Below the pieces are notes generated by a model. That model made no database searches, was not told the DNA's origin, and worked only from the letters and a program-made list of their open reading frames with translations. The translations under genes and the position numbers were made by a program. This document shows, piece by piece, positions 1-64,000 of a stretch of 64,000 nt of DNA (the stretch's first letter is position 1; every line of letters begins with the position of its first letter). This DNA comes from Microthrixaceae bacterium (GTDB lineage Bacteria; Actinomycetota; Acidimicrobiia; Acidimicrobiales; Acidimicrobilacustridaceae), in contig CANFQA010000004.1 of assembly GCA_947449015.1 (NCBI GenBank), positions 37,027 to 101,026 of the forward strand, given 5' to 3'.

Positions 1-977
1 GCGTTGGTGATGCCACCGAGAATGATGGCCACAAAGACCACCGCAAGTGGATTCAGCCGTGCCAGAGCAGCAACGACGATTCCGGCGTAACCGAACCCCG
101 ACTGCTGGAGACCTTTGGGGTCGAGGACATGTCGGAAGTTGCCCACGTCAGCGGCTCCACCCAAGCCGGCCAAAGCACCGGAGATCATGGCAACCGAGAC
201 GATGACACGAGAGGGTCGCATGCCGGCGTAACGAGCGGTGCTCGGAGCTCCCCCAACTACGCGCATCTCGTAACCGAAGCGCGTGCGCTTTTGCAGTACG
301 TGCAGCCACACTGCGATCAAGGCCCCAAGGACAAGCCCGAATGGGACCACAAGCGAACCCAGGTTGAACGACGGCCATTGTGCGGTCAGCGGAATGATCT
401 TGCCCTTCGGGAAGACTGCACCCGTGCCGCCGAGCTCACGCCAGAACGAATCACTTTCGAAAATCAGATAGGTCGCGCCGATACCAGCCACGTAGTTGAG
501 CATGAGCGAGGTGATGATCTCGTTGGTGCGGAAACGGGCGCGCAGAATGCCCGGAATGAATGCCCAGAATGCACCACCAACAGCTCCTGCGAGCACCATG
601 GCACCTACAGCGATCCAACTCTGCGCATCGGCACCGAGAGCGAGCGCAATACCGGACGCGAACACCGCACCGACATAGAACTGCCCTTCACCACCAATGT
701 TGAAGAAACCAACCCTGAAGGCGACAGCAGCGCACAGACCGGTGAACAGTAGAGGCGTGGCCGAAATGAATGTGCCGCTCAGCGAGCCGGAATCGAGGAA
801 TCCGCGCTCGAGGATGCGCTGGTACACCGAGATTGGATTCTGACTGGTGATGAGCAGAAGAACCGCTCCGACGAGCAGGGCGGTCAGGAATGATCCGATC
901 GGGACAACCCAATTCATCCAGCGAGGATTCTCAACTCTGGGCTCGAGACGCAGGCCGACTCGCGACGCAATGCTCAT
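1..977 (-). CDS. ABC transporter permease, BMP/nucleoside type (C-terminus outside window)
   Basis: Inner-membrane permease of a nucleoside-type importer fed by the BMP lipoprotein encoded upstream. About 325 residues are visible and the frame is open to the left edge, so only the last few tens of residues are missing. The protein is strongly hydrophobic. It carries the family-typical run GLCAAVAFRVGFFNIGGEGQ near residues 60-80, which resembles the conserved loop of RbsC/BmpA-system permeases, and NEIITSLMLNYVA near residue 150. The start ATG at 977 overlaps the TGA of the ATPase gene (ATGA), indicating translational coupling. A second permease is normal for this family and would be expected just outside the window. 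Confidence 0.88.
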   Translation of the reverse strand, partial: MSIASRVGLRLEPRVENPRWMNWVVPIGSFLTALLVGAVLLLITSQNPISVYQRILERGFLDSGSLSGTFISATPLLFTGLCAAVAFRVGFFNIGGEGQFYVGAVFASGIALALGADAQSWIAVGAMVLAGAVGGAFWAFIPGILRARFRTNEIITSLMLNYVAGIGATYLIFESDSFWRELGGTGAVFPKGKIIPLTAQWPSFNLGSLVVPFGLVLGALIAVWLHVLQKRTRFGYEMRVVGGAPSTARYAGMRPSRVIVSVAMISGALAGLGGAADVGNFRHVLDPKGLQQSGFGYAGIVVAALARLNPLAVVFVAIILGGITN

Positions 978-2536
978 GCGACCTCCTCCGACGACTGACC
1001 GCCGCCCATGAGCATTCCAATGGACGCAACAGTGGCGTCCTGGGCGTCGACAACGCCAGTAATGCCACCCTCGTACATAACGATGATCCGGTCGGCGAGA
1101 GCGAGCACTTCATCAAGATCCTCACTCACAAGGAGGACCCCGACACCACTGGCAGCAGCGTCAAGCAGTAGTTGGTGGACCGTGGCAACAGCACCAATAT
1201 CGAGGCCTTGAGTTGGCGTCGAGACGACAAGGACTTTCGGATTTCCCGACATCTCGCGAGCGAGCAGCACCTTCTGCACGTTGCCGCCTGACAACCGCCG
1301 TGTGGGCGTCTGGCTTGATGGGGCACGTACGTCGAATCGCTCCATGAGCTCGTCAGCTTCGGCGTTGATGACCGATGAACGAAGAAACGGAGGCCGAGCC
1401 ACAGGGGGACGGCGGTAACGCTTCAGAACAAGATTCTCCGCGATCGAGAGATCAGGTGCGAGTCCGGTGCCAAGGCGATCCTGGGGCACATAGGCGACGC
1501 CCATCCGTATTGGGTGGCGAGCGTCAGCACGGTCCATGACTTCGCCATCGACATCAATTTGGCCGGAGGTGCGGGGTCGAAGCCCAGCCAGAACCTCGAC
1601 CAGTTCGCGTTGACCATTGCCCGCAACACCAGCGACAGCGACGACCTCTCCGCCGCGCACACTGAATGAGACTGATCGGAGCGCGGCCAGACCGCGATCT
1701 CCGTCGGAACTGAGATCATGCACATCGAGCACCACCGGAGCCCCCGGAAGCGCTCCGGTGCCGCGACGTTGCACTCGCTCGACCTCGCGTCCAACCATGA
1801 CATTGGCGAGCGATTCGCGAGTCGAACCTGCTGCATCCATGGTGGCGACGGATCGCCCCTGGCGAAGAACTGTGATGCGATCAGCGACGGAAAGCACCTC
1901 GCCAAGTTTGTGCGAGATGAAAATAACCGAGCGTCCCTGCCGAGTGAGCGAACGCATCGTGGCCGTCAGGGCGTCAGCCTCAAGAGGGGTGAGCACAGCT
2001 GTGGGCTCATCCATGATGAGCGTGGTGGCGTTGCGGTAGAGCACTTTGAGGATCTCAACTCGCTGCTGCTCGCCAACCGACAGTTGCCAAATGCGAGCGG
2101 TGGGATCGACCCGGAGTTCGAATTGCTCACCGAGTTCCGCGATGCGTTCCTCGATGTTGCTCATCCGCATCAGCCGACCTTCTCCGACCATGGGCGCACC
2201 AAGCGCGATGTTCTCCGCAACAGTGAAGGTTGGGATGAGGCGGAAGTGCTGATGCACCATGCCGATACCGGCATCGATCGCGGCGCGCGGAGAGTCGAAG
2301 GAAACCCGCTGACCGGCCATTTCGAGATGGCCGGCATCGGGGCGATAAAGCCCGGTGAGGACGTTGGAAAGCGTGGTCTTCCCGGCGCCGTTCTCCCCCA
2401 GCAGCGCATGCACCTCTCCGACACGGACGTCGAAGTTCACGTCATCGTTGGCGATGACACCAGGGAAGCGTTTGGAGATGCCGAAAGCGGCCACCGCCGG
2501 AGCGATGGCCGCCTTCGAATCGACGTCAGTCGTCAT
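974..2536 (-). CDS. ABC transporter ATP-binding protein, double NBD (BMP/nucleoside importer)
   Basis: Cytoplasmic ATPase of 520 residues with two fused nucleotide-binding domains, as in RbsA/YufO-type importers. The first domain is canonical: Walker A GENGAGKTT, signature LSVGEQQR, Walker B LIMDEPT. The second has a degenerate Walker A (AGNGQREL), the signature LSGGNVQK, and VVSTPTQGLD where the acidic Walker B residues should be, so probably only the first site hydrolyses ATP efficiently. That asymmetry is usual in this family. The gene lies 21 bases after the lipoprotein gene and overlaps the permease start by 4 bases, so the three form one operon. The substrate is unknown; nucleosides or purines are the best guess from the family. 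Confidence 0.93.
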   Translation of the reverse strand: MTTDVDSKAAIAPAVAAFGISKRFPGVIANDDVNFDVRVGEVHALLGENGAGKTTLSNVLTGLYRPDAGHLEMAGQRVSFDSPRAAIDAGIGMVHQHFRLIPTFTVAENIALGAPMVGEGRLMRMSNIEERIAELGEQFELRVDPTARIWQLSVGEQQRVEILKVLYRNATTLIMDEPTAVLTPLEADALTATMRSLTRQGRSVIFISHKLGEVLSVADRITVLRQGRSVATMDAAGSTRESLANVMVGREVERVQRRGTGALPGAPVVLDVHDLSSDGDRGLAALRSVSFSVRGGEVVAVAGVAGNGQRELVEVLAGLRPRTSGQIDVDGEVMDRADARHPIRMGVAYVPQDRLGTGLAPDLSIAENLVLKRYRRPPVARPPFLRSSVINAEADELMERFDVRAPSSQTPTRRLSGGNVQKVLLAREMSGNPKVLVVSTPTQGLDIGAVATVHQLLLDAAASGVGVLLVSEDLDEVLALADRIIVMYEGGITGVVDAQDATVASIGMLMGGGQSSEEVA

Positions 2537-2557
2537 GAGTCAGTGACTGGTGATCGA

Positions 2558-3730
2558 TCAACCCTTCGGGCTGCCGTCAATACCCTTCACGAAATAACTC
2601 ATGGTGTAGAGGTCCTTCTGGGTGAGCTTCTGACCCTTGGTGATCTGGACCTTTCCGTCCTGATCCTGACGGTCCGCAAGACCCCAGTACCAACCGAAGG
2701 AGTTGGTCGCTGCAGCCTTGGCCTGCTCTGCCTGGATGGCCGAGGAAGTCTCGGAGCTCACGATCGAACCGAACGGAGCGATGCTGGTGAACTTGTCACC
2801 AATCGTGCCGTAGTAATTCTGCTGGCTCCACTTGCCGTCGCGGATCGAGTTGATCTTTGAGGTGTAGTAGGGGCCCCAGTCGTAGGTGGCTGCGGTGAGC
2901 CACACGGTCGGGTAGGCACTGGCCTGATCGGAGTCGTATCCAAGCCAGGGCAGATCGTTGGCCTTGGCGACCTCACCAGCGGTCGGGCTGTCCTGATGCG
3001 AGAAGATCACGTCGGCACCACTGGCCACCAATGACTCGGCAGCCTGACGCTCAACAGCCGGATCAAACCAGCTCTTGGTCCAGACAACCTTCACAGTGGC
3101 GTCAGGGTTCACCGACTGAGCGCCGAGAGCGAAGCCATTGATCTGGCGAATGACCTCGGGGATCGGGAACGGAGCTTCAACGCCGATGACGTTGTTCTTC
3201 GTGGCCTTACCAGCAGCGATACCCGTGAGATACAGCGTGTCCTCACCAGCACCCCAGTATTCGTCGTAGTTCGACGACACGGAGCTTGCGCCATTGACAG
3301 TGATGTCGTCACCGGTGGCCTGAACGAACTTCACGTCTGGGTACTTCTTGGCCGCTGCCTGCATGGCGTCCTTGAAGCCATACGAGGTTGCGAAGATGAC
3401 CGTGTTTCCATCCTTCACGAGATCATCGATGACCTGTGCAGTCTCGGGACCCTCGGGAACGTTTTCCTTGTAGGTGGAGACCAAGTTGTCGCCGAGCGCC
3501 TTGGCAGCAGCTTCGCGGCCATCGTTATGCGCCTGGGTCCAACCACCATCGTTGATCGGACCGACGTAGATCCACGCTGCCTTCGTCGGACCCGACGGCT
3601 TCGCGCTGTCAGACGACTTGCTGCTGCTGCACGCAGCGGTGAAAAGACCGAGCACTGCAACCAGTGCAACGGTGGCGATACCGGCCTTGCGGACCGAACG
3701 CCGGCTGGAGCTGCTTCCTCGTGAAACCAT
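2558..3730 (-). CDS. BMP family substrate-binding lipoprotein
   Basis: Extracytoplasmic lipoprotein that captures solute (nucleoside-like by family) for the ABC importer. It has 390 residues from ATG 3730, which is preceded by GAGGAG; an upstream in-frame ATG at 3754 has a poorer context. The signal peptide has RRSVRK, a hydrophobic core and a lipobox ending TAAC, giving lipidated Cys34. A Ser/Lys-rich linker follows. The mature part starts AAWIYVGPINDGGW, the BMP/Med hallmark, and continues with the family-like GWTQAHNDGREAA. It is the first gene of the operon, with the ATPase 21 bases downstream. The motif match to PF02608-type proteins is clear; the exact ligand cannot be read from sequence. 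Confidence 0.92.
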   Translation of the reverse strand: MVSRGSSSSRRSVRKAGIATVALVAVLGLFTAACSSSKSSDSAKPSGPTKAAWIYVGPINDGGWTQAHNDGREAAAKALGDNLVSTYKENVPEGPETAQVIDDLVKDGNTVIFATSYGFKDAMQAAAKKYPDVKFVQATGDDITVNGASSVSSNYDEYWGAGEDTLYLTGIAAGKATKNNVIGVEAPFPIPEVIRQINGFALGAQSVNPDATVKVVWTKSWFDPAVERQAAESLVASGADVIFSHQDSPTAGEVAKANDLPWLGYDSDQASAYPTVWLTAATYDWGPYYTSKINSIRDGKWSQQNYYGTIGDKFTSIAPFGSIVSSETSSAIQAEQAKAAATNSFGWYWGLADRQDQDGKVQITKGQKLTQKDLYTMSYFVKGIDGSPKG

Positions 3731-3785
3731 GATCTCCTCATTGGCTGTGACCATCCCTCGCGGATGGACTCGACTTGGTGAACTT

Positions 3786-3799
3786 ACCCCACACGGGGT
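3786..3799. repeat. Short inverted repeat in divergent intergenic region
   Basis: ACCCC-ACAC-GGGGT lies between the divergently transcribed BMP lipoprotein and GT87 genes. It could be an operator half-site pair or chance; the 5 bp arms are too short to decide. Confidence 0.25.
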
Positions 3800-3866
3800 G
3801 GCCACCATGCGATCGGAATGTGAACTCCGTGTTGCGAGATTTGGGTCTCAGGACGAGGCCCACCGC

Positions 3867-3872
3867 TAAGGT
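3867..3872 (+). promoter_or_regulatory. Predicted -10 box of leaderless GT87 transcript
   Basis: TAAGGT ends exactly 6 bases before GTG 3879, so transcription would begin at the start codon. No Shine-Dalgarno sequence lies in the 6-base gap. The same arrangement recurs at several other genes in this window. Confidence 0.5.
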
Positions 3873-3878
3873 CGGATC

Positions 3879-5180
3879 GTGGTCGATCGACTCTCCCCTT
3901 TCATCGATCCTTGGACAACTCCGGCAACGATTTGGACCCTTGTTGTGGGGCTCGCAGCCCTGCTCCGACTCCGCGGTCGACCCCTGGCAATCCTCGCCGC
4001 AGCCACGGCAGTGGGGCTCGCCATTTGGAAAGCGTGGGCAATCGGACCACCGACAGGCCTGCTCGATCTGCAGATTTACACCGGGTCTGCGCGTGCGTGG
4101 CTCGACGGCGGCTCACTGTTTTCCTACCACTCGCCAGTCTTCAATCTCTCCGCCACCTATCCCCCGATCGGCATTCTCCCGTTTGCTCTTCTCACGCCAT
4201 TCACCGCTGATGGAAGAGAGGTCATCTTCACCTGCGTGAGTCTCCTCGCCATCGGCGTTGCCGCTCGCTGCACCGCCGTGCTTGCCGGGATCGCCCAACA
4301 GCGTCGACTGGAGTGGAGCCTGTGGGCCATGTCGTTGGCGATTGTCACCGTGCCTGTCTGGCTGACGCTGCGACAGGGTCAGATCAACGCACTCCTTTGG
4401 GTCCTTGTGCTCGGTGACATCGTGCTTATCCGACGCCGTTCGCGATTCGCTGGGATCAGCATCGGTATCGCTGCATCAATCAAGCTCGTACCTGCGTTGT
4501 TCATCGTCTGGTTGCTCATCGCCGGCTGGAGACGGCCAGCGCTTCGGGCAGTCATCAGTGGCGCTGCGATGACGGCACTTGGTTGGATTCTTGCCCCATC
4601 GGACTCGCGGGCCTACTGGACCGAACAACTCTGGCACTCCGACCGAGTCGGCCGGCTCGATGACGCTCGCAATAACTCAATCCTCGGCGGCCTTGCGCAT
4701 GTCACGTCCGCCGGAACCCTGCGCACTGCGTTGTGGTTCGCATTCGCGGGCTCACTCGTCGCCATCGGGTTGTGGCGAGCCCGCTCAGCGGCCCACCGCG
4801 GCGATCTGCTTGCCGGTGTTGTCATCGTCGGGTGTACCTCGGCACTCATCAGTCCCATCTCGTGGACCCACCACCTGGGCTACTTGGTAGTGGCGCTCGC
4901 AGCAATGCTCCCGTTCGCCACGACGAACTGGCGACGAGTGTTGTTCGCACTGGCCGTTGTCCTGGTCATCGACCCTGGCCACCTCGGCGATGACGTCTGG
5001 ATGTCGCTGGTGCGGATGGTGACGATGGTCGCGATCGTGGTCTGGCTTCCTATCGTCGATGGCCGAAGTAACTCGAATCCTTCGGGCTCGACGACGCCCG
5101 AGGGAACCACCGACACGAAAGAGTCGGTCTCAGAAGATCAGGCAGCGAGTACGCCGAGCAACCTATCGACGAATTCCTGA
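3879..5180 (+). CDS. GT87-type polyprenol-phosphate-mannose-dependent glycosyltransferase
   Basis: Multipass membrane glycosyltransferase of 433 residues (GT-C fold, DUF2029/GT87 family). Members add mannose or other sugars from polyprenyl-phosphate donors on the outer face of the membrane. Visible hallmarks are the acidic first-loop motif DLQIYTGSARAWLDG near residue 63, followed by TYPPIGILPFALL, both typical of GT87, and about ten hydrophobic segments. The C-terminal 40 residues are Ser/Thr/Glu-rich and probably cytoplasmic. The start is GTG 3879, supported by a TANNNT box 6 bases upstream. Its last 43 bases overlap the flavodoxin gene on the other strand. The acceptor is unknown; mannolipid or glycan assembly is inferred. 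Confidence 0.85.
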   Translation: MVDRLSPFIDPWTTPATIWTLVVGLAALLRLRGRPLAILAAATAVGLAIWKAWAIGPPTGLLDLQIYTGSARAWLDGGSLFSYHSPVFNLSATYPPIGILPFALLTPFTADGREVIFTCVSLLAIGVAARCTAVLAGIAQQRRLEWSLWAMSLAIVTVPVWLTLRQGQINALLWVLVLGDIVLIRRRSRFAGISIGIAASIKLVPALFIVWLLIAGWRRPALRAVISGAAMTALGWILAPSDSRAYWTEQLWHSDRVGRLDDARNNSILGGLAHVTSAGTLRTALWFAFAGSLVAIGLWRARSAAHRGDLLAGVVIVGCTSALISPISWTHHLGYLVVALAAMLPFATTNWRRVLFALAVVLVIDPGHLGDDVWMSLVRMVTMVAIVVWLPIVDGRSNSNPSGSTTPEGTTDTKESVSEDQAASTPSNLSTNS

Positions 5181-5560
5181 GCACCGGCCTCGATGGCAGA
5201 GCGCTTGATGGCATACCCGCCGATGACCTCTGCGCCTCGAGACTCCATGATGCTCGTGAGTTTCTCGAGTGTCTTGCCTGTCTCAATGGCGTAGGTGCAG
5301 AACACAGCGCAGCGCTTGCCGGTCATGAAAGGCAACTTGGCGAGCCGACCGCTCCGGGCTGGCTTCTGTCCGAACAAGAAGAGCCCGTCGGTCCAGGAAC
5401 CAACCACCACAAGATCAGCATCAGCGAGGGCCTGGAAATCGACCTTGGCAGTGGAACAGGCCGCAGCCTCGTAACCGGCATCAACAAGAGCGGCTGCGAT
5501 AAGGATCGCTGCCTTCTCGGTGTTGCCCGTAAGGCTCTCGTGGATGACCACAGCTTTCAT
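5138..5560 (-). CDS. Flavodoxin family protein
   Basis: Small cytoplasmic FMN-binding electron carrier or flavodoxin-like oxidoreductase of 140 residues. The N-terminus has the phosphate-binding loop HESLTGNTEKAA (residues 8-19), followed by DLVVVGSWTDGLFLFGQ, corresponding to the loop that stacks on the isoalloxazine ring. The length fits short-chain flavodoxins. The start ATG 5560 has AAGGAG upstream. The gene stands alone, and its 3' end overlaps the convergent GT87 gene by 43 bases, stop codons included. The redox partner is not evident from the neighbourhood. Confidence 0.88.
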   Translation of the reverse strand: MKAVVIHESLTGNTEKAAILIAAALVDAGYEAAACSTAKVDFQALADADLVVVGSWTDGLFLFGQKPARSGRLAKLPFMTGKRCAVFCTYAIETGKTLEKLTSIMESRGAEVIGGYAIKRSAIEAGAQEFVDRLLGVLAA

Positions 5561-5663
5561 CGCTGATTCTCCTTCGATCTTGAACTCACCAATCGTACCT
5601 CGGCATGCACAACCAACTGCGCGTGCTCGTCAGCACTTGCTCGAGCCGTGGTAGACCGCTTTG

Positions 5664-6455
5664 GTGAACACGCTGTCAGCGCTGCACTGGTGGGTCCTTG
5701 TCCCGGCCAGCATTCTTTTTGTCTCATCGGTGACTCTGATGTTCCGAGCGATCACGCTCCGACTGCTCGGCGGTCATCGGACGAACCAAGCATCAGCCTT
5801 CGCAGGTCCGCTCATGCCCGCCCTCGGCGTGCTGTTCGCATTCCTGTCTGGATTCGCCATCACCGCAATGTGGACGGCGCATTCGGCGGCTGACACTTCG
5901 GTGGGCCAGGAAGCGTCTGCAGCCTCAACATTGGCGTGGTCCGCCACGTCACCCGGGGCGGATACTGCAGCGATCCAGCGAGCGCTGAACGACTACCTCA
6001 AAGCCGCCACCACCGACGAGTGGAACGCGCTCAGTACTGCTGAGCCGAAGATCGATTCGGTGACCGGCGAGATGGGAGCCCTTGAGCGCACCGTGCGAGC
6101 TTCGGCATCGAATCCGCTGGTCTCTTCGGCGAATGCTTCCGAGATGCTGGGCGCCCTTAATCAACTCTCGGCTCATCGTTCCGAGCGCATCAGCGCCGCC
6201 GTTCGGACAATGCCATTGGCACTGTTTTTGGCGATCGTGTTGACGGGACTCGCGGTGTGCCTCAACGCCCAGATCATTTCCTCACCCGGCGACCGCCGCT
6301 CGGCGGTGGTCACGTCGACAATTGTTCTTGTCGTTGCCATTGACCTCGCCGTACTGCTGATCCTGTCGGGACCATTCCTCGGTTCGCAGCGAGTGTCGCC
6401 TGCCCCATTACAGGCCGTACAGGCACAGATCGAGTCTGGGTCCATCTCGCGCTGA
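5664..6455 (+). CDS. DUF4239-like integral membrane protein
   Basis: Predicted membrane protein of 263 residues. Two hydrophobic segments at the N-terminus (about 10-30 and 52-72) are followed by a soluble Ala/Ser/Thr-rich region (about 75-180), then two more hydrophobic segments (about 185-205 and 218-240). This 2+2 layout with a central helical region resembles DUF4239/bestrophin-like proteins, but the match is to architecture rather than to a decisive motif. GTG 5664 is chosen because TAGACC lies 6 bases upstream, a near match to the TANNNT box; TTG 5661 is the alternative. Function unknown. Confidence 0.62.
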   Translation: MNTLSALHWWVLVPASILFVSSVTLMFRAITLRLLGGHRTNQASAFAGPLMPALGVLFAFLSGFAITAMWTAHSAADTSVGQEASAASTLAWSATSPGADTAAIQRALNDYLKAATTDEWNALSTAEPKIDSVTGEMGALERTVRASASNPLVSSANASEMLGALNQLSAHRSERISAAVRTMPLALFLAIVLTGLAVCLNAQIISSPGDRRSAVVTSTIVLVVAIDLAVLLILSGPFLGSQRVSPAPLQAVQAQIESGSISR

Positions 6456-6487
6456 GCCCATGTTGGTCTGATTCGGCGTGACGGCGG

Positions 6488-6493
6488 TACGGT
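6488..6493 (+). promoter_or_regulatory. Predicted -10 box of leaderless fumarase transcript
   Basis: TACGGT ends 6 bases before ATG 6500. TTGGTC at 6463-6468 is a possible -35 box with a 19-base spacer. No Shine-Dalgarno sequence is present. Confidence 0.5.
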
Positions 6494-6499
6494 TCGAGC

Positions 6500-8143
6500 A
6501 TGCCCGAATTCCACCATCAGGACCTCCTCCCGCTTGGACCCGACGAGACGACCTATCGCCTCGTCACCACCGAGGGTGTCAGCACTGTTGAAACCCCTCT
6601 CGGTGAATTCCTCAAGGTCGAACCCGAGGCGATTCGTCTGCTGACCGCAGAAGCGATGTTCGACATCAACCATTTTCTGCGCACCAGCCACCTTGCTCAA
6701 TTGCGCGCAATCCTCGATGACCCTGAGGCATCGGGCAACGACCGCTTCGTCGCCTTTGATCTTCTCCAGAACGCAAACATCGCCGCCGGAGGCATTCTTC
6801 CGTCCTGCCAAGACACCGGCACTGCGATCATCAAAGCTAAGCGTGGCCAGTTCGTCGTCACCGAGGGCAACGATGAGGCTCATATCTCACGCGGCGTCTA
6901 CGACACCTACCTGCATGACAACCTGCGCTACTCGCAGATGGCGCCACTCGACATGTACCGGGAGGTCAATACCGGCACCAACCTTCCCGCCGAGATTGAT
7001 ATCTCTGCAGTCGACGGCTCTGCCTACAAGTTCTTCTTCATGGCCAAGGGTGGCGGTTCGGCCAACAAGAGTTATCTCTTCCAAGAAACCAAGGCGCTGC
7101 TGAATCCCGCATCGCTGCTCGAGTTCATTGCCCAGAAGATGGATCTCCTCGGCACATCGGCCTGCCCGCCGTATCACCTTGCAGTGGTCATCGGCGGCAC
7201 ATCGGCCGAGTTCGCCCTCAAGACCGCCAAGATGGCATCAGCTCGCTATCTCGATGCTCTCCCCTTTCTCGGCAATGAGCATGGGCAAGGGTTCCGCGAT
7301 CTTGAGATGGAAGCGAAATTCCTTGAGGTCTCGCAGCAGTCCGGCATCGGAGCGCAATTCGGCGGGAAGTACTTCTGCCACGACGTGCGTGTGATCCGTC
7401 TCCCCCGCCACGGAGCCTCCTGCCCCGTCGCGATTGCAGTGTCATGCAGCGCGGATCGTCAGGCACTCGGAAAAATCACCGCAGACGGTGTGTTCCTCGA
7501 AGAACTCGAGCGTGATCCGGCACAGTTCCTGCCTGAGGTCACCGACTCACATCTCGACGATTCGGTCGTGCACATTGACCTAACGCAGCCGATGAGCGAG
7601 ATCCGGGCGACGCTCGCCACGCTGCCCATTAAGACCCGACTCTCCCTCACCGGACCCGTCGTGGTCGCTCGCGATATTGCGCATGCCAAACTCAAGGAGC
7701 GCATCGACGCTGGAGAGGGACTGCCCCAGTACATGAAGGATCACTGCGTGTACTACGCAGGTCCGGCCAAGACACCGCAGGGCTATGCCTCGGGATCATT
7801 CGGCCCCACGACCGCGGGGCGCATGGATTCCTACGTGGATCTGTTCCAAGAGCACGGTGGCAGCTTTGTCATGCTCGCCAAAGGCAATCGCTCAAAAGCG
7901 GTCACCGACGCATGCCAGCGCCATGGCGGCTTCTACCTCGGCTCCATCGGTGGACCCGCAGCCCGTCTCGCGCAGGACTGCATCCGTTCGGTCGAGGTGC
8001 TCGAATACGCGGAACTCGGCATGGAAGCCGTCTGGAAGATCGAGGTTGAGAACTTCCCCGCATTCGTGGTCGTCGATGACAAGGGCAATGACTTCTTTCA
8101 AGAAGTCATTGCCAGTCGCCCGGTGACACTGCGATCCAACTGA
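6500..8143 (+). CDS. fumA: Fumarate hydratase class I, iron-sulfur dependent
   Basis: Catalyses reversible hydration of fumarate to malate in the TCA cycle, using an oxygen-labile [4Fe-4S] cluster. The protein has 547 residues, essentially the length of E. coli FumA, and is colinear with it throughout. Conserved blocks include [53 protein letters not shown] and [10 protein letters not shown]. The likely cluster ligands are Cys103, Cys222 and Cys316. Many aerobic actinobacteria use the cluster-free class II enzyme, so the class I form is notable. The gene is monocistronic, with a predicted leaderless start at ATG 6500. Confidence 0.97.
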
Positions 8144-8145
8144 TC

Positions 8146-8202
8146 TCCAACTGGGCTCCACCTGAGTTCCAGCCGAGTTTCTCGTCGCAGGCCAAAGTTG
8201 GA
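8146..8202. terminator. Possible weak bidirectional terminator
   Basis: Inverted repeat TCCAACT (8146-8152) / AGTTGGA (8196-8202) encloses a small hairpin CGAG-TTT-CTCG, between the convergent ends of the fumarase and acyl-CoA ligase genes. There is no T-run, so this is weak evidence. Confidence 0.25.
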
Positions 8203-8235
8203 CGCCGCTCGGAAATCGGTGTCCTTCCGCAGCAA

Positions 8236-9810
8236 TTAGCGACGCGGAGCGGGCTCCCATGGCTTGTCTCGGAACATGTCTCGAATGTCCTGCTTGAGAA
8301 CCTTGCGCAGCGTCTGGTTCCGTGGGAGCTCGTCAAGGATTTCGAGCTGCTCCGGGATCTTCTGAACCATCAGGTCAGCGGTCTTCAGATAGTCGACCAT
8401 GTCAGCAAACTCCAGATCAGCAGCGCCCGGCACACGCTCAACAACCGCGCAGACGCGCTCCCCGCGCTCACGATCCGGCAGCCCGACAACAGCCACGTCA
8501 TTGACCAGCGGATGCTGATAGAGCAGATCTTCGATCTCCTTGGCGGAGATGTTCTCGCCCTTACGGATGATCACGTCTTTCAGGCGACCTGTGAGCACAA
8601 CATGGCCACCCTCATCGAAATGACCGAGATCACCAGTGCGGAACCATCCTTCAGCGTCGAAGGCATCAGCGTCGAGCGAGGAATCGGTGTAACCCTTGAA
8701 CACCATCGGACCCTTGAGCCGAACCTCGCCGTCTTCACCGGGACTGCACACGTGCCCCTCGGCGGTGACCATGCGAATCTCGATACCGGTGACCGGCGCG
8801 CCGTCGGTGTACATCAACTGGTCGTGGGTGTCGTTGGGTCCGCCCTGGGCGATCATCGGACATTCGGTCATGCCGTAGCCATGGCATACGGGAATGCCCA
8901 TCTCGGTAAGGACTTCGGTGAACATCTCGGGGGGCTTCGGCGCGCCGCCGCCCGACAGCAGCCGCAACGAAGGAATGATCGCAGTATCCGGCTGCGTGCG
9001 TTGCTTAGCGAGATACATCTGGTAAAACGCCGGACCTCCTCCAGCCATGGTTGCACCCTTGCGACTGAACAAATCAACTGCGGCATCGAGCTGAAACGCC
9101 TCAACAATCACTGCACCGCAGCCGCGATAGAGCAGCATCATCAGATAATCCGGTCCGGCGATATGCGCGTACGGGAACGCGATCGACCCGATGTCATCGG
9201 TGGTGAGCTCGAGCGCGTCGGCCAAACCCAAACCGCCGGCCATGAGCGTGCGGTCAGTGTGGCGGACACCCTTCGGCGCTGAGGTAGTCCCGGAGGTGTA
9301 ATAGATCCAACGCACCTCGTCACCATCAGTAGGCGCCGGCGGAAGTGAGGTCGGGTCCCCCTCCGGCAGGGAGTCAAACGTGACCAGCACCGTGGGGCGA
9401 ATTCCACGTTCATCTGCGATGCGCTCGGCCATGGCTTCGAAATCGAAACCGTTCCAGTTACCGGGGATGCACAGAAACTCGGCGCCGGTCTGTTCAACAA
9501 CGAAGCCGACTTCGCGATCGCGGTAGATCGGGATGATTGGGTTCTGCACGGCACCCAAACGGGCAAGCGCCAGTGACAGCGCCACGGTTTCAATCCGCGT
9601 TGGCAACTGCCAGGTCACCCGGCTGCCAGAACGCACTCCAAGGGCAAGAAGACCGGCGGCAGTGCGCTCGGCGAGATCTCGCAACTGCCCGAAGGTGATT
9701 TCACGATCGTTCTGATCGAACAGCACGACGTCATCGGGTGATGCCGCTGCCCGGGCCTCGAGCAGCTCCCACATGGTTCCGGCCTGCTGAATGCTCTGCT
9801 GTGGACTCAC
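8236..9810 (-). CDS. Acyl-CoA synthetase (AMP-forming, ANL superfamily)
   Basis: Activates a carboxylic acid to its CoA thioester through an acyl-adenylate. It has 524 residues from GTG 9810, chosen because AGGAGGAACC directly precedes it. Adenylation motifs are present in order: P-loop YYTSGTTSAPKGV (about residue 175), GYGMTECPM (about 320), RTGDLGHFDEGG (about 410) and the hinge GRLKDVIIRKGENISAKEIE. The C-terminus has LPRNQTLRKVLK, which supplies the catalytic lysine region. It resembles cyclohexanecarboxylate/FadD-type ligases for medium, cyclic or aromatic acids. It diverges from the alcohol dehydrogenase gene, with an 82-base shared control region. Confidence 0.92.
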   Translation of the reverse strand: MSPQQSIQQAGTMWELLEARAAASPDDVVLFDQNDREITFGQLRDLAERTAAGLLALGVRSGSRVTWQLPTRIETVALSLALARLGAVQNPIIPIYRDREVGFVVEQTGAEFLCIPGNWNGFDFEAMAERIADERGIRPTVLVTFDSLPEGDPTSLPPAPTDGDEVRWIYYTSGTTSAPKGVRHTDRTLMAGGLGLADALELTTDDIGSIAFPYAHIAGPDYLMMLLYRGCGAVIVEAFQLDAAVDLFSRKGATMAGGGPAFYQMYLAKQRTQPDTAIIPSLRLLSGGGAPKPPEMFTEVLTEMGIPVCHGYGMTECPMIAQGGPNDTHDQLMYTDGAPVTGIEIRMVTAEGHVCSPGEDGEVRLKGPMVFKGYTDSSLDADAFDAEGWFRTGDLGHFDEGGHVVLTGRLKDVIIRKGENISAKEIEDLLYQHPLVNDVAVVGLPDRERGERVCAVVERVPGAADLEFADMVDYLKTADLMVQKIPEQLEILDELPRNQTLRKVLKQDIRDMFRDKPWEPAPRR

Positions 9811-9844
9811 GGTTCCTCCTGGTATCGAACCTCTCCATCTTGGC

Positions 9845-9854
9845 GCGTCGACGC
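9845..9854. promoter_or_regulatory. 10 bp palindrome between divergent genes
   Basis: GCGTCGACGC is a perfect palindrome midway between the ligase start (9810) and the dehydrogenase start (9893). It may be a shared operator. Confidence 0.3.
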
Positions 9855-9892
9855 TGCCCCGTCGCACCCGAACCCCATGAAAGGATGAAGGC

Positions 9893-10945
9893 ATGCCCGA
9901 AATGATGAAGGCCTACCGGCTTGTGGAATGGGAACACGCACCTGAACTGACCGAGGCACCTGTGCCTGAGCCCGGTCCCGGACAGGTCGTGGTGCGCGTC
10001 GCTGGCAACGGCCTGTGTCATTCCGATGTGGGAATGACACAGATGCCCGGCTCCATCGGCGAGTTGATCGGATGGAAGGTCCCGTTCACCCTCGGCCACG
10101 AAGTTGGAGGCCACGTCGCCATGCTCGGCGCCGGCGTGACCGATTTTGCCGAGGGCGATCCCGTTGCCGTGATCTCCCCTCATTCCTGTGGCAACTGTCG
10201 ATGGTGCGTGCGCGGAAAAGACTCTCTGTGCGACGACTCAATGGTGGGTCGTGGGTACGGCATCGACGGTGGCTTAGCCCAGTACGTCTTGGTGTCATCG
10301 ACTCGCGAACTCATCAGACTCGACGGACTCGACCCACTGCACGCCGGCCCGCTCACCGACGCGGGTTCCACATCAATGCACGCGGTCAAGCGCGCATTGC
10401 ACCGGATCACCCCCGGCGGTTACGCCGTAGTCATTGGTGCCGGTGGCCTCGGTGCCTATGCCATCCAGTTCCTTCGAGAACTCACCAGTGCTCACATCAT
10501 CGCTGTCGATCAATCGACCAATCGTCTCTCCTATGCGGCGGAATTGGGCGCGGCAACCGTCATGGAGGGTGTCACCGCCGATACCGCAGGCGATATCGCT
10601 CGACTCACCGGGGGTGGAGCCGATGCCGTATTCGACTTTGTGGGGATTGACGAAACAATCGCACAGGGGCTTCGAAGCACTGGCCGCGGTGGCGCCTACG
10701 CGCTGGTTGGAGCGGCGAACGGCCGACTCCGAGGATCGGACTGGTTCAGCGCGCTGCCGAAGGATGGCGAAGTGTTTTCTTTTCAAGCCTCAAACATCGC
10801 CGATGCGCTCGATGTCTTCGCACTGGCCAATGCTGGGCGTCTTCAGATCGACATCGATGTCTTCCCCCTTGACCGAGTCGCTGAGGCATACGAACGCATG
10901 GAGGCCGGCGAGTTGCGCGGCCGTGCTGTCGTCGTTCCCGACTGA
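9893..10945 (+). CDS. Zinc-dependent alcohol dehydrogenase (MDR family)
   Basis: NAD(P)-dependent medium-chain dehydrogenase of 350 residues. The catalytic zinc region is GLCHSDVG (about residues 41-48) and GHEVGGHV (about 68-75). The structural zinc lobe is CGNCRWCVRGKDSLC (about 101-115). The Rossmann motif VIGAGGLGAYAIQ sits near residue 183. The overall pattern resembles the secondary alcohol dehydrogenases of Rhodococcus. The start ATG 9893 has AAGGATGAAGG upstream. It is divergent from the acyl-CoA ligase, so the two may share regulation and act on one substrate class, with the alcohol or ketone later activated as an acid. Confidence 0.93.
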   Translation: MPEMMKAYRLVEWEHAPELTEAPVPEPGPGQVVVRVAGNGLCHSDVGMTQMPGSIGELIGWKVPFTLGHEVGGHVAMLGAGVTDFAEGDPVAVISPHSCGNCRWCVRGKDSLCDDSMVGRGYGIDGGLAQYVLVSSTRELIRLDGLDPLHAGPLTDAGSTSMHAVKRALHRITPGGYAVVIGAGGLGAYAIQFLRELTSAHIIAVDQSTNRLSYAAELGAATVMEGVTADTAGDIARLTGGGADAVFDFVGIDETIAQGLRSTGRGGAYALVGAANGRLRGSDWFSALPKDGEVFSFQASNIADALDVFALANAGRLQIDIDVFPLDRVAEAYERMEAGELRGRAVVVPD

Positions 10946-10960
10946 TCTGTCAGGAAATAC

Positions 10961-11449
10961 TTACTGCCCACTATCGGAACGCAAATAGGGCGTGGTTTGA
11001 AGGTCGTCAACGAGACGAACAAGCAACCTTCCAAGCTGTTCGCGCTCCTCATCGCTCCACTCGGCGAGCGCGCGGCTGAGTTGCGCGTTCCGGACCCGCT
11101 CGAAGCGCTGCGCGATTTTTCTGCCCGCAGCTGTTGCCTCCACCAAAACGATGCTGCGGTGCTGAGGGCTGGGTCGTCGATCGACCAAGCCCTCAGCTTC
11201 CAGAATTCGAACCTGTCGGCTGACCGCTCCGGTATCCATGCGGGCGGCACGGGCGAGGTCACCAACCGGAATGGGCTCCCGATCGCCAAGCGCGCGCAGC
11301 ACGTTCATGGCCTGTTCGGAAAGTTCGACTCCCGCAGCACCCGCCATCCCCACATGGACCCGCCGACTCGACAGCAGCCGACCCAAACGAGTCAGACCGA
11401 GTCGGACCGTGACAAGTTGGTCCTCGAGTGATGGGGATTGACGGGGCAT
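10961..11449 (-). CDS. MarR family transcriptional regulator
   Basis: DNA-binding repressor or sensor of 162 residues. The winged helix-turn-helix is visible around residues 45-115: NVLRALGDREPIPVGDLARA, then the recognition helix DTGAVSRQVRILEAEGLV, and the wing RRPSPQHRSIVLVEAT. ATG 11449 is chosen because it lies 13 bases after the stop of the upstream amidohydrolase gene and gives the normal MarR length. The gene is second in the amidohydrolase operon. A 16 bp perfect palindrome at the predicted transcription start of that operon (12694-12709) is a natural candidate for its operator. The effector is unknown. Confidence 0.85.
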   Translation of the reverse strand: MPRQSPSLEDQLVTVRLGLTRLGRLLSSRRVHVGMAGAAGVELSEQAMNVLRALGDREPIPVGDLARAARMDTGAVSRQVRILEAEGLVDRRPSPQHRSIVLVEATAAGRKIAQRFERVRNAQLSRALAEWSDEEREQLGRLLVRLVDDLQTTPYLRSDSGQ

Positions 11450-11462
11450 TTGCGGTCGTGAG

Positions 11463-12659
11463 TCAGGCGCGCTGGAACGCGGGGCTTTGGTGGTCCGGAA
11501 CCTCGGTAAGTGGCTCGGCGATTTCGGCGACCGTGGGGCCGATCTTGGCAGCGATCGGCGCGAGTGCGTCGAGATCGAAGCCGTAGACAGCCGCGGCATT
11601 CTCCGAAAGGACCTTGCGCAGGTCAGCTTCGCTCCAGCCTTTGAAGCTGTGACGCAGCGATTCGCGCGACAGCGGCGAACAGGCCTCGTTATGCGGGTAA
11701 TCACTGCCCCACATGATCTTGTCCAGACCAATGTCGTGGAAGGTTGCGGCTTCGCCGGGAGACGGGAAACTGGCGCCGAGGAAGCAATTGCGGCGGAAGT
11801 AATCACTGGGCTTGTGCGGAAGCGGACCCGACTTCGGCATACCGATTTCACCAATGCGACCGTTGACCATGGAGTTGTGAATGTCGTCCATGCGAGTCAG
11901 CGCGGGTGGGAGCCATGACGTGCCCTGTTCGGTCATGATGAACTTCAGACCCGGGAAGCGCTCGAACACGCCCGCCATGATGAGGTGCCAAACAGCACGG
12001 TTGGCGAAAAAGCCCGACTCCAGCACGAACATCGTGATCGCCGCGTCATGCTTGCCGTAGTTGGGGATGCCGCTACCACCTGCATGATGGGTGATCGACA
12101 TATCGAGGTCCTGGCACACCGCCCACAACGGGTCGTAGATGGCCGAGAACAACGGATCGATCCAGGGGGTGTCAGGTGAGACGCCAGGCAGCAGGATCCC
12201 GCGAAGTCCTTGCTCGCGGGCCCACTTCACATCTGCAATGGCTTCGTCGACATCGTTGAGCGCGATCTGGGCGAGTCCGGCTCGGCGCTCGGGAGACTCG
12301 GCGACGAAATCCACGAGCCAGCGGTTGTGGGCGCGCAGACCGGCAAGACGCCTCGGGAACTCCTCGGGTGATGGAGCCGGAGCAATAACCACACCGGTCG
12401 GGAAGAACGGCGGGACCGTATTGGGAAAGAGAACCTCGGCAGCGACGCCCTCAGCATCAAGATCGCCGTTGCGACGCTCGGTGTCCCAGTTACGGGTGCG
12501 ACCGTCGTCCTGGAGATCACGGAACGGGTTCTTATAGCCACCGCGCCAAGCGTCGAACTCTTCCTGCATCGGCGTGGTGAGGTACTCCCGATACTGGGCG
12601 TGACTTCCACCGGCGTGACCGTCGGCAGAAATGATGGTGTAGCGGTCCTCAGCAGCCAT
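11463..12659 (-). CDS. Amidohydrolase family 2 (ACMSD-like) protein
   Basis: Metal-dependent hydrolase or decarboxylase with a TIM-barrel fold, 398 residues. Visible metal and catalytic elements are the N-terminal TIISADGHAGG, a central ITHHAGGSG (about residue 200), MTEQGTSWLPPAL (about 265) and the C-terminal WGSDYPHNEA (about 335), where the Asp is the expected catalytic acid. The HxH of classical amidohydrolases is replaced by DGHAGG, as in other actinobacterial members of this subfamily. The substrate is unknown; family members decarboxylate or hydrolyse ring-cleavage products. GAGGAG precedes ATG 12659. Cotranscribed with marR. A paralogue lies at 29646-30860. Confidence 0.88.
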   Translation of the reverse strand: MAAEDRYTIISADGHAGGSHAQYREYLTTPMQEEFDAWRGGYKNPFRDLQDDGRTRNWDTERRNGDLDAEGVAAEVLFPNTVPPFFPTGVVIAPAPSPEEFPRRLAGLRAHNRWLVDFVAESPERRAGLAQIALNDVDEAIADVKWAREQGLRGILLPGVSPDTPWIDPLFSAIYDPLWAVCQDLDMSITHHAGGSGIPNYGKHDAAITMFVLESGFFANRAVWHLIMAGVFERFPGLKFIMTEQGTSWLPPALTRMDDIHNSMVNGRIGEIGMPKSGPLPHKPSDYFRRNCFLGASFPSPGEAATFHDIGLDKIMWGSDYPHNEACSPLSRESLRHSFKGWSEADLRKVLSENAAAVYGFDLDALAPIAAKIGPTVAEIAEPLTEVPDHQSPAFQRA

Positions 12660-12693
12660 GAGTTCTCCTCAATCGTTGGTACGTGTTCGAATC

Positions 12694-12709
12694 GGAACCG
12701 ATCGGTTCC
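12694..12709. promoter_or_regulatory. 16 bp perfect palindrome, candidate operator of amidohydrolase-marR operon
   Basis: GGAACCGATCGGTTCC is fully self-complementary. It begins at the transcription start predicted from the -10 box at 12717-12722, a classical repressor position. The likely binder is the cotranscribed MarR or a TetR-type protein. Confidence 0.6.
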
Positions 12710-12716
12710 TTTGGCC

Positions 12717-12747
12717 AGATTAGGACACCCAGTCTTGACTGAGTCAA
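12717..12747 (-). promoter_or_regulatory. Predicted promoter of amidohydrolase-marR operon
   Basis: On the minus strand, TTGACT (12747-12742) and TAATCT (12722-12717) are separated by 19 bases. The -35 box is one arm of a 13 bp palindrome (12735-12747). The expected start is near 12710. Confidence 0.45.
12735..12747. promoter_or_regulatory. 13 bp palindrome overlapping the -35 region
   Basis: TTGACT-G-AGTCAA. It may be a regulator site or simply a symmetric -35 region. Confidence 0.4.
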
Positions 12748-12772
12748 CACAGCCTGTGTGATTCCAGTCACA
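12747..12772. promoter_or_regulatory. CRP/FNR-family-like site with overlapping palindrome
   Basis: TGTGA-TTCCAG-TCACA (12757-12772) matches the CRP/GlxR consensus TGTGA-N6-TCACA at all ten fixed positions. It is centred about 55 bases upstream of the predicted start. A second palindrome, ACACAG-C-CTGTGT (12747-12759), overlaps its left end. Confidence 0.55.
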
Positions 12773-12780
12773 GCGCACCG

Positions 12781-12817
12781 GGCCAGCGGGCCAGCGGGCC
12801 AGCGGGCCAGCGGGCCA
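12781..12817. repeat. Tandem repeat, 8 bp unit, about 4.6 copies
   Basis: The unit GGCCAGCG is repeated four times perfectly, followed by a partial copy GGCCA. It lies between the DUF35 stop and the amidohydrolase promoter region, and may be slippage-prone. Confidence 0.9.
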
Positions 12818-12868
12818 ATCTTGAGAAATCGGCCGAAACCGGACGAGTCTGGGCGAGCCCGTTGGCCT

Positions 12869-12883
12869 CAGTTCAGCGAACTG
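12869..12883 (-). terminator. Hairpin at the end of the DUF35 gene
   Basis: CAGTTC-AGC-GAACTG covers the DUF35 stop codon. There is no T-run, so it may be a 3' stability hairpin rather than an intrinsic terminator. Confidence 0.3.
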
Positions 12884-13292
12884 GGCGCACGTAGGGAACC
12901 AGCCTGCCATCGGCGATCGGATGGAACTCCACCGTCACCTCAACACCCACCGAGAGTTCAGTGTGCTCGCAGCCGATCATGGCACTCAGCAAGAACCACC
13001 CCTCGCTCATCGCCACGATCACCGGTGCATAGGGCGCGTCGAAATCCGGGCCCACGGGGCGCATCACCACAGTCCAACTGTGGATCACGCCGCGCCCGTC
13101 ACTGCGTCGCCATTGCAGATCAGCGCCGTCACAGGCCGCGCAAACAGCCGCCGGTGTGTGATTCGCCGCTCCGCAGGCGATGCACACCTGATAGCGCAGC
13201 TCTCGTTCGGCACAGCCTTCCCAGTACGGCGCGGAGAACATCGTTGGCACCGGCGAGACACCGGCGCGGTCCTGAGGTCGCAGCATGGTCAT
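12873..13292 (-). CDS. DUF35 / OB-fold zinc-ribbon protein, partner of thiolase
   Basis: Small acyl-CoA-associated protein of 139 residues. A rubredoxin-like zinc ribbon has Cys37, Cys40, Cys51 and Cys54 (CIACG and CAACDG), followed by an OB-fold domain with the run RGVIHSWTVVMRPVGPDF. DUF35 proteins pair with thiolase-like proteins; in steroid degradation the Ltp2-DUF35 pair forms a retro-aldolase. Here the DUF35 is standalone and not fused to a MaoC domain. ATG 13292 overlaps the thiolase TGA (ATGA), so expression is coupled. Its role as the partner subunit is inferred from this and from family knowledge. Confidence 0.9.
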   Translation of the reverse strand: MTMLRPQDRAGVSPVPTMFSAPYWEGCAERELRYQVCIACGAANHTPAAVCAACDGADLQWRRSDGRGVIHSWTVVMRPVGPDFDAPYAPVIVAMSEGWFLLSAMIGCEHTELSVGVEVTVEFHPIADGRLVPYVRPVR

Positions 13293-14458
13293 GGAAGCTC
13301 CGATCCGAGCAGCAGCACATCGGTGAATAAGGCTCCCGAGCCCCCACCGGTGCACAGAGCAACATGCGCATCGGGGACCTGCATTGACAGGCATTCACCA
13401 CGCAGTTGCTGCACTCCACGGATAACTCGTTGGAACAGTTGCACTGCTGCTCCCCCATGGCTGAAAGACATCGTGCCTCCGTCGGTGGTAACCGGAAAGC
13501 GACCGCCTGGCTCGATCACGCCGGAAAGCACGAAATCGCCGCCCTCTCCGGTCCCGCAGAACCCGAACGCTTCGAACTGGCGGATGATCTCGAAGGAGAA
13601 CGGGTCGTAGAACTCACAGACATCCACGTCACTCGGACCAAGCCCCGCCATTGCAAATGCATTTTCCGCCGCTCGGCGCCCAACGGTTCCGGCAATGAGG
13701 TCGGGACGCTTTCTGCCTCCCATTTCCCAGACTGGCGGATGTTGATAGGCAGGCCCGAAGTGGTCAGTTCCGCCACCAAGGATCCGCACCGGTGCCTTCG
13801 CGCAGTCCGACGCCCGTTCCATATTGGTGAGCACGATCGCTGCGCCGCCCTCGGAAGTCATGGCGCAGTCAAGCAAATGGAATGGATCCGCAATCATGCG
13901 ACTGGCCAGCACATCAGCCGCCGTAAACGGCCCACGACCACTGAACACCGCCTGCGGATTGGCATGACCGTTATTGCGGATCACTGCCGCAACATGCGCC
14001 ATCGATTCCGGAGTGGTTCCATAGAGATGCATATGGCGTCGAGCCATCAGCGCGAACTCCGCAGCAGTGAACATTCCGTACGGGGCGACAAACTCGTTGG
14101 TGGGTCTGGTCCACGGCGCGGTTGCGGTGTGCTCACGATACGAACCGGCCTCACCAGTGGTGATCAACACAGTGGTGGCGAGCCCACAGGCAATAGCCAT
14201 AGCCCCCTCGAGTACCGCCGGGATTCCGAGCGCGGAAAGCGAGCGCCACACCGGGCCAATCCGATGCTGGTAGAGAAAGTCGTTTCCGAGGTTTCCCACC
14301 ACCCCATCAATGTCCATTGGTGTCAGACCGGCATCGCCAATGGCACCATGGGCTGCCTCGAGCGCGATGCTCCGAGAATCATGGTCTGCGAGGACCTTGG
14401 CTTGAGCGGTGTTGTGGACGCCAACGATCGCCACATCATGAAATGGATGTCGAATCAC
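13289..14458 (-). CDS. Thiolase-like protein (Ltp2/SCP-X type)
   Basis: Thiolase-fold enzyme of 389 residues. At the usual nucleophile position the sequence reads EGAMAIACGLATTVLI rather than the NCASG motif of true thiolases, so the canonical nucleophile context is altered. The C-terminal half carries CEFYDPFSFEIIRQFEAFGF, GTGEGGDFV and GGGSGALFTDVLL, which resemble Ltp2-type lipid-transfer proteins. With the DUF35 partner it may act as a retro-aldolase or C-C lyase on a branched acyl-CoA. The start is GTG 14458, with GGGGGAGGAAGT immediately upstream. The annotation as a classical acetyltransferase is less likely. Confidence 0.85.
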   Translation of the reverse strand: MIRHPFHDVAIVGVHNTAQAKVLADHDSRSIALEAAHGAIGDAGLTPMDIDGVVGNLGNDFLYQHRIGPVWRSLSALGIPAVLEGAMAIACGLATTVLITTGEAGSYREHTATAPWTRPTNEFVAPYGMFTAAEFALMARRHMHLYGTTPESMAHVAAVIRNNGHANPQAVFSGRGPFTAADVLASRMIADPFHLLDCAMTSEGGAAIVLTNMERASDCAKAPVRILGGGTDHFGPAYQHPPVWEMGGRKRPDLIAGTVGRRAAENAFAMAGLGPSDVDVCEFYDPFSFEIIRQFEAFGFCGTGEGGDFVLSGVIEPGGRFPVTTDGGTMSFSHGGAAVQLFQRVIRGVQQLRGECLSMQVPDAHVALCTGGGSGALFTDVLLLGSELP

Positions 14459-14501
14459 ACTTCCTCCCCCACAGGTGCGCACCTACGAGCGCAGTTCTTC
14501 C

Positions 14502-14507
14502 TAGCAT
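14502..14507 (+). promoter_or_regulatory. Predicted -10 box of leaderless hydrolase transcript
   Basis: TAGCAT ends 6 bases before ATG 14514. Confidence 0.45.
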
Positions 14508-14513
14508 CTGGAG

Positions 14514-15413
14514 ATGGACTTCTCCGTCTCCTCCTTCACCATCGGCGTCGACGACTTCGAACTCGTCGGCGATCTCCACCTACCAAACACAGCGACTGCT
14601 GAGTCGCCGGTACCGGGCATCGTGATGAGCCACGGTTTCTCGGCGACCAGAAAGATGGGGTTACCTGCATTCGCGCAAGCCTTTGCTGCCGCGGGATTTG
14701 CCGTCGCGCTCTATGACCACCGATGCCTGGGACAGTCGGGTGGAGAACCACGGTTCAACATCAACCCGTGGCTCCAGACGCTCGATATGCGATCGGTACT
14801 CGACTGGGTTGCCGAGCGTGCCGAGATTGATGCCAACCGTCTGGCCCTTTGGGGGTCAAGCTTCAGTGGTGGCGAATCAATCGTTCTCGGATCTGTGGAC
14901 CAACGGGTCAAAGCCGTGATCGCCAACGCTCCGTTTGCGGGCACAGGCGGACTCGATGCCAGCACTACTGATGCAAAATTCGCTGAGATCGTTGAAGTCA
15001 TCAACGGAGCAACTCCCCCGCCATCGGGAACCCGAATCGGGCCGATGGCAGTTGTTCGCCCCGAGGGTTCGCAGGAGCCGGCGTTCCTCGATCAACCAGA
15101 ATCAGCTGACTGGTTTCTCAGTCGCGGCCCGGGAACAGGATGGGAGAACACCTTCACCGTCGAATTCAGTGCGGAACCAAGCTTCGACCCGATGGTGTGT
15201 GTCTCCAAGATTGCTCCGCGAGCGTTACTTATGAACGTGGCCACCGAAGACCGCGTGGCACCCACGGCGACTGCGCTGGAGGCGTTCGAGCACGCTGGTG
15301 AGCCGAAGCAACTCGCAATGTTCGAAGGTCACCACTTCTCCGACTACGACGGCGAGATCCGCGACCATTCGATCGCAACAATGCTCGCCTTCCTGCGCGA
15401 GCATCTGGCGTAG
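14514..15413 (+). CDS. Alpha/beta hydrolase (dienelactone hydrolase-like)
   Basis: Cytoplasmic esterase or peptidase-like hydrolase of 299 residues. The N-terminus has SHGFSATRKMG, the oxyanion-hole HG motif (about residue 43). The nucleophile elbow is LWGSSFSGGE (about residues 117-126), with Ser in GSSFSGG as nucleophile. The acid is probably the Asp of VATEDRVAPT (about 245), and the base is the His of FEGHHFSDYDG (about 270). This resembles YcjY/DUF1100-type hydrolases. The substrate is unknown; its place beside the thiolase/DUF35 operon suggests ester or lactone cleavage in the same catabolic block. Confidence 0.88.
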   Translation: MDFSVSSFTIGVDDFELVGDLHLPNTATAESPVPGIVMSHGFSATRKMGLPAFAQAFAAAGFAVALYDHRCLGQSGGEPRFNINPWLQTLDMRSVLDWVAERAEIDANRLALWGSSFSGGESIVLGSVDQRVKAVIANAPFAGTGGLDASTTDAKFAEIVEVINGATPPPSGTRIGPMAVVRPEGSQEPAFLDQPESADWFLSRGPGTGWENTFTVEFSAEPSFDPMVCVSKIAPRALLMNVATEDRVAPTATALEAFEHAGEPKQLAMFEGHHFSDYDGEIRDHSIATMLAFLREHLA

Positions 15414-15440
15414 TCAACGCAACTGAGAGCGTTTCGTTCG

Positions 15441-15459
15441 GTCGCGTTCAGTCGCGTTC
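15441..15459. repeat. Short direct repeat
   Basis: GTCGCGTTC occurs twice, at 15441-15449 and 15451-15459, in the gap between the convergent hydrolase and cupin genes. Flanking CTGAGAGC (15423) and GCTCTCAG (15491) are inverted, 60 bases apart. Confidence 0.4.
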
Positions 15460-15494
15460 GGGTTCGTCGAGCGGGATCTGGCAGACCGGAGCTC

Positions 15495-15956
15495 TCAGCT
15501 GGTGAGCACTGGCGGACGACCGAAGCCCTGCGCCTCCGCCATGGCGAAGTAGCCCATGAGCGTGAGGGCACCATCGGTCACCGACTCAACATTGCCATCG
15601 GCATCGAGATTGAGATTGCACCCGGTCATATGGAACCAGACGCGGGTGTCATCCTCGACGCATTGGAGTGTGTGCACAGATCCTGCTGGCTCGTAGAGGA
15701 ACGAACCGGCACGATTGACGTACTCGTACTCCTTGTACTTCCACGCGCCGCTGGTGGTGTAACCCCACACCGGGCCGGTGTGGCGATGCGCCTGCACTTC
15801 GAAGCCGGCCTGGAAGATGTTCTCGATGATCCAGAGACCCTCCTGCTCCTTCACCTGGAGCACTCGAAGCTTGTTGCCTCCGCCCAGTTCAACGAACGGG
15901 ATCTGTTCGGCGGAGAGATGAGTTGCTTCCTGCATCTGGGGATCAATGGCGGTCAT
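15495..15956 (-). CDS. Cupin protein, 2,4'-dihydroxyacetophenone dioxygenase-like
   Basis: Small metal-binding beta-barrel of 153 residues. The cupin metal motif is visible as FEVQAHRHTGPVWGYTTSG (about residues 53-71), with two His, and EPAGSVHTL (about 90-98), with a third His. The block TSGAWKYKEYEYVNRAGSFLYEP resembles the ChrR-like cupins annotated as 2,4'-dihydroxyacetophenone dioxygenase, Fe-dependent C-C cleaving enzymes. Whether it is catalytic or only sugar/aroma-acid binding cannot be told. GGAGGAATCCC precedes ATG 15956. It lies downstream of nothing obvious and is probably monocistronic. Confidence 0.82.
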   Translation of the reverse strand: MTAIDPQMQEATHLSAEQIPFVELGGGNKLRVLQVKEQEGLWIIENIFQAGFEVQAHRHTGPVWGYTTSGAWKYKEYEYVNRAGSFLYEPAGSVHTLQCVEDDTRVWFHMTGCNLNLDADGNVESVTDGALTLMGYFAMAEAQGFGRPPVLTS

Positions 15957-16039
15957 GGGATTCCTCCGAGTGGTGTGAACTGCGGTTCGTGTGGTGGGTG
16001 GTCGACTGAAGTTCTGCGTTGGCGCGATCTTCGCTGAAA

Positions 16040-17785
16040 TCAGCGTGCTCCGCGGAGAAGACGGCCGGGGCGGGCACCGGTGTCGGTGTCGTGTTCGCGG
16101 GTGACGATACCCGCCACGATCGTGGCTCGGTAGCCCTCGGCCTCCTGCACGAGACGACGTGAACCGGCTGGGAGGTCGTAGCGGACTTCGGGGGGCAAAA
16201 GCCGGAGCCGATCCATGTCGATGATGTTGATGTCAGCTCGGTAACCGGCAATGAGTCGACCCCGATCGCCAAGGCCGTAGAGATCGGCAGTTTCGGAGGT
16301 CTGCATCCGCACGGCTGCCTCCAGAGTGATGCGTGGGCCCCGCGTGCGGTCACGGACCCAGTGCGTCAGCAGCATGGTGGGCATCGAGGCGTCGACCAAA
16401 AGCCCGCAATGGGCGCCAGCATCAGAAAGGCCGATAACTGAGGCCGGATGCGTCAGCATGTCGTGGACACCATCGAGCGAGCAGTCGGCGTAGTTGTTGA
16501 TTGCGGCCATCAGAAGTGCGCGACCATCCTGTTCGAGCATGAGGTCGTACATCACCTCGAGCGGTGACACCCCTCGCAGCGCAGCGATCCCAGCCACGCT
16601 GTGTTCTGGCAGCGGCTCTGCCTCGACCTGGTTGGTGATGGGAAAAATGATGGCTGCAGCATTTTGGGCAAACGCCGCGATGCCCTCGAATAATTCACCG
16701 GAAAGCGGAAGATCCTCTTCGGCAAGGATCGCTGCGCGCACCTCGGGTCGCCGCAACTCGGTGACGAGCGCTTCGAGGTCTCCTGCGTGCGTGGTGGCAA
16801 GCGCCACATAGCTGGGACGACGCATGAAGGCATGCGAGGTGGTGAGCCCGAGCAGGAGCCCCTGCGACTTTGCCGAAACCTGGGGAATGACCACAGCACC
16901 ATCGGCCCGCGCTGCCAGTGCGCCATCAAGCACCTCGCGGTAAAGACCGGGATTCGTCGGGATCTGTGCCAGCACCGGCGAGACAGTGATGCCGAACTCG
17001 AGCGAGAGTCGACGCATCCAGTCGAGCTCCTTCAACACCTCCTCAGGGTCCTGACTGGTAGTTCCGAGCGGCGCGAGTTGGAACACCACACGACCAGCAC
17101 CCGAAGCTGCTGCAGCAATCGGCCAAAGCTCGTCAGCGGTGGCAAATGTGCCCGGAACGAAATTGCCGTCTGGTGCGCGATGGCTGAACGTACGAGAGGT
17201 GGAGAATCCGAGTGCACCGGCGTGCACTGCTTCGGCAACCAGTGCCGCCATGGCGTCGACCTCTTCGGCGGTTGCTGTGGTGTCGCCGATAGCTCGATCG
17301 CCCATAACCCAAACACGAAGTGCTCCGTGGGTGATCTGGGTACCCACATCCATCGACCACGAGCGCTTTTCAAGTGCGTCGAGATACTCGGGGAAGGTGA
17401 CCCAGTCCCAGGTCATTCCCTCGGTCATTGCCACACCCGGAATGTCTTCGACGCCCTCCATTAACTGCACGAGCTGCTCACGCCGCTCCGGAAGCACTGG
17501 CGCGAATCCGACGCCGCAATTTCCCGCCACGATGGTGGTGACACCATGTGATGCGGAAGGCTCAAGCAGGTCATCCCATGTGATCTGGCCATCGAAGTGT
17601 GTGTGGGTGTCAACGAATCCGGGAGTGACCACCAGCCCAGTGGCGTCGATTTCTCGAACGGCCGACTCATGCACCGTTCCTCCCACCTGCATGAGCAGGC
17701 CATCGAGCACCGCAACATCGCCAATGAATCGGGCGCGGCCGGTACCGTCCAAAATTGTTCCGTTACGAATGATGAGATCGAACAT
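16040..17785 (-). CDS. N-acyl-D-amino-acid deacylase-like amidohydrolase
   Basis: Zinc-dependent amidohydrolase of 581 residues from ATG 17785 (GGGGGAGCC upstream). The N-terminus reads MFDLIIRNGTILDGTG, then the metal motif GFVDTHTHFDGQ (about residues 55-66) and VAGNCGVGFAPV. A C-terminal GLSDAGAHCGLLVD (about 445) supplies the Asp and His of the active site. The pattern fits the D-aminoacylase / amidohydrolase 3 subfamily. In actinobacteria many relatives are of unknown substrate, so deacylation of an N-acylated compound is inferred. It is divergent from the luciferase-like gene 100 bases away; that gap holds two 5 bp inverted repeats. Confidence 0.87.
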   Translation of the reverse strand: MFDLIIRNGTILDGTGRARFIGDVAVLDGLLMQVGGTVHESAVREIDATGLVVTPGFVDTHTHFDGQITWDDLLEPSASHGVTTIVAGNCGVGFAPVLPERREQLVQLMEGVEDIPGVAMTEGMTWDWVTFPEYLDALEKRSWSMDVGTQITHGALRVWVMGDRAIGDTTATAEEVDAMAALVAEAVHAGALGFSTSRTFSHRAPDGNFVPGTFATADELWPIAAAASGAGRVVFQLAPLGTTSQDPEEVLKELDWMRRLSLEFGITVSPVLAQIPTNPGLYREVLDGALAARADGAVVIPQVSAKSQGLLLGLTTSHAFMRRPSYVALATTHAGDLEALVTELRRPEVRAAILAEEDLPLSGELFEGIAAFAQNAAAIIFPITNQVEAEPLPEHSVAGIAALRGVSPLEVMYDLMLEQDGRALLMAAINNYADCSLDGVHDMLTHPASVIGLSDAGAHCGLLVDASMPTMLLTHWVRDRTRGPRITLEAAVRMQTSETADLYGLGDRGRLIAGYRADINIIDMDRLRLLPPEVRYDLPAGSRRLVQEAEGYRATIVAGIVTREHDTDTGARPGRLLRGAR

Positions 17786-17802
17786 GGCTCCCCCCGGAGA
17801 TC

Positions 17803-17842
17803 GAGACCTCAGTCTCCCACAAAGCTTCATCGCCCCCGAAGC
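17803..17842. repeat. Two short inverted repeats in divergent intergenic region
   Basis: GAGAC-CTCA-GTCTC (17803-17816) and GCTTC-N9-GAAGC (17824-17842) lie between the deacylase and luciferase-like genes. They may be operators. Confidence 0.25.
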
Positions 17843-17885
17843 GAACAGGGGAAGCCGTCAGCGAAATATGGGCCATGATCTGGGT

Positions 17886-18767
17886 ATGGATATCTCAATG
17901 ACGATGCCCACCATGGTCCCCCACGGCCGTCAGGAGACGCTTCAGTGGTGTCGAGCGGTGGACGAAGGCCCATGGGCCAGCTTGGCCATCCCCGAGCGAG
18001 TCACCTACCCAAGCCACGCGTGGACCGTTGAACTTTCCGCAGCCGCAGCGCTCACCGAGCGGGTTCGGCTCTGGACCACGATCATTGTTCTCCCGGCCCA
18101 CGATGCCGTCGACGTTGCCAAGCAACTGGCCTCAGTCGATCAATTGAGTGCCGGACGCCTCACCGTGGGCGTGGGGGTCGGCGGACGAGAGCATGACTAC
18201 CGCGCCATCAATGGTTCCTTCGACCGCAGATGGGCCCGCATGGATGAACAGGTTTCGACCATACGCCGGATATGGAACGGAGAACCGCCGTTTGAGGGCG
18301 CGGATCCCGTCGGCCCCCCGCCAGTGCAGCCTGGTGGACCGCCCTTTGTCGCAGGTGTCATGGGACCCAAGGCGCTCGCAAGGTCGGCGAAGTGGGCAAT
18401 CGGCGTCGACGACGGCTCCACAGTTTTTGGCATCGATCCGGCAGCCACCGCTGAGGCGTTCGACCGGATCCGTTCTGCGTGGGCTGAAGCGGGCCGAACT
18501 GACGCACCGCATATCTCCGCAAGCCTTTGGTATGCACTGGGCGACGGAGCAGAGACCCGGCTCTATGACTATGGCTACTCGTACATGAAGATTTTCGGCG
18601 ATGAACTCGCCGAAGTAATGGCTGGAATGCTGGCCACCACCACTCCCGCTGCGCTTGCCTCGGCAGTGGCAACACTCGACGAACTTGGTTGTGACGAACT
18701 GTTCTTGGTTCCGACCACCGCAGACGTCACCGAACTCGACCGCACTCGCGACGCACTGGGGATCTGA
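17886..18767 (+). CDS. LLM class flavin-dependent oxidoreductase (F420-type)
   Basis: Luciferase-like TIM-barrel oxidoreductase of 293 residues, likely using coenzyme F420 or FMN. Visible family features are LAIPERVTYPSHAWTVELSA, a substrate-channel segment near residue 40, TERVRLWTTIIVLPAHDAV and LSAGRLTVGVGVGGREHDY (about residues 90-108), the hallmark GRLxxGVGxG block. ATG 17886 starts a conserved MDISMTMPTM; CATGAT 6 bases upstream is a near match to the leaderless -10 pattern. It is followed one base later by an aldo/keto reductase, implying joint action on a carbonyl or ring substrate. Confidence 0.88.
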   Translation: MDISMTMPTMVPHGRQETLQWCRAVDEGPWASLAIPERVTYPSHAWTVELSAAAALTERVRLWTTIIVLPAHDAVDVAKQLASVDQLSAGRLTVGVGVGGREHDYRAINGSFDRRWARMDEQVSTIRRIWNGEPPFEGADPVGPPPVQPGGPPFVAGVMGPKALARSAKWAIGVDDGSTVFGIDPAATAEAFDRIRSAWAEAGRTDAPHISASLWYALGDGAETRLYDYGYSYMKIFGDELAEVMAGMLATTTPAALASAVATLDELGCDELFLVPTTADVTELDRTRDALGI

Positions 18768-18768
18768 C

Positions 18769-19710
18769 ATGACTGATATGACCTACCGCACACTCGGCAC
18801 CTCTGGCCTCATGGTCTCGACCGTGGGCCTTGGCTGCAACAACTTCGGGATGCGCATCGATGCTGATGCAACACAGCATGTCGTCGATGCAGCCATTGAG
18901 GCCGGCATCACCCTGTTCGACACAAGCGACAGTTACGGCGACTCCGAACTGTTCCTCGCCAAGGCACTCGGCTCTCGGCGCGATCAGGTCGTCATCGCAA
19001 CCAAGTTCGGCAGCGACCTGCGCGGCGCCAATGGCCCCGACTGGGATGCGCGCGGATCACGTCGCTACATCCGGCGAGCAGTTGAGCGATCACTGAAACG
19101 TCTCGGCACTGACCACATCGATCTGTACCAACTCCACAAACCCGATCCCAACACGCCGATCGAAGAGACTCTCGCCGCACTGAGTGAACTCGTGCGAGAC
19201 GGACTTATCCGCTACATCGGTTCCTCCAATCTGAAGGGCTGGCAGATCGCGGACGCGGAATGGAAGTCCCGTGCGAACGGCACCGAACGTTTCATCAGCG
19301 CCCAGAACCTCTACAGCTTCATAGAGCGCGGTATCGAAGATGAAGTCATCCCTGCATGCGAGGCCTACGGGGTGGGCATGCTTCCCTACTTCCCTCTTGC
19401 CAGCGGACTACTCACCGGTAAGTACCAGCGCGGCCAGGAACCCCCTGCCGACGGACGCATCACGGCCTGGGGCATGAACGCCATGCTCAGCGATCGCAAC
19501 TTCGACATTGTCGAGGCACTGACAACCTTCGCCACCGAACGCGACATCACCCTGCTCGACGTGGCCATGGGTGGCCTTGCGGCACAGTCAACTGTCTCAT
19601 CAGTGATCGCCGGGGCCACCACTGCCGAACAGGTACGGGCTAATGCCGCCGCCGGCCTCTGGGTCCCGAGCGCTGAGGATCACAAGGCGCTGCGCGCTCT
19701 AGTGGCCTGA
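18769..19710 (+). CDS. Aldo/keto reductase
   Basis: NADPH-dependent carbonyl reductase of 313 residues with an (alpha/beta)8 barrel. The catalytic tetrad region is visible: Asp and Tyr in LFDTSDSYGDSE (about residues 50-60), Lys in VIATKFG (about 82-88) and His in LYQLHKPDP (about 120-128). The C-terminal cofactor loop is SSVIAGATTAEQV (about 280). It is closest in look to YajO/IolS-type reductases. ATG 18769 lies one base after the stop of the luciferase-like gene, so the two are an operon. The substrate is unknown. Confidence 0.93.
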   Translation: MTDMTYRTLGTSGLMVSTVGLGCNNFGMRIDADATQHVVDAAIEAGITLFDTSDSYGDSELFLAKALGSRRDQVVIATKFGSDLRGANGPDWDARGSRRYIRRAVERSLKRLGTDHIDLYQLHKPDPNTPIEETLAALSELVRDGLIRYIGSSNLKGWQIADAEWKSRANGTERFISAQNLYSFIERGIEDEVIPACEAYGVGMLPYFPLASGLLTGKYQRGQEPPADGRITAWGMNAMLSDRNFDIVEALTTFATERDITLLDVAMGGLAAQSTVSSVIAGATTAEQVRANAAAGLWVPSAEDHKALRALVA

Positions 19711-19772
19711 AGAACCCAAGCAAAGCCACCAAAGGCGGCGCCTGATGGCGCATGGCCGAGGCGGCCCATCGC

Positions 19773-20195
19773 TCAGTTGGTCAGCGGTCCGACGTCGGTG
19801 AGTTCTACCGTGTTACCTGCGGGGTCCATCACAAACGCGGCGCGCACTGGAATTCCAAAATCCAAACGGGTCGATGGTTCCCCGGGGAACACGACCCCAC
19901 GTTCCCGAAGCGCTGTAATTGTGTCCTCCCAGCGCTCGGCGGGGATGTGCAGAGCCAGATGCGGAAAACCGGGACCGGGGACCGGCATGGTGTCGCTCTC
20001 GATGAAGTGAAGTTGCAACGAACCAACGCGCAGCCACATACCGGGTATCCCGAGGTCAGGACGAGGCAACTCGGTCAGCCCTAAGACCCCGCAGTAGAAC
20101 GATCGGGCCTCATCAAGATTGGTGGCCACAATTGCCACATGCGAGAAACCCTCGATGATCGCCGAATTTTCCACACCACTCTCAGCACCACTCAT
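19773..20195 (-). CDS. VOC family (glyoxalase/dioxygenase-like) protein
   Basis: Small metal-dependent vicinal-oxygen-chelate protein of 140 residues made of two beta-alpha-beta-beta-beta modules. Metal ligands are expected at His in GFSHVAIVATN (about residue 19), His in FPHLALHIP (about 79) and Glu in NTVELTDV (about 132). The segment FYCGVLGLTELPRPDL is a typical first-module signature. ATG 20195 overlaps the TGA of the CoA-transferase gene (ATGA). It is the last gene of a five-gene operon and may be an epimerase, lyase or dioxygenase for the same substrate; the reaction is not evident. Confidence 0.87.
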   Translation of the reverse strand: MSGAESGVENSAIIEGFSHVAIVATNLDEARSFYCGVLGLTELPRPDLGIPGMWLRVGSLQLHFIESDTMPVPGPGFPHLALHIPAERWEDTITALRERGVVFPGEPSTRLDFGIPVRAAFVMDPAGNTVELTDVGPLTN

Positions 20196-21379
20196 TGCAC
20201 AACTCCTTTCGCCCGAAGCTCTTCAATGCGATCAGCGTGTCCCAGCTCCGAAAGGATTTCATCGGTGTGCTGCCCCAATGTTGGCGATGGCCCACCAAGC
20301 GCAGCCGGCGTGCCGCTGAACTGCGCGGGGTGACGGGGCTGCCGCAGTCGTCCACCAATCGGATGTATGGATTCCTCGAACAGACCCATAGCGATGGCGT
20401 GCTCGTCCTCGTGCATTTCGGCAGGAGACACCACTAACGCGAACGGTACGTTCAATTGGTCCATACGCTGGAGTGCCTCGGCGCAGGTCATATCGCGGGT
20501 GGCTGCGTGGCAACCCCGCAGGATCTCTGCGGTGAGCTGTGGGTTTTTGCGTCGTTCGCCGATTGTGGCGACCCGGGGATCGTCATGTCCTTCAACACCA
20601 AGCGCTGTGCACATGCCATGGAAGTCGGCATCAGAGGTCGGGGTGGCAATGCCCCAACCATCGATGAATCGGAACGGTCGTGAACCCTGGGTGAAACTGG
20701 AGTTCATCGAGCGATCGCTGTCGAGCATGACTTCGTTTCCAGCGGAATCAGCCCATAGGAACGAAACAACAGCGTCGGTCATGGAGAGTTTCACGTGCTG
20801 TCCGCCCGCTCCCCGCTCGCGGGCGAGCAGCGCGGCGGTGATGGCCTGCACGGCGTACATAGCCGTGATCTTGTCGGCTGCGGTCTGGCGCAGGAAGACG
20901 GGATCACCGACCTCAGGGTCAGATTGATTGGTCCCAAGGCCGGCGTAGGCCTGGATGACGGTGTCATAGGCACCCTTATGGGCATAGGGGCCAACGTCGC
21001 CGAAACCAGAAAGCGAAACGTAAATCAGCTCGGGATGATCGGCAGACAACGCCTCGTAGCCCAGACCGGCACGATCAAGCGCGCCGGGTCGAAAGTTCTG
21101 GATGAAGACATCGGCGCCCGCAACCAGTTCACGAACAATGGCAGCACCCTGCGGAGTTGTGAGATCGAGAGCGATTGAGCGTTTCCCGCGGTTGCATGCT
21201 TGAAACAACGCAGAAACGCCGTTGACTGCGACGCCGACCCATCGCGCAAGGTCGCCGAGGCCGAGACGTTCGATCTTGATGACCTCCGCCCCCTGGTCGC
21301 CAAGCAGCGCTGCCGGATATGGGCCGGTCAGTGCAGTGGAACAGTCAATGATGCGGATGCCGTCAAGTGCGCCGGGCAT
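20192..21379 (-). CDS. CaiB/BaiF (class III) CoA-transferase
   Basis: Transfers CoA between carboxylic acids through an aspartyl-anhydride intermediate; it forms interlocked dimers. It has 395 residues from ATG 21379, with GAGGGGGGT just upstream; ATG 21397 is possible but has no ribosome site. Visible features are GIRIIDCSTALTGPYPAALLG at the N-terminus, EVIKIERLGLGD, NRGKRSIALDL (about residues 63-73), VFIQNFRPGALDR (about 91-103) and GAYDTVIQAYAGLG (about 136-149), with the probable catalytic Asp139. It is fourth in the operon with drrA/drrB-like genes and coupled to the VOC gene. The substrate acid is unknown. Confidence 0.92.
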   Translation of the reverse strand: MPGALDGIRIIDCSTALTGPYPAALLGDQGAEVIKIERLGLGDLARWVGVAVNGVSALFQACNRGKRSIALDLTTPQGAAIVRELVAGADVFIQNFRPGALDRAGLGYEALSADHPELIYVSLSGFGDVGPYAHKGAYDTVIQAYAGLGTNQSDPEVGDPVFLRQTAADKITAMYAVQAITAALLARERGAGGQHVKLSMTDAVVSFLWADSAGNEVMLDSDRSMNSSFTQGSRPFRFIDGWGIATPTSDADFHGMCTALGVEGHDDPRVATIGERRKNPQLTAEILRGCHAATRDMTCAEALQRMDQLNVPFALVVSPAEMHEDEHAIAMGLFEESIHPIGGRLRQPRHPAQFSGTPAALGGPSPTLGQHTDEILSELGHADRIEELRAKGVVQ

Positions 21380-21399
21380 GGGACCCCCCTCGGTCATGC

Positions 21400-22209
21400 T
21401 CAGGTGCTGCGACGGTACCGCCATACGGCAAGCGGCACGAACAGCACCAGAAGAACCACGCACCAGATGAGAGCCGGGATCACCCATCGAGCAGTCGGTC
21501 CGCCCTCGGTGAGCGCTCGCACCGAATTGATCACGAGGCTCACCGGCTGATGTTCTGCGAAGGCTCGAAGCCAACCCGGCATTGTTGATGCCGGCACAAA
21601 GGCCGTTGAAGCGAACGTCAATGGGAACAGAATCGGAAACGCCATCAACTGAGCAACTTCGCTATTCGGAGCCGACAATCCGATGCAGGCGAATCCCCAG
21701 GAGATCGCGTAGGCGAAGAACAGCATGAGAAGTACCGCCCCGCCGAAGGCCAAGGCGTTCGTATGGATCCGGAACCCCACGGCGAAACCGACAAGCGTGA
21801 TGATCACGATGACGACAATGTTGCGGAGCAGATCTGAGGTCGTTCGGCCAGCAAGTACCGCAGAGCGCGCCATCGGGAGGGATCGGAAGCGCTCAATGAG
21901 ACCCTTCTGAAGATCCTCGGCAAGACCGATACTGGTGTTGATCGAACCGAACATCACGGTCTGAACGAAGATGCCCGCCATGAGGTAGTCGACATAGTTC
22001 ATACCCGGCGTGGCGATGGCGCCGCCGAATACGTACCGAAACAGCAATACGAACATGATCGGCTGCACACTGGAGAAGAACAACGACTCTGGGATGCGGA
22101 CGTAGCCGATGAGATTTCGTTCAGTCACCACCATGGCATCGCCCACCGTCCGGCGAATGCGCGAGCGCTTCATTGGCATTGCTGCCTCGGGAAGTACCGA
22201 TGCGGTCAT
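21400..22209 (-). CDS. ABC-2 type transporter permease (DrrB-like)
   Basis: Membrane subunit of an ABC exporter, 269 residues and about six hydrophobic segments. Typical blocks are FFSSVQPIMFVLLFRYVFGGAI in the first segment and IFVQTVMFGSINTSIGLAEDL followed by KGLIERFRSLPMARSAVLAG, the cytoplasmic loop conserved in DrrB-type permeases. ATG 22209 overlaps the ATPase stop by 4 bases. With its partner it would export a hydrophobic compound. Its position next to CoA-transferase and NTF2-like genes suggests export or detoxification of the pathway's substrate or product, which is an inference. Confidence 0.92.
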   Translation of the reverse strand: MTASVLPEAAMPMKRSRIRRTVGDAMVVTERNLIGYVRIPESLFFSSVQPIMFVLLFRYVFGGAIATPGMNYVDYLMAGIFVQTVMFGSINTSIGLAEDLQKGLIERFRSLPMARSAVLAGRTTSDLLRNIVVIVIITLVGFAVGFRIHTNALAFGGAVLLMLFFAYAISWGFACIGLSAPNSEVAQLMAFPILFPLTFASTAFVPASTMPGWLRAFAEHQPVSLVINSVRALTEGGPTARWVIPALIWCVVLLVLFVPLAVWRYRRST

Positions 22210-23168
22210 GACTCCTCCTCAACGTCGGTGGTTTCTGCCTTGCGGCCAGTGAGGCTAAGAAACACATCATCCAGACTCGGCTCACGCAGGGCCATGCGAT
22301 TGGCGACCAATCCACCTGTCTCCAACTCACGAAGGGCAAGCATTACCTGCGAGGGTCCCGCATCAACACTGAGTTCGAGTAGTGAGCCATCCACCACAAC
22401 ACCACCGTTCCAAGAGCCACGGAAGAGTGCAGCGGCTCGCTCAGCAGTCTCAGGGTCAACAAATCCGAGATCGAGAACCGTTTCCCCCAGATCGGCCTTG
22501 AGTTCGGCTGCAGTTCCCTCTGCGATCACAGCACCGCGGTCAATCACAACGATCTGATCGGCAAGCCTGTCTGCCTCCTCGAGATACTGCGTGGTGAGCA
22601 ACACAGTGGTGCCGGCGGCAACCAACTCTTCAACAACTGCCCACACCGCGTTGCGGCTCTTCGGGTCAAGTCCCGTCGTGGGTTCATCAAGGAACAACAC
22701 CGGTGGCCGATGCACCAGCGCCGCAGCGATGTCGAGTCGTCGGCGCATACCGCCGGAATAGGTTTTCGAGGTGCGGTTCGCCGCGCCTGTGAGATCGAAT
22801 CGCTCGAGAAGTTCATCAGCGATGCGGGATGCGTCGCGTCGCGAAAGTTGGAGCAGCTGCCCGACCATGCGCAGATTCTCACGTCCGGTCAGGTTCTCAT
22901 CGACCGCCGCGTACTGTCCGGCCAGCCCGATACTGGATCGAACCTGGTTGGCCTGCTTCAGGACATCGAACCCGTTGACCGTGGCACGTCCACTGTCGGG
23001 TGTCAGCGTGGTTGTGAGCACTCTCACCGTTGTGGTCTTACCCGAACCGTTGGGCCCGAGAAGTCCGAGCACCGTCCCCTGCTCAACGCGCAGATTCACG
23101 CCATTAAGGGCGCGGACATCCGCTCCGAAAGTTTTTACAAGGCCTTCAGCCTCGATTGCGTAGTTCAT
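22206..23168 (-). CDS. ABC transporter ATP-binding protein (DrrA-like)
   Basis: ATPase subunit of 320 residues. Walker A is GPNGSGKTTT (about residues 38-47), the Q-loop lies near GLAGQYAAVDENLTG, the signature is YSGGMRRRLDIA (about 138-149) and Walker B is VLFLDEPTTGLDP (about 157-169). The C-terminal 90 residues match the regulatory extension seen in daunorubicin-resistance DrrA proteins. The start ATG 23168 has GAGGATAA upstream. It overlaps the permease by 4 bases and lies 25 bases after the NTF2-like gene, in the same operon. Confidence 0.94.
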   Translation of the reverse strand: MNYAIEAEGLVKTFGADVRALNGVNLRVEQGTVLGLLGPNGSGKTTTVRVLTTTLTPDSGRATVNGFDVLKQANQVRSSIGLAGQYAAVDENLTGRENLRMVGQLLQLSRRDASRIADELLERFDLTGAANRTSKTYSGGMRRRLDIAAALVHRPPVLFLDEPTTGLDPKSRNAVWAVVEELVAAGTTVLLTTQYLEEADRLADQIVVIDRGAVIAEGTAAELKADLGETVLDLGFVDPETAERAAALFRGSWNGGVVVDGSLLELSVDAGPSQVMLALRELETGGLVANRMALREPSLDDVFLSLTGRKAETTDVEEES

Positions 23169-23193
23169 TTATCCTCGTTCAGGGGAAACGCCG

Positions 23194-23622
23194 TCAACCG
23201 AACGTTATCTCTCGACGCGCGACGCGCCATCCGGCATCGGTGCGTACCGCCGTATCGCGGTAATGCCCGACGAGTTTGAGTTCAGCTTGGGTGTCGGTAT
23301 TCACGAAGTACATCCAGTAGGAATCGGCGATGGCCTCGTCTGGACTCGCGAATTCCATTGCCGTGCCCGCGATCATGTGGCGAGAATTACTTCCCGGACC
23401 GACACCGCCTTCAGCCCGGCGTTCGGCGCTTCCACGGCGAATGTCCTCGCGACCATGTCTCGGAGCCCCCGGCATCAACCACTCGGCGTCTTCGGTAAAG
23501 AGTTCTGCGTACTGATCAACCGAGCCCAGCCCATCGGCATACTGCGCCAAGCGCACGATGAGAGATCGCACGGCAAGCTCGTCAGCTGCTGACTGACCAG
23601 GATCAGAATGGCGGTTGGGCAC
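23194..23622 (-). CDS. SnoaL/NTF2-like protein
   Basis: Small alpha+beta cone-fold protein of 142 residues. It shows IVRLAQYADGLGSVDQYAEL, FTEDAEWLMPGAPRHGREDI and a C-terminal GHYRDTAVRTDAGWRVARRE, the pattern of SnoaL_4-type domains related to the beta subunit of ring-hydroxylating dioxygenases. Members may be cyclases, isomerases or dehydratases, or non-catalytic. GTG 23622 has AAGGAG upstream. It leads a minus-strand operon of five closely packed genes (NTF2, DrrA, DrrB, CaiB, VOC) and is divergent from the second luciferase-like gene. Substrate unknown. Confidence 0.85.
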   Translation of the reverse strand: MPNRHSDPGQSAADELAVRSLIVRLAQYADGLGSVDQYAELFTEDAEWLMPGAPRHGREDIRRGSAERRAEGGVGPGSNSRHMIAGTAMEFASPDEAIADSYWMYFVNTDTQAELKLVGHYRDTAVRTDAGWRVARREITFG

Positions 23623-23702
23623 AAGAACTCCTTGAGTGGTGGTGCGCCATTGTCGCAGGAGAAGCGAGCGATTTGGGGGAGGAACCGTGGCAGGATTCCC
23701 CT

Positions 23703-24695
23703 ATGGAGATCTCAATCGGTGTCGTTCCTGGTCCAGATGCTGTTCGACGGGCCCAGCTTGCAGAGGAACTCGGCTTTTCGCGTGTCTGGCTCTACGACTC
23801 CGCTGCGATCTACGAGGACATCTGGATGAACCTCACTGAGATCGTGGCGAACACCTCGATCGACGTCGGCACGGCAGTTCTCGTCCCAAACCTTCGTCAC
23901 GTAATGACCACTGCTTCGGCCATTGCCACTCTCGAGCGAATGGCTCCGGGACGTCTCACGGCTGCGTTCGGGACCGGCCTCACGGCGCGATGGGTTCTTG
24001 GGAAGTCCGCTCTCTCCTGGGCAACGCTGCGCACCTATGTCGAACAGCTACGCGGACTTCTGCATGGCGAGACAGTCACCGTCGCCGGAGCTCGTGCTCA
24101 GATGATTCACCTTCCGCACCTGGCTGCCCAGCGCCCGATCAACACTCCCCTTCTCATGTCAGCGCTCGGCCCGAAGGGGTTGGCCATCACCGCCGAGATG
24201 GTGGCTGCCGGAACTATCGATGGACTTATTGACACTGAGGGCGCGGACGGACCATTCGGTCGCCGCGTACAAATGGTTTCCGGCACCGTTCTGGACTCCG
24301 GAGAGGATGGTTCGACTGCGCGAGTGCGCGATGCCGTTGGTCCGTGGTTGGTGGTCGGACATCACTATGTCTGGCAGCAGTACCCCGAGGTTCTCCCCGC
24401 AATGCCCGCCGGCACTGAATGGCTCGCAGGCGTAGAGGCCGACCGACCAGAAGGGGAACGACACTTAATCGTCCACGAAGGTCATGTCACCGACGTCAGC
24501 GATCGGGACCGTCAGATTCTTGACGCCACCGACGATGCATCGATCCTCGCTGCTGGTTGGGTGGGCGATCGAGATGCCATCGCAGAGCGCGCAGCACTGA
24601 GCGCGCAACGAGGCGTCACCGAACTGCTCTACACACCGGCCGGTTCCGATGTGGAACGCGAAATGCGGGCATTCGCAGCCGCCACGATCCGCTGA
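23703..24695 (+). CDS. LLM class flavin-dependent oxidoreductase
   Basis: Second luciferase-like oxidoreductase of the window, 330 residues. The N-terminus MEISIGVVPGPDAVRRAQLA continues to ELGFSRVWLYDSAAIYEDIW, a typical first barrel segment. TSIDVGTAVLVPNLRHVMTT and MAPGRLTAAFGTGLTAR match the conserved GRLxxGxGtG block. Similarity to mer/F420-dependent reductases suggests F420, but FMN is possible. ATG 23703 lies 80 bases from the divergent NTF2-like gene. It is followed after 6 bases by the large membrane protein gene. It is not closely similar to the 17886 paralogue. Confidence 0.88.
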   Translation: MEISIGVVPGPDAVRRAQLAEELGFSRVWLYDSAAIYEDIWMNLTEIVANTSIDVGTAVLVPNLRHVMTTASAIATLERMAPGRLTAAFGTGLTARWVLGKSALSWATLRTYVEQLRGLLHGETVTVAGARAQMIHLPHLAAQRPINTPLLMSALGPKGLAITAEMVAAGTIDGLIDTEGADGPFGRRVQMVSGTVLDSGEDGSTARVRDAVGPWLVVGHHYVWQQYPEVLPAMPAGTEWLAGVEADRPEGERHLIVHEGHVTDVSDRDRQILDATDDASILAAGWVGDRDAIAERAALSAQRGVTELLYTPAGSDVEREMRAFAAATIR

Positions 24696-24701
24696 CGATC
24701 G

Positions 24702-27098
24702 ATGACCACTCTCACGACGCGGCGGGAACGAGTGCGCTCTTCTTGGCGAGCAATGTTCGGAGTTGTTCCTGACAGAGGGCTCCACCGTCGCCCGACAGAG
24801 ATCCTCCGAATCTTCATCGGCCTACTCCTGCTCGGCGTCGGTGTGATGAGCGCAGGAAACATCAACCCCATCGAGCAGTCCGTGCACGATGTCGTTACCA
24901 GCTTGCCCAGCGCCATGGTCACCTTGCTGCGATGGATCAATACCACTGGCGCGCTTGTTGCCATCACCGTGGTGGCCATCGCGGCACTGATCTCGCGCCG
25001 AGCGCGCTTCATCGGTGTGGTTGTTCTCTCAGCAGGCCTGACATTCGCCCTCGGTCGCCTCCTCGGATCAGTCGTCCGGTTGCCCCATGACGCCTCCGGC
25101 ACCGTCGCCGGTTATCCCCAATTCCCCAACCTGCGCCTCGCTGTTGTGGCCGCCGTTTTCTATGCCGCGGGACCCGAACTCACCCGACCGGCCCGACGGC
25201 TCATGCTCGCCCTGCTCAGCATCATCGCTGTAAGCCTCGCTTCGGTGACCGGTGGCTACCCCACTGGAATCGTCGGAGCCCTCGGTTTGGCCTGGATGGT
25301 GGCAGCGCTCGCACATCTCGCCTTGGGATCCCCCGATGGCGCACCAGCCATCGAAACCGTCACGGCAGACCTTGCATCAATGGGAATCGCAGTGACCGAT
25401 CTTGCGCTCGCTCACCAACAGCACTGGGGCGAAACCGCGTTTCTCGGACATGACACCAACGGGCCACTTCGGGTCTCGGTTATTGGTCGCGATGCCACCA
25501 ACGGCCAGTTCCTCACCAAACTGCTCCGGTTCATCTGGATGAAGGACTCGGGTCCAGGCCTGGCCACAACGCGTGAACAACAGATCGAGCACCGCGCCTA
25601 TCTCCTCATGCTCGCCGAGCGCGGGTCTGTCCCGGCTCCCCGAGTTATCGACAGCGGGCCTGTGGGCACCCGGGGAGATGTCGTGCTCGTCTCGCGAGAC
25701 ACCGAAGGAGATTGCTTCGACTCTCTTGGGTCACAGGATGCCTCTGGAATCACCGACGCAACGCTTGATGCTGCATGGCACTCGCTCACCGCGCTTCACC
25801 GAGTGGGAATCTCGCACGGTGCAATCTGTCCATCGGCGTTGCGCCTTGAATCCGATGGAACTGTCTCCTTTGTCGATCTTGCCGATGCCGACGGTCGTCC
25901 CTCCGCCGATGCACTCGTCGTCGATCAGATCGCGCTCCTCATCACGCTTGCAGCCATGAGTTCACCTGAGCGTTCCCTTGCTGCGGCACGACGAGTACTC
26001 GATGAGGATGGGCTCCGCGCCATGCAGCCCCTGCTTGAGGCCACAGCGCTACCCCGCACAACTCGTCGCGAACTACGCGAGGCCAAAAAGCTGACAGCCA
26101 CTCTCTCACCACAGGTTGCCGAGGTCACCGGCTTTACTCCCGAGAAGCTCACCGAACTGCGACGCGTCACCCCAGCAAACATCCTGCTTGCGGCAGCGAC
26201 GGTTCTCGGCTTCTACCTGCTCATCGGGCAACTGACGAAGATTGACTTCGCCACCACGTTCAACGATGCCCGATGGTCATGGGTCGTTCTCGTTGTCCTC
26301 ATCGCCCAGCTTCCACTGTTCGGCACAGCCATGGCATTGCTGGGTGCGGTGGGCCAGTCGCTCCCGTTGAGGCCGGTGTTCATCCTTCAGTTTGCCAACA
26401 AGTTCACCGGCTTGGTCGGTGGTGGCGTTGCCACAATGGCCATGACGGTGCGTTTCTTCCAGAAACAGGGCCTCTCACCAGCAGTCGCCGTGAGTTCAAG
26501 TCTGATGACTTCGTTCTCCTCGGGCATCGTGCAGGTGGTCCTGGTGAGCCTTGGACTTTTGGTCGGTGACACCACCCTTCGGTTCACCCACTCGGGAGGG
26601 GGGGCCAGCAGCCTTGCTGAAAAGTTGGCAATTGGTTTGGCGATCCTCGTCCTCCTCGGAATCGTGCTGGCCCTGATCCCACGATTCAGACACCGACTCA
26701 CCGCGTTGATCGGACCGCATCTCCGAGCTGCACGCACCAACTTCACAACGGTGATTTCCGAACCACGCAAGGCCGTACAACTCTTCGGTGGGAACTTCAT
26801 CTCGCAGTTCTGTTACGCACTTGTGCTTTGGGCCGCACTGCACGCCTATGGACAGTCGTTGGGCATTCTGCAGTTGATCGTGATCAACTCCATCGCCTCC
26901 ATAATCGGCGGCATCGCCCCCGTCCCCGGAGGAATGGGAGTCATCGAAGCCGGCCTTATTGCTGGATTCACTGCTGCGGGCGTGCCCGACCAAGCCGCAA
27001 TTGCCGCAACATTCACGGCCCGCATGTTCACTGCATACTTGCCCCCTGCATGGGGATGGGTCGCCATGCAGTGGATGCACCGGAACGACTACATCTGA
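24702..27098 (+). CDS. Three-part membrane protein: degenerate PAP2-like, pseudokinase-like, UPF0104 flippase-like
   Basis: Large protein of 798 residues. Residues 30-210 form about six membrane segments like a PAP2 phosphatase, but the expected PSGH-type motif reads GYPQFPNLRL (138-146), so catalysis is unlikely. Residues 225-480 resemble an ABC1/lipopolysaccharide-kinase fold. The catalytic loop reads HGAICPSAL (372-380), with Ala374 where Asp is expected and Ala379 where Asn is expected, while FVDLAD (390-395) keeps the metal-binding Asp392. Residues 490-790 are a UPF0104/LPG-synthase transmembrane region with GGIAPVPGGMGVIEAGL near residue 735. The likely role is envelope lipid or glycan translocation controlled by a pseudokinase. 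It follows the preceding gene by 6 bases. Confidence 0.8.
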   Translation: MTTLTTRRERVRSSWRAMFGVVPDRGLHRRPTEILRIFIGLLLLGVGVMSAGNINPIEQSVHDVVTSLPSAMVTLLRWINTTGALVAITVVAIAALISRRARFIGVVVLSAGLTFALGRLLGSVVRLPHDASGTVAGYPQFPNLRLAVVAAVFYAAGPELTRPARRLMLALLSIIAVSLASVTGGYPTGIVGALGLAWMVAALAHLALGSPDGAPAIETVTADLASMGIAVTDLALAHQQHWGETAFLGHDTNGPLRVSVIGRDATNGQFLTKLLRFIWMKDSGPGLATTREQQIEHRAYLLMLAERGSVPAPRVIDSGPVGTRGDVVLVSRDTEGDCFDSLGSQDASGITDATLDAAWHSLTALHRVGISHGAICPSALRLESDGTVSFVDLADADGRPSADALVVDQIALLITLAAMSSPERSLAAARRVLDEDGLRAMQPLLEATALPRTTRRELREAKKLTATLSPQVAEVTGFTPEKLTELRRVTPANILLAAATVLGFYLLIGQLTKIDFATTFNDARWSWVVLVVLIAQLPLFGTAMALLGAVGQSLPLRPVFILQFANKFTGLVGGGVATMAMTVRFFQKQGLSPAVAVSSSLMTSFSSGIVQVVLVSLGLLVGDTTLRFTHSGGGASSLAEKLAIGLAILVLLGIVLALIPRFRHRLTALIGPHLRAARTNFTTVISEPRKAVQLFGGNFISQFCYALVLWAALHAYGQSLGILQLIVINSIASIIGGIAPVPGGMGVIEAGLIAGFTAAGVPDQAAIAATFTARMFTAYLPPAWGWVAMQWMHRNDYI

Positions 27099-27129
27099 CG
27101 CAGACGAATCTCACGAGAGCAGCTGGGAT

Positions 27130-27948
27130 TCAGGTTCGATCCTCAGTTCGAAGAAGTTCCTCAATCACCTGAAGTCGTTCGATGACCCGATGATGCCGGG
27201 CCTGCTCGTCGGTCGCGTCGCTGGCGAGCGCAGGCCCCTCGGAAACTTCGGGAGCGTTCGGCACTTCCGCTGCGTTGCCGTCAGCGACCAGGCGTCGGGC
27301 TGCAGCCTGATCCATGAAACTCGACGCAATCTGGGCGGTAATGACGGCGACAGAGGTGAGCCCAACGCCCATGATGAGTACAGCCACGATTCGACCGCCC
27401 GCTGTCACGGGCGTGTAGTCGCCGTAGCCAACGGTTGAGACGGTGCATGCGGTCCACCACAGTGCAATGGGAACAGAGGTGATGGTGGCGCCGGGTGCCG
27501 CATGCTCGAAAACCACCACGAGCACTGCGAAATTAAGCACCACCAAAACCGCGACAGCAAGGAACTCCACGAGGTTCCCTTTGCGGAACATGGTGCGCAG
27601 GAGCCTGATGCTGAACAGCAGACGCAGCGGTGGCAGCAGCACCACAAGTGCGCTGAGCGGATGGTCCATTACATAACGCAGTGGCCGTTGGGAAAGTATT
27701 GCCCTGACACCTATATCGATCGCGTACACGACAGAAAGCGCCAGGCGTGCGGTGACCCACCAGATCCGGTAGCTCGAGAAGTGGAGCATTGTGGAGATAG
27801 GAACACAGCTCAACCAGATAGTGAGCAGCGCAAGGATGTCAAGGGGCGCTCGTGTGCGGGCGGTCCACCGATTCACCCTTGGGTTCCAGTTTGTCTCTCC
27901 GCTCGATCCATCGACCTTTGCGGAGATTGCTGTGGATTCGTTGTTCAT
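27130..27948 (-). CDS. Voltage-gated-type potassium channel
   Basis: Membrane ion channel of 272 residues. The selectivity filter TVSTVGYGDYTP (about residues 168-179) is unmistakable, lies between two hydrophobic segments and is followed by GGRIVAVLIMGVGLTSVAVI. Upstream there are about four further segments, and a basic S4-like stretch LLFSIRLLRTMFRKG (about 115-129). The C-terminus after residue 215 is charged and helical, possibly an assembly coiled coil. ATG 27948 is chosen over longer readings because the preceding ligase gene ends at 27980 on the same strand, leaving 31 bases. It is the last gene of a three-gene operon, an unusual partner for acyl-CoA enzymes. Confidence 0.92.
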   Translation of the reverse strand: MNNESTAISAKVDGSSGETNWNPRVNRWTARTRAPLDILALLTIWLSCVPISTMLHFSSYRIWWVTARLALSVVYAIDIGVRAILSQRPLRYVMDHPLSALVVLLPPLRLLFSIRLLRTMFRKGNLVEFLAVAVLVVLNFAVLVVVFEHAAPGATITSVPIALWWTACTVSTVGYGDYTPVTAGGRIVAVLIMGVGLTSVAVITAQIASSFMDQAAARRLVADGNAAEVPNAPEVSEGPALASDATDEQARHHRVIERLQVIEELLRTEDRT

Positions 27949-27979
27949 TGCGCTGCTCGTTCCTGGGCTTCGGCAGGTT

Positions 27980-29593
27980 TCATAGCGATGACACTCGCTC
28001 GGCGGCCTCAGTTCGCCAGCGACGCTGATCAATCTTTCCATTTGGACCCCGCCCGAGTGTGGGAACGACGAAGAGATGACGCGGAACCTTGTAGCCGGCG
28101 AGACGGTCATGTAACGAGCCAAGGAGATCGGCCTCTGAAGTGTCGCCTCCCCCACTCGGCTCAATGATGGCAACCACCATCTCACCGAATCGCTCGTGGG
28201 GAACTCCAACGACAACGGCGTCGAACACCCTCGGATCGAGTTTGAGCGCTTCTTCAACTTCCTCGGGGAAAACCTTTTCACCACCGGTGTTGATGCAACT
28301 CGAACCTCGTCCGAGGAGATGAATAGTGCCATCGAGGTCGACGGTTGCGTTATCTCCTGGCGTGATCCAGCGTTGTCCTCCGATCTGGCGGAAGGTACGA
28401 GCAGTCTTTTCCGGATCGCCGTGATAGCCGATTGGCCCGCGACCGCCAATGGCCACAAGCCCGATTTCACCGCTCCCTGGCTCAACCGCGGTTCCATCAT
28501 CACGGATGACCTGCGCGTCTGGACCCAACTTAAAACCAGCCGTGCTGGCAGTGCGCTTCGACGATGAGATTGAACGAGCGAGCCCAACTGCTTCGGAAGA
28601 ACCGAGCGTGTCGACACACAGCACCTCGGGCATGTGGACGATGAGTCCCTCTTTGATTGGGGCTGACCACATGACCCCTGATGACAGGATCACGCGCACG
28701 GTCGAAACATCCCAGCGGTCTGGTTCGGCGTCGAGTGCTTCAAGCATGGGTCGCGCAAACGCATCCCCGACAATCGAAAGGTCAGTGACCCGCTGCTGGG
28801 CAACCGTGTCAAGAAGTTCGATCACATCGAATTTCGTGCCTTCACAAAGCACAACCGCCCCACCTGCACCCAACATGCCGAACGCCGAGAATGCAGCTGT
28901 CCCATGCATCAAAGGAGCTGCGGGCAACACTCGTCCGCGAGGCTCGCTGAGAGGCGGAAGCACCGATGCGACATCGTCGATGCCGCCTTCCTCCGGATAA
29001 CGAACCTGCGAGGTCCGATTGAGCACGGCAAAGAGATCATCCTGACGCCACATCACACCCTTGGGATGACCAGTCGTGCCCCCGGTGTAGAGCATGAACA
29101 GATCGTCACCAGAGCGCTGCACCGGACCAAGCGGTTCCGCCGTGGCCACCGCGCTCTCATAGGCCGTCGCCCATGACGGGCATGGTCCGGAACCGTCGTC
29201 GACCCAGAGCCAGCAGATGATCGCCGGAAGTTCGGCGCGTATCTCTTCGATTCGACTGACGAATGCGCCGTGAAACACCACAGCGGCAACCCCAGCATCG
29301 GACCACAGATACCGAAGTTCGTCAGCCACATAGCGATAGTTGGTGTTGACCGGAACCATCGACACCTTGAAGCAGGCGAACAGGGTCTCGATGTACTCAA
29401 TGCTGTTGTGGAGATAGCAGGCCACTGCGGACTGTCGTGAAAGACCAGTTGCGAGCAATGTCGAACCGACCAGCGCACTGCGCTGCTCGAACTCCCGCCA
29501 AGAGCGGATGGTCTCGCCACGCACCATGGCGGGAAGGTCGGGCTGTAGCTCGGCGATCGTCTCCCAGACATCGGCGAAGTTCCAGTCAGACAC
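27980..29593 (-). CDS. Acyl-CoA synthetase (AMP-forming, FadD-like)
   Basis: ATP-dependent acyl-CoA ligase of 537 residues. The P-loop is MLYTGGTTGHPKGVMW (about residues 168-183), the adenine motif is TLGSSEAVGLA (about 316), and the hinge region is LLGRGSSCINTGGEKVFPEE (about 428-447). The C-terminal lysine lies in GRGPNGKIDQRRW (about 518-530). GSSCINTGGEKV rather than the DxIK motif is typical of the actinobacterial FadD branch acting on cyclic or steroid-like acids, which is a family-based hint only. The start is GTG 29593, with AAAGG upstream. It lies 52 bases after the amidohydrolase gene and 31 bases before the K+ channel gene. Confidence 0.92.
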   Translation of the reverse strand: MSDWNFADVWETIAELQPDLPAMVRGETIRSWREFEQRSALVGSTLLATGLSRQSAVACYLHNSIEYIETLFACFKVSMVPVNTNYRYVADELRYLWSDAGVAAVVFHGAFVSRIEEIRAELPAIICWLWVDDGSGPCPSWATAYESAVATAEPLGPVQRSGDDLFMLYTGGTTGHPKGVMWRQDDLFAVLNRTSQVRYPEEGGIDDVASVLPPLSEPRGRVLPAAPLMHGTAAFSAFGMLGAGGAVVLCEGTKFDVIELLDTVAQQRVTDLSIVGDAFARPMLEALDAEPDRWDVSTVRVILSSGVMWSAPIKEGLIVHMPEVLCVDTLGSSEAVGLARSISSSKRTASTAGFKLGPDAQVIRDDGTAVEPGSGEIGLVAIGGRGPIGYHGDPEKTARTFRQIGGQRWITPGDNATVDLDGTIHLLGRGSSCINTGGEKVFPEEVEEALKLDPRVFDAVVVGVPHERFGEMVVAIIEPSGGGDTSEADLLGSLHDRLAGYKVPRHLFVVPTLGRGPNGKIDQRRWRTEAAERVSSL

Positions 29594-29645
29594 AGAAGCG
29601 ACCTTTCAGAGCGGCAAGCAAGGAGCGGAAAGCAAAAAGCAGGGA

Positions 29646-30860
29646 TCAGAGTGCGGGCAGGACCACCGGCGGCAACGGGTGCCTGAACAGTGCGGCCGCA
29701 TTCTCACAAAGGATGGCTCGCAGTTCGTTCGCCGGGAGGTCACCGTAGACCTCCGCGACGAGCTTTTGGGTGTGTGGCCATGTGCCGTCGCCATGCGGGT
29801 AGTCGGTCTCGAACAAAATGTTCTCCACCCCGATGCGGTGGCGCGTGGAAATCGTCGAAGGGTCGTCGAGAGTGCAGAACCAAAAATTCCGCTGAAGCAC
29901 CTCAGCCGGCCGCAGATCCCAACCCAGTCCGTACCCGGAGCGGTCAACGATGTTGTCGAGTCGATCAAGGAGCATCGCCACCCAACCGATACCGCCCTCT
30001 GACATGGCGATCTTCAATGTCGGATACCGCAACGCGTACCCAGACCAAAGCCACTCCGCACATGCCGAAAGCGAAAGCTGCCCAAACATGGTGGCACCCA
30101 ACTGCAATGCCGGCGCCATCTCTGGATTGTCGTAGCCCCCAGAGGACCCGACATGAAGTGCGATGACGGTGTCGGTGTCAGCGCAGGCCTCGATGATCGG
30201 GTCCCAGTAGCCGGTGAACAATGACGGGAGCCCGATGCGATGCGGACGTTCAGGCAAGGTGACCGCCACGAAACCACGTTCAGCATTCCGCCGAATCTCG
30301 GCTGCGCCGAGTTCCGGGTCGGCAAGATAGGTGATGCCAAGGGGGATGATTCGTTCGGGATGGGGTGACCACCAGGCATCGTGCAGCCAGTCATTCCAGG
30401 CCCGCGTGGTGTGCAGACCGAGTTCGCGGTCATCAACATCGGCAAATACCCGTCCGCAGAACCCCGTAATCATGGAGGGGAAGTTGAGCGAGGCCCAGAC
30501 ACCATTGAGATCCATATCGTGGATACGGGCTTCGATGTCCCAGCAACCCCGGCGCATATCTGCGAAACGGGTTGGTTCGAGATTGCGCATCGACTGCTCG
30601 CGCCCAGCAACAGCGTTCATACCGACCTGTGTGAACCGACGTCCCTCGTACTCCCAGACCTCGTGGCCACGCTCATCAACGACCACACGAGGTGCTCGAG
30701 ATTGCAGAGCCGAAGGGAGACGACCCTCGAACATGTCCGGAGGTTCAACAAGATGGTCGTCGACGGAGATGATCGTGTAGGTCACCTCAGCTGGCGCGGG
30801 ATCAGGGAGAAGCCCGCTGCCTCGCTCAGAGCCGACCTCTGTCTCATTACCTGACGCCAC
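29646..30860 (-). CDS. Amidohydrolase family 2 (ACMSD-like) protein
   Basis: Metal-dependent TIM-barrel hydrolase/decarboxylase of 404 residues, paralogous to the 11463-12659 protein. The N-terminus has TYTIISVDDHLVEPPDMFEG (about residues 27-46), where DDHLVEP replaces HxH. Further elements are IALHVGSSGG (about 222-231), MSEGGIGWVAMLLDRLD (about 285-301) and LFETDYPHGDGTWP (about 358-371), with the catalytic Asp. The start is GTG 30860, preceded at exactly 6 bases by TACGAT, a predicted leaderless promoter. It leads the operon with the acyl-CoA ligase and K+ channel. The substrate is unknown. Confidence 0.9.
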   Translation of the reverse strand: MASGNETEVGSERGSGLLPDPAPAEVTYTIISVDDHLVEPPDMFEGRLPSALQSRAPRVVVDERGHEVWEYEGRRFTQVGMNAVAGREQSMRNLEPTRFADMRRGCWDIEARIHDMDLNGVWASLNFPSMITGFCGRVFADVDDRELGLHTTRAWNDWLHDAWWSPHPERIIPLGITYLADPELGAAEIRRNAERGFVAVTLPERPHRIGLPSLFTGYWDPIIEACADTDTVIALHVGSSGGYDNPEMAPALQLGATMFGQLSLSACAEWLWSGYALRYPTLKIAMSEGGIGWVAMLLDRLDNIVDRSGYGLGWDLRPAEVLQRNFWFCTLDDPSTISTRHRIGVENILFETDYPHGDGTWPHTQKLVAEVYGDLPANELRAILCENAAALFRHPLPPVVLPAL

Positions 30861-30862
30861 CT

Positions 30863-30981
30863 GAGAATCGTACCTTGGAGTTCTCGGAGGCTCGCTCGAA
30901 TGGGTTGGTGAGCACCTTCATGACCGAGTCGTTGACGGGCTCGCTGGTACCTTCAACGCTGTGAACGATTCTCGGAGACTC
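30863..30981. repeat. Inverted and direct repeats spanning the divergent intergenic region
   Basis: GAGAATCGT (30863-30871) is the exact inverse of ACGATTCTC (30965-30973). In addition GTACCTT occurs at 30870 and 30947, and TTCTCGGAG-N-CTC at 30881-30893 and 30969-30981 (one mismatch). The region separates the amidohydrolase and acyltransferase genes and may be a partially duplicated promoter region. Confidence 0.6.
30867..30872 (-). promoter_or_regulatory. Predicted -10 box of leaderless amidohydrolase transcript
   Basis: TACGAT on the minus strand ends 6 bases before GTG 30860. Confidence 0.5.
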
Positions 30982-30983
30982 CG

Positions 30984-32972
30984 ATGACGACGTCGGTCGT
31001 CTCCAGCGATCAAGTATCGGCGAACTCGGCTACTACCGGCCGGTTCCGCATGCCCCATCTCCCCGCCCTCGATGGGCTTCGTGGTCTCGCCGTCATCGGC
31101 GTGCTCTTGTTCCACTCCGGCTTCGACTGGGCCAAGGGCGGCTACCTCGGGGTCTCGACCTTTTTCACGCTGTCTGGATTCCTGATCACAAATCTGCTGG
31201 TGCGTGAATGGGACTCACACGGCGCCATTCGTCTCGGTGGATTCTGGACACGTCGGTTCCGCAGATTGCTGCCCGCAGCGATCGTGACGATTCTTGCGAC
31301 CGGATTGGTGTTCTGGCGCCTCGGTACGCCCGAACAGTTACACAACCTCAGGCTCGACATGATCGGAGCACTTGGGTACGTCGCCAACTGGCGCTTCTAC
31401 TTCGCGGGCACAAGTTACGGATCGCTGTTTGCTGCGCCGAGCCCACTGCAGCACTTCTGGTCCCTCGCCATTGAAGAGCAGTTCTACCTGTTCTTCCCCC
31501 CAATTGTGATCGTTCTCATGCGGATCGGTGGCCGTCGAATCCTGAGTTTCGCTGTAGGACTCGCAACCATTGCATCAATCGCGCTTTCTATGTTTCTTCG
31601 CGCAAACACAGACCGCGTGTACTACGGCACCGACACCCGCGTCTCCGAACTGCTCATTGGGGTGCTGCTGGCGCTGTGGTGGTCCGCTCCCAGCCGCCGA
31701 CCAAGCCACACCGATGAACTCAACTCAGATATCTCCTCACGCTCGCTGATCGGCGACACCGTGGGCATTGCCGCGCTTGTCGCCATGTTCGGTGCGTGGT
31801 GGCGAGTGAGCGAGACCTCTCCGTTGCTGCCACGTGGCGGATTCCCCTTCTACGCGCTCTGCACCGCCGCCATCATCGCTGCGGGAACTCGCCGCGGTCT
31901 GGTCACCAGGATTCTTTCGTTCTCGGCTCTGCGATCGGCGGGCCTGATCTCCTATGGGCTCTATCTCTACCACTGGCCCGTCTTCCTCGTTCTGAGCGAA
32001 TCACGCATCGGATGGTCGCCGTGGCCCCTGTTCGCCCTTCGAATGTGCGTCACGATCACGCTTGCGTGCGTCTCGTATTTCCTGCTGGAGATGCCGATTC
32101 GCCGGGGGCGGCTCTTCACCACAGGTCGCTCGGCACTCACTGCGGGAATCAGCGCAGCACTGGTGGTCACTCTGCTGGCGGTGACCATCACGCTTTCCCC
32201 ACCCGCTCGAACCGCTTCGTTCGCTGATCTCAAGATCGGCGACACGTTCACCTATGGCAAAAGCCACGTTGAAGATCAGATACCAGCCGTTGGGGCGCCG
32301 AAATCCGTCTACATCCTCGGCGACTCCGGAATGGTCGATGAGGAAACGGCCCTCGAAGCTGCGTTTCATGCCGCCGGTGCCGGACATATCGGCCTAGGTG
32401 CAGGTCCTGGACTTGGACTGAGCCAGCCATTGGACTGGCGTGGCGATTGGACCAGGATGATCGACCAAGTGAATCCCGACCTCGTCATCGTCATGATGGG
32501 CGGATGGGACATGAAGTTCGTCAACGCCAAGGGCACGAAGGCCTACGAACAGTTGCTCGCCGAAGCAATCACGATTCTGACGCGGCGGGGAGCACGCATC
32601 ATCTGGTTGCCGATGCTTCCCGGAGGAAAGCTCACTGCCGGGAATGTGAACGACGTGACGATCAATGAGATCTTCACCACTCTCCCCAACGCCTTCCCCG
32701 GGTCGGTCTTCAATCCGACTATCGGGTCCTCACTTCTTCGTCCCGACGGCACCTATGGGATCTCCTATGTCGACGATTCTGGAGCCACCGTGCTTCTCAG
32801 AAAGCCCGATGGTTGGCACCTCTGCCAAGAGGGGGCAGCCCGTCTTGCCCAGGAAGTTCTCGACGCCGCCGTGAATCTCCATTTGAGCCCACCCGCGGCA
32901 CAACCATGGCGAAACGGGCCGTGGATCAGCGCTTCAAATTTCGATGATCCCCCGGGCGCCTGCCCTGCCTGA
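30984..32972 (+). CDS. OafA-type membrane acyltransferase with C-terminal SGNH-like domain
   Basis: Transfers an acyl (often acetyl) group to an envelope glycan. It has 662 residues: an acyltransferase-3 domain (about 25-400, about ten membrane segments) and a periplasmic SGNH-hydrolase-like domain (about 435-640). The acyltransferase motif LDGLRGLAVIGVLLFH holds the conserved His44, followed by FFTLSGFLITNLLV and FWTRRFRRLLPA. The SGNH domain shows YILGDSG (Ser near 446), GGWDM and DGWHLCQEG (Asp/His near 608). It diverges from the amidohydrolase gene. The AftD-like gene starts 38 bases after its stop, so a common transcript is likely. Confidence 0.93.
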   Translation: MTTSVVSSDQVSANSATTGRFRMPHLPALDGLRGLAVIGVLLFHSGFDWAKGGYLGVSTFFTLSGFLITNLLVREWDSHGAIRLGGFWTRRFRRLLPAAIVTILATGLVFWRLGTPEQLHNLRLDMIGALGYVANWRFYFAGTSYGSLFAAPSPLQHFWSLAIEEQFYLFFPPIVIVLMRIGGRRILSFAVGLATIASIALSMFLRANTDRVYYGTDTRVSELLIGVLLALWWSAPSRRPSHTDELNSDISSRSLIGDTVGIAALVAMFGAWWRVSETSPLLPRGGFPFYALCTAAIIAAGTRRGLVTRILSFSALRSAGLISYGLYLYHWPVFLVLSESRIGWSPWPLFALRMCVTITLACVSYFLLEMPIRRGRLFTTGRSALTAGISAALVVTLLAVTITLSPPARTASFADLKIGDTFTYGKSHVEDQIPAVGAPKSVYILGDSGMVDEETALEAAFHAAGAGHIGLGAGPGLGLSQPLDWRGDWTRMIDQVNPDLVIVMMGGWDMKFVNAKGTKAYEQLLAEAITILTRRGARIIWLPMLPGGKLTAGNVNDVTINEIFTTLPNAFPGSVFNPTIGSSLLRPDGTYGISYVDDSGATVLLRKPDGWHLCQEGAARLAQEVLDAAVNLHLSPPAAQPWRNGPWISASNFDDPPGACPA

Positions 32973-32991
32973 TCACATGTTCCCGCACCGG

Positions 32992-32997
32992 TAGGGT
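32992..32997 (+). promoter_or_regulatory. Possible -10 box upstream of aftD-like gene
   Basis: TAGGGT ends 13 bases before ATG 33011, so a transcript would have only a very short leader. The preceding acyltransferase gene ends at 32972, so this may be an internal promoter. Confidence 0.35.
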
Positions 32998-33010
32998 CTG
33001 CTCGCCCATC

Positions 33011-36000
33011 ATGACCACGACAGCCGAATCCGGATCCAGCGCCAACCCCACCAACTCACCGGAATTCTCCGGAAGGGACATGCGCGTCCTCGCTTGGATC
33101 GGTCGCTGCTGGCTCGGACTCACGCTTGCATTTGTTGCCTATGTGCCGCTCCTGTTGTCATCGCCCGGCAAGATTTCGGCCGACACCAAGGCCTACCTCT
33201 ATCTCGATCCCGGCAAGCTGCTGGACCGCGCATGGCTCATGTGGAACACCCATGTTGATGCCGGCACCGTGGTTCACCAGAACATCGGCTACCTGTTCCC
33301 GCTTGGCCCGTATTACTGGCTGATGCACGCGTTGGGAATGCCGACGTGGATCGCGGAGAGGCTTTGGTTTGGCTCGATGCTGTTCGCCGCCGGATACGGC
33401 GCAGTATGGATGCTGCGCCGTCTCGGCGTCCGCGGTGGCGGCGTTGCCGTGGGCGGCTTCGTCTACATGCTCAGCCCCTACATCCTCGCTTACTTCGGAC
33501 GAACCTCGGTCATCCTGCAGCCCTGGTGTGCGCTGCCTTGGTTGATCGGCCTGATGATGATTGCGCTGCGCGAACGCGGCTGGCGGGCACCTGTACTCAT
33601 CGCGCTCATCATCACGGTGATGTCGGGCACCAATGCCAGCTCGGTGATCTTCGTTCTGGCGGCACCCGCGCTCCTTGTTCCGTTCATGATCTGGGTGACC
33701 CACGAAGTACGAGTTCGCGAGGCCGTTGGAACGCTGGTGCGCATCACAGTCGCCACAATCCCGGCCCAGCTGTGGTGGGTTGCTGGCCTTTACGTTCAAG
33801 GGGCCTACGGGCTGCCGATCCTGCAACTCACCGAGACAGTGCAGACCGTTGCCCAAACCTCCACAGCCCCAGAACTGCTTCGCGGACTCGGGTACTGGTA
33901 CTTCTACGGTCGCGATGGCTTGTCGCAATGGACCCAATCCAGCACGCTTTACACACAGAACCCAGCGATGCTGGTAATCGGATTCATCCTGCCAACCCTC
34001 GGCCTCGTTGCCGCGATGCTCACTCGGTGGCGCTATCGGGCGTACTTCTTGGTGCTGGTGGTTGTGGGTCTTCTCGCCGGACTCGGCACCTACCCGTATG
34101 ACAATCCAGCCCCGTTCGGTGCGCTGGTCAAGGCAAGCACCAGCAGCGCTGCTGGCCTCGCTCTGCGCAACTCATCGCGTGCGCTACCTCTGCTTGTTCT
34201 CGGTCTCGCTGCACTCCTAGCCACCGCGATCGAACCTGCAGCTGCTGCCATTCGTTTGCGAGTGAGCCCAACACGTCGCCGCTATGTCGCGCCAAGTATT
34301 GCGACGGGGTTGATCCTTCTTGCCGTGCTGGCTCTCCCTGCGCTGTGGACTGGCCAACTCATTCAGAAAGACCTCCAATTCCCAGATCCATTGCCCTCGT
34401 ATTGGACCGATGCGGCAACAGCTATCGACTCGACCACTGACGGATCAAGGGTTCTCGAACTTCCTGGTTCGGACTTCTATGCCTACCGATGGGGACAGAC
34501 CCAGGATCCGATCACCCCTGGGATCATCAACCGGCCTTGGGTAGGGCGCGAACTCACGGCGTACGGCTCGCCGCCAAGCGTCAACCTCATCCGGGCGCTT
34601 GATGTCCCGATCCAAGAGAGCGTTTTCGAGCCCGGTTCCGTGGCACCAATTGCGCAACTGTTCGGCGCCTCCGACGTGCTGTTGCGCATGGACACCCAGT
34701 ATGAGCGCTATCACGCCCCTCGCCCGGCGGATCTGTGGTCCGAGTTCGGCAGCGCGTCAGGACTTCCCGCGTTAGGACTGGCAGCACCGCGCACATTCGG
34801 CCACCCGACCCCGTTCGTGCCTGATCAGCGGCAGCCCACTGTCGACGAGTACGAACTGGCACGTCCCACCAACGTCTCGCTCAACCCACCACTTGCGCTG
34901 TACCCGGTGTCCGATGCCCGCTCGATGATCCGCGCTGAACCCACCACGGGATCACTTCTGGTCTGGGGAGACAGTTCTGGTCTCGTGAATGCCGCCGGCG
35001 CCGGAATGCTTTCGACCAAAGGCGCCATTCTCTACGCAGCAACCCTTGACTCACACCCCGGCATCGTCTCCCCCACACGATCGACGACTCCGTCGCTGCT
35101 CATCACTGATACCAATCGCCGGCAGGGTTCCCGATGGGGTACGACACGCGAAAACAGTGGAGCCACCGAAGCGGCGGGATCCACTCCGCTGATCGTTGAC
35201 CCACGAGACACCCGTCTCGACATGTTCCCCGGATCTTCCGAGGCCTATCAAACTGTCGCCGAATACGGACCAGATGTCGCCAATGTTCGTGCAACCCGCT
35301 ACGGGGTCGACGGTGCGTATTCCGTCGGAGCGAGGCCCATCAACGCGATCGACGGTGACCCGCGCACCAAGTGGACAGTCGGCGACTCCCGCGAAGTCAT
35401 TGGTGATCGCCTCGTGGTCGACTACCGACATCCAGTTACTGCTAACCACATTGACGTCACCCAGCTGCAGGGAAATCGCTTCATCACCTCTCTTTCGGTA
35501 CTGCTCGATGGTCGGGTCGCCACCACGGTGCACCTTGACGACTCGTCGTTCGTCACCCCAGGTCAGCGGATCGACCTTGGCGGCGAGCACACCTTCACCT
35601 CGCTCGAGTTGAGAATCGACGACGCAAACGTGAAGCATCTCGTGTCATTCTCCGGCGTTTCTGATGTTGGATTTCGCGATGTCATCGTCCCCGGCGTCAC
35701 TGCAAGTGAGTGGATACGAGTCCCCTCAGCTGGTCTTGCGCAGTTCGGGGCCTCGACCAGTCCAATCTCGTATCTGTTCACCCGACTTCGAGCGAACCCT
35801 CTTGAGGGATACCGGCAGGACCCTGAGCTTCATCTCGCTCGACTTTTCACTACGCCGCGGGCCTCCGGATTTCGAATCCGCACGACCGCCCGAGTCTCAG
35901 GGAATGCGTCCTCACAACTGATCGACGCCCTGATCGGTCGACCAGGCACCGCCCAGGGCTATGCCTCAGTCGATGGCGACCTCTATCTCTATGGCGACCT

Positions 36001-37435
36001 GAGCGCGCGTCCGTCTTCGGCAAATGACGGGGATCTGGCGACAGCGTGGGTCACACCATTCGGTCCGCAGATCGGCAGCGGCTTCACCATCAACAATCCC
36101 CGACCGACCACCATCGATCACCTTCAACTCAGCGTCATCGCCGATGGCCAGCATTCCGTGCCAACTGCTCTCACCCTTACCGCCGATGATGGCTCCGAAC
36201 ATCAGGTCAATATCCCTGCCATTGGCGATCTGGCGACCGCCGGTTCGGTGAGCACCGTGACAGTGCCCGTTAACGCATTCACTACCACGAGCCTGCGAGT
36301 TGCGATCGCCGATGAGCGCTACGTCAACACCAAAGATCCATTTACTGCTCTGCCCCACGCGCTTCCGATTGCCATTGCCGAGTTGGGCGTTCCGAACATC
36401 GTCGGACCGGTTCCGGCCGAGTTACCCGAGACTTGCCACAGCGGAGTCATCAACCTCGACGGAACTGATCTCCCGGTTCGGCTCTCTGGATCCACTGCCG
36501 CAGCACTCGACCGACAAGCAATTGACGCACAGTCCTGCTCCGCTCCCACCGCCGACCTCGGCGCCGGTGACCACGCCCTCAGTACCACCAGTGGTCTCGA
36601 CACCGGCATCGACATCGACCAGATCTCTTTGTCGTCGCTGATCCCGGGAACTGATCTGGTTCAGACTGGCGGTGCCGACCCCGCTGCGTTCGCTGCATGC
36701 CCGAGCATCACTAGCGACCCCACCGGACGCCTCTCCTATCGGGTCACAAGCGCCAACGGCACGTCGCCGTACTGGCTCGTGCTTGGCCAGTCCCTGTCGA
36801 AGGGTTGGACCGCAAAGGTTCATGGTGGTGCGTCACTCGGCGAGCCCACACTGATCGACGGATTCGCCAATGGTTGGCTAATTGACCCAAGCGTGGTCGG
36901 CACCGACATCACCATCGATCTCGTGTGGGCGCCGCAGCAAACCGTCAATCTCGCCCTGCTCATCTCAGCGCTGTGGCTTGGCCTGCTCATCATCGCCGCA
37001 GTGGTTTTTGCTCTTCGCGCATACCGAAGTCGCTCCCCGCTCAGTGGAGCCTTCGCTGTGCCTGCGCCAACAGGCACTGACCTCGCCGTCTTCACTGGCG
37101 CGACGCTCCCCGCTCGTGCAATCGCCGTGCTGACCAGTGGTCTCCTCGCAGGGTTCGTCGGCGGCGCTGCTGTTGGCCTCTGCGTCACCGCGATCGCCGT
37201 GATCGCAGCCATCCGCCCGAAGGGGCGTCTGATTCTCATCGCTGCGCCGATCGTGGCAATGTCCGGCGTGGTTTTCCTCTACGTCGCACTCCAGATGAAA
37301 CGACGAATCCCGGTCGGGGTTGAGTGGGTCTCAGGATTCCTGATCGCTCACGAGCTTACGTTGATCGCGGTGTTCTGCGTTGTCGCTGAAAGCCTGTTGC
37401 GCTTCGCTGCGCGGAAGCGCCCAAAAGCGGCATAG
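33011..37435 (+). CDS. aftD: AftD-like alpha-(1->3)-arabinofuranosyltransferase (DUF3367) with discoidin-like domains
   Basis: Very large membrane glycosyltransferase of 1474 residues, near the length of mycobacterial AftD (about 1400). The N-terminal GT-C domain (about 25-460) has SPGKISADTKAYLYLDPG (about 51-68), with the acidic first-loop residue, then GYLFPLGPYYWLMH, both close to AftD. A long extracytoplasmic part follows, with two F5/8 type C-like segments, around residue 773 (INAIDGDPRTKW) and 998 (SSANDGDLATAW). The C-terminus has about four membrane segments (1313 onward). It probably adds arabinofuranose or a related sugar to envelope polysaccharide or lipoglycan. The last 88 bases overlap the opposite-strand glycosyltransferase gene. 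The symbol is by homology; the substrate here is unproven. Confidence 0.88.
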   Translation: MTTTAESGSSANPTNSPEFSGRDMRVLAWIGRCWLGLTLAFVAYVPLLLSSPGKISADTKAYLYLDPGKLLDRAWLMWNTHVDAGTVVHQNIGYLFPLGPYYWLMHALGMPTWIAERLWFGSMLFAAGYGAVWMLRRLGVRGGGVAVGGFVYMLSPYILAYFGRTSVILQPWCALPWLIGLMMIALRERGWRAPVLIALIITVMSGTNASSVIFVLAAPALLVPFMIWVTHEVRVREAVGTLVRITVATIPAQLWWVAGLYVQGAYGLPILQLTETVQTVAQTSTAPELLRGLGYWYFYGRDGLSQWTQSSTLYTQNPAMLVIGFILPTLGLVAAMLTRWRYRAYFLVLVVVGLLAGLGTYPYDNPAPFGALVKASTSSAAGLALRNSSRALPLLVLGLAALLATAIEPAAAAIRLRVSPTRRRYVAPSIATGLILLAVLALPALWTGQLIQKDLQFPDPLPSYWTDAATAIDSTTDGSRVLELPGSDFYAYRWGQTQDPITPGIINRPWVGRELTAYGSPPSVNLIRALDVPIQESVFEPGSVAPIAQLFGASDVLLRMDTQYERYHAPRPADLWSEFGSASGLPALGLAAPRTFGHPTPFVPDQRQPTVDEYELARPTNVSLNPPLALYPVSDARSMIRAEPTTGSLLVWGDSSGLVNAAGAGMLSTKGAILYAATLDSHPGIVSPTRSTTPSLLITDTNRRQGSRWGTTRENSGATEAAGSTPLIVDPRDTRLDMFPGSSEAYQTVAEYGPDVANVRATRYGVDGAYSVGARPINAIDGDPRTKWTVGDSREVIGDRLVVDYRHPVTANHIDVTQLQGNRFITSLSVLLDGRVATTVHLDDSSFVTPGQRIDLGGEHTFTSLELRIDDANVKHLVSFSGVSDVGFRDVIVPGVTASEWIRVPSAGLAQFGASTSPISYLFTRLRANPLEGYRQDPELHLARLFTTPRASGFRIRTTARVSGNASSQLIDALIGRPGTAQGYASVDGDLYLYGDLSARPSSANDGDLATAWVTPFGPQIGSGFTINNPRPTTIDHLQLSVIADGQHSVPTALTLTADDGSEHQVNIPAIGDLATAGSVSTVTVPVNAFTTTSLRVAIADERYVNTKDPFTALPHALPIAIAELGVPNIVGPVPAELPETCHSGVINLDGTDLPVRLSGSTAAALDRQAIDAQSCSAPTADLGAGDHALSTTSGLDTGIDIDQISLSSLIPGTDLVQTGGADPAAFAACPSITSDPTGRLSYRVTSANGTSPYWLVLGQSLSKGWTAKVHGGASLGEPTLIDGFANGWLIDPSVVGTDITIDLVWAPQQTVNLALLISALWLGLLIIAAVVFALRAYRSRSPLSGAFAVPAPTGTDLAVFTGATLPARAIAVLTSGLLAGFVGGAAVGLCVTAIAVIAAIRPKGRLILIAAPIVAMSGVVFLYVALQMKRRIPVGVEWVSGFLIAHELTLIAVFCVVAESLLRFAARKRPKAA

Positions 37436-38769
37436 ATCGCGAGAGCGGCGAGCCATAGCAGTGCCGGTTCACAGGTCACTCGATACCGGTTGTTGCCGAA
37501 ACCAAGCGCAGCGACGATAGCGACAAGCAGCGGCCAAAGCGCCACCACGAAGAGATCAAGCCGACGTCGTTTGGCGATGATTGCCCCGACGATTGCTGCA
37601 CTCGCTATGACGTAGTACTCAACAAGTGAGAACTCACTGGCGCGCAGGCTTCGACCCTCAACGACGACGTCGTATTTGGCAGTCTGAATCGGACCAAACA
37701 GATTGAACATCCGCAGCACTCTCACCGGAACTGCCACGGTGACCAGGCGCATGGAATGCGCTTTCGCATAACTGATGGCTTGATCGCGGCGCAGCACGTC
37801 CCGAACTGACTCATCCGGAATTGCCTCAGACGAGGATGCGGGGACGACCCCACCGCAGAAGAGTTCCCAGTAGCCGAGCTTGTCGCCGAAATAGGTTGCG
37901 TCACAGTTGGTCTGGGCCAGTGTCGTTCCCGTTTGACTAAGGGTCATGGGCTTTTCGAAAACCGTCATGTTCCGGAGAACCCACGGGGCCAGAACCGCTC
38001 CCGAAATCACCGCCACGACAAGCGTGTCGAGAACCAGACGTCGCCATGGCGCGCGGCGAACAAGAAAAGCACCAAGCAACACAAATGGTGCGTACATGAT
38101 GAGTTCCGGTCGAAGGAGTCCCCCGATACCGGTCAGAACACCGAGAAGCGCGGCCAGTCGCCAGGACGGGGATCGCCACCATCGCACCGCCACCAGCGTG
38201 GCAATTGGTACGAAGACAACCACGAGACTCTCGCTCATCAACGAGGAATCGTTCAGAACCAGAAACCCATAGACAGCGCCGAGTCCGGCAGCGAGAAGTC
38301 CCACTTGGTCGCCATACAGCTTGCGTCCGACCAGACCAATGAGCCCGACACCAAGAACCCCGAGCAATGTGCCCAGCAGTCGTTGCTCGTTCGAAGTCCC
38401 GAGCCCCACCAATTTCGCGCCAGCGAGGATGATCGGCCACAGAGGCGGATGAGACATCGTTGGCTGTTCGATCCCGGGAGGTACCTCGACGGTGATCGGA
38501 ATCCCAAAATGCTCGAACTCGACGCGTTCCGTTTGATCGGGATACCCCTCGAGATATCGGAACGGGTCGATATAACCGTGACCGTCGGCGAGAAGATTTG
38601 CGCTCTCATGGTAAAAGCGGGCGTCACCGGTTGGTGCGTGATCCCATTGCGTCATCGCAAGATTCACAACTCGCACGCCGAGCGCGACGCTCATGATCAC
38701 AACAAGAATGATCCAGAACCGCCGAGCCGACATCTGGGTGCCCGAGGGTGACAGCTGTGACGAGGTCAT
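37348..38769 (-). CDS. GT39-like (ArnT/PMT-type) membrane glycosyltransferase
   Basis: Polyprenyl-phosphate-sugar-dependent glycosyltransferase of 473 residues with about ten membrane segments. The acidic first-loop motif is APTGDARFYHESANLLADG (about residues 45-63), followed by YIDPFRYLEG and SHPPLWPIILAGAKLVG, the HPP motif of PMT-like enzymes. A periplasmic loop with CDATYFGDKLGYWELFCGG contains two Cys that may pair. It is paralogous to the 39753-41108 protein, which has CDHTYYGDEQGDHIGGWYLYC at the matching place. TAACCT (38778-38783) ends 8 bases before ATG 38769. It overlaps the 3' end of the aftD-like gene by 88 bases. Confidence 0.88.
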   Translation of the reverse strand: MTSSQLSPSGTQMSARRFWIILVVIMSVALGVRVVNLAMTQWDHAPTGDARFYHESANLLADGHGYIDPFRYLEGYPDQTERVEFEHFGIPITVEVPPGIEQPTMSHPPLWPIILAGAKLVGLGTSNEQRLLGTLLGVLGVGLIGLVGRKLYGDQVGLLAAGLGAVYGFLVLNDSSLMSESLVVVFVPIATLVAVRWWRSPSWRLAALLGVLTGIGGLLRPELIMYAPFVLLGAFLVRRAPWRRLVLDTLVVAVISGAVLAPWVLRNMTVFEKPMTLSQTGTTLAQTNCDATYFGDKLGYWELFCGGVVPASSSEAIPDESVRDVLRRDQAISYAKAHSMRLVTVAVPVRVLRMFNLFGPIQTAKYDVVVEGRSLRASEFSLVEYYVIASAAIVGAIIAKRRRLDLFVVALWPLLVAIVAALGFGNNRYRVTCEPALLWLAALAIYAAFGRFRAAKRNRLSATTQNTAINVSS

Positions 38770-38777
38770 CGGATCGC

Positions 38778-38783
38778 AGGTTA
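38778..38783 (-). promoter_or_regulatory. Possible -10 box of GT39-like gene
   Basis: TAACCT on the minus strand ends 8 bases before ATG 38769, in the 54-base gap after the GNAT gene. Confidence 0.3.
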
Positions 38784-38823
38784 GGACGAACCGTGACCCG
38801 AGATCATGATTCCGCCCACGAGG

Positions 38824-39756
38824 TCAGTACGCGTCGAAGTCGAGAAATTCGAATGCGCCCAACTCGAACGATTCTTCGTCGAACTCTTCGTGGTGACGAT
38901 GAAGTACCAGCGAGAGCGGCGAGGGCATACGCGACTGTGGAAGTGGGACTCCTCGATAGCGAACCCATGGTGTGCGACCCCAGTGGATGACCAACGGCGT
39001 GCGATGAGTTCTGGCGACACTCGCGGCGATTGATCCTGCTGATGGCATTGACATCAGGCCTGGTAGGGCGAGGGTTTTGAGCACGACTCCGAAGGTGAGG
39101 CCAGCGACCTTGGTTCGGGTGGAAATCACCGCCAATTGGGGCGAGAGGTGAACCCAATAACGGAAACCTGGTCGGGCGACCCGCCAGCGAAGCAACTCGG
39201 GAGTCCACAGCGGCGCGTAGCCAGGGCCTGTCTCGGCTTGGAATCCACGACCCGCGATGCGATCAAAGATCTCCGAATCTGCGAAACGGTTGTCAGCCTC
39301 AATCACCTCAAAGGCTGCAGCGCCTCCCGTGGGAGGACACAACGTCACGGGAAGCGGTTCAAGAGCGCGCCAGCCGAGAGTGGCGACCATGCGTGGTGCG
39401 GAATTGGCATTTGCGACTCCAAGAATGCCGTCATGGCCGAGGTCGATGGCCCTCGCGTATGCGTCCTCGACACTCCGTCGGAACACACCTCCCCCGCGGG
39501 CATCTGGCGATACCGCAAGATCCACCCCCACGCCGAGAGTGCGTTCATCGCCACTGCTAGAAATGAAGCGTTGAGGAACCAGCGCGTAGTTTCCCAAACG
39601 CCTGCCGTCTTCTTCGACATTGCCAACCGCAGCAGGCCCGACGGGGTTCGCCTCGTAATACCAACGCAGTGAATCAACCGTCAGCGGATGCTCATGGCCG
39701 AACACCTCGTTCAGCAGAGCGGCCGTGCGGGCGAGCTCGGCCTCATCAAAGATCAC
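38824..39756 (-). CDS. GNAT-like N-acyltransferase
   Basis: Predicted N-acetyltransferase of 310 residues. The N-terminal 130 residues have the GNAT layout: LLNEVFGHEHPLTVDSLRWY, YALVPQRFIS and the acetyl-CoA loop VDLAVSPDARGGGVFRRSVE (about 76-95), with LGVANANSAPRMVATLGWRAL as the last strand and helix. A second half, about 150-310, resembles a further acyltransferase-like lobe. Substrate unknown; the position suggests an amino sugar or envelope precursor. GTG 39756 overlaps the stop of the second GT39-like gene (GTGA), so translation is coupled. Confidence 0.75.
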   Translation of the reverse strand: MIFDEAELARTAALLNEVFGHEHPLTVDSLRWYYEANPVGPAAVGNVEEDGRRLGNYALVPQRFISSSGDERTLGVGVDLAVSPDARGGGVFRRSVEDAYARAIDLGHDGILGVANANSAPRMVATLGWRALEPLPVTLCPPTGGAAAFEVIEADNRFADSEIFDRIAGRGFQAETGPGYAPLWTPELLRWRVARPGFRYWVHLSPQLAVISTRTKVAGLTFGVVLKTLALPGLMSMPSAGSIAASVARTHRTPLVIHWGRTPWVRYRGVPLPQSRMPSPLSLVLHRHHEEFDEESFELGAFEFLDFDAY

Positions 39757-41108
39757 GCCGGGGCCGTTCGAGATCGTGACATTGCGCCCCAGATCGCATC
39801 GAAACTGATCGCTGCGAACATCACGACGGTGATCTCAGCGGCAGTTCGATATCGCAGATTCCCGAATGCGGTGGCCGCGGTGAACGTAACCAGCGCCGCC
39901 CACAGGAGTAACACCAGTACTGGCTCGCGCCGACGCCACTGAATCACGATTCCGGCAAACACGAACGGCATGAGAAACACGTACTGCCAAAAACCGATCC
40001 ACGAGGGCAGAGCCGGACGCCGTTCGACGATTTCGGTGCGCATCTGATCAATCGGCTGGTAGACGCTCCACATGCGACCGACCCGCGCCGGTACAACCAC
40101 TGTGACGAGACGACCGACATGGGAGGAGATGTACTCCATGGCCTGCTTGCGCACGACAACATCACGCTGCGACTCATCGAGCAGTTCGCCATTCGGACCA
40201 TACGGTTGGGTTCGACTGCCGCAATAGAGATACCAGCCACCGATGTGGTCGCCTTGTTCATCGCCGTAGTAGGTGTGATCGCAATTTGCCTGCACCAACA
40301 CGGTCCCCGCCCCGTCGGAAAGCGTCACGCGGTTCTTCATCACAAGGTTGTTGCGGATCACCCAGGGGGCAAGGGCGGCAATGCAAACCACACCCATCAC
40401 CGCATAAATCCGCGCCCGATCCATCCACGGGAGTCGAACTTTCAGCAGGGCCACAGCCCCGATGATCGGCATATAGAGAAGCAACTCCGCACGCGAAAGC
40501 GCGGCGAGAGCACCGGCAAGCGCGAACCACACACCATTTCGCAGCGTGGGCGCTCTCCAGAACTTGACTCCGAAGAGCGTCACCAAAAACACCATGACGA
40601 GCGCCGCGCATTCGGACATCAGCACGATGTCGTTGATCCAGATGTTGGCGTAGACCGCTGTCAGGAACGCGGCAATGAGGCCAAGCCGCTCGCTGCGCAA
40701 CTCTCGGCCGAGAAGTCCAGCGAGAACGATCGATGCCAAACCAAGCAGAACTGACGCCAGTTTGAGCGAAAGCGCGGAGCGCATGCCCAACTTTGCGAAC
40801 GCGGCAAGGTAGAGCACATAGACCGGTGGGTGGCCGGCGGTGGGCTCGATGTGGCCGATTGGAATGGTGACTGTCTTCGTCTCACCGTTGGCGAGCGTGA
40901 TCGTCTCCTCGCTGCCATAGAGATAGCGGAACGGGTCGATGAACCCCTTGCCATCAGCGACCAGACCGGCAGCCTTGCTGTAGTAGATCGCGTCGCCACC
41001 AAGTGGCGTCGACCGTTCGGCGACCATGAAACCCACACGGATCCCGAGTCCCAGAAGCGAGATTGCGAACAGCGCAAGGGCGAATCGGGATGGACGCCGG
41101 AGACTCAT
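39753..41108 (-). CDS. GT39-like membrane glycosyltransferase (paralogue)
   Basis: Second GT39-like enzyme, 451 residues and about ten membrane segments. First-loop motif LGGDAIYYSKAAGLVADGKG (about residues 36-55), then FIDPFRYLYG and GHPPVYVLYLAAFAKLG. The Cys pair in the loop near residue 270 matches the other paralogue. The shared unusual insertion FRYLxG-N6-to-14-ET(I/V) between the first-loop motif and the HPP motif shows recent common ancestry. It overlaps the polysaccharide deacetylase gene by 4 bases and the GNAT gene by 4 bases, so it is the middle of a coupled operon. It probably adds a sugar to an envelope glycan or glycolipid. Confidence 0.88.
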   Translation of the reverse strand: MSLRRPSRFALALFAISLLGLGIRVGFMVAERSTPLGGDAIYYSKAAGLVADGKGFIDPFRYLYGSEETITLANGETKTVTIPIGHIEPTAGHPPVYVLYLAAFAKLGMRSALSLKLASVLLGLASIVLAGLLGRELRSERLGLIAAFLTAVYANIWINDIVLMSECAALVMVFLVTLFGVKFWRAPTLRNGVWFALAGALAALSRAELLLYMPIIGAVALLKVRLPWMDRARIYAVMGVVCIAALAPWVIRNNLVMKNRVTLSDGAGTVLVQANCDHTYYGDEQGDHIGGWYLYCGSRTQPYGPNGELLDESQRDVVVRKQAMEYISSHVGRLVTVVVPARVGRMWSVYQPIDQMRTEIVERRPALPSWIGFWQYVFLMPFVFAGIVIQWRRREPVLVLLLWAALVTFTAATAFGNLRYRTAAEITVVMFAAISFDAIWGAMSRSRTAPA

Positions 41109-41983
41109 GCATCAGCCTTGCGGCGCAGTCGTCCCTGGAGGGGAACATGACGACTCGAAGAGCCTTCAGGATCAAACACCGGAAGGTCGCTGAGGCCTGC
41201 GACAACCTCGCGCAATGGTGGTCCGCTGGCCGCGCGCAGGGACTGCTCGACTCGAGCGAGCATCCCACCACGGTTGATCCAGCCAATACGACTCACGAGC
41301 CAACCACCATGTTCGTAGACGTAGAACGGCTCATCGGGGTCGAACTCCCAAGGGTGGCAATAGGTCCACAACACCGAGGAGGGGTCTGCAGTTCGCATGC
41401 CTCGACGTCGAACCAGCGAGGGAAGCACTCGCATGTAGGCACCGCCGAGGTACGGGATGGTGACGCCCATGAATCGCACCACGGGACATGGAATCTCCAC
41501 GATCCCCTGCGGCCAACGGAACGGGGTCGTGGGCGTACCGGGCCAGCCGTACATCAAGGTGGCCACCGGCAGGATGCTCGATGAGTAGGTGAACCCGACC
41601 TCTGCGAGCACATCAACGGCCCAACGGGTCTCAGGAACAATCGAGAACTGGGGTGCCCGGAACCCGCTGATCTCCTGACCGCTGAGGTCTTCGAGCATCT
41701 CCTTGGCTCGGATGGTTTGTTCACTGAAACGCGGTTGGCCCAACAGATCGATCGGAATGTGCTGAAAGCCATGGACCGCAATCTCATGTCCCAGTTCAGT
41801 CATACGCCGAAGAAGTTGTGGCTCTTGCGCAGCGTCTTCGGCAACACAGAAAATGGTGCCGCGGATATCGAGTTCAGCGAGGCGATCGAGAATGCGCGAA
41901 GTGGCGTACTCAATCCGTGATTCTTGGGTCGGCGAGGTGCGGAGATCCTCGAAATCGAGTGTGAACGTCACCGGGGGAACCAT
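41105..41983 (-). CDS. Polysaccharide deacetylase (NodB-homology, DUF3473-like)
   Basis: Carbohydrate esterase family 4-type enzyme of 292 residues, removing N- or O-acetyl groups from a glycan. The N-terminus has the Asp motif FTLDFEDLRTSP (about residues 7-18), GTIFCVAEDAA, then the metal motif EIAVHGFQHIPIDLL (about 84-98), with His residues. RAPQFSIVPETRWAVDVLAE matches the RxPxF motif near 128. A C-terminal WTYCHPWEFDPDEP resembles the DUF3473 extension found with exopolysaccharide and XrtA-type systems. TAGACT (41991-41996) ends 7 bases before ATG 41983. It is coupled to the GT39-like gene by a 4-base overlap. Confidence 0.9.
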   Translation of the reverse strand: MVPPVTFTLDFEDLRTSPTQESRIEYATSRILDRLAELDIRGTIFCVAEDAAQEPQLLRRMTELGHEIAVHGFQHIPIDLLGQPRFSEQTIRAKEMLEDLSGQEISGFRAPQFSIVPETRWAVDVLAEVGFTYSSSILPVATLMYGWPGTPTTPFRWPQGIVEIPCPVVRFMGVTIPYLGGAYMRVLPSLVRRRGMRTADPSSVLWTYCHPWEFDPDEPFYVYEHGGWLVSRIGWINRGGMLARVEQSLRAASGPPLREVVAGLSDLPVFDPEGSSSRHVPLQGRLRRKADA

Positions 41984-41990
41984 CGTGGAA

Positions 41991-41996
41991 AGTCTA
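41991..41996 (-). promoter_or_regulatory. Predicted -10 box of polysaccharide deacetylase operon
   Basis: TAGACT on the minus strand ends 7 bases before ATG 41983. Confidence 0.45.
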
Positions 41997-42037
41997 GATG
42001 AGGCCCGCAGCCGCCCCTTGACTACTACGGCGCTGAA

Positions 42038-43972
42038 TTACCGAGCGGGATTCTGCGCGATGGTGAGAATTTCATCGTTCAGCCACGTGCTCCAAAGCTC
42101 GGCGGCACCAGCTTCATCGAGATGACTTCCGTCGGGACGCATCTTGAGATTGTCAGGCTCAGATGCCATGTGGCCGGCATAGTCAACGATGCGCATCCAC
42201 GGACGCGTTGCTGCCACCGACGTGATCATCCCGGTGTACTGCTCGAACCGGGGGTTGGGACCCTGGCCGATCTTTGGCGGAAGTGTCAGCCAGGCAACCT
42301 GTGTGGCGCCTGCAGCGTGAAGGGCATCGGCGGCACCAGCGATCTCAGTCACCAGCCAATCGTCATAGACCGCATCGCCGATGGTGCGAAAGGATTGACC
42401 GAGACCCGGAACCTGGCGACCCGAGGCGTCCCAATTGCCGGTGAGGACAACCGCCACATCAACTCCTCCGGAGGCGGTCACTGCCCCAGACCAATTGGCT
42501 GACCAATCACAGAAGTCGAAGAAGGGCATTGAAGGTCGCTGGGGGTCATCGCCACCACCGGATTCGCCGCGCACGAGGCCACCGCGGCCGAGCGGACACC
42601 AAACCCGCGACCAACCACCCATGTCCCGCAGACGCGGGTCACCGGCGCCAACATCAGAGGCCAACATGAGCGCCGTTGAATCACCGAAGGTCTGAACAGT
42701 GACCGGATGCTCGGGCGTGCCGATCGGCGCGGATGCATCAATAGGCGCAGCGAGGCTCGCGGCATTCGCGCGCTGCTCGAATCGATGTTGCGCCGATGCG
42801 AAATCGATTTCGGAGGCGGGAGCCCCCCGAGTGGTTCCGATCAAACATCCGATAAGGACCACCGCAGTCAGCAGCACTGCCCATGGCGCGAACGCTCGGA
42901 GCGTGATCTTGCGAACTCGGATTGGCTCCTCAAAGAAGCGCAATGAGAGCGGAGCGACAGTGAATGAGATGGCGAGAACAACCCAAGGCTGCATCCAGGT
43001 TGGCATCGAACTGTGAAGGAGCGCGATGTGCACCGGCCAATGAATCAGGTAGACGCCGTAGGACACCGAACCAACCCAGACCAGTGGGCGAATCGACAAC
43101 GTTGCGAACATTGCCGGTGACCAAATTCCCGCAGCAATCACAAGCGCCGCAAGAACGGCAAGTCCGGTGAGTCCGCCTCGGTAATAGGCCTCGGTACCAA
43201 GTGATGAAAACACCGAAAGCCATACAAGCGAACCAAGGGCAAGGAATCCGATCAACCCGACAACACGTCCGGCAAGATCATGACGGGGGCTGGTGTCGCG
43301 TCCAGCAACGAGGACGGCAAGTAGAGAGCCGATGAAGAATTCTGCGCATCGCGTGAACGTCGAGTAGTAGACGACGGTGGCGTCTCCGCCTGCTGCGAGG
43401 GTGCACAGGAACGACCCACAGATGAGCAGCACAAATGCTGCGAGCAGCAGTTTGGGCCGACGCCGGAGCCACCACACCACAACCGGCACCACGAGATACA
43501 CCTGCTCCTCGATGCCAAGTGACCAGAAATGGGCCACGGGAGATGCTTCGTGGGCTCCATAGGTCGTTCCGGTCAGAAGGAACCGCCAGTTCGCCACCTC
43601 GAAGAACGCCGAGCCGACATCAACGGCGATCGAGTGCGTCATCCATGCCATGGCCAGCCACATCACCGTGATCAGAGCTAAGACAACGGCAGACGCCGGC
43701 CACAAACGACGGAACCTTCGGGAGAAGAACCCGCGCAGGTTGACTGTTGAATGTCGAGCGACCTCACCAAGGAGCCCTCGCGTGATGACGAAACCGGAGA
43801 GCGCAAAAAACACTGGGAGGCCCACGAGTCCCCCGGGAAGAAACCTTGGCCAGAGGTGGAACAGCAGCACTGGTACCAGTGCAAGACCACGTAGTCCGTC
43901 GAGTCCGCGCAGCCGAGTGCCACTGGAACCAGTTTCGGATCCCGTTACGACACTTCGCTCCCCGATGGCCAC
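42038..43972 (-). CDS. OafA-type membrane acyltransferase with C-terminal SGNH-like domain
   Basis: Second acyltransferase-3 protein, 644 residues. The motifs are LDGLRGLALVPVLLFHLW, VFFALSGFVITRGLL and FFSRRFRRLWPA; the membrane domain ends near residue 390. The SGNH-like domain has VQTFGDSTALM (about 426) and DGSHLDEAGAAELW (about 613). GTG 43972 is chosen because TACATT on the minus strand ends 7 bases upstream; TTG 44017 and GTG 43975 are alternatives. It is 71 bases from the divergent third acyltransferase gene, and 54 bases ahead of the polysaccharide deacetylase gene on the same strand. Confidence 0.92.
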   Translation of the reverse strand: MAIGERSVVTGSETGSSGTRLRGLDGLRGLALVPVLLFHLWPRFLPGGLVGLPVFFALSGFVITRGLLGEVARHSTVNLRGFFSRRFRRLWPASAVVLALITVMWLAMAWMTHSIAVDVGSAFFEVANWRFLLTGTTYGAHEASPVAHFWSLGIEEQVYLVVPVVVWWLRRRPKLLLAAFVLLICGSFLCTLAAGGDATVVYYSTFTRCAEFFIGSLLAVLVAGRDTSPRHDLAGRVVGLIGFLALGSLVWLSVFSSLGTEAYYRGGLTGLAVLAALVIAAGIWSPAMFATLSIRPLVWVGSVSYGVYLIHWPVHIALLHSSMPTWMQPWVVLAISFTVAPLSLRFFEEPIRVRKITLRAFAPWAVLLTAVVLIGCLIGTTRGAPASEIDFASAQHRFEQRANAASLAAPIDASAPIGTPEHPVTVQTFGDSTALMLASDVGAGDPRLRDMGGWSRVWCPLGRGGLVRGESGGGDDPQRPSMPFFDFCDWSANWSGAVTASGGVDVAVVLTGNWDASGRQVPGLGQSFRTIGDAVYDDWLVTEIAGAADALHAAGATQVAWLTLPPKIGQGPNPRFEQYTGMITSVAATRPWMRIVDYAGHMASEPDNLKMRPDGSHLDEAGAAELWSTWLNDEILTIAQNPAR

Positions 43973-43979
43973 CACCGAA

Positions 43980-43985
43980 AATGTA
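43980..43985 (-). promoter_or_regulatory. Predicted -10 box of second acyltransferase
   Basis: TACATT on the minus strand ends 7 bases before GTG 43972. Confidence 0.4.
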
Positions 43986-44031
43986 CCCGCCCACTGGCCG
44001 GCCCCGACTGCACCCAATCAAACCTCGCTGC

Positions 44032-44037
44032 TAGGTT
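44032..44037 (+). promoter_or_regulatory. Predicted -10 box of third acyltransferase
   Basis: TAGGTT ends 6 bases before GTG 44044. Confidence 0.5.
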
Positions 44038-44043
44038 CGATGA

Positions 44044-46200
44044 GTGGAAACGAGTGCCAACGAGGCGTCGGAGGTAGACAGCGACCTCAGCGACGAAGGG
44101 CAATTTCAGGATTCTCATACCCTTCGACCTCGATCTCGTTCTTTCCATCATCTCCCGGTTCTCGATGGTCTACGTGGCTTGGCTGTCGCAGCCGTTGTTC
44201 TCTTCCACTTCGCCCCTGACATATTTCCGGGAGGATTCCTCGGAGTCGACGTCTTCTTTGTTCTGAGCGGTTTCCTGCTCACTTCCCTGATACTCGTCGA
44301 GCATCACAACTCATCTGGCCTCTCGGTGCGCGGTTTCTGGGAGCGCCGAATCCGCCGGCTCCTGCCTGCAGCGCTCACAACCATCACCGTGAGCGTTGCC
44401 CTCGCGTTCATTCTCGAGCCGGCCTACACCCGAAACACGCTCCGCGGAGAGGCCGTCGCCGCAGTCGCCTACATGTCGAACTGGTGGTCCATTGCGAGGG
44501 GCAACAGCTACGCCTCGACCTTCGGGCCCCAGTCACCAGTCGCTCACTTCTGGTCTCTGGCGGTTGAGGAACAGTTCTACTTCCTGTTCCCGCTTGCCAT
44601 CGTCGGAGTCGCAGCGCTTCTCCGAGTGATCCGTCGACGCAATTGGCCCTTCGCACAGCATCAAAATCTTGCGATCGGACTCCTCATCATCTCCATTGCG
44701 GGAGCGGTTGCTTCCGCACTGGCAATGATCGCAATCCATACGCCCGGCGGCGATCCCTCTCGTGAGTACCTCGGCACCGACACCCGGGTGCAGACGATCC
44801 TCGTTGGTGTCGGCCTGGCGTGCCTGTGGTACCTCATTCCGCCCTTGCGAAGCGCATCGCCGAGTCGACCTGCCTCCATTGCCGCCTCGGTTTTGGTGGT
44901 GGTCTTGCTCGGCGCAGTGCTTGCCGCCAATTTCCATTCCGATTGGCTGTACCGAGGCGGCTTCACCGCCGTTGCACTCGCCACTGGCTGTCTCATCTGG
45001 ACGCTCGCGCGCCACCAAGTGGGACCGGGCCACCGATTCCTCACCGCCCGCCCGATGCGAATTCTTGGCGAGGTTTCCTACGGGCTCTACCTCTGGCATT
45101 GGCCTGTCATGGTGTTCCTCACCCCACAGCGAACCGGCATCAATGGATTTGCGCTTTTTGCCCTTCGACTCCTGCTCAGCGCCGCCGCCACCGCCATATC
45201 GTTCTTCCTCATCGAGAAACCGTTCCGCCGACCGAGAGCGGTGAAGACCAACACAGAATCAGAGCTGCCGACCCCACGTTCAACGCGAAGCCTCCTGCTC
45301 GCATGGGGATCAGCCTCGTCAGTTGCGGTTCTCCTTGTTGTACTCATGACAATCGGTCCGCGCCTCGGGGGAACAACCTCGACCGCCGAACCTCCGCCCA
45401 TCGCGACGACGCAAACCACGCTGCAACCCGGAATTCTTCCGGCCTCTGCCCCCTATTCAACGCTCTGGATCGGCGACTCGGTGATGTGGACGCTAGGCGG
45501 CGGTGGCCACATTGTGTTCCCTCAGCCGACCTCGTTCACCTCACCGTTCGATCCGAACCAACTCGTGATCTGGAACCGCGCGGTGTACCCCTGCGAGATC
45601 CTGCGCTATCCCTCGAAGTTCAACGGAGTCATGCGGGCACACAACAGCAACTGTGACAACAATGATTGGGCCGACGCAGCCGCCAAACTGCGGCCACAGA
45701 TCGTTGTGTTCAGTGCCGTTGTGAGCGATACCTACGATCGCTATGTCAACGGTCGACTCATTGCTTTTGGTACGCCCGAGTTCGACCAGATGTACCTCGA
45801 TGCGCTTGAGCGAACCATGACGCCGCTCGTTGCCGATCAACCCCAAGTGGTTCTGCTCGATCAGGCGCTGCCCGCGTGCATCTTCGAACCAAATGCCCGC
45901 CCGTCGGAAAACTGGCGAGTCCTTCACATGGGCGAGCTCTATCGGCGCTATGCCTCCAGCCATGCCCACACAAGTGTTGTGGATCTCAAACCAATCGTGT
46001 GCCCGGAATCTCCATGTTCCAATCAGACCCCATCAGGCGAACAGATTCGCGATGACGGCTTGCACTTCACAACCGCCGGCATCAATTACCTCGCGCCTGA
46101 ACTGGCCGCAGCAATCATCTCCGCAGCACGGTCCACCGGTATCGCACCGGTCGCGCCTCCAACCGCAGCGGATCCGACAAGAGCGCCGAGTTCGCCGTAA
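44044..46200 (+). CDS. OafA-type membrane acyltransferase with C-terminal SGNH-like domain
   Basis: Third acyltransferase-3 protein, 718 residues. Motifs are LDGLRGLAVAAVVLFHF (about 40-56), VDVFFVLSGFLLTSLIL and FWERRIRRLLPA. The SGNH-like domain has LWIGDSVMW (about 475-483) and DDGLHFTTAGINYL (about 670-683). The linker between the two domains is Pro/Thr-rich. A cysteine-rich stretch (CEILRYP, CDNN, CIFEP, CPESPC) in the SGNH domain is not seen in the other copies and may form disulfides. The start is GTG 44044 (leaderless pattern). The next acyltransferase gene follows after 145 bases on the same strand. Confidence 0.92.
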   Translation: METSANEASEVDSDLSDEGQFQDSHTLRPRSRSFHHLPVLDGLRGLAVAAVVLFHFAPDIFPGGFLGVDVFFVLSGFLLTSLILVEHHNSSGLSVRGFWERRIRRLLPAALTTITVSVALAFILEPAYTRNTLRGEAVAAVAYMSNWWSIARGNSYASTFGPQSPVAHFWSLAVEEQFYFLFPLAIVGVAALLRVIRRRNWPFAQHQNLAIGLLIISIAGAVASALAMIAIHTPGGDPSREYLGTDTRVQTILVGVGLACLWYLIPPLRSASPSRPASIAASVLVVVLLGAVLAANFHSDWLYRGGFTAVALATGCLIWTLARHQVGPGHRFLTARPMRILGEVSYGLYLWHWPVMVFLTPQRTGINGFALFALRLLLSAAATAISFFLIEKPFRRPRAVKTNTESELPTPRSTRSLLLAWGSASSVAVLLVVLMTIGPRLGGTTSTAEPPPIATTQTTLQPGILPASAPYSTLWIGDSVMWTLGGGGHIVFPQPTSFTSPFDPNQLVIWNRAVYPCEILRYPSKFNGVMRAHNSNCDNNDWADAAAKLRPQIVVFSAVVSDTYDRYVNGRLIAFGTPEFDQMYLDALERTMTPLVADQPQVVLLDQALPACIFEPNARPSENWRVLHMGELYRRYASSHAHTSVVDLKPIVCPESPCSNQTPSGEQIRDDGLHFTTAGINYLAPELAAAIISAARSTGIAPVAPPTAADPTRAPSSP

Positions 46201-46214
46201 GCATCAGCCCAGAG

Positions 46215-46274
46215 CGTCGCTGGCGACGGTAAATCGCCGCATTGACGCACCCCAACCGGGCCATATGCCGGCCC
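46215..46274. repeat. Two hairpins between acyltransferase genes
   Basis: CGTCGC-TG-GCGACG (46215-46228) and GGGCC-N7-GGCCC (46258-46274) lie in the 145-base gap. Neither is followed by a T-run, so they may attenuate rather than terminate. Confidence 0.3.
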
Positions 46275-46345
46275 TGCCATGACAGAATGAAAATCGTGGT
46301 TGGTCTTGGCCGCCGTGAGAGCTGATCGACCGGGAAGGGGGTTCG

Positions 46346-48427
46346 ATGACAACGACGCTAGACGCAGTCGATGACAGCACCGAACCCGGTTCACCGACAA
46401 CCGCCGAGGATGAGTCCACCCGAGCCCGCCCGGGACGAGTCGCTCATATGCCCGTTCTCGACGGCTTACGGGGAGTGGCCGTCATCATTGTGATGCTGTA
46501 CCACTTCGCCCCAAACCTCGTGCCGGGAGGGTTCCTTGGAGTCGACGTCTTTTTCGTTATTTCAAGTTTCCTCATCGTCACGATCCTGCTCAATGAGCAT
46601 GACCGCACTGACAGGCTGGATGTGGGGAGTTATGCCTCACGTCGGGTTCGCCGTCTCCTCCCCGCCCTGATCGCCACATTTATCGTCACCTCGTTCGTCA
46701 CGGCATTCATCCTTGACGCTTCCCGGATCCCCAAGTGGACCGGAGGCATCACCGCGGCAATGAGCTACGTGGCGAACTGGCGCGAGATCTTCGCTGGCAC
46801 GAACTACTTCGATGCCAGTCAATACTCAAACCCTCAGCCATTCCGTCACGTGTGGTCATTCGCAATTGAGGAGCAGTTCTATCTCTTCGCACCGTTCGCC
46901 ATCATCATCTGCCTCAGGTGGCTTTCGAAACGCTGGCTCACCATTTTGTCGGTGGGCGGTGCAATCATCTCGGCCATTTGGATGTCAGTGGTGTTCGACC
47001 CGAACAACCCGCAGACCATCTCACGTGCCTATTACGGCACCGACACGCGGGCGTTTGCACTCCTGCTCGGTATCGCCATGGCCGTCGTGTGCAATGAGCA
47101 CGGTCCGGCTCGAACGAAGACCGGGCGTTGGATCACCCAGCTCCTGGGCCTCATCTCTACCGGAGTACTTGCCTATCTCGTTCTCACGGTGAGCGAGAAG
47201 ACCGGGTGGATGTTTGAGTACGGAGGTTTCTTCCTCGTCGCCGTACTTGCAGTCTCTATGACCAGAGCAGTCACCGCGCCAACCGGTTGGATGCACGCCG
47301 TCTACAGGAACCGATTCCTGCGGTGGGCCGGACGTCTCTGCTTCGGGCTGTATCTCTACCACTGGCTGGTCCTCATCACGATCGACCGCAATCTCGCCGC
47401 CGACAAGCCCGGACTCAACAATGCTCGCGACATGGTCGTTGGGGTCGGCCTCACGTTCCTGCTCGCGTGGGCGAGTTACCGATGGATTGAGAAACCATTC
47501 ATCAAGGGTCGCTGGCCAGGATGGAAACTTGTCGCTGGGCTCAGCGCCGGCATCATCATCTCTCTGACACTGCTGCTCTATGCCAACACGGTTCGAGTAT
47601 CCAAAGTCACCGCCCTCAACGGCGTTCCAGCGCAGGGAACCACGCCGATCGCGTTGGGGAAGAACAGCCCGTGTGTTGCTCCGATCGGAAGCGATCCGGT
47701 GCGAATCCTCATCGTCGGCGATTCGGCCATGGTGCAGCTCGGTGCCGCACTTCGTGATTGGTGCGCCAGCAACCCCGGCCAGATCCTGGTGATGTCAGAC
47801 GCAGAGCTCGGATGCGGAACCACCCGCGGCGGCGAGCATCGCTACGAGGAAGGACCCGGGCCAGTGAGTCCCGTCTGCGACACCTGGGCCGAACCCACTG
47901 ACCCGCTTCTGGTCGCCGATCCCAACATCATCAGTTGGGTCACCTCAATCGATACCTACCATCCCGATGTCGTTCTCGCCTCCGGCAGCCCCTGGGACAC
48001 CATCGATCGCAAACTTCCCCAGATCGGCGACCAATGGGTTCGACCCGGCGATCCCGCCTACGACGCATACCTCCAGTCCGAGTACTCGCAGGAACTGTCC
48101 ATCCTCTCGGGTCATGGCGCCTCGATCGCATGGTTGGAAACCGCGCATATCAACAGACCAGGTCCGTTCAACGCTCCCGATCGCATTGATCGTCTCAATG
48201 AGATTGTGCTGCCCATGATCCAAGCGCTGCCTCGCAGCATGATCATCGACTATCCGTCCTACCTCGGCCCCACCGGCGGCGCGAAAGATGTCGCCACGCG
48301 AGACGACGGCGTACATATACGCGCCGACCATCTCCAGACAGTGGCCGACTGGCTTGCTCCGCAACTGATCGCGGCAAAGCAGATTGCTCAGCCTTCGTCG
48401 AGTTCTACCTCGCCATCAGGCGGCTGA
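46346..48427 (+). CDS. OafA-type membrane acyltransferase with C-terminal SGNH-like domain (variant motif)
   Basis: Fourth acyltransferase-3 protein, 693 residues. The motif LDGLRGVAVIIVMLYHF is intact, but the normally conserved FFVxSGFLIT reads FFVISSFLIVTILL (about residues 68-81), changing Gly to Ser and Thr to Val. YASRRVRRLLPA follows. The SGNH-like domain has ILIVGDSAMVQLG (about 455-467) and DDGVHIRADHLQ (about 653-664). A likely disulfide pair of Cys lies in NSPCVAP and ELGCGTTRGG. ATG 46346 has AAGGGGG upstream. It is the last of the envelope block on this strand. Confidence 0.9.
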   Translation: MTTTLDAVDDSTEPGSPTTAEDESTRARPGRVAHMPVLDGLRGVAVIIVMLYHFAPNLVPGGFLGVDVFFVISSFLIVTILLNEHDRTDRLDVGSYASRRVRRLLPALIATFIVTSFVTAFILDASRIPKWTGGITAAMSYVANWREIFAGTNYFDASQYSNPQPFRHVWSFAIEEQFYLFAPFAIIICLRWLSKRWLTILSVGGAIISAIWMSVVFDPNNPQTISRAYYGTDTRAFALLLGIAMAVVCNEHGPARTKTGRWITQLLGLISTGVLAYLVLTVSEKTGWMFEYGGFFLVAVLAVSMTRAVTAPTGWMHAVYRNRFLRWAGRLCFGLYLYHWLVLITIDRNLAADKPGLNNARDMVVGVGLTFLLAWASYRWIEKPFIKGRWPGWKLVAGLSAGIIISLTLLLYANTVRVSKVTALNGVPAQGTTPIALGKNSPCVAPIGSDPVRILIVGDSAMVQLGAALRDWCASNPGQILVMSDAELGCGTTRGGEHRYEEGPGPVSPVCDTWAEPTDPLLVADPNIISWVTSIDTYHPDVVLASGSPWDTIDRKLPQIGDQWVRPGDPAYDAYLQSEYSQELSILSGHGASIAWLETAHINRPGPFNAPDRIDRLNEIVLPMIQALPRSMIIDYPSYLGPTGGAKDVATRDDGVHIRADHLQTVADWLAPQLIAAKQIAQPSSSSTSPSGG

Positions 48428-48441
48428 TTCGCCGCCTCTGT

Positions 48442-48915
48442 TCAGCCGAGCTTGGGGGTGTACAGCACCTGCATGCGATACAGCAGCGCGGGTCGCTCCG
48501 AACCAACTGCGGCGATCTCGGCCTCAGTGGTGATGAGCGTGCCCTTCGGCTTGGCATCCGCGCGTACGACTCGAGAGCGGGCACGAACCTCAGCACCGGC
48601 CGGAACGGGCGAAAGGAAGCGCAGTGATTCAGCGCCGTAGTTCACCGCACTGCCGAACCCGACAACCGAAACCGGCATCGTGACGAGCTTGGGCATGAGG
48701 CTGAGTGTGAGGAAGCCGTGGGCAACCGGGCCACCGAACGGGCTCTCCTTGACGGCACGTTCCACATCGACGTGGATCCACTGACGGTCGCCGGTGAGTT
48801 CCGCGAAGTCGTTAATCATCTGCTGGGTGACCACCATGGTGGAACCCCAATCCCCGAAGGTTTCCGAGGCGAGGGCGTTAATGGCGTCAATGTCGTCGAA
48901 GGCCACAGAAGTCAT
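48442..48915 (-). CDS. MaoC family (R)-specific enoyl-CoA hydratase-like protein
   Basis: Hot-dog-fold hydratase of 157 residues acting on enoyl-CoA thioesters. The hydratase-2 motif is clear: FAELTGDRQWIHVDVERA (about residues 36-53), with the catalytic Asp and His, followed by SPFGGPVAHGFLTLSL (about 57-72). The full sequence matches MaoC-like dehydratases of the NodN type. GAAGGGG lies upstream of ATG 48915. It is divergent from the acyl-CoA dehydrogenase gene, which suggests a shared role in beta-oxidation. Confidence 0.93.
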   Translation of the reverse strand: MTSVAFDDIDAINALASETFGDWGSTMVVTQQMINDFAELTGDRQWIHVDVERAVKESPFGGPVAHGFLTLSLMPKLVTMPVSVVGFGSAVNYGAESLRFLSPVPAGAEVRARSRVVRADAKPKGTLITTEAEIAAVGSERPALLYRMQVLYTPKLG

Positions 48916-49043
48916 GGAAGATCCCCTTCAGGATGTGATGGTGAGCAGGACGGAAGACTGAAGTTCGCCAGACTGTATCGGCCCACGAACACGACCAAGA
49001 CCACGACGACGAAACCTCCCTCGCAGCGGTTCGGGATTCTGCC

Positions 49044-49049
49044 TACGAT
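49044..49049 (+). promoter_or_regulatory. Predicted -10 box of leaderless acyl-CoA dehydrogenase transcript
   Basis: TACGAT ends 6 bases before ATG 49056. Confidence 0.5.
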
Positions 49050-49055
49050 TCCACT

Positions 49056-50261
49056 ATGACCACGCTTGCCACCGAATCACTGGTTTCCGAGCGCATTGAT
49101 GCGCTACTGGCCGAAGTCGATCCTCGCGCCACCGACAACATCGAGTTTCGCGGCCGCCAGTACGACCACGGTCTCGCCTGGGTGCACTTCCCGGAAGGTT
49201 TCGGCGGTCTCGGGCTCGCCCCCAACTTTCAGAAGGAAATCGACCGACGCCTGAAGGAAGCCGGGGCCGCTTCCATCGACAGCCCGTACTTCTTCGGGCT
49301 CACCATGGCCGGTCCAACAATCGTCACCCATGGCGATGAGTCCACCAAGGGAGAACGACTTCGCCGCATGTTCACCGGCGAGGACTATTGGTGTCAGTTG
49401 TTCAGTGAACCAGGCGCGGGATCGGATCTCGCCGGCCTTGCATGTAAGGCGGTGCGCGATGGCGACGAGTGGATCATCACCGGACAGAAGGTCTGGAACA
49501 CGCTTGCTCATCTCGCCAATCGCGGGATGCTGGTTGCCCGCACCGACTCCGAGGCTCCCAAGCACAAAGGGATGACCTATTTCGCGCTCGATATGACCGC
49601 ACCCGGTGTCGAGGTGCGTCCGCTTCGTCAGATGACCGGCGAAGCCGAGTTCAACGAGGTGTACCTCACTGAAGTGCGCGTGCCTGACTCCGACCGCATT
49701 GGAGACGTTGGCGAAGGCTGGCGAGTCTCCATGACCACACTTGCCAATGAGCGCACCACCATCGGTGGCGGCGGGGGCGGCACCCCACAGCCCGGGTCCG
49801 GCGCCATCGCCGAAGCCATCAGAATCTGGAATGACGGCGAGACCGAGCAGAACCCAGTCCACAGGGATCAACTCATGCAGTTGTGGGTGGAGGCCGAGGT
49901 GCTGCGCCTCACCAATATGCGAGGCTCGCAGAATCGCAAAGCAGGGAACCCCGGGCCCGAGGGCTCCATTGCCAAGTTGCAGTTCGCTGAGGTCAACAAG
50001 CGCATTTACGCATTTTGTGTTGACTTGCTCGGCGCACGCGCCCTCACCGACTACGACTTCACGATGCGTCGCAGTGAATCACTCGGACTCACTGGCCCTC
50101 CTGGGTCGGCCCGCAAGATGTTCCTGCGCTCGCGAGCCAATTCAATCGAGGGCGGCACCTCAGAGATTCAGCGCAACATTCTCGGTGAACGCGTCCTCGG
50201 CCTCCCCGGAGAGCCCCGAGGCGACAAGGACATTCCCTGGAGTCAGGTTCCCCGCAACTGA
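49056..50261 (+). CDS. Acyl-CoA dehydrogenase
   Basis: FAD-dependent dehydrogenase of 401 residues catalysing the first step of beta-oxidation on an unknown acyl-CoA. Visible motifs are LFSEPGAGSDLAGL (about 117-130), DGDEWIITGQKVWNTLAHLA (about 137-156) and the C-terminal EGGTSEIQRNILGERVLGLP (about 370-389). A Gly-rich insertion TIGGGGGGTPQPGSG sits near residue 240. The length is normal. A predicted leaderless start (TACGAT 6 bases upstream) is used. The thioesterase gene begins at the last base of its stop codon (TGATG), so the pair is coupled. Confidence 0.93.
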   Translation: MTTLATESLVSERIDALLAEVDPRATDNIEFRGRQYDHGLAWVHFPEGFGGLGLAPNFQKEIDRRLKEAGAASIDSPYFFGLTMAGPTIVTHGDESTKGERLRRMFTGEDYWCQLFSEPGAGSDLAGLACKAVRDGDEWIITGQKVWNTLAHLANRGMLVARTDSEAPKHKGMTYFALDMTAPGVEVRPLRQMTGEAEFNEVYLTEVRVPDSDRIGDVGEGWRVSMTTLANERTTIGGGGGGTPQPGSGAIAEAIRIWNDGETEQNPVHRDQLMQLWVEAEVLRLTNMRGSQNRKAGNPGPEGSIAKLQFAEVNKRIYAFCVDLLGARALTDYDFTMRRSESLGLTGPPGSARKMFLRSRANSIEGGTSEIQRNILGERVLGLPGEPRGDKDIPWSQVPRN

Positions 50262-50698
50262 TGCGAGTCAACCTCGACATCTCCGCCGATCCGACGGACT
50301 ACTCGTTCGCCCATGACATCCGGGTCCGGTTCGCCGAGACCGACGCCATGGGCGTCATGCACCACGCTTCCTATGTGGCGTTCCTCGAGGAAACTCGAGT
50401 GGAGTACCTGCGTGATCTCGGGCGCCCCTATGGAGAACTGCGGGCGGAGGGATTCGATCTCGCAGTGCTCGAGGTGTTCGTGCAATACCGCGCATCAGCA
50501 AGATTCGATGACCAGGTCACCGTGCATACCCGGGTGCGCGAGATGCGCGGGGCGTCGTTCCAGATGGACTACCTACTGATGCTCGGCGAGGAAATCTGCG
50601 CGCTTGGCGCCACAATGCACGGTGTGGTTGATGCTCGCGGGCGCGCCACACGAGCGCCGGCATGGCTCAAGGCGTTGCTCAGCGGTCTGCCCAACTGA
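50261..50698 (+). CDS. Acyl-CoA thioesterase (4HBT/YbgC-like)
   Basis: Hot-dog-fold thioesterase of 145 residues. The catalytic Asp is in IRVRFAETDAMGVMHHASYV (about residues 18-37), with the canonical DxxGhxHHxxY motif, followed by FLEETRVEYLRDLG. It hydrolyses acyl-CoA or acyl-ACP, releasing free acid. ATG 50261 shares its A with the acyl-CoA dehydrogenase stop, so expression is coupled. Together they could convert an acyl-CoA to an enoyl acid or recycle CoA. The substrate is unknown. Confidence 0.92.
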   Translation: MRVNLDISADPTDYSFAHDIRVRFAETDAMGVMHHASYVAFLEETRVEYLRDLGRPYGELRAEGFDLAVLEVFVQYRASARFDDQVTVHTRVREMRGASFQMDYLLMLGEEICALGATMHGVVDARGRATRAPAWLKALLSGLPN

Positions 50699-50717
50699 GC
50701 TGAGCGGCGAGTGCACC

Positions 50718-51524
50718 TCACATATCGCGGAAGTTCGGCTTGCGTCCTTCTGCACGGGCTAGCACTGATTCATCCCAGTTCTTCGTGGTGAGTCGCACAT
50801 ACAGCTGCGCGTTCATCTCATGGCGCATATGCGAGCGGAAGCTTGTGGCTTCAAGACCAGCAAGTGCCATCTTCTTGGTGAGTTCGATGCCAATTCGGCT
50901 CAGCCCCGCGATCTGATCGGCAGTCTCGTAGCAGCTCGTCAGTAGTTCTTCGCGGGTTACGACCCGTGTAAGCAGCCCACAGCGTTCCGCTTCGACAGCA
51001 TCCATATCGCGACCGGTCAGCATGAGTTCGGTGGATCGTCCTGCGCCAATGATTCGGGGCAGCAGGAAACTGAGGCCAAGTTCAGTGGCGGTGAGTCCGT
51101 TATTGATCCCGGCGGCTCGGAAATATGCCTCGGGCGTTCCGATCCTGATGTCACAGGCCGCAGCAAGGCAGAGACCACCGCCGACCGCGGCACCGTTCAC
51201 TGCGGCAATAACCGGCTGAGGCATCTCCTGGATTCCAAGCACGATGTCGTCGAGCAACTTGCCCGCGCGATGCGCGATCACCGTGGGGGTGAGCCCCTCG
51301 ATATGCGGAATTACGCCGGACATCTTCTGATCGGCCCCGGAGCAGAAGCCCTCTCCGGCGCCTGTGACAATGACGACTCTGGTGTCGTTGTCATGGGCAA
51401 CCGCATCGAGTTGCTCCTTGAATGGAAGCATCACGTCAAATGCCATTGCGTTCATCCGCTCTGGGCGATTCAGCGTGATGACGGTGATATGCGGCTGTGG
51501 CTTGTCGACCAGCACGAATGACAT
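50718..51524 (-). CDS. Enoyl-CoA hydratase/isomerase family protein
   Basis: Crotonase-fold enzyme of 268 residues. It shows ITLNRPERMNAMAFDVM (about 16-32), VIVTGAGEGFCSGADQKMSG (about 55-74) and PVIAAVNGAAVGGGLCLAAA (about 108-127), with oxyanion-hole residues in GFCSGAD and GAAVGGG. It may act as hydratase, isomerase or hydrolase of an acyl-CoA. ATG 51524 is used, with GGGGGGATCT upstream. It is convergent with the thioesterase gene. Confidence 0.92.
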   Translation of the reverse strand: MSFVLVDKPQPHITVITLNRPERMNAMAFDVMLPFKEQLDAVAHDNDTRVVIVTGAGEGFCSGADQKMSGVIPHIEGLTPTVIAHRAGKLLDDIVLGIQEMPQPVIAAVNGAAVGGGLCLAAACDIRIGTPEAYFRAAGINNGLTATELGLSFLLPRIIGAGRSTELMLTGRDMDAVEAERCGLLTRVVTREELLTSCYETADQIAGLSRIGIELTKKMALAGLEATSFRSHMRHEMNAQLYVRLTTKNWDESVLARAEGRKPNFRDM

Positions 51525-51622
51525 AGATCCCCCCGGAGTCGTGAAAGCCCCGACCCTAGCCAGCGTCAACAAGCCGGGGCTGGGCACTGCAATCGATTCC
51601 CCCTCCCCTGCTCCGGTGCCGG

Positions 51623-51770
51623 TAGGCTGAGTGAGGTTCCCATTCGCCCCGCGGCGGGATCCGGCCACGCATTCGAGACCGGCGCTGGTGCTCCACGCAC
51701 CCCCGATCGCTGTCCGTGCCCGGAACACGTCGCGTCCCCGACCAGCGGCCGGGCGGATGTACAAAAGGAG
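51623..51770 (+). promoter_or_regulatory. Structured 5' leader of the SHOCT-like small-protein gene
   Basis: TAGGCT (51623-51628) may be a -10 box. The leader can form CCGG-C-GCTGGT (51679-51689) paired with ACCAGC-GG-CCGG (51741-51752), a long stem just before the ribosome site AAAAGGAGG. An alternative hairpin GGTGC-TCCAC-GCACC (51687-51701) uses the same bases, so the two structures exclude each other. It may be a riboswitch or attenuator; no known family was recognised. Confidence 0.4.
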
Positions 51771-51776
51771 GCGCAC

Positions 51777-52049
51777 ATGGGTGCGCAACGCACAAGCTTC
51801 GAGAAACTCCAGCGCGATCGTGCTCGGAAGGCCAAGCAAGCAATGAAGCGGGAGAAGCGTCTGTCAGGTGATGACTCCCCCGACGATGATGCCCCGACGG
51901 TCGAACTCACCACTGAAGGCGAACTTTCCGCAGCTGAGCTGCTCGCCCAGATCGAACTCATTCACAAGCAGCTTGATGACAAAGTCATCACCTTCGACGA
52001 ATTCGAAGAGCGCAAAATCGATCTGATGGCACGTCTGCCGATCGACTGA
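51777..52049 (+). CDS. Small basic/acidic protein with C-terminal SHOCT-like segment
   Basis: A 90-residue protein with an excellent ribosome site (AAAAGGAGG). The first 32 residues are very basic (RDRARKAKQAMKREKR), the middle is acidic (GDDSPDDDAP), and residues 48-90 read like a SHOCT domain: SAAELLAQIELIHKQLDDK, then ITFDEFEERKIDLM. It may bind nucleic acid or the ribosome through its basic N-terminus. The preceding 250 bases contain a structured leader, which suggests that expression is controlled at RNA level. Function unknown; the call rests on composition and a weak motif. Confidence 0.85.
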   Translation: MGAQRTSFEKLQRDRARKAKQAMKREKRLSGDDSPDDDAPTVELTTEGELSAAELLAQIELIHKQLDDKVITFDEFEERKIDLMARLPID

Positions 52050-52062
52050 TCCAGAACTCTAA

Positions 52063-52088
52063 GTACAAACTCTGAGTACAAACTCTGA
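52063..52088. repeat. 13 bp tandem duplication between convergent genes
   Basis: GTACAAACTCTGA occurs twice in direct contact (52063-52075, 52076-52088), and a degenerate AGAACTCTAA precedes it. It fills the gap between the two stop codons. Confidence 0.85.
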
Positions 52089-53027
52089 TCAGTCGACGTA
52101 CAGGCGATGAAGTTGCGAGAGAACCGCAAGGCAGTCTTCCGCGCATTCACGGATGATGTCGGCCACGGGACGGATCGCTTCGATCCTTCCTGCGATCTGC
52201 CCTGATAGCGCGACGGCTGCTTCCATGTCGCCGTCGAAGTAGAGCTTCTTGTGATCGAGCATCGCAGTCATGGCATTCACCGTGGTGTCGAACTCCAACG
52301 CAGTGCTGCGATCTGACCGAAGGACCCGCAATGCCGGGCCAGCATGCCGATTGAGCATCACCGTGTCGGTCTCGGCTGCTCCGATGATGGCCTGCTTCCA
52401 GTTGGAATGGATTGGCGACTCCTGGGTGGCCACCATGACCGTGCCAAGCTGCACACCTTCGGCTCCGAGAGCGAGTGCGGCGGCCATTGTGCGGCCGTCA
52501 AGGAATCCACCGGCGGCGATGATCGGCACATCTACCTTGGACGCCACCAATGGCAGAAGCACCATCGTGGCGACATCACGGGGATTTTTGAACCCGCCAC
52601 CCTCGCCGCCTTCGACGATGAGGCCATCAACTCCGGCATCAACGGCCTTCAACGCCGCCCGGAGAGTGGGCACGACATGAAAGACCGTGAGCCCAGCAGC
52701 TTTGAGCCGCTCGGTGTACTGGCGAGGATCCCCAGCGCTGGTTGTCACGAACTTGACGCCCTGCTCGACAACGAAGTCGATGATGGATGGATCGCTCACG
52801 AATGCTTGGGCGATGTTGACGGCAAAGGGCTTGCCGGGTGCCAGATCCGCCATCGCCAGAATTTCGCGACGAACATTGTCGAGTTCCCCGGAGCTGGTTT
52901 CGATCATGCCCATGGCCCCGGCATTGCTCACCGCAGAGGCAAGCTGGGACCGAGCGATCCAACCCATCGGCGCCTGCATGATCGGGAGCTCGGTTCCCAT
53001 CATCTCGGTGATTCGGTTACGCAGCAC
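52089..53027 (-). CDS. Nitronate monooxygenase / FabK-like flavoprotein
   Basis: FMN-dependent TIM-barrel protein of 312 residues from GTG 53027 (GGAGGGGCC upstream). Motifs: LPIMQAPMGWIARSQLASAV (about 13-32), GGEGGGFKNPRDVATMVLLP (about 137-156), and VPIIAAGGFLDGRTMAAALA (about 163-182), followed by GAEGVQLGTVMVATQES. The pattern matches 2-nitropropane dioxygenase-like proteins, which oxidise nitronates, but relatives act as enoyl reductases. It is cotranscribed with the DUF3237 gene 43 bases upstream. Confidence 0.9.
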   Translation of the reverse strand: MLRNRITEMMGTELPIMQAPMGWIARSQLASAVSNAGAMGMIETSSGELDNVRREILAMADLAPGKPFAVNIAQAFVSDPSIIDFVVEQGVKFVTTSAGDPRQYTERLKAAGLTVFHVVPTLRAALKAVDAGVDGLIVEGGEGGGFKNPRDVATMVLLPLVASKVDVPIIAAGGFLDGRTMAAALALGAEGVQLGTVMVATQESPIHSNWKQAIIGAAETDTVMLNRHAGPALRVLRSDRSTALEFDTTVNAMTAMLDHKKLYFDGDMEAAVALSGQIAGRIEAIRPVADIIRECAEDCLAVLSQLHRLYVD

Positions 53028-53070
53028 GGCCCCTCCATCATGACGTCTCGGACAGGCATATTCTATAGGA

Positions 53071-53496
53071 CTATGCCAAGCGGTAGAGCTCGTAAATGAT
53101 GTTTCCACCCTCGCCGGTGCGTCCCTGGCCAACCGGCAGGATTGCGTTCAGCCAGGTGTAGCGCTCGTCGCCGGCTTCGAACCAGAACGCAGCGTCGATC
53201 GGCCCCTTTCCCAGACCCTCGGACCAATCAGCCCGACCCTCGTAGCGCAGGTAAATGATGGCCCCGTCGTCGGTGGCCAGCGTCATGCGGATATCGAAGG
53301 TGGCCACGCCAGCGGCATCGACCGCAAGCCAATCCGCGGCGGCAGAACCCTTCAGGGAGGCGGCCAGACCGCTCCCTTCGAGCCGGGCGCCGACGATCTC
53401 CTGGATGATTCTGACGCCCACAGGGGTCGTGCCGAGGAAATGAAGTCCCTCAGAACTGGTTTGCAACGTGAGCGTGGCGAAGGGTGCGAGTTCCAT
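53071..53496 (-). CDS. DUF3237 family protein
   Basis: Small protein of 141 residues. Features typical of DUF3237 are LGTTPVGVRIIQEIVGARLEGSG (split by Gly turns), ASLKGSAAADWLAVDAAGVA, FDIRMTLATDDGAIIYLRYEG and GDERYTWLNAILPVGQG. The function is unknown; the fold is expected to be a beta barrel. ATG 53496 is used, but ATG 53508 is equally possible because neither has a clear ribosome site. It is upstream of the nitronate-monooxygenase-like gene on the same strand and divergent from the helicase gene. Confidence 0.82.
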   Translation of the reverse strand: MELAPFATLTLQTSSEGLHFLGTTPVGVRIIQEIVGARLEGSGLAASLKGSAAADWLAVDAAGVATFDIRMTLATDDGAIIYLRYEGRADWSEGLGKGPIDAAFWFEAGDERYTWLNAILPVGQGRTGEGGNIIYELYRLA

Positions 53497-53580
53497 GTCT
53501 GAAATCATCGCGCAGCGGAGCCCCGGAATCGGTCGATTCGTGCTCCCGGCCCCGGCGTGGGAGCGTAGAGGAGGGTCTGT

Positions 53581-55353
53581 ATGGCCCGTGAGGAGTTCCC
53601 CATGAGCACAGATGCTGCCGAAACCAACCAAACCTTTGCCGATCTCGGCCTGCGAGATGAGCTTCTCAGCTCGCTGAACTCCCTCGGATACGAGGAGCCG
53701 ACGCCCATCCAGGCGGAGTCGATCCCCCACCTCATCGCCGGACGAGATCTGCTTGGGCAGGCCGCCACCGGCACAGGCAAGACCGCGGCATTCGCCCTTC
53801 CGATTCTGGACCGACTCCAGCCGGGCAACCGGGGCGACGAGCCTTCGGCCCTCATCCTCGTGCCGACCAGAGAATTGGCCATGCAGGTCTCCGAAGCGGT
53901 TCATAAGTACGGCAAGGACCTCGGTGCACGTGTGGTGCCCATCTACGGCGGGCAACCGATCAGCCGTCAGTTGCAGGCGCTGCGCCGCGGAGTCGACGTG
54001 GTCATCGCCACACCAGGACGAGCAGTTGACCACATCAAGCGAGGCACACTGCCGCTCGACTTCATCGAGATGGTCGTGCTTGACGAGGCCGACGAGATGC
54101 TCGACATGGGCTTTGCCGAGGACCTCGATGCCATTCTCGAAGCGACGCCCGAATCGCGTCAGACCGTGCTGTTCAGTGCGACGATGCCGTCGAAGATTGA
54201 AAAGCTTGCCCGGCGTCATCTGAACGATCCGGTGAACATTCGCATCGCTCGGCAAGCCGCCGAGCCGGGTTCAGCACCAAAGGTTCGCCAAAGCGCATAT
54301 GTGGTGCCTCGCTCGCATAAGCCCGCCGCACTTGGACGGATCCTCGATGTTGAATCCCCCACCGCGGCCATCGTGTTCTGCCGCACCCGCCACGAGGTGG
54401 ACCAACTCTCCGAGACGCTCAACGGCCGCGGCTATCGCGCCGAGGCACTGCATGGCGGCATGAGCCAGGAGGCCCGTGATCGGGTCATGGGTCGTGTTCG
54501 TGCGGGAACTGCCGAATTGTTGATCGCTACCGACGTTGCCGCTCGCGGCCTCGACATCGACCAGCTCACCCATGTCGTCAACTACGACGTCCCATCGGCA
54601 CCCGAGGCCTATGTGCACCGGATCGGCCGTGTCGGTCGCGCTGGTCGCGAGGGCGTGGCGATCACGCTGGCTGAGCCGCGCGAACACCGGCTCGTAGAGA
54701 ACATCCAACGCGTCACCGGCCAGAAGATCGCCTTCGAAAAGGTCCCGACCATTGCCGATCTCCGTAACCGGCGCATGGAACTCACGCTCGCCACACTGCG
54801 CGAGTCCCTGCTTGATGATGATCTCGACCGCTATCGCACAATCGTCGAAACCCTCACCGATGAGTTCGATCTCGTCGAGGTTGCATTGGCAGCAGTCAAG
54901 CTTGCCCATGAGGCCGTTAGTGGCGATGAGGATGAGACTGAGATCCCCGAGATCGCGCCCCGCAAGGATTCAGGTAGCTACGGCGACCGAGACAACCGTG
55001 GGAAGTCCGGCAAGTCATTCAAAGATGGCAAATCTTTTCGAGACGGCAAGGGTTCAAAGCCATCCAAGGACGGCAAGGGTTCGAAGGGCGATAGCGGCGA
55101 ACGACTGAGCAAGGGTGATGCTGTTCGCTTGTACTTCCCGATCGGTCGCTCGGAACGGATCCGCCCGGGAGACCTCGTTGGCGCCATCGCCGGCGAAACC
55201 TCGCTGTCAGGCAAAGACATTGGTGCGATCGAGATCACCGAGAACTTCTCGCTGGTCGAAGTGCCGGGTCGAGCGGTCGAAGAGGTCATCGGCGCCATGA
55301 AGCGAACCACAATCAAGGGCAAGAAGATCACGCCGCGACGCGAGCGCTTCTGA
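53581..55353 (+). CDS. deaD: DEAD-box RNA helicase
   Basis: ATP-dependent RNA helicase of 590 residues that remodels structured RNA, probably in ribosome assembly or cold adaptation. RecA-like domain 1: Q motif YEEPTPIQAES (about 38-48), AATGTGKTAA, PTRELAMQV, DEADEMLDMGF and FSATMP. Domain 2: FCRTRHEVDQL, IATDVAARGLDID and HRIGRVGRAGREG. A basic, repetitive linker of about 35 residues (GKSF, DGKS and GKGSK units, about 470-510) leads to a C-terminal DbpA-type RNA-binding domain (RLYFPIGRSERIRPGDLVGA). ATG 53581 has AGGAGG; ATG 53602 (GAGGAG) is also possible. Confidence 0.96.
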   Translation: MAREEFPMSTDAAETNQTFADLGLRDELLSSLNSLGYEEPTPIQAESIPHLIAGRDLLGQAATGTGKTAAFALPILDRLQPGNRGDEPSALILVPTRELAMQVSEAVHKYGKDLGARVVPIYGGQPISRQLQALRRGVDVVIATPGRAVDHIKRGTLPLDFIEMVVLDEADEMLDMGFAEDLDAILEATPESRQTVLFSATMPSKIEKLARRHLNDPVNIRIARQAAEPGSAPKVRQSAYVVPRSHKPAALGRILDVESPTAAIVFCRTRHEVDQLSETLNGRGYRAEALHGGMSQEARDRVMGRVRAGTAELLIATDVAARGLDIDQLTHVVNYDVPSAPEAYVHRIGRVGRAGREGVAITLAEPREHRLVENIQRVTGQKIAFEKVPTIADLRNRRMELTLATLRESLLDDDLDRYRTIVETLTDEFDLVEVALAAVKLAHEAVSGDEDETEIPEIAPRKDSGSYGDRDNRGKSGKSFKDGKSFRDGKGSKPSKDGKGSKGDSGERLSKGDAVRLYFPIGRSERIRPGDLVGAIAGETSLSGKDIGAIEITENFSLVEVPGRAVEEVIGAMKRTTIKGKKITPRRERF

Positions 55354-55387
55354 ACATCCTCGGCGCGACCGGTGCCCCTGGAGCAAA

Positions 55388-55422
55388 CTGATCATCTCGG
55401 TTCGAACCGAACCGTGGATCAG
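55388..55422. promoter_or_regulatory. Nested inverted repeats upstream of SnoaL-like gene
   Basis: A perfect 14 bp palindrome TCGGTTC-GAACCGA (55397-55410) is flanked by CTGATC (55388-55393) and GATCAG (55417-55422), also inverted. It sits 28 bases before ATG 55439. Its half-site GAACCGA is shared with the 12694-12709 palindrome. Confidence 0.5.
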
Positions 55423-55438
55423 ACCATGAGGGGTAACC

Positions 55439-55888
55439 ATGTCGCTGTCGTCGAACACCAACTTCTCACCCGCTGAGGTGCGAGCGGCGTACGAGAATTT
55501 CGTCGCCGTGGGCGACAGCGGCGACTGGAACGCCTGGGCCGACCTGCACACCGTCGATGGCCTGTGGGTCGAGCACCACCTCGGCACCTTCCACGGTCGT
55601 GAGGAAATTCGCGAAGCAATCGTGTCGGTGATGGCACAAGCGCCGCTGAGTATGGAGTTCCCGATCGAGTGGGTGGTCATCGATGGCAACAGGGTCGTGT
55701 ACTACCCGTGGCAGGTGCTTCCTCACCCCACCGGCGGCGAGCCCTTCCGGTTCAGTTGCATCACCATTCTCGAATACGCCGGCGACGGGCAGTTCTCCTA
55801 CCAAGAAGACGTCTACAACCCCACCGAAGGCGAACGGGTCTTCGGTGCGTGGATCGCCGCGGGCGGGAAACTGCCGGGCATGGACTAG
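55439..55888 (+). CDS. SnoaL/NTF2-like protein
   Basis: Protein of 149 residues with NTF2-like features: VRAAYENFVAVGDSGDWNAW (about 17-36), ADLHTVDGLWVEHHLGTFHG (about 37-56), REEIREAIVSVM and VFGAWIAAGGKLPG. It resembles the 23194-23622 protein only at fold level. The start ATG 55439 has GAGGGG upstream. It lies alone between the helicase and the Mug-like gene. Predicted operator-like repeats lie in its leader. It may be an isomerase or dehydratase; the substrate is unknown. Confidence 0.82.
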   Translation: MSLSSNTNFSPAEVRAAYENFVAVGDSGDWNAWADLHTVDGLWVEHHLGTFHGREEIREAIVSVMAQAPLSMEFPIEWVVIDGNRVVYYPWQVLPHPTGGEPFRFSCITILEYAGDGQFSYQEDVYNPTEGERVFGAWIAAGGKLPGMD

Positions 55889-55931
55889 GACCGCGTAACG
55901 GCTCGCGCCAGTGCGAATCCCTCAACGGCAG

Positions 55932-56525
55932 TCACGCCAGATCGTGCAGTTCAATGCCGGCTGCTTCAGCAGCTTTGCGGTACCAGGAAGCTAACGAGTC
56001 CACGTTCTCATGGGCGTTGAGACCACTTGGATTCGGCAGCACCCACAGCTGTGCTCCCTCGAACAACTCGTCACTCGGGCCAATCGCACAATCGCGACGG
56101 CCGAACGCTTGACGGAAGGCGGTAACCCCGAGCACCGCAACCACCGTCGGTTGTCGCTGCGCCACGAGATTACGGAGTCGCTCTCCTCCGTCGCGCAGTT
56201 GCGCGGCGGAGAGCTCATCGGCCCGCGCGGTGGCGACCGGAACGATGTTGGAAATTCCGATGCCCGCCTCGTCAAACTCCCGAGCCGCCCAGGACGGTAG
56301 CCCGAGAGAAGCATCAACCAATTCGGAGGTGATTCCGGCACGATGCAGCGCTGGCCAGAATCGATTCCCCGGCCTGGCGAAATGGGCATTGACCGCAGCG
56401 GTCCAGAGACCGGGATTGATACCGACAAACAACAATCGCAGCGGGGTGGGCAGCACGTCATCGACGGTGAGCCCATGACATGCGTTGAGCTCATCGCGGG
56501 TGGGACGAGTCGTGCGCTCAGACAC
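55932..56525 (-). CDS. mug: G/U mismatch-specific DNA glycosylase (Mug/TDG family)
   Basis: Base-excision repair enzyme of 197 residues removing uracil or ethenocytosine opposite guanine. The active-site motif LLFVGINPGLWTAAVNAHFA (about residues 31-50) contains the GINPG loop with the catalytic Asn, and PGNRFWPALHRAG follows. The C-terminal LWVLPNPSGLNAHEN (about 160-174) contains the intercalation loop NPSGLNAH. It is shorter than many uracil-DNA glycosylases but normal for Mug. GTG 56525 is chosen because it overlaps the amidase stop (56518-56520) by 8 bases and gives the right length. It is probably cotranscribed with the amidase. Confidence 0.93.
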   Translation of the reverse strand: MSERTTRPTRDELNACHGLTVDDVLPTPLRLLFVGINPGLWTAAVNAHFARPGNRFWPALHRAGITSELVDASLGLPSWAAREFDEAGIGISNIVPVATARADELSAAQLRDGGERLRNLVAQRQPTVVAVLGVTAFRQAFGRRDCAIGPSDELFEGAQLWVLPNPSGLNAHENVDSLASWYRKAAEAAGIELHDLA

Positions 56526-58035
56526 CGGGTGCCACGAGCGGCCAAGGCTGCTCTCGCTCAACAGCAAGCGCAGCATCGAACAACACGGCATCGCGATGTC
56601 GTGGAGCAAGCACCTGCATACCCACAGGCAGACCATCAAGAGTTCCCGCCGGAATGGATACCGCCGGGTTCCCATACATGTTGGAAATCATGGTGAGACC
56701 ACCCATCGTGACCAGGTCAGGGAATCGTTCGGCCATCTGCCCAAGCAGTTTCGATGGGAGCCGCGGTGACAGCGTGCTCGCAGCACGCAGACCAAACAGC
56801 GCCGCACGCGTGCCATAGCGTCCAACAGCTGAGTCTTTGGCCCAGTCGATGAAACTCCGCTCCGAACTGCTCATTGCGGCATCGGCAGCGAAGGCTGGGC
56901 CCGGATTCGTCGCACAGATCACCAGATCAACCTCTTCGAATGCCCTCGCCATCACTTCGTTCGCCTGCACCCGCAATTGTTCGGCCACCGCCGCAGTATC
57001 GAGGTTGTACAGCGCATGACTAAGGCGCATACCGATCTCGATCTCCTCGGTGAGCTCAGACGCGCATGCCGGCCAACGATCACCGAGATCGGCCACAAGC
57101 GTTGCCATGTTGCCCACCATCCACTGCGCAGCGAGGTTCGGTAGTTCCAGCGTTAGCGGCACTCGCACCATGCCAGTCGACGCAATCAGCAGTTGTGCCT
57201 GTTGTTCAATGAGTTGGGCGACACCCGATTCAAGACGGACCCCGGCAATCGAAGGAAGCACAGCCACGCGCAGACCGCGGAGATCCTGCTGGCCGAGATT
57301 GCGCTCCCACTCCCCAGCCGATTCAAGCGTGGAGGGGTCGAACGTATCGACCCCGGCGCATACATCGAAGTAACGAGCGGCGTCACGCACCGAACGCGAC
57401 AGATTGCCGACCACGACGGTATTGGGCCGCATAAAGGCGTGGGGAGCGCGGGTGATGCGACCGAACGTTCCCTTCATGCCGAGGAGCCCGCAGTAACCAG
57501 CCGGAATACGAATGGACCCGCCTCCATCGCCGCCGGTGGCCAGCGACACCAAGCCACCCGATACCGCCGCTGCCGAGCCGCTTGAAGAACCCCCGACAGT
57601 TCGACCCACGCGCCACGGATTATGAGTGACTCCGTTGATGCGGGTGACGCTCACGTTCAATCCACCGAATTCGCTCGCGGTCGTCGCGCCAACAGGGTTG
57701 GCGCCACCGAGTTCGACCAGTCGGCGCACATGATGAGCGGTCTGTGTGGCCCGACGCCCTTTGAAGACCAGCGATGCCTCGGTATGCGGCCAACCGGCAA
57801 CTGGCTCGAGTTCTTTGATGGCGGTGGGCACCCCACCGAAGGGCAATGTGATGTCGGCCGCGAGCGCCCGCTCACGTGCAGCCGCGAGATCAAGATGACT
57901 GAACGCGTTGAGCGTAGAGCCCTCGACCGCGGCGATGGTTGCTTCGAGTTCCTCAACCGGCGACCGTTCGCCGCTCCGGAACGCGTCGACCAGCGAGCTG
58001 GCATCTCCGAGCCATGGATGGTCTGACGTCGTCAT
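56518..58035 (-). CDS. Amidase (amidase signature family)
   Basis: Amide hydrolase of 505 residues using a Ser-cisSer-Lys triad. Lys is in VPTAIKELEPVAGWPHTEA (about residues 66-84). The signature region GRTVGGSSSGSAAAVSGGLV (about 144-163) carries the catalytic serines. The C-terminus has NMYGNPAVSIPAGTLDGLPV, as in amidases of the GatA-like group. The substrate is unknown; the family hydrolyses nitrile-derived or acyl amides. ATG 58035 has AGGAGG 11 bases upstream. It is followed by the Mug-like gene with an 8-base overlap. Confidence 0.93.
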   Translation of the reverse strand: MTTSDHPWLGDASSLVDAFRSGERSPVEELEATIAAVEGSTLNAFSHLDLAAARERALAADITLPFGGVPTAIKELEPVAGWPHTEASLVFKGRRATQTAHHVRRLVELGGANPVGATTASEFGGLNVSVTRINGVTHNPWRVGRTVGGSSSGSAAAVSGGLVSLATGGDGGGSIRIPAGYCGLLGMKGTFGRITRAPHAFMRPNTVVVGNLSRSVRDAARYFDVCAGVDTFDPSTLESAGEWERNLGQQDLRGLRVAVLPSIAGVRLESGVAQLIEQQAQLLIASTGMVRVPLTLELPNLAAQWMVGNMATLVADLGDRWPACASELTEEIEIGMRLSHALYNLDTAAVAEQLRVQANEVMARAFEEVDLVICATNPGPAFAADAAMSSSERSFIDWAKDSAVGRYGTRAALFGLRAASTLSPRLPSKLLGQMAERFPDLVTMGGLTMISNMYGNPAVSIPAGTLDGLPVGMQVLAPRHRDAVLFDAALAVEREQPWPLVAPGV

Positions 58036-58084
58036 TTGCGATACCTCCTGGTTGTACGCCGCACGAGTCTGCCTGCTGGGTAGA

Positions 58085-60076
58085 TCAGCCGCTCAATGGC
58101 CGCAGGATGATCGGAAGTCCTGATGCCCAGGGCATTGCGGTAATCGGATCGACGTCGGTACTGCCACTCACTAGCAGACCGGGTGATGCGCCCCGGTGAC
58201 CATGAGTGACCGAGACAGTGCCAACTCGCAAGCCCGCATCAACGCGGACCACGACAACCATTGACCCATGAGCCGAGGTGACCGCTGCCCATCCACCGTC
58301 ATGAATCCCTGCCGCCAACGCGTCCTCGGGGTGAAGGTGTGCGACTGCTTCGGCGCCGTCACCGGCCACCAGTATCGAGTTGCTCCAAGCGTTCTCCCGG
58401 CGGGGAACAAGCACAAGCCCCGCCTCCGGCCCGCGGTGACGACCGAGTCGATCGAGAAACACTTGCGGAGCGATGCGCCATTGTCGATCAAGGAGGAACT
58501 CTTCTCGCACCCATCCGTAGGTGGGGGGAAGTTCGACACCATGCGCGCCTGCTTCCAACACATCACCGGCGTCGAGAGGCCCATGGGCAAGAAGGCCAGC
58601 AAGGAAGGTTCGGTCATCGATCGCGTCGGGGTCGATAGCTCCGGGGAGTTCCAGACCCAGCCGACCCAAGACCGAGGCGAGAATCCACAACACCGGGCGC
58701 CGGAGCCCGCTCGCTTCGACAACAGGATCGGTGTATTGCATCCCGGATCGGAAGCTGACCTGTTCGGCAAGGGTGAGATCCGCGCGTTCGAGTTGGGCGG
58801 TGACGGGAAGTACATGGGTCGCCAACTCAGTCATCTCACCCTCGGCAACATCAAGGACGATGAGGGCATCGAGCAACGCAAAGGCCGCACGCAATCGGTC
58901 CGGCTCCGGGAACGCGGAGAGCGGATTACCACCAGCAACGATGAGAGCTCTCAGTCGTCCAGATTCAATCTCATCGACCATCGCCACTGCTGGTATCTGA
59001 CCAGCGACTCGCAGGAGATCCGGGCGCGAGGGCGGGCCGGGTTGGGGGCTCGGAATCGAGCGGGGCGGGCGCTGAATGGTGACGACGCCACGGTTGAAAC
59101 GCATCCCGCCTTTGACATCGAGTGATCCGGTGAGAATCAGCAGAACCCAGCGCAACCATTCGACGAGCACACCATCGCGGGCCATGGTGGTACCAGTCCC
59201 GCAGAACATGGCGAGCCGACCGCTGGAACCACCGATATCAGCGACCAAGGCGTCGACCGTGTCACGGCTAAGTCCCGTGGCAATTGCTGCAGCATCGAGC
59301 GTGAACGGCGTAAGCGCCTCGCGCAGCGCCTCCACTTCTTCGGCGGCGCAATGCCCTGCGAGCTCCGCGGTATCGGCACCATCGGCAAGAAGCTCGCGGG
59401 CAACCGCCGCGAGCAAAATGACATCCGATCCAGGGCGAACAGGAAGGTGAACATCCGCGTGCGCTGCAGTCTCGGTGCGACGAGGATCGATCACGATGAT
59501 TCGACCACCGGCCTCGCGATGGTCGCGCAGGCGGCGGACTGGATCAGCCAGTGTCGTGCCATAGCCATGCGAGATCACCGGGTTCGAGCCAACGACGATG
59601 AGAAGTCCCTCATTTCCCGGCTCCCAGACCGGGTTCATCATGGCGTTGCCGGCGACCTGCTCAGCAACGACAAGCACTGGTGCGTTGTCCACAGTTGCTG
59701 CCGTGTAGAACGACGAACTCCCAAGCGCCGCCATCGTGAGACCACACGCAACTTGGCCCGCAGAGTCATAGGCCAATCCGGTCGCGAGGTAAAGACCTAC
59801 CGCATCATGTCCGCTCTCGATGCGCACCGACCCAAGAATGGTTGCGAGGTCATTGAGCGTGTCCTCCCACTCCATCTCGACGCCGCGAACTCGCGGAACA
59901 GAGAGTCGATCCGCCTGATGATGAAGTTGAGGAAGCGCCCGTCCCTTTGCACAGGTGTATCCCCGCGAGACTGGATGCTCTGAGTCGCCGCGCACGCGCA
60001 GTACCGAATCACCATCGACCTCAACGAGAATCCCACACGCCGCAGCGCAGATCCGACAGAACGTTCGGTGTTCCAC
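58085..60076 (-). CDS. Molybdopterin oxidoreductase (DMSO reductase/FdhF family)
   Basis: Molybdenum or tungsten enzyme of 663 residues, carrying one N-terminal [4Fe-4S] cluster: Cys7, Cys10, Cys14 and Cys42 (C-x2-C-x3-C-x27-C). Later blocks are GYGTTLADPVRRLRDHREAG, IIVIDPRRTETAAHADVHLP (the cofactor-binding segment) and LTLAEQVSFRSGMQYTDPVV. The metal-ligand Cys/Ser/Sec could not be assigned with confidence. The genes that usually supply electron-transfer partners (FdhB-like, FdhC-like, FdhD) are absent nearby, so it probably works with a distant partner. GTG 60076 has GGGGAG upstream. Formate or another small molecule is possible; substrate unknown. Confidence 0.88.
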   Translation of the reverse strand: MEHRTFCRICAAACGILVEVDGDSVLRVRGDSEHPVSRGYTCAKGRALPQLHHQADRLSVPRVRGVEMEWEDTLNDLATILGSVRIESGHDAVGLYLATGLAYDSAGQVACGLTMAALGSSSFYTAATVDNAPVLVVAEQVAGNAMMNPVWEPGNEGLLIVVGSNPVISHGYGTTLADPVRRLRDHREAGGRIIVIDPRRTETAAHADVHLPVRPGSDVILLAAVARELLADGADTAELAGHCAAEEVEALREALTPFTLDAAAIATGLSRDTVDALVADIGGSSGRLAMFCGTGTTMARDGVLVEWLRWVLLILTGSLDVKGGMRFNRGVVTIQRPPRSIPSPQPGPPSRPDLLRVAGQIPAVAMVDEIESGRLRALIVAGGNPLSAFPEPDRLRAAFALLDALIVLDVAEGEMTELATHVLPVTAQLERADLTLAEQVSFRSGMQYTDPVVEASGLRRPVLWILASVLGRLGLELPGAIDPDAIDDRTFLAGLLAHGPLDAGDVLEAGAHGVELPPTYGWVREEFLLDRQWRIAPQVFLDRLGRHRGPEAGLVLVPRRENAWSNSILVAGDGAEAVAHLHPEDALAAGIHDGGWAAVTSAHGSMVVVVRVDAGLRVGTVSVTHGHRGASPGLLVSGSTDVDPITAMPWASGLPIILRPLSG

Positions 60077-60172
60077 TGCTCTCCCCGGTGAGATGTACCT
60101 TCCGAACTCTAGGCAACTGCGACCACGAGCCCGGGCCGGGCTCGACTGGAGCGTTGCGTTCCCTGACCTGTC

Positions 60173-61504
60173 TCAGCTGGGATCGAGCACCGTTGCCTTC
60201 GCTTTGGCGAACTCTTCATCGGTAAGTGCACCACTGGCATGAAGCGACTGAAGCGCTGCGAGGCGCTCGACCGGATCGCTACCTGTCGATGAGCCACCCT
60301 GGCCACGAACCTTGCCAGCGAGGGAGTGCCATGCACCCGCCGCCGATTGCTTGATCCCGTCCATGCCGACTTCGAGGCTTTGGTCAGGAAACTCCGCAAG
60401 GCTGCGTCGGCGAAGCAGTTCGAGTCCAAGTCCAGCAACGACCAGCAGTGCCAGTACCGACCACCAGATTCCGAAAGCTGGGGTGGGTTCCCACATCCAA
60501 ACGATCACAAACAGCACGGCCGCACCGATCCAGAACACGGCGGTATCAGCGTTCATCACCGGAGCAGCAAATCGCCGCACCGCTGTGGCTGCACGCGACG
60601 GACCAACAATGAAGGTTCCGAAGACGATGACGACCCCATAGGTGGCGATGGTGGTGGCCACCGACACGAGAAGTTCGGAGCCGATCAGGTAAATGGCGCG
60701 ACCGGCGGGTGTGAGGTTCGGATCATGGATCAGGTCGACAATGAGATTTCCGGAAACCACGCGCACGACCACAAGTCCGAACGCGACGATGATTAGCGAC
60801 AAACCAACGGTGCGGAGCGTCACACGCCGACGACCACGAGCCAGGAAAACCGCGAGTGCGTAGAGACCGACCACCACAACGAGCAGCACCCAGTTGAGAA
60901 TGCCAAGTGCCCTCACTGCTCGCTGCGCCACCGACAGTTGATCGCTCTGAATGAGGGTGATCTGTCCAGCATCAGCGGGGATGCGATCGACCGCGCTCTG
61001 CGGCAGGCCCAGATTTTTTGCAACGGCGCGGATGACCTCACCAAGGTCGAGAACCACCTTGCCATTGGCGGTCGACCCATACTTCGTGTTGTCCTTCAGC
61101 ACGTTGACAAGGGTTTCGTGGGCCTGAGTATTGACCGTGTGCCAAATCGCCCTGATCTTCGGAGTGCCAAGGAGTTTTTCCACCGTACCGGTGAGGGGAC
61201 CACGCACTGCTGCAGTGAGCGGCCCGGCCAACCCTTCCCAGTCCGTAGGGAGCTTGTCAGCGAGTTGCTGTTGCACATCGACATTGCTGTAGACCTGATC
61301 GACGATGTAGTCGGAGAGCGCAGCCTTTACCGCCGGGTCGGCCAGCAACTTGTCGCTGGCCCGCACCCATGCCGGGGTATCGAGCAGTTGGTGCTTCACC
61401 CAGACCTCTGCTGCCGAACCGAAGGTGATCAAGGTGGCGAGCGCTACGAGGATCCAAACACCGATCCTGCGGCTTCGCGATGAGGTTGTTGTCACTGACG
61501 CCAT
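60173..61504 (-). CDS. Conserved membrane protein with C-terminal SHOCT domain
   Basis: Membrane protein of 443 residues. An N-terminal helix (about 14-34) is followed by a soluble extracytoplasmic region (about 40-205), then about four to five hydrophobic segments (about 207-375) and a cytoplasmic tail. The tail ends in a SHOCT motif: ERLAALQSLHASGALTDEEF. The middle resembles no domain I can name with certainty. ATG 61504 has a weak CAGACT 6 bases upstream, a near match to the leaderless pattern. It lies between the molybdopterin enzyme and the redoxin/P450 cluster. Function unknown. Confidence 0.8.
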   Translation of the reverse strand: MASVTTTSSRSRRIGVWILVALATLITFGSAAEVWVKHQLLDTPAWVRASDKLLADPAVKAALSDYIVDQVYSNVDVQQQLADKLPTDWEGLAGPLTAAVRGPLTGTVEKLLGTPKIRAIWHTVNTQAHETLVNVLKDNTKYGSTANGKVVLDLGEVIRAVAKNLGLPQSAVDRIPADAGQITLIQSDQLSVAQRAVRALGILNWVLLVVVVGLYALAVFLARGRRRVTLRTVGLSLIIVAFGLVVVRVVSGNLIVDLIHDPNLTPAGRAIYLIGSELLVSVATTIATYGVVIVFGTFIVGPSRAATAVRRFAAPVMNADTAVFWIGAAVLFVIVWMWEPTPAFGIWWSVLALLVVAGLGLELLRRRSLAEFPDQSLEVGMDGIKQSAAGAWHSLAGKVRGQGGSSTGSDPVERLAALQSLHASGALTDEEFAKAKATVLDPS

Positions 61505-61561
61505 GTGAGGAGTCTGCTGCCTCAAGGAGTTCTGGGCGTGGACCCGTGCCCTAGAGAAATC

Positions 61562-62614
61562 TCAGAGGTCAGGTTCGGAGCCGTGGAACGGCTTCCCGGC
61601 CTCAACCCACTCATCGTAGAGATCAAGGAACTCCTGACCGAACGGGTCGCGACCGGTCAGTGGCATGGCGGCACGAGCAACGGTGAAGTCGAGCGGAGCC
61701 AAGGCACGAGCAGTTTCGAATGCCACTGCCGCCTCTTCGTCACGACCGACGCGGTGGAGATGCGCTCCAATACGGAACCACAGCCGTGCGTCGATCTCCT
61801 CGCCGCTGAGTTCACTCACCACCCCCGGGGCCCTCGCCGCGCTTTGCACCGCGCCGGAATGAACCCAGTAGCGAATGGCATCAAGGTGCGGCCCAGACGG
61901 CACCCCATGGAAGTCAGCGAAGGTGTCAGTTCCAAACGCCGGCGTGTTGGGGCGAGCAACTCGCCCCTGCTCATCGATCCACACGACAGTCGGAACGTTG
62001 GAGATGGCATACAACTCACTCAGCAGATGCGATGGGTCATAGAGCAGCGGGATCGCGATGCCTTGCGCAAAGGGCGCGACCAACTCTGCTTCCTGATCAA
62101 ACGCGATCGCCACCACATTGAGTCCCTCTGGTCCCAGTTCGTCCTGCAACGACTGCCAACCCGGGAGGTCATAACGACAACCGCACCAGGTTGAAAACGT
62201 GACCAATACAGTGAGGCGACCTCGAAGTTCGTTGAGTGAATGAACTCGACCATCGAGACCTGGAAGCGAGAAGTCCGGAGCGCGTCGATCAACAAGCGCC
62301 TCCCGACGAGCCGCATGGGTGCTGCCCACCGACACGATGAGTGAGGTGGTATCGATCACGAAGGGACGATCAAGCAGCGGCAGAACTCGGGCGAGATCAA
62401 GCACGCCGGGTTCTGGCACCACAAGCGACCGATCCCGCACCGGCACACACTTGTCACCGTTGCAGAGACCCTCGACGCGAAGTTCCCAACCAGTGATCGC
62501 TTCAAATTCGCGGTCACTGATCAGGTTCGGTGCTCCCCGGTGCGCGAACGAGGAAACCGTTCCCTCCCAAAGCAGTGTTGCGGGGGTGAATTCGCTCGGG
62601 GGTTCCACGCCCAT
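61562..62614 (-). CDS. Redoxin-domain protein with unusual WCGC motif
   Basis: Protein of 350 residues. Residues 1-105 form an N-terminal domain of unknown kind, with CNGDKC (51-56). Residues 108-245 form an AhpC/TlpA-like thioredoxin fold: RRAPDFSLPGLDGRV, then VTFSTWCGCRYDLPGW, with Cys144 and Cys146, and ISNVPTVVWID, with the cis-Pro208. The active site thus reads W-C-G-C where thioredoxins have W-C-G-P-C, a CxC pair. The C-terminal 90 residues are TPR-like (LHRVGRDEEAAVAFETARAL). It could be a disulfide reductase or metal-binding protein serving the P450. The start ATG 62614 is one base after the P450 stop, so the pair is coupled. Confidence 0.85.
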   Translation of the reverse strand: MGVEPPSEFTPATLLWEGTVSSFAHRGAPNLISDREFEAITGWELRVEGLCNGDKCVPVRDRSLVVPEPGVLDLARVLPLLDRPFVIDTTSLIVSVGSTHAARREALVDRRAPDFSLPGLDGRVHSLNELRGRLTVLVTFSTWCGCRYDLPGWQSLQDELGPEGLNVVAIAFDQEAELVAPFAQGIAIPLLYDPSHLLSELYAISNVPTVVWIDEQGRVARPNTPAFGTDTFADFHGVPSGPHLDAIRYWVHSGAVQSAARAPGVVSELSGEEIDARLWFRIGAHLHRVGRDEEAAVAFETARALAPLDFTVARAAMPLTGRDPFGQEFLDLYDEWVEAGKPFHGSEPDL

Positions 62615-62615
62615 C

Positions 62616-63821
62616 TCAGGTCGGATCGAACTCAATATGTACCGCGTCATAGGCACGGGTGAAGGTGGCCCCGAGGACTTCCGGCTGGGTGCCCGGCACA
62701 AGACGCCAGTTCGGGATTCGCCGAAGCAGCGCTTCGAACATGATTCGGATCTCGATGCGAGCCAGTGATGCACCCAAACAGAAGTGGGTGCCGAAACCGA
62801 AGGCCACATGGTGATTGTGGGCGCGGGTGACGTCGAAGACATCAGGACGGTCAAACATGGATTCATCACGATTGGCCGATGCGTACATGAGGAGCAGTTC
62901 ATCACCGGCGCGAATCTGACGCCCTTGGAACTCGTGGTCACGCGTGGCTGTGCGTCGCATGTTCAGAATCGGAGTGACCCACCGGATGAATTCTTCGACT
63001 GCGGTTTCGCCGATGATCTGAGGACGCTGCGCGAGCAGAGTTCGCTGTGTGTCATCGAGTGCGAGTTCACGGATGATTGAGCCAATGACCGTTCTGGTGG
63101 TTTCGGCTCCGCCGTCAAGCAAGAGCAGGCACTCGGAGATGATCTCGCCCTCATCCCATCTTCGGCCATCGACCTCAGTATTGGCCCAGATCGAAATCAG
63201 GTCGTTCTCGGGCTTCGCTCGGCGTGCGGAGATGAGTTCCATCACCACGCCCACGAATTCCATGATGGCGTTGGTGGAACGCTCTGAGAATGGTGCAGGA
63301 GTTCCATCAGGAGGGTTCTGCCCAGACTCATACATCGTGATCTCGGACCACTCCCGCAACTTGGGCCACAGCTCCCGCGGGAACCCCAGCTTGTCGCCAA
63401 TGACAATGGCCGGCAATGGCGACGCAAGCGACTCGATGGCCTCGCAGGTCCCATCGGCGATAACACCATCAATCAGTTCATTGACCAACGAGCGCAATTG
63501 ATCCTCGATCTGACGAACCGCTCGCGGCGTGAACTGACGAGCAACCAGCATCCGTTGCTGCTGATGGTCGGGATCATCGCGATTGATCATGGAGGTGTCA
63601 TCGTGCTGATTGGTGGCAGGCCGTGAACCCTCGACTGAGGTGTACAGCGCGGTGTTCTTTTCCACCTCGACGATGTCGGCGTACCGAGAGATCCCCCAGA
63701 TCCGGTGAACCGGATCCCAATGCACTGGATCGTTGGCGCGGAGCCATCGATAGGCCTCCCACGGATCCTTGTAGAAGCCCGGGTCCAACAGATTGATCGA
63801 CGGCGTCTCAACAGCTGACAC
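62616..63821 (-). CDS. Cytochrome P450
   Basis: Heme-thiolate monooxygenase of 401 residues, a soluble bacterial P450. The I-helix motif LLDGGAETTRTVIGS (about residues 230-244), the helix-K EEFIRW region (about 274-279) and the heme-binding FGFGTHFCLGASLARIE are clear, with axial Cys348. Electrons would come from a ferredoxin and reductase not found in the window. The substrate is unknown; the nearest neighbours suggest oxidation of a hydrophobic compound, possibly followed by Baeyer-Villiger oxidation by the flavoprotein at 63945. GTG 63821 has GAGGGGGAATC upstream. It is coupled to the redoxin gene. Confidence 0.95.
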   Translation of the reverse strand: MSAVETPSINLLDPGFYKDPWEAYRWLRANDPVHWDPVHRIWGISRYADIVEVEKNTALYTSVEGSRPATNQHDDTSMINRDDPDHQQQRMLVARQFTPRAVRQIEDQLRSLVNELIDGVIADGTCEAIESLASPLPAIVIGDKLGFPRELWPKLREWSEITMYESGQNPPDGTPAPFSERSTNAIMEFVGVVMELISARRAKPENDLISIWANTEVDGRRWDEGEIISECLLLLDGGAETTRTVIGSIIRELALDDTQRTLLAQRPQIIGETAVEEFIRWVTPILNMRRTATRDHEFQGRQIRAGDELLLMYASANRDESMFDRPDVFDVTRAHNHHVAFGFGTHFCLGASLARIEIRIMFEALLRRIPNWRLVPGTQPEVLGATFTRAYDAVHIEFDPT

Positions 63822-63944
63822 GATTCCCCCTCAGAAACTCGACGCACACCTGCGTGCGAATCCGAATCGTAGGAGACTGCGGGACCCCATGAAAGAGGGA
63901 ACGACCCCATCGTTCTCGCCTACGGTTCAACAAAGGGGGGAATC

Positions 63945-64000
63945 ATGAACGACCAACCATGTGAGCAGTTCGACGCAGTGATCGTCGGAGCCGGATTCTC
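63945..64000 (+). CDS. FAD-dependent oxidoreductase, N-terminus only
   Basis: Only the first 18 codons are present. They encode MNDQPCEQFDAVIVGAGF, the start of a Rossmann fold (GAGF), which is typical of Baeyer-Villiger and similar flavin monooxygenases or other FAD/NAD(P)-binding oxidoreductases. AAAGGGGGG precedes ATG 63945. It is divergent from the P450 gene (GTG 63821), and the 123 bases between hold no recognised repeat. The reading frame is open at the right edge. The exact subfamily cannot be settled. Confidence 0.6.
   Translation, partial: MNDQPCEQFDAVIVGAGF

Follow-up and report, generated by a model that had tools for sequence, protein, structure and literature searches.

A nine-gene envelope-glycan block in an Acidimicrobiia genome that may extend and decorate an arabinan-type glycan

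Arabinan synthesis from decaprenylphosphoryl-arabinose (DPA) is commonly treated as a trait of mycolic-acid bacteria. In Nod-factor synthesis, NodB deacylates and NodA then acylates; in lipid A modification (ArnD/ArnT), ArnT transfers aminoarabinose. The locus presented here bears comparison with each of these. With mycobacterial and corynebacterial arabinan synthesis (DprE1, DprE2, DPPR synthase, Emb and AftA-D) its genome has in common a trio of DPA genes and a canonical AftD, to which the locus adds an AftD paralog. At the level of folds, it may also be likened to the NodB/NodA and ArnD/ArnT systems, as a NodB-family deacylase is encoded beside an acyl-transferring GNAT fold and a GT-C enzyme with the fold of ArnT. 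The accessible part of PMC9671496 names PpgS, Rv3632 and Rv3779 in the galactosamine decoration of mycobacterial arabinogalactan, describes Rv3779 as moving galactosamine, and calls the deacetylation step unidentified. Likened by that description, both systems include deacetylation and a proposed GT-C enzyme that would receive its amino sugar on a polyprenyl carrier; here, however, the genes of two GT39-like enzymes lie together with those of a NodB-type deacetylase and a GNAT-fold protein. We put at about an even chance that the block extends and decorates an arabinan-type envelope glycan from DPA, in an Emb-less system with an optional decoration cassette.

The block, confirmed at 30984–48427 of the window (the whole 64,000-nucleotide stretch analysed), comprises nine genes, and all nine ORFs were found in place (Table 1). 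The 3′ ends of GT39a and the AftD gene, on opposite strands, overlap. For AT3c, codon scoring favoured a start at 44179. A composition check gave a GC content of 0.59–0.63 throughout the block and its flanks; a horizontal island was dropped as an explanation on this evenness, with no trace of recent import. Promoter-like sites numbered 1 against 4.0 expected and terminator-like sites 15 against 10.7, and a tRNA search found no tRNA genes. Elsewhere in the window, at 3879–5180, lies a GT87 glycosyltransferase gene, the sole GT87 found in the genome and an addition to the genes listed in the first-pass annotation.

Table 1. Genes of the block, in window coordinates.
Feature	Position	Strand	Description
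AT3a	30984..32972	+	acyltransferase-3, C-terminal SGNH (DUF459), 662 aa ORF, 38 bp upstream of AftD
AftD-family GT-C protein, window type	33011..37435	+	1474 aa
GT39a	37348..38769	-	PMT_2-type GT-C glycosyltransferase, 473 aa; PF13231 40.6 bits
GNAT-fold protein	38824..39756	-	310 aa; 4-bp overlap with GT39b
GT39b	39753..41108	-	PMT_2-type GT-C glycosyltransferase, 451 aa; 4-bp overlap with deacetylase
NodB-type polysaccharide deacetylase with DUF3473	41105..41983	-	292 aa, no membrane segment seen
AT3b	42038..44017	-	acyltransferase-3 with SGNH motifs, 659 aa ORF
AT3c	44044..46200	+	acyltransferase-3 with SGNH domain, 718 aa ORF
AT3d	46346..48427	+	acyltransferase-3 with SGNH motifs, 693 aa

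All four AT3 proteins pass the PF01757 cut-off of 31, with 86.3, 92.6, 95.1 and 86.4 bits for AT3a to AT3d. The first-pass annotation had described each as fused to an SGNH domain. The motifs are in keeping with this, since the C-terminal half of every protein has a GDS and a DGxH motif, one of each (GDS446 and DGWH609 in AT3a, GDS445 and DGSH629 in AT3b, GDS477 and DGLH671 in AT3c, GDS458 and DGVH654 in AT3d); at the level of Pfam it holds above the cut-off for AT3a and AT3c only, through DUF459 (62.5 and 28.6 bits; cut-off 27.2). AT3c falls just short of the Pfam SGNH model (26.3 bits; cut-off 27), and AT3b and AT3d have no SGNH-type Pfam match at E<=0.001. Most AT3 pairs, AT3c/AT3d for example, align past the AT3 domain into the C-terminal half, and AT3a further carries the motifs LFH42 and RRFRRLLP90. 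A PDB sequence search with AT3a gave no match. The AT3 domain is shared with SucT (PMC10503756) and other AT3 acyltransferases that act on envelope polysaccharides; the four proteins match the SucT model NF058601 at 92.5, 92.4, 119.7 and 98.4 bits, far under its cut-off of 1275, which counts against our reading, and differ further from SucT in that their four genes sit in one block. The genome has nine PF01757 genes, four in the block with starts within 15.4 kb and five as singles on five other contigs. Under uniform placement, four of nine inside 16 kb has P = 0.00017, so acyltransferases are not scattered at the same density across the genome.

The remaining small enzymes were also largely as first annotated. 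The two GT39-like proteins exceed the PMT_2 cut-off of 26.1 (40.6 and 35.2 bits) and, as expected of paralogs, are 38% identical in the alignment; a structure model of GT39b has Pmt and ArnT as its nearest folds. The polysaccharide deacetylase matches PF01522 at 59.9 bits (cut-off 23.1) and DUF3473 at 85.6 (cut-off 29.6). It lacks a hydrophobic segment and carries HGFQH71, FRAP108 and YCHPWE208, motifs which we take to have catalytic roles. Its best NCBIfam match, TIGR03006, together with DUF3473 aligns it with XrtA-type EPS deacetylases; unlike these, it scores below the equivalog cut-off (184.9 bits against 276.2), and no sortase gene was seen in the first-pass annotation or by Pfam among the main ORFs of the window. 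For the GNAT-fold protein, the nearest folds to its structure model are Eis and N-myristoyltransferase, both amine acylators; PF13527 (Acetyltransf_9) reaches 21.5 bits, under its cut-off of 25. PDB sequence searches with the GNAT and GT39b profiles gave no match. Both structure models are in keeping with our reading.

The AftD-like enzyme of the block was confirmed by PF11847 (GT-C_AftD) at 288.8 bits against a cut-off of 26, and by CBM_AftD at 29.4 against 27. Its residue D58 is invariant in 25 alignment rows. Likeness to the solved mycobacterial AftD, 6wbx, does not extend over the whole protein: the match (141.6 bits) covers only residues 30–586 of 1474, and its donor or acceptor may therefore differ, a point against our reading. 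Contig C10 carries another AftD of more canonical type, which matches the solved enzyme at 375.1 bits over 103–1411, almost end to end. The two copies are about 25% identical; the window AftD is a paralog separate from the canonical one and is widespread in the class.

Genes for the arabinose donor occur elsewhere in the same genome. DprE2, DPPR synthase and DprE1 form one operon on contig C7, and all pass their NCBI equivalog cut-offs (586.9 bits against 500 for DprE1, 270.3 against 250 for DprE2, 366.9 against 207 for DPPR synthase); the supply of DPA is well supported. The search for arabinan genes that yielded this operon found no Emb arabinosyltransferase (PF04602) in the same genome, which is 96.9% complete, and a single match among 61 relatives (43 positions, 24.7 bits, in G048). 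AftA_N (PF12250) was found in none of 21 genomes, with a positive C. glutamicum control, and GLF in only 3 of the 21. In contrast to mycobacterial and corynebacterial synthesis, then, this would be an arabinan-type system of Acidimicrobiia with a reduced set of transferases, and the failure to find these enzymes weighs against our reading. A literature search, including the accessible part of PMC6113628, returned nothing usable on sugars of Acidimicrobiia.

In one relative, L074, a stretch of about 18 kb contains the DPA trio together with two AftD genes of the window type, a gene for an AT3-SGNH protein and a GT39-like gene. All three DPA genes lie beside a window-type AftD in L195, and DPPR synthase does so in L196, two loci picked after the linkage had been seen; with these left out, DPA genes are near AftD in 1 of 51 loci (L074). 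Presence of DprE1 was called with the equivalog model from matches >140 bits only. ALO (PF04030) was dropped as a marker for it, the strong ALO matches checked having scored <75 bits with the DprE1 model. Outside the family, AftD and DprE1 are not significantly associated (10 with both, 6 with neither, 4 and 4 with one; p = 0.21), a further point against our reading. So are G048, G054 and G059, which have an AftD match without DprE1 and without DPPR synthase; in G048 this AftD (45% identity) is accompanied by an AT3 gene and a GT39-like gene. These three genomes also favour the alternative that survives best, though we consider it rather unlikely: that the window AftD no longer uses arabinose but a different sugar on polyprenyl phosphate, from which it makes another heteroglycan, with the DPA genes serving the C10 AftD only and the cassette decorating a non-arabinan glycan, as the first-pass annotation had it. 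The N-terminal confinement of the match to the solved AftD, the low identity to the C10 copy and the failure to find Emb and AftA point the same way. Against it stand the score far above the PF11847 cut-off and the adjacency of window-type AftD to DPA genes in L074, L195 and L196. The DPA operon, the canonical AftD on C10 and the L074 arrangement all favour an arabinan-type product, and they weaken the first-pass proposal of a glycan of a different kind, which is not supported. The first-pass interpretation as a whole is partly supported, its linked envelope-glycan block being upheld.

The linkage proposed for the block was borne out by synteny in relatives, being kept in the genus and, piecemeal, throughout the class. 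Of 15 informative genus genomes, 12 have the cassette downstream of AftD; in the three that lack it, AftD directly adjoins MaoC. AT3a lies on the opposite side of AftD, and the two agree in 13 of 13 genomes in which both sides are visible (11 with both, 2 with neither, none discordant; p = 0.013, with kinship not removed). DprE1 is kept in the cassette-free G002, G003 and G004 and in G007, which lacks AT3a. Only the G002/G007 loss is firm, given the limits of the tree: the rows of G003, G007, G009 and G016 are incomplete, a number of deep forks lack support and the G033 contig may be mis-binned. Since genus members without the cassette keep AftD and DprE1, it most likely serves as an optional decoration rather than as backbone machinery. 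At the class level, the 16 GNAT loci counted (leaving out L187, chosen for its AftD) have a deacetylase homolog in 14, a GT39-like gene in 13 and AftD in 4, and an AT3 gene lies <=6 kb from AftD in 11 of 53 non-genus loci. These linkages, and the behaviour of the cassette within the genus, support our reading.

They also bear on what the deacetylase–GNAT–GT39 unit acts upon. That it modifies something else, such as protein O-glycans or a lipid, and merely neighbours AftD is improbable, as AftD in 4 of 16 GNAT stretches has P of 2e-5 to 2e-4 if the background is 1–2%, by our estimate, and the unit is jointly present or absent with AT3a across AftD in the genus. Least probable is a mere hot spot, in which envelope genes are loosely gathered with no joint function. 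For it speak the varying AT3 content of the subclades (in the second subclade the deacetylase is followed by another AT3 and a relative of AT3d, and no AT3b or AT3c orthologs were seen) and an unrelated HpaB-type gene within the block in L044, with a similar gene in L088 and an equal gap in L046. Against it stand the identical order AT3a-AftD-GT39a-GNAT-GT39b-deacetylase in the 8 genomes with the whole stretch visible, our own included, the 4-bp overlaps joining deacetylase, GT39b and GNAT, and the even GC content.

If the block does extend and decorate an arabinan-type glycan, its acceptor and the chemistry of decoration are matters we infer. On the outer side of the membrane, the window AftD would add arabinofuranose taken from the lipid donor. 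The deacetylase, with no visible export or membrane segment, could act in the cytosol on an N-acetyl-hexosamine precursor and free its amine, which the GNAT-fold protein would then acylate anew, the two following each other as NodB and NodA do. GT39a and GT39b may hand the sugar over to the glycan from its polyprenyl-phosphate carrier, comparable to ArnT and Rv3779, and the polymer would be O-acylated as each AT3 domain carries an acyl group across the membrane for its SGNH domain to place on the glycan. More tentatively, Acidimicrobiia might make D-arabinan with neither Emb nor AftA, leaving the transfer of arabinose to enzymes of the AftD family. In this lineage it would bear an optional coat, gained and lost as one cassette, of AT3-SGNH O-acyl groups and an amino sugar that the deacetylase–GNAT pair re-acylates and GT39 enzymes put in place.

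The arabinan enzymes of mycolic-acid bacteria are drug targets. If Acidimicrobiia have the DPA trio and AftD but neither Emb nor AftA, this reduced system would allow AftD to be studied apart from Emb, and would raise the question of where the pathway originated. In the deacetylase–GNAT–GT39 unit, a concrete candidate is also at hand for a deacetylation step of the kind that PMC9671496 calls unidentified in galactosamine decoration.

The block comprises nine ORFs. AT3a, one of four acyltransferase-3 proteins (AT3a to AT3d) with an SGNH domain or motifs, forms a plus-strand tandem with the AftD gene that follows it. GT39a, GNAT, GT39b, deacetylase and AT3b make up a single minus-strand run, in which GT39a and GT39b are paralogous PMT_2-type GT-C enzymes, and AT3c and AT3d lie on the plus strand. 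Coordinates and sequence place 4-bp overlaps at the deacetylase/GT39b and GT39b/GNAT junctions. The block genes downstream of AftD are referred to here as the cassette. The genome's own assembly (G000) has 86 contigs, 2.38 Mb and 96.9% completeness. Adjoining the block, in a neighbourhood kept within the genus, is a gene for an LPG_synthase_TM (MprF flippase-like) domain preceded by roughly 500 residues without a Pfam match.

Coordinates and family matches of the block and of other genes discussed (G, genome; C, contig; L, fetched locus)
Feature	Location	Strand	Basis
Block, nine ORFs	window 30984-48427	both	ORF calls
GT87 gene	window 3879-5180		59.6 bits to 9dm5 (PDB sequence search)
LPG_synthase_TM gene	window 24702-27098		domain at residues 499-785
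Second AftD	L108:9114-13205 (contig C10)		PF11847, 499 bits
Second AftD with neighbours	L108:8078-14191 (contig C10)		sulfotransferase-like gene, PF13469, 53.3 bits
DprE2	L107 (contig C7, own genome)		NF053786, 270.3 (cut-off 250)
DPPR synthase	L107 (contig C7)		NF008978, 366.9 (cut-off 207)
DprE1	L107 (contig C7)		NF053785, 586.9 (cut-off 500)
GLF, own genome	G000:C37:14216-14812 (L194)		>236 bits
AftD match in pieces	G036:C8:47354-51186		in-frame TGA stops
DPPR synthase match	G042:C1:2302435-2303337		one TGA within match
HpaB-type hydroxylase gene	L044:8346-9824
Similar hydroxylase gene	L088:15805-17241
APH-type gene	L041:8814-9899

Four of the nine PF01757 genes in the genome lie in the block, their starts spanning 15.4 kb, and the remaining five sit one each on five other contigs; under a uniform placement model, four of nine inside 16 kb has P = 0.00017. 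Such AT3 genes are present in 57 of 61 genomes. They average 6.25 per genome in the 12 genus members with the cassette or its visible start, and 2.5 in the four judged cassette-free, among which G007 is counted on its missing AT3a alone.

In a genus sample of 21 genomes, our own included, an AftD ortholog was seen in 18, with distant or fragmentary matches only in G006, G013 and G020. GT39a lies downstream of AftD in 12 (our own, G001, G005, G008, G010, G011, G012, G014, G015, G017, G018 and G019), MaoC directly follows AftD in G002, G004 and G003 (in the last on L084, another contig from that assembly), and the contig breaks off within AftD in G007, G009 and G016. GNAT, GT39b and deacetylase are all visible in 8 of the 12 GT39a-bearing genomes, the other four contigs ending earlier. 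AT3a was found in 11 of the 12, the G001 contig beginning within AftD, as well as in G009 and G016; it is missing from G003, G004 and G007. AT3a and the downstream cassette were concordant in all 13 genomes with both sides visible (11 both, 2 neither; Fisher p = 0.013, uncorrected for kinship among genomes). A 25-row AftD tree (quick IQ-TREE, SH-aLRT support only), whose deeper forks are without support, requires two changes for the cassette and two for AT3a. Because G002 and G007 nest beside the cassette carriers G014 and G018 with 99-100% support, their case is best read as a loss. DprE1 is retained in G002, G003, G004 and G007.

The AT3 genes beyond the deacetylase vary by subclade. An HpaB-type hydroxylase gene lies between GT39a and GNAT in L044, L041 has an APH-type gene upstream of AftD, and L088 holds genes similar to both. 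Four records titled Bifidobacterium breve MAG (L041, L047, L076 and L095) encode relatives of the window AftD; the gene order of the genus is visible in L041 and L047, and the titles are likely wrong. In a genome from another genus, contig G033:C118 (L192) carries AT3a-AftD-GT39a 51-59% like the window, a possible case of mis-binning or transfer.

Beyond the genus, a GNAT homolog search of 296 genomes of the class gave matches in 61 at E <= 0.001. Nineteen places exceeded 80 bits, three of them in the genus, and we examined the other 16 with their surroundings. A deacetylase homolog shares the stretch in 14 of the 16, with at most 130 bp between matches in 11; the exceptions are L167, in which the contig edge falls at the start of GNAT, and L180, with the lowest-scoring GNAT. 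Thirteen have a GT39-like gene (one match just 48 bits), and four have an AftD gene (L170, L174, L175 and L177; P = 2e-5 to 2e-4 on our own background estimate of 1-2%). At L187 a deacetylase-GNAT-GT39b run is flanked by two AftD genes. An AT3 gene lies within 6 kb of AftD in 11 of 53 non-genus loci with AftD above 200 bits (P = 7e-6 to 3e-4, background estimated at 4-6%).

The genes for decaprenylphosphoryl-arabinose (DPA), the lipid-linked arabinose donor, form one operon of DprE2, DPPR synthase and DprE1 on contig C7. Counting DprE1 above 140 bits, DPPR synthase above 165 bits and AftD matches at any strength, DprE1 and AftD were both present in 47 of 61 genomes and both absent from 6, with 4 having just AftD and 4 just DprE1 (p = 0.0006); restricted to the 24 genomes from outside the family, the counts in this order were 10, 6, 4 and 4 (p = 0.21). 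For DPPR synthase they were 48 both, 6 neither, 3 and 4 (p = 0.0003), and outside the family 11, 6, 3 and 4 (p = 0.09). Kinship among the counted genomes is a weak point, and G048, G054 and G059, with an AftD match and neither DprE1 nor DPPR synthase, are another for an arabinan role.

Physical linkage of DPA genes to AftD is more direct than co-occurrence counts. L074, titled Ilumatobacteraceae, holds within about 18 kb two window-type AftD genes, an AT3-SGNH gene (PF01757 98.4, SGNH 40.1), a GT39-like gene and the trio (DprE2 267.6, DprE1 552.6, DPPR synthase 336.7). L195 (G042) has the trio (301.9, 554.2, 338.0) at a distance of 7.5 kb from a window-type AftD, and a DPPR synthase gene (217.2) adjoins one in L196 (G049); both loci were picked after the linkage was already visible, and among 51 other loci DPA genes occur in L074 only. 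One TGA lies within the DPPR synthase match of G042 that neighbours AftD and DprE1.

The AftD on contig C10 matches the solved mycobacterial AftD at 375 bits over nearly its whole length. The window copy scores 289 bits to PF11847 and 141.6 to the solved protein, over residues 30-586 only, and is about 25% identical to the C10 copy; judged from sequence, this divergence is a weak point of the putative arabinan role. All listed AftD ORFs of at least 700 aa, collected by querying with the window copy or taken from neighbourhoods described above, score nearer to the window copy than to the C10 copy. On C10 a family-4-type glycosyltransferase gene precedes AftD, which overlaps a sulfotransferase-like gene by 4 bp, an arrangement that hints at a sulfated glycan. 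The AftD gene of G036 looks broken or misassembled, since its match falls into several pieces and holds in-frame TGA stops.

Emb (PF04602) was not found in our own genome, and its only match in 61 genomes covers 43 positions, in G048; none of 21 genomes searched had an AftA_N match. GLF, the UDP-galactopyranose mutase family, occurs in 3 of the 21: our own and G011, and G003 at 113 bits, with no match in the other 18. The sole GT87 gene found in our own genome encodes a PimE-like product, yet GT87 also includes AftC, so the enzyme may serve mannose or arabinose.

In the open-licence PMC literature, the scope of our search (subscription papers lie outside it), no paper joined Acidimicrobiia with AftD or DprE1 with Acidimicrobi-, and the two in which arabinan, Acidimicrobi- and cell wall co-occur are off topic by title. 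The parts of the block are known families, and their combination in Acidimicrobiia is one for which we found no description in that literature. In our leading reading, AftD and the DPA trio would contribute to an arabinan-type envelope glycan made without Emb, on which the cassette would act as optional decoration.
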